Shown here: one piece after another, positions 1-64,000 of the stretch
Layout: every line of letters begins with the position of its first letter
How positions within the stretch are numbered: the stretch's first letter is position 1
Assembly (NCBI GenBank): GCA_963170055.1
Contig: CAUJGJ010000030.1
Span: forward strand, 282,001-346,000
Direction of reading: 5' to 3'
Source: Halisarca cf. caerulea
Lineage: Eukaryota > Porifera > Demospongiae > Chondrillida > Halisarcidae
DNA: 64,000 nucleotides
Position numbers and translations under genes: made by a program
The notes under the pieces: model-generated
Seen by the model: the letters and a program-made list of their open reading frames with translations, nothing else
Told to the model about the DNA's origin: nothing
The model's database searches: none

Positions 1-173
1 ACATCACACAAAAGAAAAGGTTATTTCTACATAGTAGACAAGTTAAAAATATTATTCATGGCTTCTTGTAGGCTTTTTAGGAGGTATCTGTGAAGAAAAT
101 AGGGGTGCAATTACGGTCACCGTAGTGGCGGCCATTTTGACGGCTCCATAAAATTGGACATAACATACCTGCG
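1..173. other. Unique left flank, no gene seen
   Basis: These bases have no counterpart upstream of 53906 in the second duplicated copy, where the retrotransposon gag and recombinase continue instead. The similarity between copies begins abruptly at 174, so a breakpoint lies at 173/174. I see no gene here. Confidence 0.6.
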
Positions 174-1105
174 TACGGGCGCAGTGGGAGCGGTTGCCAG
201 ACAAGGTGGATGCTACCATGCTATGGGCAGCAGCATGTGTATGCTTCTTTGGCTTCCTTAGGTCTGGGGAAATGGTTGTACCTGATGGGGCATCGTTTGA
301 TGCAGAGGCACATTTGGCGGTTGGGGATGTAAGGGTGAACGATCCGTTAAACCCAGAGTTCTTGGAGGTTAGGCTGAAGGCATCCAAGACGGATCCGTTT
401 CGCCAGGGAGTCTCCATTTACCTTGGGAAAGGCTCACTCTGACATTTGTCCAGTTGCAGCTGTCCTCGCTTGTGCTGTACAGAGAGGGTCAAGCACCAGG
501 CCCCTTCTTCCAATTTACCAGGGGCCACCCCCTCACGAGAGCTCACTTTGTGGAGGCGGTTCGGAGAGCTCTTCAGGCAGCGGGGGTGTCGGCAGATCAT
601 TGCACTGACTACAGCTTTCGGATTGGAGCTGCAACCACAGCAGTGGCAAAAGGGGTCCCTGATAGTAGCTAGAGGGGTTAATGGGAGGCACTGTGTCATT
701 TCCAGTGTCGTCATTCCTGTGACAGTGCTTCCGGCCTTTCCCTTCCGGTGACGTTACTTTATTGACCTCTTAGCACCTGGAAACGGAGGTTTATTTCAGG
801 TGTTATACGGGGTGGGATTTTGGTTTTCTCAGTTAGGGGTAGCCTGCAGCTGCATGCCTTGCCACCTGACCTGGCCCTTATGCCAATAGTGGGAAGGGTA
901 TGTTAGTTGGGGGGAATGGACGGTCAGTTGGGGGTAGGTGTTGGAGGGTAGGTACGGGAATGTGAATAGGTCAAATGTGCGGCATTCTTCTGAAACCCTG
1001 CTTTGGGGTTGGTGATGGGGTCCAGCGGACTATATAATCCCCTGCTGGCTGCCAGCGGGCCTGTGACCACTCAATTAAGTGTAGACTAGTGTGCACACAT
1101 GCTTA
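174..1105 (+). mobile_element. YR (DIRS/Ngaro-type) retrotransposon remnant, 3' part
   Basis: This is the 3' end of a tyrosine-recombinase retrotransposon: a piece of the recombinase gene followed by about 430 bases of GC-richer non-coding tail (667-1105) matching 54739-55165 in copy 2. About 350 bases present in copy 2 (54390-54738) are missing at 662-667, removing the end of the recombinase gene. The tail ends near AATTAAGTGTAGACTAG, which is nearly the inverse of the left end of the larger element at 51905. Confidence 0.75.
194..672 (+). pseudogene. Tyrosine recombinase fragment (YR retrotransposon)
   Basis: This encodes the catalytic part of the recombinase that DIRS/Ngaro-type retrotransposons use to integrate, in place of a DDE integrase. 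Visible signatures are FFGFLRSGEMVVPDG, LKASKTDPFRQGVSIYLG, CPVAAVLA, LTRAHF and SFRIGAATTAVAKG. The frame changes after YLGKG, where an extra base sits relative to copy 2, and resumes in the frame ending at 672. The active-site Arg of the FRIG motif is kept, but the His normally before it is Tyr (YSFRIG). The C-terminal segment with the nucleophilic Tyr is deleted. The fragment is therefore dead. Confidence 0.85.
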
Positions 1106-1994
1106 AATTCTACACTCGCACTAATCGGAAACACGTTAACACCATTGACTTGATAGTACTGTTCAATTTTAGTTCAAAGAACTGCAAAACCTAAGACTTT
1201 GTAAAGTGTCGGGACTTCTTCTTCTTCATCATCATCTTATTCTGTCCAAAAACTAGTAGTGATGTCCAAGAATGCAATTTTTTGTCCAACTTGATCCACA
1301 TTAGTGAAGAAGACTCACAAGTTAATGCAATACGTTGACAACAATGAAAATATCAAAGTTGGAGCATCGGTAAATTTAATGAAAAAGAGGTTCCAAAACA
1401 GCCGTCCTTGACCTACTACTCCAGGGATATATCCACTGTCTTGGTTGTTTCTAGTATCACGGCTGGCGACACAATACGAAGTTGTTTTATTCTAAGTAGT
1501 AGTAGTGGTAGTATTCTAAGGCCTTCTTTGTTTGCAATATCTACAATCTACGCCAACAACTTTGATTCTACGATCAAAGTAAGTTGACAAACGAGTAGGC
1601 ATTCTCCTTCGAACTTGATACAACCATGCATAGATGCAAAGTGCAATTTGACCTTTGAACTTGATAATTAACGCGTGTATACGAATGTTAAATGCATGCA
1701 TAGAGGTCTATTAATTATGATCACCACTGTATGTGGGAACTCACTATGTTAATAGAGACTGTTTTCAGATGTGTTGCATTAGACCAACAATCCTGGAAGT
1801 CTCTAGACAAGAAATAATCACAAACGTCCTCAGCTTCTCTAGAGAAGAAGCCATTACCACAATGGTCCTCTTTTGAGCACTGAGGGAATGGAGCAATAAT
1901 GTACTGCGGTCATACAAGTCGATAGCAGTCTAGTAACTTTTTTCCCAAAACGAGAATTATACAATGTGGAATCCAAGATGCACACATCCTACCC
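1106..1994. other. Non-coding spacer shared by both copies
   Basis: This aligns with about 55166-56018. It contains a short AGT-repeat stretch near 1495-1510 that is longer in copy 2. Short open frames here are not preserved between the copies in a coding-like way. I see no supported gene. Confidence 0.5.
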
Positions 1995-2163
1995 TCAGGT
2001 GGTGGATATTCCAACTGGATTATGAAGTATAACAACATGGGGAGGAGGTACTGTATGATCTATAAGAAAGTAATAGAGTTTTAAACTATCCATGCAATTA
2101 CACACAGCATACAGACTAATGTCTGGCAGTTGAGTCCAAAACCCTTCCACATACCATACTTCC
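1995..2163 (-). pseudogene. Last exon of NLR-related gene, copy 1, frameshifted
   Basis: This matches the terminal exon at 56019-56189 in copy 2. The acceptor (AACCAG before GGAAG) and the stop codon are conserved. Copy 1 is two bases shorter just after the acceptor (GTATGG against GTATATGG), so entry in phase 0 from the previous exon meets a stop after about 15 codons. The original frame is open downstream, with residues such as DISLYAVCNCMDSLKLYYF. I infer that this copy encodes an altered C-terminus. I do not recognise the domain; it aligns loosely with the last exon of the CARD-NACHT gene at 13772 (shared C-x-EG pattern). Confidence 0.6.
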
Positions 2164-2563
2164 CTGGTTGCTATCAAGCACTACAAGCTACTACCTACAT
2201 ACCTACCCAATTAGCACAGATAAACATGTCACAACAATCTACAAACTAGTCTCGTTCCCTGGCGAGAATACAACCAACTACCTACTCACCTACCACCTAC
2301 ATACCTACCCAGCATAGATAGTATAGACAGACATGTCATAACAACCTACAAACAGGTCTAACCTGACATCATACTACAGACCTCAGAGGTCCGATATGAG
2401 ACAATGTACTGAATGTATGGACCATAGCTTATACAAGTACACATATGTAGTAGTGTAAACTGATGGTAGTTTGAAGACAGAGACATTGAAGGAACATTAC
2501 TATTGTGTACTTGTGCTCCCTTGGAAACAATCATTTATGCTCATTACCATGGGTCTGCCAGAA

Positions 2564-2600
2564 TCCAAATGCCAACAGCACCTTGCTGTGGGCATTTGGA
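2564..2600. repeat. Short hairpin conserved in both copies
   Basis: TCCAAATGCC and GGCATTTGGA form a perfect 10-bp outer stem. An inner ACAGCA/TGCTGT stem surrounds a 3-base loop, with one mismatch between the stems. The hairpin is unchanged at the matching site in copy 2, near 56474-56510. Confidence 0.6.
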
Positions 2601-2835
2601 AGCCATGCTTTATGAGGAGATTGATCATAATTTTGATTTTCCTTCATAGCCAAGACATCAAAACTACCAAGAATTGGAATCAAATTTGCATGGATTCCAA
2701 ATAAATGACTTTACATACTAAAACTACATGTGTGCTATCCACAAGAACATAAATAATGTGAAAGGTATGATTATGTAAATGATGTTCTGAATTAACCTAA
2801 TGCAGACAATACAGTAGTTATGTATGTCAACTTAC

Positions 2836-2972
2836 ATGGAGATGTAGGTCTATATTGACGTTTTGCAGATGATATCCCAGAGGAAATACATCACGCAGGA
2901 TATATCTGATATGGATTGGTACACAGCTACACTCCAATGAGCAGTCCTCAGTCAGAAAGCCATTTGGAAAAT
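2836..2972 (-). CDS. Penultimate exon of NLR-related gene, copy 1
   Basis: The exon is bounded by an acceptor (TTACAG) and a donor (GTAAGTTG). It enters in phase 1 and leaves in phase 0, and is open for 45 codons. The product contains FLTEDCSLEC, with EDxxLEC shared with exon 13949-14091 of the CARD-NACHT gene. The preceding exon (5734-5971) ends in phase 1, so the join is in frame. Copy 2 has the same exon at 56748-56884 with several amino-acid differences and no stop. The function is unknown. Because the next exon is frameshifted in this copy, the locus is probably a pseudogene. Confidence 0.6.
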
Positions 2973-3300
2973 CTGTAAGGAATAATAAAGAACTTCATCA
3001 TGAAAACAACATCTACTAGAAATGCTCAACAAACGTTTGTTCTATCTCAACATGTACGGACGAGAAACTGCTGGTCTACTCTACACAAACATTATAATGA
3101 TAATAATTTTACCAAAAACAAATAGTTTTATTGGACCAGGTGCTGATCAGAAACAAACACCACCTGGGGGGGGAGGAAGTTTCAGTATTACAGTGTGTAT
3201 GCCTGCCATACAAGACGTGATTGCATTTTTGATGTATGTACTGTATCTATGTTTCTTTGTGGATAATGATCATAGGACCAATAACAAACATAAACTATAG

Positions 3301-3945
3301 GGCCAGGCAAAGTTAATTCCCAGTTTATCGTTTCTGCCGCATGTGATTTGGCTTGCGCCTGACTATTTTCATTATTCATTATTCGTGGTTATGTGATCAA
3401 AGATGAGTCTAGCCATTACTACCTTACATATTGTTTCCATTAATTCGTGTGTAAAATGTGATTTTAATATGCTGTGTAGTGCGTCCCACTTATTCGCATA
3501 ACAGTTAAAGGAATATTCTGGTTAATGGAATGTAAACTACAAGTACAGAATCATTTGTATATATGCACTGTAGTAAAATAACTGCTTAAAGGAATACTAC
3601 ATAAAGGAATATTCTGGATATAGGAATAAGATTTTCAAATCATTCATATTCAAATAATATATAAACTGTACTGCTTATAAGAATAGCACTGTGAACGCAA
3701 GTTAATCCAACTCAGTTATAGCTACCCTGCAGTGAAAAATCTATAACATTGCTTACTTCCTCTTAGAATTCCCATTTTAAATATTCTATTACTGTATATC
3801 CATTGTATATGTTTATATATAAAATGAATACATATGTATATTCATATTTTTAATATACGAAGACAATCCCGACTATTGGCACAGCAGGAATGTATGTTCT
3901 GGATTAAGGAATATTCTGGATAATGGAACAATTTGCCTGGTCCCC
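3301..3945. mobile_element. Putative MITE private to copy 1
   Basis: The ends are imperfect inverted repeats: left CCAGGCAAAGTTAATTCC, right GGAACAATTTGCCTGG. The interior repeats the motif GGAATATTCTGG several times. It lies in the roughly 2-kb stretch absent from copy 2. CAG-type ends suggest a pogo/Tigger-derived non-autonomous element, but a clean TA target duplication is not evident. Confidence 0.5.
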
Positions 3946-5190
3946 AGGGTATGCGATTAACAGGGACCCACTCTAATATTATAACAATGATATACTGTAA
4001 AACCATCATTTGTTTCTTTACATAGTTTGTAGTATTACAATGATCAAGGAGTACAAATATGTACGTATAAATAATAAGAAGTGCATTTCAATATAAATGA
4101 ACAATGAAAAATGACCTCCCTCGCTCATGGTATAATTTAGAACGCTTCATGATAAATTGAGAATCAATTTTGCCTGGTCTAATAATGGAAGGAGGCAGAT
4201 ATGTACGTATGGGGTATTGTTGATGTTACTGAAACACATGCAGTGCAGTGTTGTGCGGAAGTGCAGATACATTACGTATGTGGTATTGTAGGGGTTACAT
4301 ACGTATATACGTAACTAGGGGGTCTGGGGTATGCTCCACCACAGAAAACAGAAGTTTTTAGGTTATATAAGGTGATATCCGAGGCCATTTTAGACCATTC
4401 AAGTTTAATTTTGATTTTCAAGAAAGCTTACTCTATAGTAATTTGTACAATGTAAAACTGGAATCTTAGAATCATTTTGGGGATGGAAGCTGGTGAGTTT
4501 GGGTTAAAGCCGGGTTGACAATATGACGAACTGCCCTGCGTTGCGTAAGCGTCACGCGTTGTTGAAAAAAGTTTATCTTTAATGTGTTGACGCAAGGAAG
4601 AAAAGTCTTGTAGAGTTTCGGAATAGCCACTAATTCAATCGAAACCTTTCGAAAAGGCTATAAAAGCGTCTCGAAAGTCTCTTAGAAAGGCGGGGACCCA
4701 GTAAAGAGATCACTGGGTTTATTTCACTTCAAACTGTCAATGAAAACTTCTCCAAGTACACCCGAATCGGGATGTACTTCCTTGCCAAGAGCAAAATATT
4801 GAAGTGTATAATAGGATCTGTATGTTTGGTGGCATAATCCTTAGAAATCTTGAAACACGAATGGTAGAACATGTGCAAATTGCGAACAGTTGTACGCATA
4901 TATTCAAGTATGCGCAGAATGATGCGACACGTGAACATTTGCTGATGCGTCATATTGTGAACCTGACTTAAGGCAATTCTATGCACCTTGAGATAGACAT
5001 ACAGTACACATTGTCACACTTGGGAATGCACATGGAGACTAGGGACAAACGTAATTGCATGTTATATAGGATCATTTCCGTACTCCCAAGAGATCCCAAT
5101 TATCCAGCTTCAACTGTATATCGTTCCACTGCAGTGAAATGGTTACGCTTAACTGTTCTTTCCCATCTCTGGCAATAGCAAACTTACTCC
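3946..5190. other. Copy 1-private stretch, no supported gene
   Basis: This sequence is absent from copy 2. A minus-strand open frame of 85 codons at 4729-4986 has a plausible amino-acid composition but no recognisable motif or splice context, so I do not call it. Several ACGTA-rich words occur near 4200-4320. Confidence 0.4.
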
Positions 5191-5410
5191 CACTACAAAG
5201 CAACAACTCTTGTACCTTAAGTTTGTACTTAAACTTCAATGTACAGTACTAGCATACCTTAATTGGTATAATTTGCATAAAATTGATAATCTATTGACAG
5301 TGGTAGTGGAATGTGTAAACTTGGGGGGTGGGTGGGTGTCATGGCAGACATGTGTGAGAATTTACAGAATCACAATTAGTGTGGGTTTACCTTGTCCTTT
5401 CTTCTTTTCT

Positions 5411-5487
5411 GGGTGCCACTTACAGTAGCCTCTGGCTAAAGGTTCTCCAGGTTAAATAAGAATACCCTATACCCTATACCCTATACC
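5411..5487 (+). mobile_element. LINE 3' tail ending in an ACCCTAT repeat
   Basis: The sequence GTAGCCTCTGGCTAAAGG, then AGGTTAAATAAG, then about three copies of ACCCTAT matches the 3' end of the LINE at 60520-61329. It also matches the short insert at 61685-61760. This copy is severely 5' truncated. Confidence 0.7.
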
Positions 5488-5733
5488 TTAAAATTCATGA
5501 AATCAGATCTGTTACAATTTTGGGGCATTTTTCAGTGTTATTGATGGATTTTCCATTGTGAAGTCATAGAAATGAGTATTAATGATATGAAATTAGGTGG
5601 ACAGAGCCCCCTCCACCCCCCCCCCCCCCGTTCCATTGCCTTTAATTGAACACGATGTAGCAATAATCAAGCACATGCAAAAGGACATGCATTGTGCTGA
5701 GATATGCTCGAGGTCAGTAATAGGTTGACTCAC

Positions 5734-5971
5734 CCAGTACGCCATTCCATTCGGGCATTAACAACATCATGGAACATCCATTCCAAATCCAGGCCCACCA
5801 TACATCCACAGCCTCTGCAGCCTCCACAAGAGCATCTTTATCAAGCACCCCAGGGTCAGCAGTGATACAACAGAAATTAAAGTGATCATATTGCATTATA
5901 CGTTCTTTTATACAAGCAGAGCAAAATTTGTTCAAATCTCTCAGGAACACTTTGTCCCTGTTGGAGGTGAT
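5734..5971 (-). CDS. Module exon of NLR-related gene, copy 1
   Basis: The acceptor is CCCTGCAG before ATCACC and the donor is GTGAGTC. It enters in phase 0 and exits in phase 1 (79 codons plus one base). Visible residues include DLNKFCSACIKER, CCITADPGVLDKDAL and WWAWIWNGCSMM. It aligns well with copy 2 exon 58293-58533 and with exon 47932-48177 of the gene at 45-52 kb (shared GVLDK-x-AL and a Trp/aromatic cluster), and weakly with exon 16943-17144 of the CARD-NACHT gene. I cannot name the domain. The phase pattern places it as the first of three exons of a C-terminal module. No NACHT exon is visible upstream before the CARD-NACHT gene begins, so copy 1 is a 3' gene fragment. Confidence 0.65.
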
Positions 5972-7347
5972 CTGCAGGGATGGGAACATTCAATCACAGT
6001 AAGAATGTGCATACGTGTAAAAGCAGTCACTGTGTATGTATTATCTCTCAAGTAGCTGTTAGTCCAACAGCTGCATGTATATTTCATTCAAATATGACAT
6101 TTATATTAACACGTTATTAATTTATTATGTACATTCATACAAATAGACTTTTTAGGTGCTGTTTAAGGCACCAATATACAGTAGGTACAAGACTATTTCC
6201 ATGTACAACACACATTGTGACCAGTGAGTGAATCTACCATGCATGTTGATGGCTGTTACATTTACAAAAGGTACATCCAGTATATACAATGTACATACTG
6301 TAAGGGTGGTCTGGAAACTAAAGCTTGATGCAAGTGATGAGCACCTGGCCCAGTAGCACTGAATGGTTATCCCCCACATGAAAGATCGACACTAGATTGA
6401 AGCTATCTATTTATACTTGTAAAACAAAAGAAAAGAGGGAGGAGGGCAGAGAGGGAAGATCAATTCCTAATTACAGGCGATGTTAAGAAGTATGGATTAA
6501 ACCAGTTTTGCAATGCACCACACTGCAGTTTGACCTGAATGGAAGAGCCACAGATGAATACGATAAGGGTATATATTACACACAGAAGACCACATGAAGA
6601 CTGATGTGAAGTTTATATCAGAGAGACAGGAAGACCTTTGGAGCCAAGGAATGACAGTAGAACGAAAGCAATAAGTGAACCAGATGTACTGTATGCATAA
6701 GGGATGGGAATGGTGTTCACTTAGACATATTGAACCTTCAATCAATGAAAGATTCCAAAGTTAAGGTAAACGTCATTGAACACACCTCACAAAACAGTTT
6801 GCATTCTCAGGCATATTCACATTTAAAATCTTACTGCAAGTGCTAACATCAATTTCTACTCACACGTGAACCATTGTGCCAAATACAATCACTCCAATAA
6901 AATGTTTGCTATTTTGCTGAGTTACATGACATTGTGGATGTGTATTGCAAGTTAATTTGTGGCCACATAAGGCTATTTTTGTTACAGTGATCGTCAACGG
7001 CAATGGAAGACTCTGGAAATCCTCCTCAGAGGAAGCTGTGGTTAAATGAAAGTGTGACAGCTGTTGAGAAAAGAGGAGGTAAGAGCTTGCATGAGGGAGA
7101 CCTAGTACATGTAAGAAAATTGCCACAGCTACTGAGATAATCCTCTGCAGTAGACTGTTGTCCAAGTTTCACATATGGGGGTGCATCCCTGTTTGGCTAT
7201 GAATACAATGGTAACCAAAACACTTCAGCCACATGCACGTGGTGGCTTAAGTGATTTTCTAAAAGTCTTGGCTGTGTAGGACAGCAATAGCTACAAAGGA
7301 AGTTGCTAATAGCAGATCAAATCCTCACATATCTTTCACTAATGATA
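5972..7347. other. Duplicated intron-like region with decayed repeats
   Basis: This aligns with 58534-59753. It includes a degraded counterpart (about 6250-6400, minus) of the putative copy 2 exon 58860-59008, broken in copy 1 by loss of 8 bases. The unit at about 6950-7060 recurs in diverged form at about 7512-7605. No intact gene was seen. Confidence 0.45.
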
Positions 7348-7660
7348 GAAGGCCTTACCAGGGAATACCATCCCTCATCAGTAGCACTCAGTGACATCCT
7401 CCATGTTTCATATTTAAAATGGAAACTGTATATACACACATAATCTCTCCAGTGAAATTGCTGGTATATTTTTGAGATACGGGACATTGTGTATATGTAT
7501 ATATATACATTGCAAGCTAATTGGTAGCATCACAAGGCTATTTTCTTTACAATGATTATCTAAGGCAAAGAAAGCCTCTACAAATCTCCCTGAGAGGAAG
7601 TTGCCTGAGAATGTCATCCAGTGCTACTGATAGGGGGGTATTCCCCGAAAAGGCCTTCTT
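7348..7660. mobile_element. MITE-like element with 50-bp inverted ends
   Basis: The left end (GAAGGCCTTACCAGGGAATA..ATCAGTAGCACT) and the right end (AGTGCTACTGAT..AAAAGGCCTTCTT) are imperfect inverted repeats of about 50 bases. Copy 2 has the left end intact at about 59754 but loses sequence after AGTGCTACTGA at about 60068. A related terminus lies inside the NLR intron near 18553-18600. Confidence 0.6.
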
Positions 7661-8740
7661 ACACATTATCAAAAGATTGCATGAAGATATGCTATTAACA
7701 CTGTTCCTTTGCACCTCCATACCTCATATTCTCTAATATGAAACGCTGCTGTTTTTCAGTGCACCACTAAATAAGCTAGATAATATTTGTATTTTTAATG
7801 ACAAAAGGTTCCCCATTTTTAGTGTTTGACTCTAATTTTTCATCAGTTACAAAGTTTGAGCACGTTGGATGCCTTGTAAGGCCATATGCCTCGGTCTTCA
7901 CTCTTCTGCTATCTATCAAGGTACAGGACAGTGCCAGTTACATGTGTTAATACTTAAGTTATTTGACTTTCCAACTCACATAACGTTAAGTCTGGGAACG
8001 CGCAACTCCGAACCAATTCGTAGTTGTCATAATTTCAGCTGTCATATTAGGCAATTTAGAATTGGAATCAGAATGGGAATGGAGAAACATGGCACTTACC
8101 TCGGTTGCGTTCAGCATCTTTTGGTAGAACTAGACTACTTTGTCATAGAGAGTGCAAATTTGACAAAAGTCGGGACAAACCATAGAATATTACAATGCCG
8201 GGAGGTACAGGTAAAAATTGTGAAAAATCGTGACTGTCCTGCCATAATCAGGACGGTTGGCAACTATGGCAATGCTATCAGCATAACAAATTTACCATTT
8301 GCTGAAGAACTACAAAGAAAGGTGACAAAGAAAAGGAGAAACGAGGAAGGAAAAATACGTAAAACTGCAGTTGATACTCCTGATTTGCATGAAAAATCAC
8401 TTTCCTTGTCAAAATTTATTACAACTGTTTTCATGGACTTAGCCTTCAGAAATACATTGTGCTTATTTTCCCATGTTCTTTTGCTGTTCTTTGTAAGTGT
8501 GTAGATATTAGTTCCTCCGAATAACTCCCACAAATGTAGAAAATGTGATTGCTTGACATATAGAGGAGCTGGACATTGATACTTTGCACGAAGTCATCAA
8601 TTGCAGTGTGATCTGCAACAGACCATCACTGTGGTCTATAGCCTTCCATCTTTACAAAGTAAGCACAGTACAGGTCACAAAAAAACTTGACAGCAACCGA
8701 TAAACACCAACCACTATCATTGCTTTCAGTTACTTTCCAT
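7661..8740. other. Spacer with one long but unsupported open frame
   Basis: A plus-strand open frame of 211 codons spans 7869-8504. It has no recognisable domain, and copy 2 lacks most of the sequence (compare 60120-60310), so I treat it as chance. Confidence 0.4.
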
Positions 8741-9175
8741 TCTGGCAATAAACCACGAATATAATAGATGTCCGTTGATGTTTGCAGATATCTGCTAATG
8801 CTAAATGTTAGCGGATATCAGTTAATGCGTGCACAAGCAGGACGTCTTCGCCTGAGTGTGCACCTTTACTGCTTTAGTTTCTCTTCGAGTATTGTGAGAA
8901 TGGTTGTCGGTTATTTTGGAAAGCAAAGAATTATTCAGCTCTACTTCCAGAGGAAAATTTCTTTTGGACAGATTTCGAGGATTCTACAGAGTAAAGGTTT
9001 AAATATTCCGAGGCAGACGATCTGGTTAATTGTGAGAAAGTACTAGAAACCCGGAACGCTTTCAAGATTACCAGGCTCAGGTGCTGGCTATCATCAAAGC
9101 GCAGATGAGGGATAATGATGAGACGACGGCCACACAACTGCTTAAATTGATGAATGACAAGCGACCACACAACTA

Positions 9176-11075
9176 CAGTGAAAACTGGTTAACGAAAAAT
9201 CCATGGTGCAAGTCAAAGTGCTTCTCATTAACAGTATTTCTTGTTATCAGGTCTCCATATATGAAATGCATTCAATATGCATACATACTGGTATTATACA
9301 GAAATGAGAATATAAACCATAACAATTCAGTTAATGTGTTGACATCAATGATATTAATGATTAATAAATAAGTTGAGAAAAAGTCAGACAATGTTGTCTG
9401 TTTCTTTAACCATATGGTGGAAGTCTCCAAGGCTAGTAGATCTTTCAAATTGTTGGGTTCTCTGCACTGAAAGTGCCTCTTTAAAACCTGAAACGCACCA
9501 CTGACAGCTTCTTCGGAAGGAGGGGCAGGTGGCTCATCATAATCAGACTCTTCGTCTTCTTGTACATCCTGCTGGATCGCATCCAGCTGAATCTGAGTAA
9601 CAATGTCTTCATCAGAGAGGGTTCCTAAAGTTGCCACTTCTGCATCAATGTCAGCATAGCCATCACAGTTGGATGTCTCTACACCTACAAGCTGACAAAC
9701 ATGCCTTGCTAAATCTTCAACAGATCTAGAGTCCACTTCACCTTCTTCAGGGGCAACATCATTCCCACTAGCATGATAGCCAAACCCTGCATGTCGAAAG
9801 CAGTTGGCAATGGTTAGAGCAGTGACCTTCTCCCATGCAGTCTGAGTGTAGATCATGGCATCCAACACTGTTGGTTTGAAATCTTCTTTCCTTTCCATGG
9901 CCAAAATGTACTCCTGTAGAAGAGACTGTCGGTAGTGTCTCTTGAAACACCGGATAATGCCTTGATCACAAGGTTGCAGATGAGATATGGTTTGCGGTGG
10001 CAGTACTGGATGGTTATATGGGAGAGACCACTCATCATGGGATGCCCAGGACAATTGTCGATAAAGAGAAGGACCTTCATATTTTGCCGCTTCATTCTGT
10101 TGTTGAAGGATTTGACCCACTGCTACCACATCGTACCTGTCATCCATGTAGTTCAATTTGATTCATAAGGAAGAGGGATTCTCCCAGCTGTTCTAAAGCA
10201 TCAAGGCCTTGCTGACTTCCCTATGACCAGTGGATCAATCTTGCCCGAACCATCCATGTTAGCACCGAGCAGCAATGTCAATCGTTCTTTAGACATCTCA
10301 CCTCCATAGCAGTGCTCACCTTTGAAAGTTAAAGCGCGATTACATAAGCATCTGTAAAAGAGCCCAGTTTCATTCACATTGTAAATGCAGTCGGGAGAGT
10401 ATCCTTCCAACAAGTCACTGAGCCTGGATTTCCAATTGGCAACAACAGTAGTGTAAGTTGCAGCTGACTCACCACAAACCACTTTTGACACAATCCCTTT
10501 ACGACCTTTGAATCGCTGGAGTCAATTCGTTGTGGCTTTAAATTCACTGTGCCCAAGATCCTTGGTTAATTTCTCTGCTTTATCCATCATTAATGGGCCA
10601 TTGATAGGGATAGTGCTTTGTCGGGCCATAAGAAACCATCTGTAAAGTGCTTCGTCAATATCAGAGTAGGCAGCTTCGCGTATATGCTTCCTGCCGCCGC
10701 TGGAGTTGTCCCCTTCAATTTTACTCCGGTTCTTCAAGAATGTGGACTGTGTCGAGCTATGAATGTCGAACTTTTTACAAATTTCTGTCTTTGAGAGTTT
10801 CCTGGCATCGGTCTCTTCAAAAATCTTCATTTCAAAGTCAATTAAATAGCTGTGTTGCTTCTTTCCATGCAGTTGCCATCTTGAACAGGTGCCAATGTGA
10901 TGATGTCATGATTGATTTCTAACGATGTCATTGTTGTGTCTTCAGCATTTCACCATAACAGATATTTTTCATGTTGAGCAGTACTTTTAGTACAGTAAAT
11001 AACCTTGTCAGGGGGAATCATTTGCGCTAAGCAATAATTCGTGTAAAGCAACTTCGTGTTAACCAGTTTTCACTG
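9176..11075 (-). mobile_element. pogo/Tigger-like DNA transposon (1,900 bp)
   Basis: Terminal inverted repeats are CAGTGAAAACTGGTTAAC at the left and its exact inverse at the right, flanked by the TA dinucleotide at 9174-9175 and 11076-11077, as expected for pogo elements. Copy 2 lacks the element at the equivalent site (about 61865-61880), so the insertion post-dates the segmental duplication or was not shared. It carries a minus-strand transposase gene. Confidence 0.93.
9377..10830 (-). pseudogene. Tigger/jerky-type transposase, frameshifted
   Basis: The family comprises pogo-superfamily transposases with an N-terminal CENP-B-like DNA-binding region and a DDE_1 nuclease. The N-terminal HTH (LSKTEICKKFDIHSSTQSTF) and a CENPB-type second HTH (ALYRWFLMARQSTIPI) are in the frame 10522-10830. 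The first catalytic region is in 10201-10491, the LFIDNCPGHP motif is in 9853-10095, and the third acidic motif (QPCDQGIIRCFKRHY) plus an acidic C-terminal tail are in 9377-10156. At least three frame changes break it. The first motif reads NVNETGLFY where the family has Asp (usually N-x-DETG), so a catalytic Asp appears replaced by Asn. Confidence 0.9.
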
Positions 11076-11787
11076 TACTTAAATTACTGAATAACAAGGG
11101 ATTTAATATCTCAAAATTAACTATTATTCGAGCCAGAAGGACTGCTAAAGTGGATATTTCACAGAAGTTCCTATTGCCAGATGATTAGAGCTAAAAATAA
11201 AGAAAAGAGTGAAGTGGGCCACAGACAACCAGGCAAACAATTTCGAAAGCATCGTTTGGACAGATGAGTCAATGATTCAGCCGGAGAATCACAGAACATT
11301 TTGCTATCGTAAGGAAGGTCAACCCCCCCAGCCAAAACCTAAGCCAAAACATCCCTACAAGGTGATGGTCTGGGTTGGAATTTTAATGAAGGGAGCCATA
11401 AATATCTGTTTGATCAATGGATCGGTAGATAGCAAAGTATATCAAGAAATTATCCTCTCCCATTTCAAGCCATTAGTTGACAAGTACCTACCTGGAGGAT
11501 TTTTGCAACGGGACAATGCCCCATGTCATACTTCCCTGTCTACAAGGACATTCTTTGAACAAAATGGCATTAGAGTCTTCCCTACCCCACCTGAAAGTCC
11601 AGATCTTATTTCAATAGAAAATCTCTGGCACGAACTTAAGCACTTCTTGAGGACTTCTGTAGAGTCAAGAAACAAGGAAGACCTTATTGGAGGGATCAGT
11701 GCGTTCTGGGAAACTATGACTCCAGGACATTTAAGAAAAGTAGTTCCCAAGGTCATTGAAGTTAGGGGTGAAGCCACTGGATATTGA

Positions 11788-12093
11788 TTAATATTGCTAC
11801 ATGACTGCCATGATTGAATTACCGTACATTACGTTTTAAATTTACTTTTAAATTATTGTAACAGCTGAGTGTATCTGATTTGTAATAATATCATAGCTGA
11901 TTCAAAATAATTTTGGTGAAATGGAATCATTATGGTAATATAGTTAACAGTAAACGCTCAATTTGATAATAAGGCTAGCCAATGCTAAAACAAAATATTA
12001 ATGATAAGAAACAATGTCAGCTTATACGGCACTACTGTATATACACCTAAAAAAAAAAAATTAGTATAAGACTTTTAACTGTTAGACTAAAAC
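11788..12093. other. Shared spacer between convergent Tc1 and BEN pseudogenes
   Basis: About 300 AT-rich bases separate the two pseudogene 3' ends. The spacer is also present in copy 2, where a MITE (62616-63206) interrupts it. It contains a 12-A run near 12049-12060. No gene was seen. Confidence 0.5.
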
Positions 12094-13319
12094 TTAAAAA
12101 GGATTAGGCTGTTTCATTCTCAAATATTTACACCTGTTGGCAATGGCACCACAAATAGCAGACCTGATAGTTGCAAACTCAATAGCGCACAAATGCATTC
12201 CAAATCGCTGTCGTACAAGGTCATCTATCAAAGCAAGCTTGATAGGATCCAAGATCCAACTGCAGACGGGCTTGGCCGTTAACTTTTTGTCCAGTCACTG
12301 TGGAACTTGCCATCTCATGTTCTGAATAAAGAGTTTTGGCTAATTCAATACCAAGCTGTACCTGGTTACTGGGACTGCTAGCAGCAGGTGAAGACTGTGT
12401 TGAATTAATGTCAACTAAAGGCTGTTTCCTGGAAATGGCAATGTTTGATGGAGTACTTGAGGTTTGTGCCTTGCTGCTTCCTAAGGTGGACAACCGCCTG
12501 AATACTTCTTCTTTGAAGGATGTCAGGAAATTTTTTATTTTTTTCACTTGGCCCATGATGTTACTGTTGGAGACTTCTGTAGTGGATTGATAATGAGGAC
12601 AATTGGGCTCTGCATAGCTATCTACAACATCAAAGTGATCCCCACATAGGGCAGACTGCAATCCATTGAAGTCCAAGGGCATTGAGATTACATCTTCAAG
12701 ACTTGCATTTGATTGTGGAATTTGCGGCATTGAGGTCCAATTTCTGTCGATGTCTGAGGTACAATCTCTGCTGTCACCTGGGGTTCAATTCTCGCCAATT
12801 CCTGGGGCACTGTCTCCGTGGATTCCTGCTCCACATTCTCCTTATCTGTGGCCGCTATAAGTTAATGCTACTCACAAAGACTTGGTTCTTCACTTCGTTG
12901 GCCACTACATCCTCTGGATCACACCACGATGGTGCAAAGGAAGCTACTACAAATGATGGCTATGCTGCGGGCAAAGTAGATTCTGAGCTTTGATCTGAGA
13001 TTATTGGACTTTCCATTACACTTTGCTGACTCTTTGTTCTACGTCTCTTTGCTGGAGGCTATGGTGGGGTGCAATCTACGACCACCGCTTTCCAAATTCG
13101 TGACTTCATCTTCACAGTAACTTCTTCCCCAACTCAAAGATTTCCTGATGAGGCGTTCCTAAGAGGAATCTTAGAGATTGACTCAAAGTACTCCCTCCCA
13201 TCATATCTAGTAGAATTATTGCGTTCATATTCGATCAAAATCCTATCCATGTCAAAGCAGACACATAAATACACCGAAACAACAGCTGGATCTGTTATAA
13301 CTCTTGCACAAATAGCCAC
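12094..13319 (-). pseudogene. BEN-domain protein, copy 1, inactivated
   Basis: BEN domains bind DNA or recruit chromatin factors. The C-terminal block (VQLGIELAKTLYSEHEMASS, then LALIDDLVRQRFGMHL and IEFATIRSAI) fits a BEN domain. It is preceded by a Ser/Pro-rich linker and a short coiled-coil-like stretch (QVKKIKNFLTSFKEEVFRRL). Upstream, near 13050-13319, lie MDRILIEYERNNSTRYDGRE, VGEEVTVKMKSRIWKAVVVD and a basic PPAKRRRTK. Breaks seen: TGA after SSGNL, TAG after VDCTPP, a frame change near 12733, and a 7-bp tandem duplication near 12243-12256 (GGATCTTGGATCC) that shifts the BEN frame. The open frame 12221-12730 ends early because of that duplication. Copy 2 has a different lesion. Confidence 0.75.
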
Positions 13320-13350
13320 CGCAGGGAAATAATGCCTGAATGAAAAGTGT

Positions 13351-13648
13351 TAACCGATTAAAATAGCCGCTATGCAACCGTTAACAGATATCGGAATTAC
13401 TTTTGTGGATAATGGAATTTTGGTAACAAATAAAGGTTAAGAGAAGCACAAAGGGCCAAGCTAAAAGTGGGATCCTTGTCATGTTCTTTGTGACGTGTAC
13501 CATATTAAATAAACCAATTAAAATAACCGTTATGCAACCGTTAACGGATATCAGAAATACTTCAGCAGATAACGGAATTTTGGTAACAAATAAGGCCAAG
13601 CGAAAAGTGGGATCCTCGCTGAGTTTCTTGAAACGTGTACCGTATTAT
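13351..13648. repeat. Two tandem ~160-bp units
   Basis: Unit A (from 13351) and unit B (from 13511) share AATTAAAATAACCG-like starts, TATGCAACCGTTAAC, GGAATTTTGGTAACAAATAA and a GTACC-TATTA end, with roughly 80-85% identity by eye. Each contains a GTTAAC-GATATC word resembling the hairpin near 8793-8825 beside the Tc1 gene. Confidence 0.65.
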
Positions 13649-13771
13649 ACTTACCAAACTTCACCAAAATCTCTCTATAGTTTGACAATCTTCTAATTTG
13701 ATATACTTTTAATACAGACAGCATTCCACATAACTAGCTGCAATATACAGCACACAGCCACTTCGGTCCCT

Positions 13772-13882
13772 TCAAGATGTCACAAAGCACCCCAATGCCA
13801 CACTCACAATTGACATCTCATGGAATGAGTCATTAGTTTGCAAACCCTCCAGACACTCATGATTGCTGATTCCACTGAAATC
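13772..13882 (-). CDS. Terminal exon of the NLR-like gene
   Basis: The acceptor is CTTGTAG, entered in phase 0; 36 codons are followed by TGA at 13772-13774. The product includes [14 protein letters not shown] and ends ALGCFVTS. The CxEG pattern is shared with the terminal exon at 56019-56189. The stop lies about 120 bases from the tandem repeat at 13351-13648, so the gene tail abuts the duplicated block. Confidence 0.75.
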   Translation of the reverse strand, partial: DFSGISNHECLEGLQTNDSFHEMSIVSVALGCFVTS

Positions 13883-16800
13883 CTACAAGAGAAGGATCAT
13901 CATAATATGATGCAATAAGTGCGTCATTCGTTGTGATTACCCTCTTACCGAATCAAAGTACAGGGTAGCCTTTTTAATGGATACCTCCTTAGCATTTGCG
14001 ATATCACAGAATACAGAGCAACAATTAGAGAGTGAAGCATGGCACTCCAGCTCCGCATCTTCCATCACAATAAACAGTTCTTTGCAGGCACCTACAGTAT
14101 ATATAGTGAATACAGAATGTAAATATCATAATACTGCAACTGCAGCAATGTACGTACGTACAGTGTAGGTACCCATTGCATCATAGATAAGTACTACACA
14201 ATATAGACCAACAATAAAGTGAATCCTAATCAATGAATTTTACCTTCTTGAATTTCAATCAAGGATTACGGCATAGTTAAGTTGGGGGCATTCCATTAAC
14301 TATTGACACCTTTGGCAGCAACTGACAGTAAAGTACGATGATGGAATGACAGCATTGTACCTTCTGCATATCTCAACATAATATTTTTTATGTTATAAAT
14401 GGAGTGCTAGTGGCAAAAACTAATACAAACTAGGATTAAGTAGGCTTTCCCTAAAGCAAATAAACACAAAGATCATGAAAACTCTAAATTTGTGAAATTG
14501 TCAGATTCATCCATGGCTACTACTGTCTGGACAGTGTCACTTAATTTCCATTTCAGCTTTGCATATCTGCCGATGAAGAAAGAGGCCTAGCCTATGTTCC
14601 AGGTTGAGGTGTGAAACCAACTAGTCTTGGCAGTATGCACTCATAAGCCAAGTAGACAGTATGGTAGATTAGTTCATAGTTAGCAACTGTAGGTGGTGGA
14701 AACGGTGTGGTCAGCATGGCTACAGCCGAACCAATCCCCAGCATGTAGGGGCTGAGCCATACTAAACCCACCTTGTTTGTAGCAGGAAACTGTTACAGTC
14801 TACTGAAGGCAAGTGGTTTTCTCCTTTAGTAACAATCCACTCCCAACAAAACTACACTATTCAAGAAATGTTCGTTTCAAAACAGCACTTTAGGTTGCTA
14901 GCATTGTCGGTAATTTTATCTATAGCCAAATCACTACTCAACAAGACGCCAATTTGTAGTGATGTGTCATGACGATAGATTTTACTGTGGGCCCACATGG
15001 CTAAAGATGTTGATATCCATGACTGTAATCATCAACAAGTAAAATAATCATATATGCCAGGGGAAATATTCACATGCACGATACCACAGATCCAAACAAA
15101 GCCGTAACAAACAAAAAATACTTCCTCGCCACTGATTAGAATGCTTAGAGTAGCCCACATAGACGTTTGTGCGTATTATGTAGTCAGTGACGTGTGATGT
15201 GTATTTACTGTATGTACATTAACTTTGTGGTGGTAAACTTTGCAGATCTTGGATTTTAGCAATGCGGTTATATATTTGCGGATGGCCATATTTTGCCATT
15301 GCACAAGAGCCTGATTTAAATTTTTGTAAGTGTAAACATTTACGGATGCCTCCTCATCTGCAAAAACGGTGAATATAAAACTATGTGAAAATTAAAGCAC
15401 ATATCAGTACGGCATTATGTTCTAACAGGCATGAGCCCTTTCATCTATTAAGATGAGTTTTATAGGGAGAACATGCAGCAGATTTGGCCAGATAGTCAGT
15501 TTCATTTACTAAAGTGAAGTGCATGTTTAGCTTGTGGTTGGTGTTTGAGTCCAACTTGGACAGAACACTACACAGTCACTATCAATCCTTAATGAGTTTT
15601 ACTCTGAAATCCTAAATGTAATTATAGAATCAACTGTTACCAGGGGGAGTAGGCCTTGAAAAGTGTTAGTGCTTTATTCTTATCTACGTGAGATTATTCT
15701 CAGTCAATGGTATCAAAATAGTGAATACGACATTTGATTTTGTCTCCATGCTAAAAAAAAACAGTTTGGAATAGCAATTGTAATCATAATTAAATAAGTA
15801 CAGCAAATATAAATTTTTGAATAATGGTCCATAAGAGTATTAGTACAAGTAGCAGTTCTCATGATATTTGAAATATGGGATGTGGCATAAGGGCTAAATG
15901 CAACCTATATACTGGATGTTCTGTAACTATGTAAATCCGTTTCTACTACATAAAAATGTTATGTAATTAGCTTACTACGTTTCGCGCGGAAAATTAAAAC
16001 GTTCTTAGTAATGGTTTGGATGTATCAAGGTACCTTAGTACGTTGTTGCTCCACGTTATAAGGCTCGTGTTGATGCTCTCTCCATTACTCCTCAAACTGC
16101 TGCTCTTCAGCCTGGCGTTCTGTTTCTGATAGTAAAAGAACGTCTTCATGGCCCAAATCGCCCTCATAATCGCCAAAAATTCGCAAAAAGATCTTCGTCA
16201 TCGTTCTATGTTGCTATAACGTTACATATATAGCATAAATTTCGAACGTACCTATCAGCTTACCACGTAGTGTTTAAACATTATATGCTAAACCTCTCTA
16301 GTAACAGCATTTGCTGAAGAAAAAGGCAATAGAGCAGCAGACTGCAATTTTTTGGCACAAAAAAACCTGTACGCGATTGGATGAAGCAAAAACTAACTCA
16401 TGATAAAAGTTAATGCTCAATTGAAATGTGCTGATTGTCCTGGCAGAAAGCCCCACTAGCCTTAGCTGGATTAGCACTTGGTGCTGTGAAGTATTATGAT
16501 ACATCATACACTTGGTTTTAGGTGCTGTCTAAACCATGGTGTGACTTATGCTAAACACTGTGACACCACAACAAAATGCAATTTGTATACAATATAACTA
16601 CCTAATCTTGAAAGATGGGTTTTAGTGATTTCTAAGGATTGCATAAAGTAATAGCCTTAACATTAGCCTTCAACAACTATAAATGATGTGCCAATACTTT
16701 GCATTTTAAGTGAAATCATAGGCACTATATACTGTCTATGGTGGAATGCAGGTGGAGTGCAAGCCTTGTGTTGAGATGTTTTCCAGTATTAGCATGGGCA

Positions 16801-19800
16801 GGGGGGTGAAGGTGAGGAGGATGCATATGTACCACTATCCTGTATCTGCCTCTGGTTTGGATACATTGCACAGATACAAATGAGCAAACACTTGCACAAT
16901 AAAAATGGTCAATTCTCGCAAGTCATAATAAGACATACATACCACGCTGGATTGTCGTGTTGGTTAAGATCAGTACATCACTGTCAGCAACTATCCACTG
17001 ACATTTGTCCTTTACCACATCACTAATATCAGCTTTTGAAATTGAAGACAGCAGACTCAATCCCAGTATGTACTGGTCTTGCCTTTGCACTGTGCCTTTC
17101 ACAATAGCCAACACTGCACTCGTGGATGGGCTGATGATCTCTGGCTGATGGGGTTTGGAAGAAGAGACACATATTATAACGAAAAAACAAAATCAAATAC
17201 AAAGCAAATTATCTAATGCATTTCAGTGAAATACTGTAAAACCAAATGGTACAGTAAAGGTATGTGACTGTGTAGTAAACACAAATATATCTGTGTACAT
17301 TGATTGTTTTTACATACTTATAGTGAGAACGTATTCCATACTGTACATATGGTTAGCAAGGAATGGAAAGTACTAGCAGGATCATAGCAACACTCGAGGA
17401 TCAATATTCCTTGTCATAGTGCCAGGTACAAAGAGGTTTCACTACATGCGTGTACAGTAGTTCACATGACATGAAAAACACGCTCAGAGTGCAAACAAAA
17501 TGCAGAGTACTTACATCAAACGTGACATTACACAGACGCATGTTCAAAGTAGAACATGCTTTCTCAAGGTCTTGGAGATCAGCATCATCTAAGGAGTCCC
17601 ATGACTTAACATGAACCTACAAAACATCAAACTACTGAGTAGAATGTACATACATAAGAAAGTGTATTCCATTGCATACAATGTACTCACATTAGATGTC
17701 ATTCCAATTGCCTCTGTACAGGGGAAATCAGTTGACAGTGTAGCTAGGAAAGCTTCTGGTGGTGGGCTGTTAAGTGTTACATCTGTTATCCTGTGGTTCT
17801 TCTTCAGTACAGTGGAGCACACCTTCCAGTCTACAGACATAATAGGCAGCAGTGAGACAAAGATAGTACAAGAAATGCTACAGCAACAAAAGAAAAGGAT
17901 ATTCTATGATGCTCCAGTTCAAACTAACTCACAAGACAAGTCGACCACCTAGCCATTTACAAAAGCTTAAAAAGGTTCAATATTCAGCTTAACTTGGAAA
18001 CTACATACGGTAAACAAGTATCTGAACTTAAATTGTGAAGTAAATGGAAAGGCAGATACACACTCATGTAGTTAATATAGTGATGGAATTCTACCTAGGA
18101 CAATCCGATCCCAGCAAAGTGCACTCTTCTCAAATACACAGAAATTATAGTGCACATAATATGCGGTACATTTGAATTGGATTTAAGACAAACACAAATA
18201 TCATTTGCTGTCTGTATTATTGTACACTGTACATTGAACAAGTTTTCAAACTCAACAATTACACACATCTGCCTCACTTTAGGTCAAGGGAAATAGCCGT
18301 GAGAAGACAGTAACAGTTTACTATAATTGTACTACCAACTATGTGTACTAAGGGGTTGTAGCTGTGCTTTGACCATACTATGAAAAGCACCATCACGGTG
18401 GCAAAAAATTCCCACAGTAAGAAGAGAGGACTTCAACGCGTAAAGACGCGACTATTCTAAAATTCTGTTCTTAACTTCTAAAAACCTCCAACTAAAGCTA
18501 GGGTAGATAGAAATGTACTAACCACGATAATCTGAGACGAAACGGCCTTTTCTGGGAATTCCACTCTTCATCAGTAGCACTGGGTAGAGCAGTAACGGAT
18601 GTTCCTTGGAAACCTCCCATCACGGGATTGGTCAAGGAAAATCCAAAACCGCTAGATGGTATTAAACAGACATCTTCACCAAACGCCTACATTAACGCCA
18701 AGTACCAGTTTGTTAGCAGGTCTAAAGTAGCAGCAAAGGGTGTAGTTGTGCTTTGACCATACTATGAAAAGCACCATCACGGTGGCAAAAAATTCCCACT
18801 GTAAGAAGAGAGGACTTCAACGCGTAAAGACGCGACTATTCTTAAATTCTGTTCTTAACTTCTAAAAAGCTCCAACTAAAGCAAGGGTAGATAGAAACCC
18901 TTTTGCTGCTACTTTCGTGGTTTATCGTGGTTAGTACATTTCTATCTATGTGTACTAAAATGTTCAAAGCTGAAGCCTACAATTACAAATGCATACAATA
19001 CTACTTTGGTATCCACTATGAATATCAGTGCCCTGAAAACTCACACAAAAACATCACTACACTACACTACTCTATGTGGTTCGCTGCAACCTGATAATAA
19101 GAGTCATCACGTGTAACCCGGCACTGAGCTTTACACAGATGATCAAGACTCCTCATAGCATATGGATGCAAATCCGATTCCATTTCACTACATAGTATGT
19201 ATGAAAGACTTCAAACAATTAATACTCAATTATAATGACATAATATATTCTAAATCATAATATCTTACATCAAAAAATGTCTGGATGAAATTCTACCTAG
19301 GACAATCTGATCCCAGCAAAGTACAGTCTTCTCAAATACACAGAAATTATGGTGCACAATTACACTTGAAATGGATTAAAAATGGACACAAATATCATTT
19401 GCTGTCTGTACTATTGTACACCGTACATTGGATCCCCCCTCCCCCCCACACAGGAAAATAACGCTGTATGTGGGATCCAGACTGCATGCTTACAAACCAA
19501 TCAAGACAACTTATGTGCATGACTCAAGGGAATCGAGTGAAATATGCATAATACAGGCAAACAAGACTCAATATGTATGTACAGTGGGCCCTGGTTCATC
19601 CAACCACGTTTGTTTCTCATAAAATGTCTCGGATAAACCAGGTGTTGGATAAATCAGGGTAAATGGTACACAGAGTGGTGGTGGTGATTCACAGCAGAGT
19701 GTCGGATAAATGAGGTTTTCGGATAAACCAGGTGTGACTGGATACTTGAAGCTCAAGTTGGCGAACTGCTGCATTGGATGATTATTTGCTGATAAAATGT

Positions 19801-22800
19801 GACATGTTCTATGTACGTATGTGCCCAAAGATAGCATACCTTCACATTGATCTAATATGTCAAAGAAAATCCACAATGTTCACGGCACCTACTATCATGT
19901 ACATCTTTACTTTTAGGAAATGAGCATGCCTCTTTCCTCCAGCAAATTCACACAATTATCATATAAACCATACAGTATGCTTCAATTTTAGTACTGTAGA
20001 GTTGAAACTTTCGCATGGTTAAAGTTTCGCGAATGAAGAAATTGCAAGATATTCACGTTTCTATTTTAGCGAATTATGCCTCTCACTGTAACGCCCCTGG
20101 CGTTTAACTCCTAGGTGTAAATGTAATCTCTTATATAATTACCCAATCAAAACAAGCATACACATGCCAAATAACAACAATGCTTGCTAATTCACACTAT
20201 GCATACGACCTAACATCAAGCATTGTCTACTATCCTATATAGTTAGATGTGGCTCTGTGCAGTGGCCACAATCATGTCTAGATCTGTTGCATGCCATTGG
20301 TCACTCCTGTCAGGGCGTCCTTGCCGAGATCGATGTCCTCCCAGGCAGAGTATGGCCGATCTGATCAAGGCAAATGTAAGGTGGCATCAAATCCATCTGA
20401 TGGTGGTACTAAGGATTGGTTTCTCTTCTCAGCAATCCATGTGGCTAGTCTTGCGCATGCTGCATCAGCTGATGGCCCAACTCCTCCTGATGTTGAAAAA
20501 ATATAAGTTGTGTGAATGTTCATCCTTCAACCTCTCCAATTCTCTCATCATATGACTGTTTCTTCTCATTTCCTTAGCTCTGTAGTAAGACTCTAGTGGG
20601 GTGCGACAATAGCTTGGTTTAACTCCTGGGTGGGCAGTTATTGGACATGACACGTGTTCACAAGGTTGTTGCTGTTGCAAAGCTCTCTTCCTTTTAAGTT
20701 TAGACATGGCAGCTGTTTCAAAGGGCACTTCGTACAATGAATAGCCTAATCTATTGAGTAATGGGCCATTGCTGGCTGAACAACGAATGGCCTGCATTTA
20801 CTCTGAATCGGATTATCATGCCTAGTGAACTTCTGCGAATTAAACTCTCATGAATGCCTCTTCATTCACGAAATACATGAAACTTTAACAGCACAAAAGT
20901 TTCCAACTTGTACAGTATTATACATACGTACGTAATTGTCTCACTGCCATTTAAGAGTAATGGAACAATTAGTCTAAACTGAGACCACGAGACCTTACAC
21001 TCTACTAAACAGTCACATACTGTGCATGAACAAGCCAAAACACACCTTCAGTAAGAAATGCATCGTCATAAACCTCCAATCCACACTGCAACTTCTTCAG
21101 AGATGGATGATGGACAATAGAGTCCGCTGCAAGGTGAAGATCAACCTTTGTATCATACCCAGCTGACATTGTGAGGCTGTGCAAAGAGGGGTGGTGCTCA
21201 AGTGCATAGCTCAGAGCAGCAGTTTCATACGAAGAAGACAGTTCAATAGTTATGTTCTCGGGAAAGATCTTGGGCAGTTCACGAGAGGCAACATCATCTG
21301 AACTAGCCTCAAACAGTGATATCAAGTATAGCTTATCAGAGTGAGCATTAGAAGACCCTATAATGCTAGACACATCAACATCTGCCAATTTAGTCAGTCC
21401 ACAAAAGAACTTCCACACTTCACTCATGTGGGGAAGGCCGAAGTGGTTTTGCCAAAGAACATTGTGTTCTGTACCTCCCAATCGACTGATGTGAACTGCT
21501 GCAAGGAATTCTTCTGTCGTCTTGTGAATGAAGTGGAAAAGCTGTAAAGCTGAAGATGAGCAGAGATTCTTCCCTGGATCGGAGAAAAGAAGTGAATATA
21601 GTGTTCCACGTTCATCGATGTGGTCTATCAGTTCTCCCAAATCATCTTGAGATAAAACAAGCTTCTGATCAATGGAGCAATGAAAAGCAACTTTACACAA
21701 CTCATAAAATTTAGGAAACACATTCTCTGGAACCCTTAGAATGTCCATGATAACAGTACCATGAGGAGTAGAGGGATGCTGCAGGAGTTGACGGCGAACA
21801 TACTCCTTATAGATACCTGTCATGGAATGAGGGAGATCACTGATGTCCAAGTAGCTACACACCTCACATACTATCTTCAGGACAACAGGAATATGACAAA
21901 GACCTTTTACGCGAGGAAGGAACTCTAGCCTTTTGATCAATTCGTCTGCAAGAGATGGAACACTGCTATTTGTTGTAGAGCTGCTGCTAGTGTTCTTGTC
22001 TTCCTTGAAAAACTTTCTTATGTATGATTTGATGGAATCATCAGAGAAACCCAAAATTTCAACAACACGATGAAGAGGATTCACGAGATTAAACAACTGA
22101 TGACAAACAACAGGTCGTGTAGTGACCACTATGTCACACCAGTGAAGGTACAATTTGGACTGAGTGAACAGGTGACTCCAGAATGGATTTCTCTGGAGGT
22201 GAGGACTCAGTTCATCATATCCATCAATGATCAGCAGAATACCTTTGCCATCTGTGCGCTCACACCATTTGCCGGCTTGTTTTGGGTCAGCTTTCCCATA
22301 GCAAGTTTGTAGTAAGTCACAAAGCTGGATATCTACGTTCTGCCTGTTTTGGAAGAGCAGGTTTAATTCTCGGAGCTCAATCAGCAAAACAAGGGAATAT
22401 TCCGAAGGCAAGACCTTTGCTGAATAGTCTTTACTGAGTTTTCTTGCCAGAGTACTCTTACCACATCCAGGTGCTCCACATATTACCACACGCTTACCTC
22501 TTCCATCAACAGAAGGATTGACCTGATCACATCCATCACCTTGCTGCCCGTTAAAGTGCAAAATGTCTCTATAATGGATAGTGTGAGATGCATGGAAAAT
22601 TTTGTCAATTCCCTTAACACTAGCATGCAGGAAGTCTTTAATGTCCTTTTCCTTCTTCATTCTGTGCCTCTCCTCTCGCTGAATCACAGCTAGTTGGACA
22701 AAGTCCATAATTGGCATGTCTTCATCCTTTACAACCTCTTCCAACAGTTTCAAGCGTTCTTCCTGATCATGTTTAAGTTGTAAGCAAGCCTAAAGGGATA

Positions 22801-25800
22801 TGTAAATGGTTTAAAGGAATTAATACTAGACAGAGTGAGGAAAGATACATAACTGGAAAAGAACTACATCTTAAAATTAGCATTGGCATTACAGTATCAA
22901 GGAATGTGCAGTAGCTACCTACGTATATGTTACTGGACAACATTACTCAGTGACAGTAATAGCCATCAAACCAAGTCTTCAAGCAGGTAAAACAGATCAT
23001 GCTATTGCATGAGATAAATCCTAATACTATTATTATGCATGGTTCTGCAATGATCAGAGCCAGCAAAAGGAAAACAATTTCCCCATGCAGTATAGTTACT
23101 CTGCGAAGGCATTTACACTGTGCCGTAGGAAAACATCTCTTATTAGCACTGATATTCAAGTACATGTAGAAGAACCTTGCAATATGTGGTGGGTATGGGG
23201 TTATTTTGTGTACTAAAATTTAAGGACAGCACAATGCATGTGTATAATTCCACAAGTATTATTGTAAGTAGTGAATCTCTGACAATAAATAAGCACTAGG
23301 CTAATTGGATTTCCCAAAACCACAGGAAGAGTGCCACATCAGCAAATAATATCAGAGTATAACCAAGATGTGAGCTTGAAAATCAAGAAGAACCAATCTT
23401 TTAGGCTGAATGTCCTCTTTACGCATTTCTTTCCTTCGCTGCGCAGCCATCTTAGAATATGCAACGCAGGAACACACATAATGTGTAACCTGATCCATTG
23501 TCTGTCATCAGTGGAGGTGACAAATAATGTGATAAGTGTGAAAAGTAAATTACTGTTTGTTTGCAATCAAAATTACAGCTGAGGAAAAGGGAAAGTGCTG
23601 AATGCACTTCTTCGAAGTACATTCAGCATTGAGGCAGCAGCACCAGTATTTACATATACTTCTGATTACTCAATGATATAAAAGAACCCCCTTCAGGAAA
23701 TCCTGGATCCACCTCTGTCTTTGGACGGCCATTTTGGTCATTGCACAAGCCATTACCAAATTTTTTGCAGGCTTAAAATTTTTACAAAAGGCTTCCAATC
23801 TGCGAAATTAGCGAAAGTTTCATCCCACGAAAATTTGAATGCATGCATATGGTAGTACCAAGAATGGCTCACAAACTACAAGGAATGACACCAAGTGTCA
23901 GCCTGTTCATGGCTAATATTGCTTCATTGCAAGTTCATCCAACTACGTATGCACATTTTCTTGAAAAAGTGTACATACATAACAACCTACATAGTTATGA
24001 GTAAGTATCTCATTTGAAATCTGGCAAACGACAAGTATTGTGTGCAAAATCTTTAAAAATGCATCACACCCATGTATGTACTTCTCACGAAGATTTTTCA
24101 TGACGAGAGTTTTGAGTTGTTTACACACCATTTGCAATGGCTGAGGAAATTGTGAAGTTGAGTTTCAAATACTTGGAAAGCTGATGAATTCGGCCATTAC
24201 GTATGGCTATAATATTGGGGCTTGCTCAGGCTCACCCCACAATGACATTATGTTGTATGTTGACAAAGCCTTTATTAGTTACCGTATAGCTGGAAAGGTT
24301 GGCAGGAAGAAAATTTGGCAAATTGTGCCCGAATTAAACATTGGTGGGTTTTACTTTGGCAATTGCCTCCAGGGACACTATAATTTTATTCATAATCTAT
24401 GAATAATAAAATGGCTGCAGTAGCACGGATGCACTGTGGCCTTGGAGAAATTCGAACATCGAGAAGAGCGTGCACTGCCCGTACGCTATTGTCGTCATTA
24501 CTGTCAACAACAGAGTATTGGGGCACTCCCCTGCCTAATATTAGCAGGTTACTCTTTGTTTCTTCATGATAAATATTTTATGGTTACTGTACGTAGCTAT
24601 AGAGTAAAAGATTTGGTTTCATCAGCAAAATATTTGGCGGATTATACTTTGGCGGTGGACACAGAAATCGCATATCCGCGAAAGTAATTCCCCGCCAACC
24701 TTTCCGGCTATGCGGTATGGGTTTTGATGTTTTTCTGGTTGCACAGGAGCACATTCAACAATGAGTCCTGTGGTGACCATAGTCCTTTCCAGTTGTAGGT
24801 CTATTGTTTAACATGTCTACAATGATACCCAACAACTACCTTCTCAAAAATAAACAATAGTGCAGCATTTCACTCATCACAGGCTTCTTCAGACACACGC
24901 AATACAAAAATCAAACATCATTGACTATAGCTAGTAGTTACCCATTGGCCTACAAGAGACCAATGAGATAACTGATTGATGTATATTTACATGTCTTTGA
25001 TCTGGAAGTGCTACACTGGGCTGAGGGGGTACCCCTCATTCAGTTTGTAACTCCTGTTTCTCCTGATGCGAATGCTTCCCTGATTCTCCTCTCCCTGGTT
25101 CTCTTTTCCTTCTCTACGGCAGTGGTATTGATGAGTTGATGTAATGGTTGAAGGTCTCTGAATATACTGCATTGGCATTCTTCATGTCCCTCTTGTCCAC
25201 CACTTGCCTGTGTTCCCTGATCCTCATCTTCAATGGTCTTTCTGTCTCTCCAATGTACACTTCACTGCATTCCTTGCACAGTATTCTATATACAACCCCT
25301 TGTCTTTGGTCTTCTGTGGATCCTTCACCCTCGTCAAAATGCTCCTGAAAGTGTTCAGCTGGTGGAAAGCTGGGAGTAGTCCATACTTCCTACAATGTCA
25401 TATCTTGCTAATTTTCTCTGATGTGCCCTTACGTAAGGTAGGAAGCAAGGTGTGTTCCTCTCTGCTCACATCTTCAGGCACAAAATTACTCCAAATTTGG
25501 TGCTTGGGTGGTTGTTGGATGCAAACTGGATGTGAATGTGATCTGTGTGTGTCTTCTTTCTGTAGACAGTTGTTGTCAGGTGGTTCTCTTCTTCACTAGA
25601 ACATCCAGGAATAGCCACTAACTCCATTGTGAACTATATGCTTTGTCTAAGAGCATTCAGATGGCCTAGGAAGTCCTCTAGCTTCTTCCTCCCCTCTCTC
25701 CAAACAACAAAGGTGTCGTTCACATATCGTAGCCAGGTGGCTGGTTTCACTGCTGATAAGGTGATTGCCAACTCCTCAAAATACTCCATAAAATGTTGGC

Positions 25801-28800
25801 GACCACTGGGGATAGAGGATTTTGATCGCTGCTCATACAGTCTGTTCATACATCTTCCCATTCCAAAATGTAGGTAGTGGTCAGGCACCCTAAATCTAAA
25901 GTTGAATCTACAAGCTTGTTCTCAATAACAGTTGGTATAGGCACTTTGATAAACTATGATACCGCATCAAAACTCACCAGAGTTGTACTTACATCTAAAG
26001 TTAAACTGAATCTCTTTAATCTTGAGTACAAAGTCACCAGAGTCCTTCACATGAGCTTGTCTTTCCCAAAAGAGGAGAGATGATGCAAGTCAGCTCTTTG
26101 GCTAGGCAGTAACGTAACTGATCCTAAGCATGACACAATGGGTCTCAGTGGGATGTCGGGCTTGTGGATCTTTGGTAGTCCATACATTTGTGGAGGACTG
26201 CAGAAGGTTGATCTCAATTTGTCCTATGATTTGTCCTTTAATCCATGGTTCTTCTAGTTTTCTGTTCATTTCCTTCTCGAGTTTGAAGGATGGGTCTCCT
26301 TTTCATTCCTTGCAGCTGCCTCCTAGCAGTTCCTTCATCTTCTTTCGGTAGTCAGTCTTGCCCATCATCACAGTGGCATTACCCTTGTCAGCTGATAGTA
26401 TTGGAAGCAGAGCCACTTTGCACTGTGACATCATACTAATGCAGCAAAGGTGGGTCTGGCAAGTATGGTGCTAAATCCTGTTGCAAATGGGCAGAGTTGA
26501 AGTTGACCACAAAAACAGTTGTCAATTAACACTACATAATAATTAACCACACACACGTACGTAGCTTTTCCAAACGTTGTAGGGCAGCATTTGGCAGCAG
26601 TGCGCTGGTTGTAATATTGTGAATTTCTGAGCTACCTGTGGCAGAAGCGCACTTTACCACAGTTATCTGTAGATTCTGAAAAAAGGACGGTAACTGCTGA
26701 TATTCTTCATGACCTTGTCCTTATTGAGTCCCAAAATCTGACAATTATGGGGATTGCGTTCTTTGATTAGTCTATGTAGTTTCAAGATGTGTGTTTCTTG
26801 TGTTTTCTGTCTGTCTTAGTCTTCAGTGTTCTATAATGGTCATTGTCCTTTTATAGTTGTCATTATTTGTTCTTGTTTTTATTTCATCTCTCATTGTCTT
26901 TGCTAGGTAGGATAGATATTTCCTTCTTCTTTTAGTGTAAAAAATTCTTTCTCTCCCTATCATGCGTTCCATCCTAGATTTGATCCTAAGACCAAGCACA
27001 GAGTCAATTGGCATCTGTAACCTCAGGCTTTAGAGATAAGCTTCTGGTTCACCATTGTGACAATTTATCAGGTTGGTTGTTGGTGATAGCCATTTTCTCT
27101 TCGGGTCTACGTAGATCGTACACGGTATGAACAGCTGCTGGTCCAAAGTAGTTTGAGATAAACACGTGAAGGTTGTTACACATGTTGTTTGTATACTTTT
27201 CCAGTTATAGGACTATTGTTTAACACATCTATAACGATACTTGGCAATTCTTTCCTAAAAATTATCAATAGTGTAACGTTTCACCTATCATGGCCTTCTT
27301 CCGACACATGCAATACAAAAATCAAACATCATTGGCTATTGATAATACGTAGTTACCCATTGGACTATAAGAGACCAAAGGGATAACAGATAGATGTATA
27401 TTTACAATACATGTTTCGATCAGGAAGTCCCACAAGGTGCATGATGGGTGAAACGTTGCACTATTGATGATTTTAGAATTGTTGAGTATCGTTATAGATG
27501 TGTTAAACAATAGTCCTACAACTGGAAAAGTATACAACCAACATGTACGTATAACAACCTTTACGTAAGACCTGTGGTGCTTTCTGCTCTTTCTTCATCT
27601 GTTTTTTGCTTACTCTTTGGGCCCTATCCTCTCTTTAACCAGATAGTCTAGGATCAAGTGGGTGATTGAGGCCATGTTTGTCTTTTAATAATACAAACAC
27701 GAGTCGATTACCTACTCTTGGCTACCGACAATGAGGAGAACAGCAAAGGTCCACTACCCCAGTCTTCTGGCTTGCACACTATGTGATGTACAGTTGTAAG
27801 CCAAGGAAACAACAAGATAGTGAACACGGCATCAATTAGCCACATGCTTGGCTGCTGCCGATGAGGTAAATAACAAAGGCACTTGAACACGGCAGCAATG
27901 TTTTATGCAACACGCAGCTACACTTGACATATTGTTTAATTGGTTCTAAGCTTCCACTGCATTCCAGAACCAAGTCTCTGCTCCATGCACTGCTCCATAC
28001 ATATATGTGCCCACAACTACCCAAGCCCACAGTGGACAGCCATTATTGACAATCGGGAAACAATGGGCTGCTAATCGTCTTGATGCCTCTACCTTAGGTT
28101 CACCCCCACGATGACAATCACCTACCTAGTAATGCAAACCCTAAAATGTACGTAATATGTAGCAAAAAGAACATTAACATACTTTAGCTCTTTGTCACAC
28201 GGCTTGCAAGTTTTGAGGAATAGCTCATCACATACATACTGTATACGCTTTAATTTTGCAGGGTGAAACTTTCATGGATCTTGCCTTTTAGCGATTTTCA
28301 TGTTTTTATATTCTTGGACGGCCATGTTTTGCCATTGCACAAGAGCCCAATCTAAATTTTCATGAGTGTAAAGCTTTGCAGATGGCTAAAAATCCGTGAA
28401 TACCGTGAAAGTTTAGTCATGTGAAAAATTAAAGCGTATATTGTAGTTTTCCTGTAGCCACAATTTTATCAATTGGACTCGACAGGCCTACACCAAAAGA
28501 GTGAAACCACCTAATACTCAATCTAGAGCACAGGAAGAAGAAATGCTGTATGTAATATAAAACTTGAACACAACTTTACAGTTTATCTTCTGTTGAAAAG
28601 TTCGATGACTAAATATGAGAGAACACTTCAAAATAAAGAAAATGGCCATTTAGTCAAATTTTCAGCACAAATCCAAGGATTGCAAAATATTGTGGAGTGC
28701 CAAACTTTTAGAGAATATACGGTAATGTATTATGTAGTCTTTGCTGATCCATTTATGAACTGAACCTGCAATAAACCCTATCTGGATCATTCGCCCACAT

Positions 28801-29782
28801 GACCATTCTCAAGGTGAAAAACAATAATGCAACATAACATAAAAGGTATGTATATACCACTCCTACCACATATATATTGCAGCAAGCAACTTGTTGTAAC
28901 AGGGAATCTCTCACTAGCAGAGTATCACATTTAAACACAATGCACAGAGAAATTAAGAAGAGATTTACAAAGAGGCTGTTAAGATATTACTTCACAGATG
29001 GATTACTTATCACTTCGGACCTACCTTAAGTTGCTTAGTATAGTCATCATTGGCAGACAATGTATGGTCCTGAGGATGTGGATGAGAAAGGACTGGAGGA
29101 ACACTACTACGTGGGAAACCAGGATGTAGGGAGCCATACTCTGTCAGATATTGTACAGGATTCATCTATTAAGATATGCAGCAAAGAATACTTTTAAAAT
29201 TATATTTCAAATGTTATCCATCACTACACACTCACTCTATATAGCATAGCATGGCTACTGTAGACAGGGAGTGTTTGGCTGTAAGGATGTGGTTGAGGGG
29301 GAACTGCAGGGATACCACTGGATGGGGCACCAGCATGTACAGCACCACTTTGACTTGATGGCACAGGGGGGTTTCCCTGCACATTGACAATAGGTATACA
29401 TAATTCAAGAGCAGATCATCATAAAAAGAGTTAGTATGCAATAACTATAGACACTTACAACAAACTTCTCCAACATATCTGCCACCTCCCCATGTCTGTG
29501 CAGCTTGTCAACATCTGCAGCAAGTCTTAAACATTTTATGAACTTCTCGAAAACACCAGGAGTGATGTTGGACTGCAAGTACTCAAGCAAGATTTTATTT
29601 CCATCTCTTGTAGACTTCTCATTTGCCTTTTGGATGCGCTCTCTAACATCAGAAGTAATAACGCCTTTCTGCCAAAGATGTTCAGATAACTTGGCAGCTT
29701 GCAGTTCACGCAGTAAGATGGTGTTGTAATGACGAAGCACCTCCTCCACTATATACTGTTCATTTGAAGCAGCTTCATACAT
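13772..29782 (-). CDS. CARD-NACHT NLR-like receptor gene, nine exons (overview)
   Basis: Exons in transcript order: 29459-29782, 29236-29376, 29025-29165, 21046-22789, 17691-17830, 17515-17616, 16943-17144, 13949-14091 and 13772-13882. Every junction has GT..AG borders and matching phase, giving a continuous reading frame of about 1,010 codons. Domain order is CARD, Pro-rich linker with a short coiled coil, NACHT NTPase, an LRR-like stretch and an unnamed C-terminal module. In animals, NLR-type proteins are cytosolic sensors that oligomerise through NACHT and signal through death-fold domains; that role is inferred here. A further 5' exon may exist upstream of 29782. The 6.2-kb intron between exons 3 and 4 carries a Penelope-like element and MITEs. 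Confidence 0.85.
13949..14091 (-). CDS. C-terminal module exon 2 of the NLR-like gene
   Basis: The acceptor is ACTGTAG and the donor is GTAAGAGG, in phase 1 to 0 (47 codons plus two bases). It contains [19 protein letters not shown]. The EDxxLEC motif is shared with exons 2836-2972 and 56748-56884. The 2.8-kb intron before it (14092-16942) holds no other supported exon. Confidence 0.75.
14092..16942. other. 2.8-kb intron of the NLR-like gene
   Basis: AT-rich intronic sequence. It includes at 15230-15410 a diverged member of the repeat family seen at 28242-28440 (GCCATATTTTGCCATTGCAC in common with small changes). It also holds the interrupted 56-codon frame at 16034-16201, listed separately. 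Confidence 0.5.
16034..16201 (-). pseudogene. Interrupted 56-codon frame, possible exon
   Basis: From an ATG at 16201 the frame reads [20 protein letters not shown], then acidic and Gln-rich sequence. It meets one TAA at 16085-16087 and continues open ([17 protein letters not shown]) to a GTACCT donor-like site at 16033. The charged composition on both sides of the single stop looks coding. I do not recognise it. It could be a decayed first exon or chance. Confidence 0.25.
16943..17144 (-). CDS. C-terminal module exon 1 of the NLR-like gene
   Basis: The acceptor is CCCATCAG and the donor is GTATGTATG, in phase 0 to 1. Residues such as [20 protein letters not shown] and DSDVLILTN align with the GVLDKDAL..WWVWIWNG..MM pattern of the exons at 5734-5971 and 58293-58533, at low identity but with the same position and phases. 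The function of this module is unknown. Confidence 0.75.
17515..17616 (-). CDS. 34-codon exon of the NLR-like gene
   Basis: The acceptor is TTTTGTAG and the donor is GTAAGTAC, in phase 0-0. The product is acidic and helical in appearance ([17 protein letters not shown]). It has no recognised domain and is assigned by phase and splice signals between the LRR-like exon and the C-terminal module. Confidence 0.75.
17691..17830 (-). CDS. LRR-like exon of the NLR-like gene
   Basis: The acceptor is GTCTGTAG and the donor is GTGAGTAC, in phase 1 to 0. It joins the NACHT exon in frame to give a GAC codon. The product contains [20 protein letters not shown], reminiscent of an irregular leucine-rich repeat but without canonical spacing. 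A putative counterpart lies at 58860-59008. Confidence 0.75.
18082..18240. repeat. Direct repeat, copy A (pair at 19283-19434)
   Basis: About 155 bases starting GATGGAATTCTACCTAGGAC and ending in GTACATTG recur at 19283-19434 with scattered substitutions and small deletions. Both lie in the 3.2-kb NLR intron on either side of the foldback at 18357-18946. Confidence 0.75.
18357..18946. mobile_element. Compound repeat: two 157-bp direct repeats plus inverted segments
   Basis: The 157-bp units at 18357-18513 and 18741-18897 are nearly identical. The spacer starts GATAGAAATGTACTAACCAC (18506) and ends AAAGTAGCAGCAAAGGG (18740). Just after the second unit, 18898-18946 is the inverse of those two spacer ends joined directly. 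The spacer is therefore the same segment interrupted by about 190 bases, and that insert has a terminus like the MITE at 7348. It could be a miniature LTR-like element or a rearranged foldback MITE. Confidence 0.6.
19283..19434. repeat. Direct repeat, copy B (pair at 18082-18240)
   Basis: This is the partner of 18082-18240. It is followed directly by a C-rich run (CCCCCCTCCCCCCC). Confidence 0.75.
19582..19740. mobile_element. Tigger-type MITE (~160 bp)
   Basis: The left end is CAGTGGGCCCTGGTTCATCC after TA; the right end is GGATAAACCAGGTGTGACTG. The repeated word GGATAAA occurs four times. The CAGT ends suggest pogo/Tigger derivation. Confidence 0.55.
20245..20800 (-). pseudogene. Unidentified mobile-element-like ORF fragment
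   Basis: The minus frame 20465-20797 reads coding-like ([20 protein letters not shown], then a KLKRKRAL basic patch, then [20 protein letters not shown]). At about 20480 the coding-like signal moves to another frame, [20 protein letters not shown] followed by WIAEKRN, before a stop. I recall similar endings in sponge or cnidarian mobile-element proteins but cannot name the family. It lies in an NLR intron on the same strand. The frame break suggests a dead copy. Confidence 0.35.
21046..22789 (-). CDS. NACHT NTPase exon of the NLR-like gene
   Basis: The exon starts after TTTAG at 22789 and ends before GTGTGTTT at 21046, in phase 0 to 1 (581 codons). The Walker A motif GAPGCGKST lies at about 22477-22451. 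Walker B is [12 protein letters not shown], and the sensor-1-like segment is DIVVTTRP. The downstream winged-helix part includes [20 protein letters not shown] and [20 protein letters not shown], typical of NACHT C-terminal helices. The end carries two degenerate LRR-like repeats ([21 protein letters not shown]). NACHT domains bind ATP/dATP and drive oligomerisation. All key motifs look intact. No Met is needed at the exon start because it is internal. Confidence 0.93.
24280..24717. mobile_element. MITE with 24-bp inverted ends
   Basis: The left end TACCGTATAGCTGGAAAGGT pairs with the right end ACCTTTCCGGCTATGCGGTA, with two mismatches, and the repeat extends into TTGGC/GCCAA. TA lies at both edges. 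The interior is not coding; a GGCGGATTATACTTTGGCGG stretch is internal. Confidence 0.75.
24780..27540 (-). mobile_element. Penelope-like retroelement with flanking repeats
   Basis: The RT remnant at 25030-26450 is flanked by direct repeats at about 24785-25015 and 27190-27415. Both start near TCCAGTT..GG-CTATTGTTTAAC and contain ACAAAAATCAAACATCATTG. A third, inverted partial copy lies at 27449-27537. Penelope-like elements are known for such pseudo-LTRs in direct or inverted arrangement, so the structure supports the coding assignment. Confidence 0.8.
25030..26450 (-). pseudogene. Penelope-like reverse transcriptase / GIY-YIG protein, decayed
   Basis: Reading 5' to 3' on the minus strand: [20 protein letters not shown] (about 26200-26120), then SFDAVS and [20 protein letters not shown] (RT motif A region, about 25985-25880), then [20 protein letters not shown] (about 25745-25690). 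The usual YVDD appears as YVND. Last comes [20 protein letters not shown] followed by [10 protein letters not shown] (about 25300-25195), which fits a GIY-YIG endonuclease. Penelope-like elements combine exactly these two domains. Several stops and frame changes make it a pseudogene. Confidence 0.88.
28242..28440. mobile_element. MITE with perfect 16-bp inverted ends
   Basis: The left end TATACGCTTTAATTTT and the right end AAAATTAAAGCGTATA are exact inverses. The sub-terminal words GAAACTTTCA and TGAAAGTTT are also inverted. The interior GGACGGCCATGTTTTGCC is shared with diverged relatives near 15290 and 23727. Confidence 0.8.
29025..29165 (-). CDS. Pro-rich linker exon 2 of the NLR-like gene
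   Basis: The exon has 47 codons in phase 0-0, from acceptor TTAATAG to donor GTAGGT. The first part resembles the previous exon ([15 protein letters not shown]). The end (NDDYTKQLK) runs in frame into [19 protein letters not shown] at the start of the NACHT exon, forming a plausible short coiled coil. The same length and composition suggest an exon duplication. Confidence 0.75.
29236..29376 (-). CDS. Pro-rich linker exon 1 of the NLR-like gene
   Basis: The exon has 47 codons in phase 0-0 with acceptor TGTGCAG and donor GTGAGTG. The composition is Pro/Ser/Gly rich (for example [19 protein letters not shown]), with no fold expected. It joins the CARD exon to the next Pro-rich exon without a frame change. 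Confidence 0.75.
29459..29782 (-). CDS. CARD exon of the NLR-like gene
   Basis: The exon starts after CTACAG with ATGTATG and ends before GTAAGTG, in phase 0 at both ends (108 codons). From about residue 18 it reads as a six-helix death-fold domain of CARD type: [62 protein letters not shown] and a last helix VADMLEKF. CARDs mediate homotypic signalling contacts. The ATG at the exon start may be the initiator, or the frame may extend upstream because it stays open to about 29854. A DEATH-type domain is the main alternative; the [21 protein letters not shown] pattern favours CARD. Confidence 0.75.
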
Positions 29783-30220
29783 CTGTAGATAAGCATTGAG
29801 ATACATTGACAGTTTCAGATGTATTGGCAGTTCTACAAAATGACTGTGGTACATTCAACATCAACTTGTATAAGCAGTGAAGCTAGAAAATATTTAAAGA
29901 ACAACTGAATCCAAAAACAAGTTGCTCTCAAAATTAATGTAGGAGCATGTATGAAAGTAACTCAACCACTGCTCATTCTTGTATAATATGTTACTGAGTT
30001 TGGGAGCTACAGCCAAACTCTGGTAATGTAAGTACCTGGGTTAATACTACTTCTGGATTGTACGTAAGTACTCATTGCTCTGTCCCTACCTCATGCAATA
30101 CCATTGAAAGCACCTTGGATAGTAAGTACCTTTGATAGTGAGTACCTATTCTGCCTTCCCTTGAGGGTACTTACTATCCAAGTTTTACAGTATTCAAGCT
30201 CAAAGACCTACGTGAAAATG
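29783..30220. other. Upstream region of the NLR-like gene
   Basis: No further exon of the CARD-NACHT gene could be fixed here. The words AAGTACC/TACTTACTATCCAAG are inverted near 30115-30185 (AGTAAGTACC against GGGTACTTACT), a small foldback. Confidence 0.4.
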
Positions 30221-30386
30221 GCCTTGTGACATCATGAGTTTGAGCACCATACTTTTCTCCCGTGACGGCAATGAAGTGACATAGTCTCGCATAGCCCAGA
30301 CCCAATCTTGCTTCCATTTTTCAAATGTGACGTCACTGCCCTGGCAAGAATGGGCCTGGTACTTACATTGCCTATTCAAAAACTCT
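30221..30386 (+). repeat. Inverted repeat arm A (partner 31124-31300)
   Basis: The segment, with ACATCATGAGTTTGAG, CCAGACCCAATCTTG, TTTTTCAAATGTGACGTCAC and GCCTATTCAAAAACTC, matches the inverse of 31124-31300 over about 165 bases. The two arms enclose about 740 bases. The AGTCTCG..AGCCCAGACCC motif recurs in other foldbacks at 34111 and 45655. Confidence 0.75.
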
Positions 30387-30579
30387 TCCACCCACGCTCC
30401 CTAATTAGACTGCATTAACCACCAATTAGCACAATAATCACCTTGTTGCAAATGTGCATGAGCTACGAGACCACGATATCGATATCCCCTGCAGTTGTTG
30501 ATGCAGGCGCTGGATAGCGATTTCTGCAGATGATTTCCACAACATCTGTAGGACTCCTGTTAGATGGCAAAAGGTGACT

Positions 30580-30696
30580 ATGGCTTCTTGGAAATTCGGA
30601 GAAGGTGAAATCCCTTCGCGATTCAATCCAGACTTAAGTTCGAGACCAGATCGCTACATTAGCGAGTATCTTCCTCGACAGCAGCTACGTATACCA
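30580..30696 (+). CDS. Candidate first exon of an unidentified plus-strand gene
   Basis: ATG at 30580 opens 39 codons (MASWKFGEGEIPSRFNPDLS, then SRPDRYISEYLPRQ) ending in CCA before a good donor GTAAGG. The composition is strongly coding-like, but I do not recognise the protein and could not fix a second exon downstream. It lies between inverted repeat arms A and B, divergent from the NLR-like gene. Confidence 0.35.
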
Positions 30697-30821
30697 GTAA
30701 GGTTTTCTGAGCTTACAAGAGCTATAGGCTATAAAAAACCCTGCGAACGCGATTGATTGCTGTTCTGTCGAACTTAAGCTCACCTAAGAATTCTGCAAAT
30801 ATATGCCGAGCTAGAATACTA

Positions 30822-31046
30822 CTATTTTAGTGATGTTATGATGCTGAATACAGCTGATATTATTGGATATATCAGTGTTTTTCCGTACACCATTGGCAAC
30901 GACACGAACTGTCCTTTCCTATACTGAAGGCATGCAACAAGAGCTTCCAACTGTCCAGATCTCAACTGGGAATTACTAGAGTGCCACGCAATTGCAGATA
31001 CAATACAAAACAAGGAAAGAATTGCCAAACTATCTGTCATTTGCAC
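30822..31046 (-). pseudogene. RecQ-like helicase fragment
   Basis: Residues LRSGQLEALVACLQ and VSLPMVYGKTLIYPIISAVF match the start of a RecQ/DEAD-type helicase: the Q-motif-like lead-in followed by motif I. Motif I is normally LPTGYGKS; here T-G is M-V. The frame stops after about 75 codons with no further helicase motifs nearby. It is an isolated 5' fragment, probably carried by or trapped between the flanking inverted repeats. Confidence 0.6.
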
Positions 31047-31123
31047 AGCGCACTAGAGTGTAATGCATACGAAGATGCACACTTGAAAGATATTAAAGTG
31101 TCCAAACATTCCTGGACATTGAC

Positions 31124-31300
31124 GAGTTTTTGAATAGGCAAAATACCAGACCTATTCTTGCTGGGGCAGTGATGTCACATTTGAAAACTGGGGGGAGATT
31201 GGGTCTGGACTACGTACGTGAGACAAGAAGTGACGTAGTTGGTAGCGACTTACATACCATAGACAAAGTATGGCGTTCACCTGATATCATGACGTCTCCA
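31124..31300 (-). repeat. Inverted repeat arm B (partner 30221-30386)
   Basis: This is the inverse-oriented partner of arm A, starting GAGTTTTTGAATAGGC and containing GTGATGTCACATTTGAAAAC and GATTGGGTCTGGAC. Some internal bases differ (ACGTACGTGAGAC against the GTCTCGCATAG region). Confidence 0.75.
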
Positions 31301-33720
31301 ATTGCTTTTTGCTAGTAGCAATGACAGAGACAGGTTATTTCCATGAGTTAGCCTCCATCATCTTCCTATGGAGGTTTTAATATGATTTGTGGAACAATTA
31401 GCCTCTTTGAAGCTCAAAAATTTGCCTTTTGGCAATTCAAACGTGCCAATTTGATTTTTTATACAACTTTGCTTTACTTTTTTGTGAAAGGATGCTTGCG
31501 CAATGCACAACATTTTGGAGGTGACCAATTGATCTCCGAAGCTACGTACTCTGATAAGTTTGTCTTCTCTTCGTTGTTTTAAGCATTGAATGATATTACT
31601 ACAAGAAGAGAACAATAGCAGTCAACTTAAAGCGGGAGGTAAGTGACAAAATCAATTACAACCATCGATTCATCATTGTTTGCAGATGCCACGGCTTCAA
31701 TTAACATTTCATGGGCAATATCTTTTCCCCTTCCTCTAGGATCTGAGTTGAAATCTCTACTGATGGTTAATCAACAGGAATGAAAAAATCCACATGAATA
31801 TACATACGTAAAGGATCGAATGTGTGAGCTCGATAACTCTGTTCAGAACACGTATGCTTCTTCTATTGTTTAGACAGTTTTAGTAGCCAAATCAGTGTCA
31901 TTTGGCACGAATATCGTTGTGGGGCATTAAGGGCTGAAAGCCCACGATATCCGTGTCTAGCAAAGCTGCATTCAGTGCAGGACAATCAAGAATAACTATT
32001 TTTACTTATGTGATTGTGATCCTTTAGATTGGCAAAAACCATGTTTGCTTTAAATCAGTGAAGTTGATATGGTATTATACATAGCTAGCACAGGCTTTCC
32101 TTTTCAGCATACGTATTTCTGAATCAGCACACACATCACAGTACGTTCGTATTGCTTCTCTAAAAGATGGTACTGAGCTATTCATCTTTGATTAGCCAAA
32201 ATCGGTTTGTTTGAGTAATTAATTCTCCGTTGTTGTAACTTTGTTTGAACTGCTACGGCAGTATATATCTAGGCCATGCAAATGACCAGCAAAATCCTAC
32301 CAACTATGTTGCTGACATGATGACTGCAAAACAAACAGGGTGCTCGAGAGGCGTGACTTTGTTGTTGCCGTACAACTTCAATGCGGATCACAAGCAAAAA
32401 GCCTTGATACCCTTTCAAGGTTTTAGAAGTATCTACCTTAAGGATACAAATGTTAGTGTGTACCAATTTTTGCGTTTTTCAGTGGCTAATATTTAATGGG
32501 TATTAATTTTAGAGATTTACTAGCATTTTGTGCATCCAATCTGTTATCAGAGGTTTTAGAAATGCAGTTGTGCTACATATATACTAGGTATATACAATCC
32601 TTTCCTAAAACACCATTTCTAATCTACATGCAGTACTACAATGTTGCAATGCAAAGCTGCAGAAACGAAGCAATGAAATCACAAAACCTGTACATATGGT
32701 TAGAATCGATCTTGTTGGTGTACAGATCGAAGAAATCGTTATCATTTTTGGATGAACTTCAATCGAAAATGATCAGAATGAATACGGTATACCATATGTT
32801 GCAATCCAATGATTCTTTTAAACATTAGATGGGTTGGTTCACTGGTTGCTGTCAATTTCGCTGAATTTTGGGTATTTTTTCTTCTGTTTTAAGCCATCAT
32901 TTTCTCCCATGCAGTGTACAGCACATCCATATGTACAAATTTGCAATACAAAAATATTAGTGGGTACATTTATTGGCTGGTAAAATTGTTAGCGAATTTG
33001 ATACTCCTTGTTAATTTTGCTAAAGTTTGTACCTGCTAACATTTGTAGCCTTAAGGTATGTATTATCAATTTTTGACATAAAATGGGTATCCAATATTTT
33101 GGACTCAGTTACCCTTTATAGTATAAAGTATATATTATGCACACATCATAGATTACAATGTGTATAATTAGTACGTTTTTACATACCTATATCCTCACCG
33201 TTGTGTGATGGACATTAAAATGTTCAGATGAATTCACATGAACACAGAATTAAGAAGAGCTCACCGTGTCAGCCATTTCAATTAGATAAAACACCAGAGT
33301 TTAGAATCAACCTCCTTCAAACATTCTACATTGAATTCTAGGATGAGTAAGATTGGGCGAAGCAAAGAAATTTGGAACAGAGGGGACAAATTGGAATGGT
33401 CATTCAAAGAAGTGTTCACCATCACAAACTACATACATACACTGTTTTGTTTTGCAAGGTTACTACGTATCTCCAAGAGTAAGAGTAGGAGTAAGCATAT
33501 GTGGGGATCCTAACAATAGCAAAAGTTATAGGTCCTGTTCCAAATCACCCTGCTTTATCCCACTATATGGATGGTGCACAATACAATGTGACTAAAATGA
33601 ACCACATCATACTAGACCATGGAGACTCTTAAGTATGCAATCTAGTTTGAGTGCCTGTGAACAGACCACAGATACTCAGGAACCTACAATAATCTGACCA
33701 CAGACAAAATAGGGTTGGGT
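31301..33720. other. Intergenic, no supported gene
   Basis: AT-rich sequence with only short open frames lacking domain or splice support (for example 32496-32828). The words GCTAATATTT and TTGTTAGCGAATTTGAT near 32480-33010 recall the 28242 repeat family. Confidence 0.4.
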
Positions 33721-33726
33721 TAGTCA

Positions 33727-33781
33727 GACCATAGACACTCTAAACTACGTATCCGTTACGTAGTTTAGAGGGTCTATGGTC
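33727..33781. repeat. Hairpin, 25-bp arms
   Basis: The left arm GACCATAGACACTCTAAACT..ACGTA pairs with the right arm TACGT..AGTTTAGAGGGTCTATGGTC, with one mismatch and a 5-base loop. The word ACGTA occurs at the inner end of each arm. Confidence 0.8.
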
Positions 33782-34110
33782 AGACAACCTCTGTAATCTA
33801 ACATCTTCTGTGGTCCACCACGGAGTGTTGGATTACGGACATTTCACTGCATTCGAATATCTACGTGGTCAGATTCTAATATCAAATCTTGAGAGGGTAA
33901 CACAAAAATGCTTGGCCACACGTACATTTCAAGGAGAATTCAAGTGAATTCAAGACTTTCTCTACGCATTTTTTTTAAATTACAAATGCAAATACAACAG
34001 AAGTAAACGACGAAAAAGTTTATAGATACACTTTTCTCACCATACAACAGTCCGATCATAGACACTGATCACACCTGGTCAGCTTGGCTTCCTCCGTGTT
34101 TCTCTTCCTT

Positions 34111-34203
34111 AGTCTCGAAACCAGACCCAACTTTTCTTATGACGTCACTTCCTGCCGCCGTGAAAGTGACGTCATAAGAAAAGTTGGGTCTGGTTCCGAG
34201 ACT
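34111..34203. repeat. Near-perfect 40-bp hairpin with TGACGTCA-like sites
   Basis: A perfect 32-bp stem (34119-34150 with 34164-34195) includes CCAGACCCAACTTTTCTTAT and ends in GACGTCACTT. A further 7-bp stem AGTCTCG/CGAGACT extends it after one mismatch. The loop is 13 bases. Similar AGTCTCG..CCAGACC words are in the repeats at 30280 and 45655. Confidence 0.85.
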
Positions 34204-34313
34204 ATCCCTTCCTCTTGACGTTCGTCCCTCATGGGTTATGACGTCATAAGTCTTTACCTAGTCTCGCGTAGCCAGCCTCTCTTTCCGTAGTAACCGGCCA
34301 TAGCCTATTATCT

Positions 34314-34951
34314 ATGCATGGGGTATCTATGGTAGACCAGCACAAATTGGGTTTCCTTAGCACTGATGCTGTGGTGAATGTATGCTACCAATCAATTACA
34401 GAGGATACATATTCATGTCGGGGGAGGGAGGGGGACTTGCTATCTGACTGTGGCAGGCATTTCAGGTCTTGCACCAACTATGGTGTGCTAAGGACTTTAC
34501 TGCATGTTGCCTACTTGACCTTTGTATTTGGTGTGGCCTATTTTGTCATCCCTGGTTCCTTTATGGATACCATCCATCCAAATGAATCAATACAATTCCA
34601 AACCTTCCTTGTCATGAAGAATATGAGAGAAGTTCAGCTCCAGACCATTGAATTCCCAGAGGAATTAGTGTCCAGCAAAGAAGAGGAGTAGTTCGATGGA
34701 ATGCAACAGCATGCCAACTTTGAGCCAACCTAAAGCTGCTGTCAATGGGACTTTTACACATGGGACCAGAAAACTACATATTAGAACCATTCTACTTTAG
34801 CCATCTGCTCCAGCATCCAGAGAGCATCACTCACCTCGTAAATCCCTGCTTCAACAAGGAAACCTCCACTATTCTGACAAAGAGGAATCTCCTTGTTCTA
34901 CCCGTTCAACAGGAGGAGGGGGGTATGGACAATGCAACTACCTTTTCTTAA
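34314..34951 (+). other. Two unidentified open frames
   Basis: Frame 34314-34691 (125 codons) contains a hydrophobic stretch LLHVAYLTFVFGVAYFVIPG that could be a membrane span, and ends in an acidic tail. Frame 34745-34951 (68 codons) follows. No domain, splice border or homology is recognisable by eye. They may be remnants of one coding sequence or chance. Confidence 0.2.
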
Positions 34952-36522
34952 CCAAACCATGAAGCCTCTGGAAATATTGCTGACTGACACTCAGGAATTT
35001 TGAGGTTTAATTCACAACTGATCATTTGGCCACTAACCCCAAGATGAATGATGTGAGTGGTACATACTAGGTATTCAGCTCACATGACTGTCGGTCATAC
35101 ATATATTTGAATCAGGGGTCTCGGCATGGGTATACACCTTGCCCATACATTGATCATGAAGAGCATATGGTTTCTGTTAGTCCAGCCAGCTGCGACCCAT
35201 GTTCATTCGTATGTGTTGACGGACATGCAGTGCTCGTGTACAATTGTGCATCACATACAGCTGGCTGGACTATAGTTTTCTGTCAGAGTATGTGCTTTCA
35301 GGGATGTCCTGTGTTTGCTGCATGCAATGTATTGATGGAGTTTTGCAAATGTCAGTTCACAATGTGTATGCATTAAGTGGTACAGTTTTTATTCAGTGGA
35401 CTGCATGCATATGTATTGTGTTATGTCACAAAGATGGACTTCCAACACTTTGTCATAATGAATTACACATGCATCATTTGTGTAACATTGTGCGTACACA
35501 TCAAGCAAGAAGCGAGCATATTACAGTAAGAGACTACGTACATGCAAGGCTGATTGAGGGATGTTCTTTAATTCCATGACCACTCAGTCTGGTTATTTCT
35601 CATTCATGCATGCATGGTGTATGTACTTTGTTGATCGCTGTCATTGCTGAAAATTAAGAAAGAGGTACCCTATATTATATATGTAATATTATCCTATTAT
35701 ATTCTCCCAACTCAATTGTAGGATTCATTGCAGAATCTCTTCCATCTCCCATATCATGGTAGTCCAAGGATCAAGACATGATTGCTAAATGAAACCAATG
35801 ATTGCAAGTGTAGTGCAAGGACAACACCTCACAACTTTTACGTATTAGCATAAGTATACCGGTCTTTGTGTAGTTTATGCACCTTAATTACGTACAGCGC
35901 TGTGTGCAGAACGGTCAACCATGCACGCGTGTGTTCCCTGCAGCTGCATGCATATATTCTCCTGTCTTGTCTCTTGCTGAGATGTTACATTGTGATTCGA
36001 TAATAACATTATAATGCAATGAGCCATACTCACGTTCGAACCCATGCATATATATGTATATATAATACATGCATAGCTGAGTAATAGCTAATATTTGCAT
36101 GCATAATTTTATATAGTTTGCATAATCTGATATATATAAAAAACATGATGCATGAAATATTGTATTCTTGCATGCTAATCATGATCAAGGCTAATCAAGC
36201 TGTATATATAGCTTGCATACTATAAAATCTTGCCCAAAAAATAAACATAATTCAATGCACGCGTGCGGGCACTTAATTATCACAATAGAATATTCAATTA
36301 GAAATACTGTTAACGTTATAGTATCACATGTACAGGATACAATGTCATGCAAAATAATAATATTATACATATAAGAAGTATACAATAATATTACTATAAA
36401 ATTGAGATCAGTAAATTAGACCATTACATGTAGTTTTACGATTGATGAGTCATTGACACATTACAATGGCTTCAGTAAGCAGATGAAAATAAAGAAATTT
36501 CCAAACAAAACACAAAAAAATG
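34952..36522. other. Intergenic downstream of the formin gene
   Basis: AT-rich, with many TATATA and TGCATG words at 36040-36190. No supported gene. Confidence 0.4.
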
Positions 36523-42971
<6,449 letters not shown>

Positions 42972-43197
42972 CTGTAGAGGAGAAAATAACATTCACAGGG
43001 TATTACTTTACATACATTGTACGTAAGTACACATGTACTGTATGTACATTATGATGCACACAGGCATCCATGTGTCAACACATGCACAATATTTCTTTTT
43101 TATTTTTGAAAACTAATCACTACTATTACTAGATGAGTAAGGTAGCAAAATGACATACAGAGAAAAAGAACAACATCTGTGAGTAACTGGTGACAAT

Positions 43198-44650
43198 TTA
43201 CACAAGCAAGTCAAGAACAAAGACTGTCACTTGGTCTATTACGAGAACACCAGATTGAAAACGACTCCCGTAGAGTGCGACCAGAGAGGGAACAGAAGAG
43301 GTCCTCAGCTTTAGACCCCGAAACACCGAGAAAATGGAGAAGCCCTTTGAAGCTGTCCCTGTCAACCATTCATTGAGAGCCAACTTGAATTGGCCAGACT
43401 GTGCACTGAACTCCATCTGACTTGGCAAAGGTGGCAAGCTCCTGATACCTGGTGTCTTTCCTGGTGGCTGCATGTACGAAGTTCTCCTCAAAGGGGCATG
43501 TCAGCTCAATGAGAAGAGCAGTTCGCTTGAAATCATTCCAGATTACCAGGTCGGGTTTGAATTGAGTGGGGCAGAGGTAATGTGGTGGTCGGTACTCCTT
43601 GGAGGGGAGATCTGCGGTGACATTGTGACTGAGGTGGTTATGTACAGGCATTGTGACTGAGGTGGTTATGACAGGCATTGTGACTGAGGTGGTTATGTAC
43701 AAAATGTTCCATCTCAGCCAGAAGTGCATAATGTCTTGCATCATAGTGCCTCTCCTTGAGAGCCACAGGGCATGCATTGAGGACGTGACGCAAGGTTTGC
43801 AGTTTACCACACAATCTACACAGCGGTGAGACGTTCCTCTTCCAGTGTACCAGGTTGGAATTGTGGGGCAAGGTGTCTTGAGTGGCATTCAGAGCAAAGC
43901 TCATGATGTGGTATGGAAAGGACCACACAGCCCTGGACCAGTAGTCCAAAGAGGATCTAACTACACAACCTTGACGTCAGAAACGACCCTGTACTTCCAA
44001 ACTGCTGATGTTGTCAAACCTGGCTGCATCATCACTGCCATCAATCTTCTTCTTCACAGCAGCTTTGGATCAATCTTCTTCACAGCAGCCTTGGTTTGGG
44101 ATTTGGAAGGCAGCGTGTGATGGGATATGACATCAAGGACTGTTTCAGCAGGCCCGTGGTGGTGTTGGTGTCTGGTAAGGTGTCGAGAGGCAAGCTCACG
44201 CACGATTGGGTCTTGCGACCATGACAAGGCAGCAAGCTTGGTTGCTTGCAAGGACTTGTGCATGGTAGTGATGGATGGAAGTGGAAGACCACCAGATGAG
44301 GAAGACAGGTACAGGGGGCTGGGGTTGGCACAACGTGGCATTTTTTGAGCCACTTCTTGAGGAATTGAGTTGAGGAAGCCTGAAGGGTTCAAGACACGAA
44401 CGATGGTGGCATGGAGGCTATCTTAAAAAAACCAACCTATCTTGACGGGGAGAGAATGTCGAAAAATGAGCAGCTTGTATTTGTACAACAGAGGGGCACG
44501 ATCAATCTTCTCCAGCATCTCATGAACCTTGGTAGCAATGATGTCTCAGTGGTGGATGTACTCAAGGTTGGAGATACAGGCATACCAAGGAAAGTGGTGG
44601 TAGTATTACCAGGAAATGGTATGGCAGAAGACCCCAACATGAGTTGAGGG
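43198..44650 (-). pseudogene. Retroelement fragment: RT thumb region, zinc-knuckle and nuclease-like tail
   Basis: The minus strand in shifting frames reads FLGMPVSPTLSTSTTETSL and KIDRAPLLYKYKLLIFRHSL (RT thumb), LPLPSITTMHKSLQATKLAA and SQDPIVRELASRHL, then DTLPHNSNLVHWKRNVSPLC and CGKLQTLRHVLNACP (zinc-knuckle-like). It ends with FKPDLVIWND and LLIELTCPFEENFVHAATRK. The last part, with PD followed by E-x-T and a Lys-containing helix, recalls a PD-(D/E)XK-type nuclease. At least three frame changes and internal stops, plus a small HNHLSHNA tandem (43630-43710), show it is dead. The exact LINE clade is not determined. Confidence 0.72.
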
Positions 44651-44665
44651 TCATACACCCTATTG

Positions 44666-44666
<1 letters not shown>

Positions 44667-44726
<60 letters not shown>
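44667..44726. repeat. (CA)n microsatellite
   Basis: About 30 uninterrupted CA units beside the 5' edge of the retroelement fragment. Confidence 0.95.
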
Positions 44727-44727
<1 letters not shown>

Positions 44728-45133
44728 CCATCCAAATATACACACACTTACATGTGTAATCGTGTCCCAATTCGTGCACCGAAAACGAAGCGCGACAATC
44801 AATGAACGAATGAATCAATGGCCAAGGAACAACTTGACAACACTACTCAGCAACACTACTACAAGAGTCACTACAGTTACTCTGCTACTAGAACAAGTGG
44901 CACTCTACACTACAAACCAAAAATAGAACCGGACAACAAAACGGCCCACGAGGGGATAGACTGTTAACACAATACAATTACTAAGTACTTAACACTTAAA
45001 GACTAACAGCACTATGTAGAGTTACAGAAATCATAAACATGTAGTATTACTCAACATACAATCAACTACTTAGTATACATGCAATGTACTACAAGCAAGT
45101 TCTAGACAGTTCGCCTACACATGTAATGAACCT

Positions 45134-45577
45134 TCATCTTGTTCTCTTACTAGGAGGATTGTCAGTCTGGACAGATGATGACTTCTGTGGTATCCTTCCT
45201 CTGGTGTCTTTGCCTTTGGATTGACGAGTTTCATCTCTTCTGGCTTCAACACCTTCAGGAGAAGTGAGACTGCCTTGGGGTACTGGCTGTGCTGAGCTAG
45301 GCTGGTGGTCCATGGAATGATGAGGATAGTAGTCTGTGATGGCTGGTAAGCGTGAATGGTGTACAACTGTAGGTCTACATTCAGGAATCTCTGCAGATGA
45401 CTGCCATGCGGACTGCAATGGATGCAGGTCAGTTGGTGGCTGTGGACAGGGAAGAGAATGCTGATCCTGTGAGCATGGGATGAGGTCATTCTGACAGACA
45501 AGTCCATCCATAGTTGGAAACGAAAGGGGCATGCCCTCAAAGATTTCCTCATCAAAGTATATATCATCCAGCAAGGC
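45134..45577 (-). CDS. Terminal exon of an unidentified NLR-related gene
   Basis: The acceptor is TGTTTAG before GCC, in phase 0. It is open for 147 codons to a stop at 45134-45136. It starts ALLDDIYFDEEIFEGMPLSF and becomes Ser/Pro/Gln rich and disordered, with a basic end (PPSKRTR). It joins exon 47932-48177 in phase. A GTAAGAG donor-like site lies just before the stop (CCTCCTA then GTAAGAG), so the exon could instead splice onward. That exit would be phase 1, which does not match the first formin exon I placed. Confidence 0.6.
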   Translation of the reverse strand, partial: ALLDDIYFDEEIFEGMPLSFPTMDGLVCQNDLIPCSQDQHSLPCPQPPTDLHPLQSAWQSSAEIPECRPTVVHHSRLPAITDYYPHHSMDHQPSSAQPVPQGSLTSPEGVEARRDETRQSKGKDTRGRIPQKSSSVQTDNPPSKRTR

Positions 45578-45654
45578 CTAAACAGTTCAAAAAGGAAACA
45601 AAAATGAAGTTAGAGAATGTTTGATGTGCTTATGTGGATGCTATAATTGACTAG

Positions 45655-45733
45655 TCTTGTGAGCCAGACCCCATCTGCCCACCATTCATAGTCATTCAAA
45701 TGGTGGGCAGGTTAATTGGGCCTGGTCCATGAA
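45655..45733. mobile_element. Short foldback element
   Basis: CTGCCCACCATT pairs with AATGGTGGGCAG, and the outer CCAGACCCC with GGGCCTGG. The left edge CTAGTCTTGTGAGCCAGACC resembles the AGTCTCG..CCAGACC edge of the hairpin at 34111 and the arm at 30280. Confidence 0.65.
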
Positions 45734-46566
45734 CTAATACCTGACAATGTCTTGCACATGGAATGTCATAGTGTGCATGGGAATGTAAGCTGAGGTCACA
45801 CGTGAACAACTGAAAATGGAGCCTTACTACCTATGCAGGGTGTAAGTGCTCTGCTCTAATGGTACACAGGGAAGTGTGTTCAGTATGCAAATACATACAC
45901 GTATACTGTATCTGTGAAAATACACTGCACCCAATTATATCAGAGTTAGGCTGATCAAAAGCATCATGCACAGGGGGACGTAATGGGGCAATTCTGTTAC
46001 ACGTAAAAAGAACTTTCGCAGCAGTTGCCGATAGAGCTACCATATTCTTAGCCATTTTCAGACTGTTATTATCTATTGATATTAAATTATTAGCAAAAGA
46101 AGAAACCCGGATGAGTGTCAGGTGAGAAGGAGGTCCCAAAATATTTCCTCCCTATAGTTTCAATACATTTTGATCCTCCCAAAGAGAACAGCCTCATTAC
46201 AAAGGACAAAAGAGGCTGTCCAAGTGCACATTACTCTGAGGGGAATGCTATATCAGAAAGAAAAGCTTGGAAAATAACGAATTTGTCCAGGAACAAACAT
46301 ACCTGATGAACGCAGGCAGCATGTTTTGTTTCTCTGATAAGCTATTTTTAGCTAAAGGTGTCCCCAGAATAAACAAGGTCTCCTATCCTATCCTAAACTT
46401 TATCTCTGCCAAAAACTTGGAATATATGATACACATTAACACGAACACTGCAAAGTTAGAAAAAGAGAAATCTGACCATTTCAATGACATCTCAAGTAAG
46501 GAAAACACTGACAGACCAAAAGTAAACCTGCAACAATACTGTAGTGTGTAAAAATGTGCACAAGCT

Positions 46567-46568
46567 TG

Positions 46569-46615
<47 letters not shown>

Positions 46616-46628
46616 GTGTGTGTATGTG

Positions 46629-46689
<61 letters not shown>

Positions 46690-46702
46690 ATGTGTGTGTG
46701 TT
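46567..46702. repeat. (GT)n microsatellite
   Basis: About 65 GT units with a few interruptions (GTGCGT, GTATGTGCATG). Open frames across it are artefacts of the repeat. Confidence 0.95.
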
Positions 46703-47931
46703 TACTTATGATGTTAGGGTAAATATATGCATGTATGGTGTGCAGGGAGTGAAGAGGAAAGGACAGATGGAGGGAATGAGAGGTAGGGAGCTAGGCAGAG
46801 ATAGGTAAGTAGTGGAAGGAAGGAGGGCAGAGATGGAGGCCGTAAAATGGGGAGTCTAGCGAGGGGACGAGGCTGCCAAAGATCACCTTTTCACCTAGTA
46901 ATAACATTTTTTATAAGCCAAAAATGGAACTTTTAACTACGTAGATTTTCTGAAATTGGGTGAGGATAACACATGAAGTGGACTGTTTGCCAAATACATG
47001 GCTTTTGAGCACCAAACTGCATGTACAGTACTGGAATGACTGTTAGGGAAAATATGTACAGCCCCTACATATTGGATAGCCATTTTTCTGCATTTTCCCT
47101 TGTGGGGAGTATTACAATATAGGAAATAGGAATTACAGACAGGACAAAACAATGGAAACACTGAGATACATGTGCATGTGACTGGCTAAAACTCCAAAAA
47201 TTCAATTAAAAGGTTTTAAGAATTCTGAGATGGCTACACTAGTCAGTGCTGCTAGTTACCATCAACTTATGCATAATTTGAATACAACCAAAACAAGTAA
47301 GGAGTCTGTGAACTGATGGCATGAAACTGACATACCAATAAATACTCTACACACAACGGCCTTGATAGATGAATACTATGCCAGTGATGTCACTTCACAA
47401 ATTATCCACAAGTAGAGTTTAATGTACATAAAACAAGTGAGTTAAGCAGACCATATTACGAAGAATAGGGTCAAGTTCTTAGCAATAAAGGATCCTGTTC
47501 CTTTGGGGCTTTGTAAGGACACTATCGAATAGAACACAGAAGAAGACCAACGGTCAAGTACAAGATACTGTAAGCAGCCAACAGTTACTGTATGGGCATA
47601 CTTCTATGCCTTCTACCTATGCAGGTCGTTAATCATAGCATATATGTGGAAAGGGTTGCAGTAAAAGTGTGCTATGCACAAACACTAAACCTAAAGAGAC
47701 TATTTGTGAAAATTATATATGCACTGTACTTGCGTATATGAGTTCATTTCAAGAGCTTTCACAACAGTCGTGAAGAAAATACTGTATGTGATTAAGATAA
47801 TCTAATAAAATAACCATTGATACTAACCTATAGCAATACATGTGTTTTAAAACTACAAACTTCAAACAGGGTAGGCAAACACAAGGAAAAGCTAGATGGT
47901 TTCATTGATTGCAGAAACAGACTTCACTTAC
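46703..47931. other. Intronic or intergenic, no supported gene
   Basis: AT-rich sequence between the terminal and module exons of the gene at 45-52 kb. A purine-rich GAGGGA stretch lies near 46745-46870. Nothing else was recognised. Confidence 0.4.
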
Positions 47932-48177
47932 AGAAAGGCTAGGCCTTGTTATGGAAAGTGTTATCTTATCCTCCTCTTTCCAACTCCACTGACAACTCAG
48001 GTCATTCTTAACTTCACTCAAAAGAGCTTCTTTATCAAGTACCCCATTAACTGTGCTCAGGACAAATTTGCAATTGCTGTCCCTTCTTTTGACATATCCA
48101 CTCACGAGTGAACAGAACAGGTCATTAACACATTCCAAAAATGGTTCCTTAAGATCTTCTGTACAAGCATATCCTAC
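47932..48177 (-). CDS. Module exon of the gene at 45-52 kb
   Basis: Acceptor ATCTGCAG and donor GTAAGTGA, phase 0-0, 82 codons. CVNDLFCSLVSGYVKRRDSN, CKFVLSTVNGVLDKEALLSE and CQWSWKEEDKITLSI align with the module exons at 5734-5971 and 58293-58533 (shared F-C-S, C-x..GVLDK-x-AL and Trp-rich end). The domain is unnamed. Unlike the other copies it exits in phase 0 into a disordered last exon, so the following EDxxLEC exon is absent here. Confidence 0.7.
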
Positions 48178-48670
48178 CTGCAGATATAAAGTGTGATACA
48201 ATCAATGAAATATGTACTGAATGCCTTCAGTTAAAGAAAAAAGTAAACACAGTCTGTGGGAACAGGAAAAATATGGGTGGTCACAGGGCCCTGGATTCAC
48301 CCATGGTCTGTTAAGACCTGCACAGATATAACATGTGCATATTCTGTAAACAGAGGGGCATTGTGTGGTTTACAAAGGAATTTGATTCAAAATTTACACG
48401 TTTCACTAATGTACATGCGTTAGTCACGTGAATGTTTATGAAGTCGGCTTGAAATATAGGCCTTCTCTTTCTCAAACCGAAGTGAATTGTATCGAATATC
48501 GCAATAGTCTGCACATTTCATGTTTTCAAAACGTTCTAATAGTTATTCGTTCGTGCTAGAAGAAATATCAATGTCACCGATTGTTACCATTGCTTGGTGT
48601 CGTCATCATATTGCATGACCACCTTGTGACAAATGGCGAGAGAGAGACTTTTGCAACAAGTGAATTTCTT

Positions 48671-48965
48671 TTGAAAACCCGGTCATCTAAACGGTTGTGT
48701 AGAGGAGCCATGTCACGGGAGTTTGATCATGATAGGTAAAACTAAATTTTCACCGCTGTCAATTTTGATAGCATGCTCCATTCCCGACATGTGCACAAGT
48801 TTGTGGTTTTACTCTGTGTCAAAAACAACATTTTGATGGACATCTCAGGAAAGAAAGAGAATGGTAAGTTCGACAGCGGTGAAAATTTAGATGTTGATGT
48901 TAGAAAGGTCTTGATAAAGTATGGCTGTTCTAAACGATGGTTTACATGACCGGATTTTGCACTAA
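48671..48965. mobile_element. Foldback element with ~95-bp arms
   Basis: AAACCCGGTCATCTAAACGG..CTAAATTTTCACCGCTGTC (48671-48766) pairs with GACAGCGGTGAAAATTTAG..TTTACATGACCGGATTTTGC (48867-48965) as imperfect inverted arms around about 100 bases. No coding sequence is present. Confidence 0.65.
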
Positions 48966-50864
48966 AGGTATTTTTAAGGTCTGAATCTGTGGTCGTTTTT
49001 TCGGCTTTGCGAAGTATTGACAACAAAGTTAAGTGAACTGTTGTAGTATTAAATAGTCATATCAATGTTTTGTATGCTTTTTGTATTCCATAAATACACT
49101 AAATGCAAGATAAGTGGGGGTTGATTTCAGCCGACTTTAGGGCGGCCATTTTGGTAACATTGCACATGTGCACATGTCACACCTGCGTGGAAAAAAAAAT
49201 CGAGCTAAGATCTTTACAGAAGAGACAAAAACAATGTATCTACTGTAGTACTGGGGAAATTATTACTCTTGAATTTCACAAATGGAATGGATGAAGTGAA
49301 GACTTTTGAGGAAGAGAAAGGCACAAAGGGCATACAAAGACTCTACAATGATACTACCAGTTCAAATCATTGGTTTGCTGAATGTACACCTGATGGTGTC
49401 TGTTGGACACTGTGGGTATGCAGAAAGACCTAATGGAACTCCAAACATTACTACATAGTCTGTACTAGCATCATTCATTCAGTTTGTGCTAAATTTAGGT
49501 CATTGTACTGTCATATATCAATTTAATGATTTACCAAGTTCTATAACAAGTGTGCATATGGCTGATGCCAACCAAGTACAGTTTAAGGAAATGTCTTTTT
49601 ACCAATGAAAGGGTTGCAGTCCTTGAGCCGCTCTAGGGGAAACAAATTTCAATTGAATCAGCTTCTGCAACTTGTACAAGGGGGTAGTCTCAGCATGTTT
49701 GAGTGGATGTACGTATGTTCCAAGGTTGCTGGCCATTAAAGCTTGTCAACAATAAGTCCAGACAATGTCAATACAGAATGAATGACTGAACAGTTTTTAG
49801 TTGATCTACGTAAAGGAATGTTTGCTTCTGGAATTGATGTATTATTAGAGCACTTTTAACATTGTCAGCTGTCACGGCAATAGACCAGAAAGTGAGGTAC
49901 GTAAGTGAACAAGTAGGAAAAAAGCTGGAATGGTATAGGGCAAAGCAGAGAGTAAGGTGGGACTGTCTCCTGATTACCATGACTACAGTACTTGAAGTTG
50001 TGTTTCTAGACATGACTGTTGGGGGGAAGAATTCTCACTTCTGTAAGTGGGAATAATCACAGTGATTGCAGCTCTTACCAGTTCCACATAGGGATTACTC
50101 ACAGTAAAAGAAGCTGTGGAGCAAACAGTGTACAGTGGCGCGCCGGCGGTAAATATTGACGTGTAAGCAGTGGATCTAAGGGGGTGGGGGGTTGGGGGTG
50201 TCCAGGGAACCCCTGTCAGCGTGAGGTCACAACAGGCATATGGTACAACCAGGTCCTAACACATTTCGGTTATAAGGTAGACAACTCGTGATACAAATCA
50301 GAATACACAGGTGATTAATGTGTACTGTAGCAGTCCCAAAAATCTAGTTTCAGCCCTTCAAATCAGCTGCGTAGCAGACCTGTGCTCTATGCTATTGCTA
50401 CTTCACTGTGATGTTACAGAGTATGAAATGTTTGCACAATCTACAATGATGGGCTCAACTGGCCCTTGATAACACGTCAACAACTACAGTATAGTATGGC
50501 AATTCTTCTAGAAAGAATAAAACATCCACAAAGATCCTTGCTATTAAAGTTTCACAAAGACCACATGCTTTGTCATGTAAGTGTCCACATATTTTGTAAT
50601 ATCCTTACTGCCCTTGGAATACTACTGCCAGGCCTGGAACTTTACTTCAGCGTCCGTGATATGCAGTGCATTGCACATGTGCATAGCACAAGGGTAATGT
50701 GTATCAACCAGAGGATACAATATGCACAGAACAATACCAACAGGATGCACTGTGATGAACCATGACTTACATTTTAAAGAGCCTGTTTGCACATGTAATG
50801 CAGCATGTATTACAGCAATAAGACTGGACCAACTGGTGTATGCCATCCTCCAGTCAAAGTAACA
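48966..50864. other. Intronic or intergenic, no supported gene
   Basis: Only short, unsupported open frames are present. An isolated GC-rich GGCGCGCCGGCGG word lies near 50137-50150. A G-run occurs at 50180-50198. Confidence 0.4.
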
Positions 50865-51009
50865 CAGTGAACCTCTCTAATCTGACACTCAATGGGCTTC
50901 AAAGAGGACAGATTAGGAGGTTGTCAGAATACAGAGTGACTATACCTCAGATGGTCAGAATAGAGAGAATGTCAGATTATAGGAATGACCGATCTCAGAG
51001 GTATCACTC
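50865..51009. mobile_element. Tigger-type MITE
   Basis: The left end CAGTGAACCTCTCTAATCTG resembles the inverse of the right end (CAGATTATAGG..TCTCAGAGGTATCACTC). The CAGTG..ACCTCT end type is the same as in the minisatellite flanks at 40865. Confidence 0.5.
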
Positions 51010-51584
51010 TATGCACAAAGCAAGTACCTAAAACTTCTGACGTAACAGCTGGATCCTGCCCAGGTGTGATAAGTAGCCACAACAGCTCCGTGTGTCTCAG
51101 CCAATCAGTTTGTCTATTATACAGCTGTAGCACACCTAGGCAGAATACAACTTGTACGTTCCATGATGCATACGAACAAAGAGCTGTACGTTTGTTTCTG
51201 AAAATGCTTCTATTTTTAAAGAAAGAGTTTCGGTTTCTTTAAAGAACTGGATAGCTATAAATTACAAACTTTCACATTGGGAAGACATTAGGACATTGAG
51301 GCTCTTAACATGGTTAGTATTTTTCATGAATAGAGCCAGCTTGTGTACCATGTCCTCCTACTTCTCAAAGCTAGTCTTGTGTTCCTTGTCTAGACACAGG
51401 GACTAGAGGTATTTAGACCCAAATACTACAGGTTTTACTCAATTGGTATGGTATTTTAAATCCAAGTGATACAAAAATTCTATTTTACGCTGGAAAAAGT
51501 GGTAGACTAGATGATTCGTTCACAGCTACCGAATAACAAAGGGCAGCAACTTTTGGCTATAATCTCTTTTATATGTATATTTAC

Positions 51585-51743
51585 TTGCTTCAAGTGAGAC
51601 AGATCTTGAACGATGTGATCTGTTGACATGTTCTCTGCAAACCTTTTGGCAGAGGCTACATCGTACAAACAAGAGGGATTACTGTACATGGTGGATGTAG
51701 TCCCTTTGTTTCCTTTGATCCCCTCAACATTCGCCCACACACC
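51585..51743 (-). CDS. Candidate upstream exon of the gene at 45-52 kb
   Basis: The acceptor is TCATGCAG before GGT and the donor is GTAAATAT, in phase 0-0 (53 codons). It reads GVWANVEGIKGNKGTTSTMY through RFAENMSTDHIVQDLSHLKQ. No recognised domain. Phase and strand are compatible with 47932-48177, but the link is inferred. No other exon could be placed in the 3.4 kb between them. Confidence 0.45.
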
Positions 51744-52156
51744 CTGCATGACATTTATACAGACATGATAAACACTACCACTGCCATATAACATGTACAG
51801 TACAGTTGCTATGCGCTTCCAATGAAAGAACACATAATGTACCCACTGAGTAAGCCAGTAGGCAATAGTACAGTACTGATCATAATTACACTGATACCAA
51901 CATACGAGTCTACACTAATTGGGGTTCAGTTAATACGAGTTGACCCAGGTTGATTGAGTGGTAACTCGTGCAGGGGGCGTGATCCGGGCAGGGTCAGCGC
52001 GGCGGCGTGACCACGTGGTGGCTTGAGCATGCGCAGTTCGTAGCCTTGTGCTCTAGCTGTCCTCATATTAGCGGTAGTTCTGCTGAGTGGAGTAAAGTTT
52101 ATTCTTCCAAGCGAAGTTTTTTCATGTGTTGTCGTTGGTTGATTCCCCACTTTATC

Positions 52157-53640
52157 ATGGCTGAAGGTGGTTTGCCTCCCAATGGTCCGGTTTCCCCCAC
52201 CGTGGCGGAGGATCTCCTCCAGACGGCGACGGTCCCCATCAACTTGGTCAAAGAGGCGGTATGTGGGGTAATGGTGGAAATGTTCCCGGGCTCTCAGCCT
52301 CAGCAAGTACCCGAACCAATGACTGGTGAGTGTCAGGGGGGAGTACAGTTATACTGCATGGCCTCAGCGTTCTGGGAGGTGTCTGTCCCAGAGGGGTTGA
52401 CATAATAGTCTTGCTTATTACTCTCCCCGGGTAGCGGGGATGACTCGGGTGTGTGGCATGTCTTACCATCCGCTTAGCTGTTAGTCAGAGGTTAGGTCTT
52501 TGAGGCAGGTAGGGGTAGTTCGCCATAGTGGGTGGAGGATGGCGGGTGCCTCCCCTTCCCCCCTATTTTGGTGGGGTAGTCCAGGCGTTGGGAGGTAGCA
52601 TTTTAGCTGACCAAGGGGTAGGGGCCAAGTGGTCCCACGGTGTTGTTAGTGGCTGGCGGGGGCAGGGAACCCCGCGACAGGGACGTGGTGGTCACGTGCT
52701 TCTCTTCTCTGTTCCTCTGCAGTTCGGCTGGGGGTGACGCCACCCCCGGCATCACTAGTTGGGCTGCCTTCAATGATGGGAAGTCTCACGGCACCCACCG
52801 CGGATACACTGGACACGGTCATGTCGGTGACATCCAGCTTGGCAGCCGGACCGGGCCCATCCAGAGGTGCTTCCCAGGTTGCCAACCTCCTTCCATGATC
52901 ACTGCCCGAGATGACCCCTGACCCCCAAGGGGGATTTACATGGGAGAAGGGCTTCTACCAGTGCCACTGAAGCTCGCAGTCCGGATTCGGCGCCACAAAT
53001 TTGTAGAGATGGTGGAGATGCTGCCAGAATTCTGGCCAGTAGCCAAGCCCGAGGAATTGGAGTCAAAGAAGGGTCCCTCACGTTGGGTGAAGCAGGTGAC
53101 GGATTTCCAGATGTGGCTACAGTGCTTCGCCACCTATTGTAGCATCTGGGGCAGATGGAGCCAGGCACCATATCCCAGAACTCATGGCGCATTTGATCAC
53201 AATTGCATGTGTGAGCTAGGACTTCGCAGGTTCGGCGTGGGTCCACTATGACTCTGCCTTCCGAAGGCAAGCAGCTATCATGGGTAACCAGAAGTGGTCC
53301 TAGATAAACCCGTCCCTTTATTCGATATGCTTCACGAGGCGGGCCCGGCAGTACAGTGCCCATTGCAGGCAGAGAACGACCCAGAGTTGCCCACCCGGGT
53401 GAACGCAGTGGAGTCTGCAGTATTGTCCCTGTCGCAGGCCAGACTACAGGGATCGGGTCAGCCTCCCAGGGTGACAACTGAGATTTGTCGGTCCTGGAAT
53501 ATGAATCGGTGTCAGTTCCTGCGCTGCAAATTTCGCCGCGCATGCAGTGTGTGCGGCGAGCCACATCCAGTGGTTGCCTGCCCAAGAGGCACTGGACTGC
53601 GGGAGCAGCAGAACACCCCGCTGCATGGTACAGGTATGGC
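52157..53640 (+). pseudogene. gag-like protein of the YR element, with probable intron
   Basis: From ATG 52157, exon 1 (MAEGGLPPNGPVSPTVAEDL and onward) ends before GTGAGTG at 52326. An acceptor CTCTGCAG at 52722 continues in matching phase (RLGVTPPPASLVGLPSMMGS) to a stop near 52896. After a frame change the structural part reads GEGLLPVPLKLAVRIRRHKF and VTDFQMWLQCFATYCSI at 52940-53145. After another change comes DPELPTRVNAVESAVLSL and a CCHC/CCCH-like knuckle (CRSWNMNRCQFLRCKFRRAC) near 53490-53560. Gag packages element RNA. Frame breaks show it is dead. Confidence 0.7.
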
Positions 53641-53706
53641 AAAGCAAGCCAGGAGGGAGGCACCTCATCCATACTGTAGCATATCTGCAGAGGTTTCCTA
53701 GCCCAC

Positions 53707-54464
53707 TTGTCGGAGAGTAAAGTGTCGGGGCAGACAGTTAAACTTTACTTGTCAGTGGTCTGCCATGTCCAGATCGCGCTGAGTCTGGGTGACCCAAGGG
53801 TGGCATCCATGCCGCAAGTGGAATACGTGGTCAGGGGGTACAAGAAGTGGGTGTCCACACCACCTAGGGTCCGGCTCCCCATGACTTTGGCTCTCTTGTG
53901 GTCGTTACGGGCGCAGTGGGAGTGGTTGCCAGACAGGGCGGATGCTACCATGCTATGGGCAGCAGCATGTATGTGCTTCTTCGGCTTCCTTAGGTCCGGG
54001 AAAGTGGTTGTACCTGATGGGGCAACGTTTGATGCAGAGGTCCATTTGGCGGTAGGGGATGTAAGGGTGAACGATCCGTCAAACCCAGAGTTCTTGGAGG
54101 TTAGGCTGAAGGCATCCAAGACGGACCCGTTTCGCCAGGGAGTCTCCATTTACCTTGGGAAGACTCACTCTGACATTTGTCCAGTCGCAGCTGTCCTCGC
54201 TTATGCTGTACAGAGAGGTCAAGCACCAGGCCCCTTCTTCCAATTCACCAGGGGCCACCCTCTCACAAGAGCTCACTTTGTGGAGGTGGTTCAGAGAGCT
54301 CTTCAGGCAGCGGGGTGTCAGCAGATCATTACGCTGGCCACATCTTTTGGATTGGAGCTGCAACCACAGCAGTGGCAAAAGGGGTCCCTCATTCCCTCAT
54401 CAAAACTCTGGGACGCTGGAAGAGTTCAGCATATACAGTGTATATCCGCACTCCGTGGCAATAG
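53707..54464 (+). pseudogene. Tyrosine recombinase of the YR element, copy 2
   Basis: The N-terminal helical part (SGQTVKLYLSVVCHVQIALS) and catalytic core (FFGFLRSGKVVVPDG, LKASKTDPFRQGVSIYLG, CPVAAVLAYAVQRG, LTRAHFVEVV) are in one frame. One G is missing from the run near 54330 relative to copy 1, moving the last part into frame 54177-54464: GHIFWIGAATTAVAKG and LGRWKSSAYTVYIRTP. The nucleophile Tyr region survives, but the Arg of the H-x-x-R motif is Trp. Copy 1 has the reverse: Arg kept, Tyr region lost. Confidence 0.88.
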
Positions 54465-56018
54465 ATTTGTTCAGTGTCTCAAACCTTGTGTTCTTGATCG
54501 AGTGGTGTTTTCTTTCATTAGTTGTTTTGTTGTCACAGTGTATTATTTCAAAAGTGATTTGTTGTGGTAATTATGTAATCAATGCCATGTGCTAGTAGTG
54601 GGCTTGGGGTCAGGTGGATCTTGTGCACGTGTCTTATACATGCTCCACCCTTGGGGTAGGGTTAGGCACACTCACCCCAAGACAATGGAGTTTCAGCGCA
54701 GTGAACAGATAGATGCCAGGCTACCCTTATAGGGAAAAAGTAGCTAGAGGGGTTAATGGGAGGCTCTGCACTATTTCCAGTGTCGTCATTCCTGTGACAG
54801 TGCTTCCAGCCTTTCCCTTCCGGTAACGTTACTTCCATTGACCTCTTAGCACCTGCAAACGGAGGAATATTTCAGGTGTTATACGCGGCGGGATTTCGGT
54901 TTTCTCAGTTAGGGGTAGCCTGCAGCTGCATGACTTGCCACCTGACCTGGCCCTTATGCCAATAGTGGGAAGGGTATGTTAGTTGGGGGGAAGTGGACGG
55001 ACAGTTGGGGGAATGCATTATAGGGTAGTTACGGGAATGGCAAGGGAATAGGTCAAATGTCTGGCATTCGTCTGAAACCCTGCTTTGGGGTTGGTGATGG
55101 GGTCCAGCGGACTATATAATCCCTACTGGCTGCCAGCGGGCCCCGTGACTACTCAATTAAGTGTAGACTAGTGCGCACACATGTTCAAATTCTACACTCA
55201 CACTAATCGGAAACACGTTAACACCATTGACTTGATAATACTGCTCAATTTTAGTTCAAAGAACTGCAAAACCTAAGACTTTGTAAAGTGCTGGGACTTG
55301 AATCATCTTATTCTGTCTGAAAAACTAGTAGCGATGTCCAAGAATGCGATTTTTTGTCCAACTGGATCGGCATTGGTGAAGAAGACTCACAAGTTGATGT
55401 GATACACTGACAACAAAGAAAATATCAAAGTTGGAGCTATCGGTAATATTAATGAAAAAAAGTTTACAAAACAGCCATCCTTGACCTACCACTCCAGGGA
55501 TATATCCACTGTCTTGGTTGTTTCTAGTATCATGGCTGGCGACACAATACTAAGTTGTTTTATTCTAAGTAGTAGTAGTAGTAGTAGCATTCTAAGGCCT
55601 TCTTCGTTCATAATATCTACAATCTATGCCAGCAACTTCGATTCTACAACGAAAGTAAGCTGACAAACAAGCAGGCATTCTTCTTCGAACTTGATACAAC
55701 CATGCATAGATACAAAGTGCAATTTGTCCTTTCGAGGTCGATGTCTATCAATTTGTCCTATCGAGGTCTATTAATTATGATCACTACTATATGTGGGAAC
55801 TCACTATGTTGATAGAGACTGTTTTCAGATGTGTTGCTTCATACCAAAGATCCTCACCTTCTCTATAAGAGAAGCCATAATCACAATGGTCCTCTTCTGA
55901 GCACTGAGGGAATGGAGCAATAATGTACTGCAGTCATACAAGTCAATAGCAGTTTAGTAACTTTTTTTCCAAAATGAGAATTGTACAATGTGGAATTCAA
56001 GCTGCACACATCCTACCC

Positions 56019-56189
56019 TCAGGTGGTAGATAATCCTACTGGATTATGAAGAATAACAACATGGGCAGGAGGTACTGTGTGTTCTATAAGAAAGTAATAG
56101 AGTTTTAAACTATCCATGCAATTACACACAGCATACAGACTAATGTCTGACAGTTGAGTCCAAAACCCCTCCACACACCATATACTTCC
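56019..56189 (-). CDS. Last exon of NLR-related gene, copy 2 (intact)
   Basis: Acceptor AACCAG then GGAAGTATATGG, entry phase 0; 56 codons to TGA. It reads GSIWCVEGFWTQLSDISLYA and ends HNPVGLSTT. The frame joins 56748-56884 without shift. Copy 1 lost two bases here. Part of the unnamed C-terminal module. Confidence 0.65.
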   Translation of the reverse strand, partial: GSIWCVEGFWTQLSDISLYAVCNCMDSLKLYYFLIEHTVPPAHVVILHNPVGLSTT

Positions 56190-56747
56190 CTGGTTGCTAT
56201 CAAGCACTACAAGCTACTACCTACATACCTACCCAATTAGCACAGATAAACATGTCATAACAACCTACAAACAGGTCTGACCTGACATCATGCTACAGAC
56301 CTCAGAGGTCTGATATGAGACAATGTACTGAATGTAATTACCATAGATTAATATGTGTAGTAGTGTAAATCTATGGTAGTTTGAAGACAGAGACATTGAA
56401 GAAACATTACTATTGTGTACTTGTGCTCCCTTGGAAACAATCATTTATGCTCATTTCCATGGGTTTACTAGAATCCAAATGCCAACAGCACCTTGCTGTG
56501 GGCATTTGGAAGCCATGCTTTATGACGAGATTGATCATAATTTTGATTTTCCTTCATAGCCAAGACATCAAAACTATTAAGAATTGTAATCAAATTTGCA
56601 TGGATTCCAAATAAATGACTTTACATACTAAAACTACATGTGTGCTATCCACAAGAACATAAATTATGTAAAAGGTATGATTATGTAAATGATGTTCTGA
56701 ATTAACCTAATGCAGACAATGCAGTATAGTTATGTTTGTCAACTTAC

Positions 56748-56884
56748 ACGGAGGTGAAGGTCTATATAGACATTTTGCAGATGATATCTCTGAGCAAATA
56801 CTATAACCAGGATATCTATGACATTGACCGGTATACAGCCACACTCCAATGAGCAGTCCTCAGTCAGAAAGCCATTTGGAAAAT
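56748..56884 (-). CDS. Penultimate exon of NLR-related gene, copy 2
   Basis: Acceptor ATTGCAG and donor GTAAGTTG, phase 1 to 0. It contains FLTEDCSLECGCIPVNVIDI and ends QNVYIDLHLR. The same length as copy 1 (137 bases), with about a dozen amino-acid differences and no stop. EDxxLEC is also in exon 13949-14091. Confidence 0.68.
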
Positions 56885-56929
56885 CTGCAATGAATAACAG
56901 AGAACTTCATCATGAAAACAACATCTACA

Positions 56930-57600
56930 TTTGCTTACACATGTAGATAAGTACAAACGTGTACACATGTATTGTACGTACACACTGCTATCCTTCAATA
57001 CTGTCGCCTTTGCTACTATGTAGCTGTACAATTCATTACTATTAAAATGTGCAATGCATTATGGATTCATATAACTCAATATAAAACAAACTAGCAGTAA
57101 TAATACATAACATTTAACATCTGCTCACATGATCTACAGAACCTTCAGGTTGCATGCTGGTGACTTCTAAAGATAAGTTAGAGCTCCTCAAAATGTGAAC
57201 ACTACTTTCAAGAAGTTAGAGTAATAACACATGTTCTTTTAAATTATGCAGTCAAATGCTGTCAACTTTACAAAATAATATGCTAAGATGTCTGAATGGT
57301 TACTGTTCTATGTCCTAACTCTTGTTCTAATCATTATCCTATGCGTATAGTTCAGCCTATGAACAGAGAAAGGCAGTACAGAATAACAAAAAATGTTCTC
57401 AACAAACAAACAGGAGTAAAGTTATTGATAGGATGTTGCTTTGTGCAGATTTTGCCTTATAGCTCTGTACTTATCTCATGAAGACAACATTCCTTAATGT
57501 ACAGTTTTCTACTTTGAGGTAAAGAGTTAGTGTGGATTGTCTATGTAGCAGAGACCATAATAATATAGAAATGCTCAACAAACATTCGTTCTAGATAGAA
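56930..57600. other. Copy 2-private intron insertion
   Basis: About 0.65 kb is present here but absent between the equivalent points of copy 1 (near 3015-3025). No terminal repeats or coding sequence were recognised. Confidence 0.45.
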
Positions 57601-58141
57601 CCCTAGCTGTAAAGTCTGTTCTACCTCAACATGTACGGACAAGAAACTGCTGGTCTACTCTACATAAACATTATAATGATAACAATTTTACCAAAAACAA
57701 ACAGTTTTATTAGCGCAGATCAGACACAAAGACCACTCCTATGGAATAATTCATGGAAGATACAGAATCAATACAGTCAATACCACTTATAATTGGGACC
57801 CTGATAAAAGGGGATTTTCTCTTTAATGGGACATTTCAAGGATTATTTACATACAAAATCCACATGCCAAGGGAAATTCCTTTTGCTAACAGGGATGGTC
57901 TAGACAGCAGCATACTGCTTATATAGTTCTATTCATTGCATATTATATTCTAGTGTTGCTTGTCTCCTATTGGCTTCCTATTTTACACCTTAAGTTTGTA
58001 CTTTAATGTAAATGTAAAGTACTAATATATCCTTATTGGTATAATTCTGATAATCTATTGACAGTGGCAGTGAAATGTGTAAACTTGGGGCTGGGATGGG
58101 GGGGGGGGGGGTACAATGCACGTAGCAAATGATTGCATCTT

Positions 58142-58179
58142 ATCCTTTGATCTGCTTGAGAGGAAGCAGATCAAAGGAT
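58142..58179. repeat. Perfect 16-bp hairpin, copy 2 only
   Basis: ATCCTTTGATCTGCTT pairs exactly with AAGCAGATCAAAGGAT around a 6-base loop. It lies just after a 12-G run (58098-58111), at the point where copy 1 has a LINE tail (5411-5487) instead. Confidence 0.85.
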
Positions 58180-58292
58180 GGCTGCCCCCCCCAGCCCTCC
58201 ATTCCAATGAACAAGATGTAGCAATAATCAATCACATAGAAGGACATCCATTGTGCTGGGATATGCTCGAGGTCAGTAATAGGTAGACTCAC

Positions 58293-58533
58293 CCGGAACG
58301 CTATACAGTTCAGGAATGAACACCATCATAGTGCATCCATTCCAAATCCAGACCCACCATTCTTCCACAGACTCTACAGCCTCCGCAAGAGCATCTTTAT
58401 CAAGCACCCCAGGGTCAGCAGTGATACAACACAAATTACAGCCTTCACCATAATGCATTACACGTTCTTTCATACAAGCAGAGCAAAATTTATTCAAATC
58501 TCTCAGGAACACGTTGTCCCTGTTGGAGGTGAT
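58293..58533 (-). CDS. Module exon of NLR-related gene, copy 2
   Basis: Acceptor CCCTGCAG before ATCACC, donor GTGAGTC, phase 0 to 1, 80 codons. DLNKFCSACMKERVMHYGEG, CCITADPGVLDKDALAEAVE and WWVWIWNGCTMMVF match copy 1 exon 5734-5971 and, more distantly, 47932-48177. The downstream exons stay open, so this copy could still encode a full C-terminal module. Its 5' exons, including any NACHT, would lie beyond the window. Confidence 0.7.
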
Positions 58534-58859
58534 CTGCAGGGATGGGGACATTCAATCACAGTAAGAATGTGCATATGTGTAAAAGTAGTCACTGTGTATG
58601 TATCAACAGTGATACTGCACATCTCTCCAGTAGCTCTCAGTCCAACAGCTACATGTATATTTCATTCAAATACGACATCCATATTAACACTATATCAATT
58701 TATTATGTACATTCACACAAATAGACTTTTTAGATGCTGTTTAAGGCACCAATGAATATACAGTATGTACAAGACTATTTCCATGTACAATCCATATTGT
58801 GACAAGTGAGTGAACCTACACCATACATGTTGATGGCTGTTATCTTCTACAAAAGGTAC

Positions 58860-59008
58860 CTCCAGTATAGGCAATGTACACACTGTAGGGGTGGTCTGGA
58901 AACTAAAGCTTGATACAAGAGGCCCTGTGATGAGCACCCGGCCCAGTAGCACTGAATGGTTATCCCCCACATGAAAGATTGATACTAGATTGAAGCTATC
59001 TATATATA
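58860..59008 (-). CDS. Possible upstream exon of NLR-related gene, copy 2
   Basis: Open between an acceptor TTTTACAAG and a donor GTACCT, phase 1 to 0, matching the phase pattern of NLR exon 17691-17830. It reads FNLVSIFHVGDNHSVLLGRV and ITGPLVSSFSFQTTPTVCTL. Copy 1 lacks 8 bases here. No exon was fixed between this and 58293-58533. Confidence 0.35.
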
Positions 59009-59753
59009 CTTGTAAAACAAAAGAAAGGTGGAGGAGGGCAGAGAGGGGAGAATTCCTAATTACAGGTGATGTTAAGAAGTATGGATTAAACCTAGTTTTG
59101 CAATGCAACACATTGCAGTTTGACCTGAATGGAAGAGCCACAGATGAATAAGATAAAGGTATTATACACATAAGACCACGTGGAGAGACTGCTGTGAAAT
59201 TTGTATCAGAGAGACAGGAAGCCTTTTGGAGCCAAGAAATGACTGTAGAACGAAAGCAATAAATGGACCAGATGTACTGTATGCATAAGGGATGTGAATG
59301 GTGTTCACTTAGTCATATTGAACCTTCAATCAATGAAAGAATCCAAAGTTTAAGTAAATGTCATTGAATACACCTCACAAAACAGTTGGCATTCTCAGGC
59401 ACATTCACATATAAAATGAGAGTCTTACTGCAAGTGCTAAGCATCAATTTCTACTCGCATGTGAACCATTGTGCCAAATACAATCACTCCAATAAGATGT
59501 TTGCTATTTTGCTGAGTTACATGACATTGTGGATGTGTACTGCAAGCTAATTTGTGGCCACATAAGGCTAGTATTGCTACAGTGATCGTCAATGGCAATG
59601 GAAGACTCTAGAAATCCTCCTCAGAGGAAGTTGTGGTCAAATGAAAGTGTGACAGCTGTTGAGAAGAGATTGGAGGTGAGAGGACAGCAAAATACAAGGT
59701 TGTAGAGGGAAGGTGCTAATAGGAGATCAAATCCTCCCGCATCTTTTACTAAT

Positions 59754-60068
59754 GATAGAAGGCCTTACCAGGGAATACCATCCCTCATCAGTAGCACTGA
59801 GTGACATCCTCCATGTTTCATATTTAAAATGAAAACTGTACCAAAAGCACTATGCACCATTCCTATTTGTATGTACACACACAATCTCTCCTGTGAAATG
59901 GCTACCATTTGTCTGAGATACGGGACATTGTGTATATGTATATATGTAGTGCAAGTTAATTGGTGGCATCACAAGGCTGTTTTCCTTACAGTGATTATCT
60001 AAGGCAAAGAAAGCCTCTACAAATCTCCCTCAGAGGAAGTTGTCTGAGAATGTCATCCAGTGCTACTG
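59754..60068. mobile_element. MITE-like element, copy 2, right end truncated
   Basis: Counterpart of 7348-7660. The left terminus GAAGGCCTTACCAGGGAATA is intact. The right terminus stops after AGTGCTACTGA, where about 300 bases present in copy 1 are missing. Confidence 0.6.
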
Positions 60069-60519
60069 AGGGCAGTGCCAATTGTGTGAAAGCTCGAGTT
60101 ATTTGACTTTCCAACTCACATAACGTTCTAACACAGGGAGTTACTCTACCCATGGGCTTTGTTGGAGAATCTCAGTGATGTTCTTGTGCTACCCAAGCCA
60201 TCTCCTCTTACAAAGAAACTAAAAGACAAGGAGCCAATATCGCAATGCTATCAGCATAACAAATTTACCATTTGCTGAAGAACTACTGTTCAGAGAACTA
60301 CCAGAGACAGTTGCTGTTCTTTGTAAGTGTGTAGTTATTAGTTCCTCTGAATAACTCCCACAAATGTAGAAAGTGTGATTGTCTGACATATTGAGGAGCT
60401 GGATAATGATACTTTGTACAAAGTCACCAACTGCAGTGTGATCTGCAACAGCCCATCACAGGGGCCTAGAGCCTTCCATCTTTACAAAGTAAGCACAGAA
60501 CAGGTCACAAAAAACTTGA

Positions 60520-61329
60520 TGGTATCATTAATGATACTTTAACTTGGTCTGACCACATTAGCTTCATTTCGAAGAAAGTTGCTCGCAGTATTTGTCTCCT
60601 CCGTCGCTTATCGTGGTTCCTTCCTCAATCTTTGCTGGTTCTTTTTCTGAAGTCATACATCCTTCCAGTTCTAGATTATTGTGATGTTGTATGGAACTCC
60701 TGTACTAAGAAAGATGCACAACATTTGGAGTCACTCCTCAATTTTGCCTGCCGTGTAGTACTGCATCGTGGGAAACACGAGTCTGCCACAGCTGCACGAT
60801 CTGACTTAGGTCTTACAACTCTTGGAGTTCGTCGCAAATTACATGTTGCTCGCCTGATGCACAAGTGTGTCCATGCCCATTCTCCTCCTTATCTTGCTTC
60901 CCTCTTTCCCCTTCCCTCTTCTCATCACCATCACTTTACGCGATCATCCTCTACCACCAATCTACCTTTTGTGCGTTCTTCCTTTGGTCAACATGCATTC
61001 TCCTTCTCTGGAGCTTCACTTTGGCGTAGTCTCCCACCTTCCATCAGGAATACAAAGTCTTTTTCCCAATTTAATATTAAATTATTTGAATTTTTTAATT
61101 TGACCCCATAATGCACAAACTAACTATAGCGTTTTATGTTTGTATGCAATCAGTGCCTTGTATTTCTCAGTTGAATCTATATTGAACAGTATCTATTTTT
61201 GCATGTTTTATTATTATTGAATCTGTATATTACTTCATTTTTGTACAAATTCTTTCACTGGGTGCCTTGTAAAGTAGCCCCTGGCTAAAGGCCTCCCCAG
61301 TTTAAATAAGTTACCTGACCTGACCTGAA
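60520..61329 (+). mobile_element. 5'-truncated LINE, copy 2 only
   Basis: Copy 1 reads straight through the site (ACAAAAAAACTTGA then ACACCAACC), so this is an insertion. The element holds the C-terminal end of a reverse-transcriptase ORF, about 150 bases of 3' UTR, the conserved end GTAGCCCCTGGCTAAAGGCC and a tail of ACCTG repeats. Such microsatellite tails are typical of CR1/L2-like LINEs. Confidence 0.88.
60521..61111 (+). pseudogene. LINE reverse transcriptase C-terminus
   Basis: Open from the insertion edge to TAA at 61109-61111. NDTLTWSDHISFISKKVARS, LFLKSYILPVLDYCDVVWNS and NFACRVVLHRGKHESATAAR are typical of the segment after the RT thumb. SGASLWRSLPPSIRNTKS closes the ORF. The catalytic RT core and endonuclease are absent through 5' truncation. 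The frame is intact over the remaining 196 cod­ons, suggesting a fairly young insertion. Confidence 0.88.
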
Positions 61330-61524
61330 CACCAACCGTTATCGTCGCTTTCAGTTACTTTCCATTCTGGCAATAAACCGTGAATATAATAGGTATCCAT
61401 TGACACGTGCAGATATCCGCTAATGCTAAATGTTAGCGGATATCAGTTAATGTGCACACAAGCAGGACGTCTTTGCCTGAGTGTGCTCCTTTACTGCTTC
61501 AGTTTCTTTTCGAGTATCGTGAGA

Positions 61525-62576
61525 ATGGTTGTCGGTTATTTTGGAAAGCAAAGAATTATTCAGCTCTACTTCCAGAGGAAAATTTTCTTTGGACAGATTT
61601 TGAGGATTCTTCAGCATGAAGGTTTCAATATTCCGAGGCAGATGATCTGGTTAATCGTGAGAAAGTACTAGAAACTAGGAAACCTACTGGGTGCCAAGGA
61701 TAGTAGCCTTTGGCTAATTAAAGGCCTTCCCAGGTAAAATAAGCTAACCTAACCTAACCTATACATGGAACACTTTCAAGATTACCAGGCTCAGGTACTG
61801 GCTATCATCGAAGCGCAGATGAGGGATAATGACGAGACGACAGCCACACAACTGCTTAAATTGCTGAATGACAAGATTTAACATCTCAAAATCGACTATT
61901 ATTGAAGCGAGAAGACTGCTAAAGTGGGCATTTCATGGAAGTTCCTATTAATTAATTGCCAGATGATTAGAGCTAAAAATAAAGAAAAGAGAGTGAAGTG
62001 GGCCATGGACAACCAGGCAAACAATTTTGAAAACATCATTTGGACAGATGAGTCAATGATTCAGCTGGAGAATCACAGAACATTTCGCTATCGTAACGAA
62101 GGTGAACACCCCAGCCAAAACCTAAGCCAAAACATCCTTACAAGGTGATGGTCTGGGCTGGAATTTTAATGAATGGAGCCACAAATATCTGCTAGATAGC
62201 AAAGTATACCAAGAAATTTTCCTTCCCATATTTCAAGCCATTGGTTGACAAGTACATACCTGGAGGATTTTTGCAACAGGGCAATGCCCCATGCCATACT
62301 TCCCTGTCTACAAGGACATTCTTTGAACAAAATGGCATTAGAGTTTTCCCTACCCCACCTGAAAGTCCAGATCTTAATCCAATCGAAAATCTCTGGCACG
62401 AACTCAAGCACTTCTTGATGACTTCTGTAAAACCAAGAAACAAGGAAGACCTCCTTGGAGGGATCAGTGCATTCTGGGAAACTGTGACTCCAGAGAAGTG
62501 TCAAAGATACATTGGACATTTAAGAAAGGTAATTCCCAAGGTCATTGAAGTTGGGGGTGAAGCCACTGGATATTGA
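61525..62576 (+). pseudogene. Tc1/mariner transposase, copy 2
   Basis: Same gene as 8900-11787 but without the Tigger insertion. It carries a TAG after LIVRKY, the LINE-tail insertion at 61681, a stop at LLNDKI, frame changes after NEGEH, and a 17-base loss near 62190. The second catalytic motif reads LQQGNAPCHTS, so the Asp is Gly here, whereas copy 1 keeps Asp. WTDES and ENLWHELK remain, as does TPEKCQRYIGHLRK, which copy 1 lost. Confidence 0.9.
61681..61765 (+). mobile_element. Tiny LINE 3' tail ending in AACCT repeats
   Basis: GGGTGCC..TAGTAGCCTTTGGCTAAT, then CCCAGGTAAAATAAGC and three AACCT units are inserted inside the Tc1 pseudogene of copy 2. It is absent from copy 1 near 9050. Confidence 0.75.
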
Positions 62577-62615
62577 TTAATATTGCTACATGACTGCCAT
62601 GATTGTATTACCGTA

Positions 62616-63206
62616 TATGCTCTAATTTTTCGTCAGAGCAATTTTCAGGAAAAAAACGTCATTTAGAATGGAATTGCATGGTTTCTGAAAGGTCGCGAAT
62701 AATTGGAATGGGGGGACGAATATTTAGAATCGATGACAGTGAATTAGAACCATCAAAAAATAGCCGTTTCTAGCTTGAGAATTGTTGCACCCGTTCGGGG
62801 ATACCACGTATACAAGGAATTTTGGAATCCGAATGTCTCAGACCCTATTACGTTTGAACGTCAAAATGGTATATATGTGTGCTATATTCTACTGGTATCG
62901 CTAAATCAGTTCCTTTGTAACTCTTAGTTAGCTATCAGGCAACTGTGGCGAATGAAAATCGTCTTCTATGATTCGACGATTACTTGAACGAAAAAAAAAT
63001 GACAAATATAAACAAAGGAACAACGGTTTCTCCAGTATATCAATGGCGTAACAAATGGCAGATTGAAGGCGGCCAGCCTGCGTGACGAATAATTAGAGTC
63101 TCTGACGTAGGATTAGAACACATGCTATTTCGTCATCAATTAGAATGCTTTTCATCCCTTTTGGAGCCCATGACGAATAATTGGAATGATGAAAAATTAG
63201 AGCATA
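62616..63206. mobile_element. 0.6-kb MITE, copy 2 only
   Basis: The ends TATGCTCTAATTTTTC and GAAAAATTAGAGCATA are exact inverses, with TA at each side. Copy 1 (about 11833-11838) lacks it. The interior has repeated TTGGAAT/TTAGAAT words next to GACGAATAA on both halves. TA duplication suggests a Tc1/mariner-type source. Confidence 0.85.
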
Positions 63207-63463
63207 TACAATACATTACGTTTTAAATTTACTTTTTTATTATTGTGACAGCCGAGTGTATCTGATTTGTAATAATGTCATAGCTGATTCAAAATAATTT
63301 TGATGAAACGGAATCATTATGATAGTTACCTAAACATTCAATTGATAATAAGACTAGCCAAGGCTAAAACAAAATATTAATACTAAAAAAACAATGTCAG
63401 CTTATATGGCACTACATGTATATACACATCAAATAAAATTTAGTATAAGACTTAACTGTTACA

Positions 63464-64000
63464 CTAAAAAGGATTAGGCTGTGTCATTCTCAAATATTTA
63501 CACATGTTGGCAATGGCATCACAAATAGCAGACCTGATAGTTGCAAACTCAATATACGTATTGCACAAATGCATACCAAATCACCGTCGTACAAGGTCAT
63601 CTATCAAAGCAAGCTTGGTAGGATCCAACTGTGGACGGACTTGGCTGTTAACTTTTCGTCCGGTCACTATGGAACTTGCCATCTCATGTTCCGAGTGAAG
63701 AGTTTTGGCTAATTCAATACCAAGCTGTACCTGGTTACTGGTACTGCTAGCAGCAGGTGAAGACCGTGTTGAATTAATGTCAACTAAAGGCTGTTTCCTG
63801 GGAATGGCAATGTTTGATGGAGTACTTGGGGTTTTTGCCTTGCTGCTTTCCAAGGTTGACAACTGCCTGAATACTTCTTCTTTGAAGGATGTCATGAAAT
63901 TTTCCATTTTCTTCACTTGGTCCATGATGTCGCAGGTGGAGACTACTGTAGTGGATTGATAATGAGGATAATTGGGCTCTGCATAGCTATCTACAACATC
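63464..64000 (-). pseudogene. BEN-domain protein, copy 2, C-terminal part (runs off window)
   Basis: VKKMENFMTSFKEEVFRQLS, VQLGIELAKTLHSEHEMASS and LALIDDLVRR match copy 1. The codon after LVRR is TGA, where copy 1 has CGA (Arg), and the frame then continues FGMHLCN and IEFATIRSAICDAIANMCK to a stop at 63464. The 7-bp duplication of copy 1 is absent. The two copies were thus inactivated by different mutations. Confidence 0.75.

What the first reader, a model, noticed from the sequence alone, without database searches (positions are those of the whole stretch)
13772..58533. A shared three-exon C-terminal module in a local family of NLR-related genes
Three loci end in three exons with the same phase pattern (0 to 1, 1 to 0, 0 to stop): the CARD-NACHT gene (16943-17144, 13949-14091, 13772-13882) and the two duplicated blocks (5734/2836/1995 and 58293/56748/56019). 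The middle exons share EDxxLEC. The first exons share a GVLDK-x-AL-like core followed by an aromatic/Trp cluster, also present at 47932-48177. I cannot match it to LRR, WD40, TPR or ankyrin. If real, it is a non-LRR or highly diverged C-terminal region on animal NACHT receptors.
Basis: partly seen in the sequence, partly recalled or inferred. Interest (0 to 1): 0.8.

Follow-up and report, generated by a model that had tools for sequence, protein, structure and literature searches.

The report
Diverged repeat tail of immune receptor
The supposed new three-exon ending of these animal immune-receptor genes looks instead like inner stretches of one long receptor tail that has changed so much that standard tools no longer recognise it.

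Summary
The exons are largely real, but probably not three gene ends. The window lies in a 194-Mb genome with three tandem units (A, B, C; 51 and 55 kb apart), each holding a CARD-NACHT gene. The window's gene joins nine exons; acceptors, inner donors and frame persist in A and C. First exons: 5971-5734 resembles 48177-47932 (0 of 400 shuffles), 17144-16943 resembles 48177-47932 (1 of 400), but 17144-16943 does not resemble 5971-5734 (222 of 400). The EDxxLEC likeness of the middle exons is not significant (76 of 400). The third exons fail as described: at 13882 all three units keep a splice donor 75 bases in, and the stop behind it is missing in C; at 1995/56019 the frame needs another entry phase. 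My reading: one receptor gene per unit runs through all these exons, which descend from leucine-rich-repeat exons of related NLR genes in this genome (E5 and E7 match theirs, 0 of 400 each). Against it: no Pfam or PDB match, no enrichment of the LRR motif, some exon pairs match out of order. A distinct alpha/beta domain is not excluded. No RNA data were available.

The parts
29459..29782 (-). E1, CARD-like exon (unit B gene)
   Evidence: Pfam CARD 21.8 bits, below cut-off 23.9; frame kept in A and C
29236..29376 (-). E2, linker exon
29025..29165 (-). E3, linker exon
21046..22789 (-). E4, NACHT exon ending in an LRR-like start
   Evidence: Pfam NACHT 74.6 bits, cut-off 26.7; AlphaFold model and NLR folds
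17691..17830 (-). E5, matches exon a of related NLR genes
17515..17616 (-). E6
   Evidence: match to exon b not significant
16943..17144 (-).
   Evidence: matches exon e of related NLR genes
13949..14091 (-). E8, middle exon with EDAELEC, phase 1 to 0
13808..13882 (-). E9 short, phase 0 to 0, ends at a donor kept in 3 of 3 units
   Evidence: stop in units A and B, absent from the stretch shown for C
5734..5971 (-). M2e1 (unit B), phase 0 to 1
2836..2972 (-). M2e2 (unit B), EDCSLEC, phase 1 to 0
1995..2059 (-). disputed third exon (unit B): acceptor kept, stated phase does not fit
58293..58533 (-). M2e1 copy (unit C)
56748..56884 (-). M2e2 copy (unit C)
56019..56083 (-). disputed third exon copy (unit C)
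47932..48177 (-). M3e1 (unit C), GVLDKEAL and CQWSW, phase 0 to 0; the unit B copy lies outside the window

Best explanation
Each of three tandem units carries one long CARD-NACHT receptor gene of the NLR type. After the NACHT exon it goes on through E5, E6, E7, E8, a short E9, then M2e1, M2e2 and M3e1; the true last exon was not found. These exons descend from the leucine-rich-repeat exons of related NLR genes in the same genome but have lost the repeat consensus. Mechanism, inferred from known NLRs: the tail folds back on the NACHT core and keeps it closed; a ligand or partner bound by the fast-changing tail frees the NACHT domain to exchange nucleotide and assemble, and the CARDs then recruit a CARD-bearing signalling protein. 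Shown here: exons, phases, tandem units, NACHT domain and fold, exon likeness of E5 and E7. Inferred: splicing from E9 to M2e1 and from M2e2 to M3e1, the repeat fold, sensing and signalling.
For: Nine-exon gene, 1015 residues, consistent phases; in units A and C 9 of 9 acceptors and 8 of 8 inner donors kept, no stop or frameshift in E1-E8, E7 longer by 36 and 9 bases. E9 donor after 75 bases in 3 of 3 units; M2e1 238, 241 and 274 bases, same phase in 3 of 3; M2e2 137 bases in 3 of 3. Seven NLR genes of this genome are 35-41% identical to the NACHT exon; exon series after NACHT in some of them. E5 matches exon a and E7 matches exon e: P 0.00016 and 0.00031, each best in its row and column of an 8 by 8 table, 0 of 400 shuffles each; M3e1 vs exon h 1 of 400. 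Exon i ends before a donor in phase 0 and exon h follows, phase 0 to 1, as E9 short and M2e1 do. The NACHT model ends in strands at 512-517, 538-543 and 566-570 with helices between, block pLDDT 65-89. A repeat HMM made from the relatives: 1 of 500 shuffles for E5-E9.
Against: No LRR in Pfam for this tail nor for two relatives' joined exons and none in PDB by sequence. LRR strand motif not enriched: loose motif 3 seen, 5.8 expected in E5-E9; 2 seen, 6.6 expected in M2e1-M3e1. In the 8 by 8 table E8 and E6 match exon i best (0.0036, 0.0073) and E9 short matches b (0.01), out of order. M2e1 vs h 142 of 400, E8 vs g 17, E9 vs i 27, E6 vs b 37 of 400. The repeat HMM gave 18 of 500 for M2e1-M3e1, no better than 27 of 500 for a CARD control. 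Joining E9 to M2e1 needs an intron of 7836 bases, M2e2 to M3e1 one of 9949. The stop behind E9 is at the same place in A and B.
Confidence: 0.5

Rival explanations
1. Same single gene, but E7, M2e1 and M3e1 encode a distinct alpha/beta domain (helix, strand, helix, Trp-rich hairpin), present three times behind a short LRR-like stretch.
For: M2e1 and E7 each resemble M3e1; LRR motif not enriched; the model of M3e1 shows helix 7-30, strand 36-41, helix 49-56, strands 62-68 and 71-76.
Against: That model has mean pLDDT 57.5 from 5 sequences; the first part of E7 matches exon e of the relatives' series.
Confidence: 0.2
2. Alternative endings: the gene splices from E6 or a later exon to one of several terminal sets, so one receptor gene makes several tails.
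For: First exons of the sets start in phase 0, as after E6; stops behind E9 agree in A and B; a third-exon acceptor near 2059 is kept in 3 of 3 units and in phase 1, as behind M2e1, gives a similar short ending.
Against: Unit C lacks the E9 stop in the stretch shown; no third exon was found behind M3e1.
Confidence: 0.12
3. One reading: separate neighbouring genes that each end in the same three-exon module.
For: Phase pattern of the first two exons agrees.
Against: Third exons fail in frame or conservation; comparison of the three units showed no CARD or NACHT exon between the sets (outputs cut or filtered).
Confidence: 0.1
4. M2e1, M2e2 and M3e1 are relics no longer in use.
For: dN/dS near 1 in several pairs: M2e1 0.76-1.05, M2e2 0.68-1.14, M3e1 0.47-1.34.
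Against: No stop or frameshift in the three exons in three units, lengths change by multiples of three, splice sites kept.
Confidence: 0.08

Closest known systems
CARD-NACHT-LRR receptors of the NLR family (NLRC4, NOD2; NLRP3 for the NACHT part)
   Different: CARD score just below the Pfam cut-off; no recognisable LRR in the tail
Sponge NLR repertoires, for example Dysidea avara (PMC12909245; abstract, passages and section 3.5 seen)
   Same: many NACHT genes in one genome, some with CARD
   Different: there a gene counts as a bona fide NLR only with a recognised LRR; this gene would not be counted. That the window's genome is a sponge was not tested

Membership tests
NLR (CARD-NACHT-LRR) | NACHT domain | tested here: met
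   74.6 bits, cut-off 26.7; NLR folds top the list
NLR (CARD-NACHT-LRR) | N-terminal CARD | tested here: inconclusive
   E 0.00019, 21.8 bits, cut-off 23.9
NLR (CARD-NACHT-LRR) | recognisable C-terminal LRR | tested here: not met
   no Pfam LRR; three other NACHT proteins carry precomputed Pfam LRRs, so Pfam can see LRRs in NACHT proteins
Leucine-rich repeat (tail exons) | repeated LxxLxL strand motif | tested here: not met
   not enriched in E5-E9 or M2e1-M3e1; relatives' series p 0.05 and 0.11
Leucine-rich repeat (tail exons) | exon homology to LRR-like exons of relatives | tested here: inconclusive
   met for E5 and E7, suggestive for M3e1, not for M2e1; others weak
Leucine-rich repeat (tail exons) | solenoid fold of the joined tail | not testable with these tools

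The most novel reading that the evidence does not exclude
Behind a short repeat stretch the receptors carry three copies of an undescribed alpha/beta domain (helix, strand, GVLDKxAL-type helix, Trp-rich hairpin) as their sensing tail, built from phase-compatible exons and changing fast among tandem gene copies.
Probability: 0.2. Interest if true: 0.65.

Novelty: new variant of a known kind. Interest (0 to 1): 0.4.

Why it matters
Surveys count a sponge receptor as a true NLR only if an LRR is recognised. [quoted passage not shown] A clade whose tails Pfam does not see, although exon order and some exons are shared, could explain part of that gap, and makes it testable: search by exon homology and phase instead of LRR models. 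It would also show how far a sensing tail can drift from its consensus.

Tried and rejected
A rigid 28-residue LRR profile gave no signal in the tail, but missed a diverged part of P0028 too. The HMM of relatives' repeats has low power: two stretches of NACHT-LRR proteins used as positive controls gave 176 and 95 of 500, the end of E4 161 of 500, NACHT control 208, CARD control 27; whole tail 49 of 500 (the cut between E5-E9 and M2e1 was 11 residues too late there). Exon h vs M3e1: 19 of 150 shuffles with two sequences, P 0.043 with three, 1 of 400 by global alignment. The 13 comparisons are not corrected for number. A coding-signal scan over 761 frames did not put the module exons in its top 60 and ranked antisense frames high, so it does not decide. 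Exons behind M3e1: none recognised. Relatives elsewhere: the M3e1 profile gave 4 proteins of 14 candidates (76-90% identity), the E7 profile 5 of 784 at E up to 10 (82-85%); no distant relative, but this search needs shared 5-residue words. In the own genome E7 and M2e1 gave 3 places each, M3e1 3 plus 2 weak ones. The weak model of M3e1 was not used for a fold search.

Full report
What is there. The window is G000:C30:282001-346000 of an unnamed 194-Mb genome in which the NACHT model finds 68 places, a lower bound. Three of them lie near each other on C30, at about 253, 304 (in the window) and 359 kb, all on the minus strand; DNA comparison shows three tandem units, called A, B and C here.

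The gene. Nine exons on the minus strand join with consistent phases to 1015 residues. In units A and C, 9 of 9 acceptors and 8 of 8 inner donors are kept, E1-E8 show no stop or frameshift, and E7 is longer by 36 and 9 bases. The start resembles a CARD but stays below the Pfam cut-off; the NACHT domain is clear. The AlphaFold model of the NACHT exon from 28 sequences has mean pLDDT 64.8 and ends in three strands with helices between; its best solved relatives are NLRC4, NOD2 and NLRP3.

The modules. First exons: M2e1 vs M3e1 0 of 400, E7 vs M3e1 1 of 400, E7 vs M2e1 222 of 400; hhalign P 0.00044, 0.03 and 0.3. Middle exons E8 and M2e2: 76 of 400, so the EDxxLEC likeness may be chance. Third exons: E9 has a donor after 75 bases in 3 of 3 units, TCAATT|gtgagtgtgg; the stop behind it stands at the same place in A (TAA) and B (TGA) and not in the 60 bases shown for C. 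The end at 1995/56019 lies in a frame that must be entered in phase 1, while the middle exon ends in phase 0; from the kept acceptor in phase 0, A and C stop after 15 residues and B stays open. In phase 1 the frame ends alike in B and C and slightly earlier in A, so some terminal exon there remains possible. M3e1 has no second or third exon that I could recognise.

One gene per unit. Seven NLR genes of this genome that I sampled from the list are 35-41% identical to the NACHT exon: C114, C308, C5, C290 and three on C172. Exon series after NACHT were read in C172, C290, C5 and partly C114 and C308. E5 matches their exon a and E7 their exon e, each best in row and column of an 8 by 8 table (P 0.00016 and 0.00031) and 0 of 400 shuffles. 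Against order: E8 and E6 match exon i best (0.0036 and 0.0073) and E9 short matches exon b (0.01) in the same table. In C172 and C5 exon i (90 and 87 bases) ends before a donor in phase 0 and exon h (223 and 235 bases, phase 0 to 1) follows. E9 short (75 bases, phase 0 to 0) and M2e1 (238 bases in B, phase 0 to 1) have the same order and phases; M2e2 ends and M3e1 begins in phase 0. One gene with these exons in a row is the simplest reading. It needs introns of 7836 and 9949 bases, and no read shows the joins.

LRR or not. For an LRR origin: the place in the gene, the end of the NACHT model, E5 and E7, M3e1 vs h at 1 of 400, a repeat HMM at 1 of 500 for E5-E9. Against: no match in Pfam or PDB, no enrichment of the strand motif, which is itself only borderline in the relatives (p 0.05 and 0.11), M2e1 vs h 142 of 400, 18 of 500 for M2e1-M3e1 against 27 of 500 for a CARD control, and a low-confidence model of M3e1 with a hairpin. 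I therefore do not file the tail as an LRR; I say that it most likely descends from LRR exons and takes their place.

Evolution. dN/dS is 0.60 and 0.44 for the NACHT exon (B vs A, B vs C). In the tail it is 1.30 and 0.86 (E5), 4.7 and without synonymous change (E6), 0.39 and 0.58 (E7), 1.99 and 1.13 (E8); the linker exons E2 and E3 also reach 1.5-1.6. M2e1, M2e2 and M3e1 lie between 0.47 and 1.34. These are small counts without a test of positive selection.

Relatives and print. The database holds relatives of the NACHT exon down to about 30% identity (best 7992 candidates scored), but for E7 and M3e1 only copies of 76-90% identity. Four paper searches listed no title on such a tail in the rows shown; one paper was opened, PMC12909245 (abstract and outline, passages, section 3.5). 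Absence from print is not claimed beyond these.

Noticed in passing
9272-10162 (-) and 11185-11787 (+): Transposase-like frames, Pfam DDE_1 (52.2 bits) and DDE_3 (61.1 bits), lying in the inferred intron between E9 and M2e1; parts of 11.4-11.7 and 8.7-9.0 kb have copies at 62.2-62.5 and 61.3-61.6 kb in unit C.
   Followed up: partly
45137-45577 (-): A 147-residue proline-rich open frame 2.3 kb downstream of M3e1, similar in units A and B, without a Pfam match at E 0.01; might be a gene of its own or an exon.
   Followed up: partly
1995-2059 and 56019-56083 (-): Acceptor kept in three units with a short similar ending if entered in phase 1, as behind M2e1; a possible alternative last exon.
   Followed up: partly
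40951-42444: Two blocks of a 30-base tandem repeat that is open in frames on both strands.
   Followed up: no
53680-54570 (+) and 60470-61111 (+): Long frames that look like a tyrosine recombinase and a reverse-transcriptase remnant (look recalled; no Pfam match at E 0.01); the first lies in the GC-richest part of the window.
   Followed up: no
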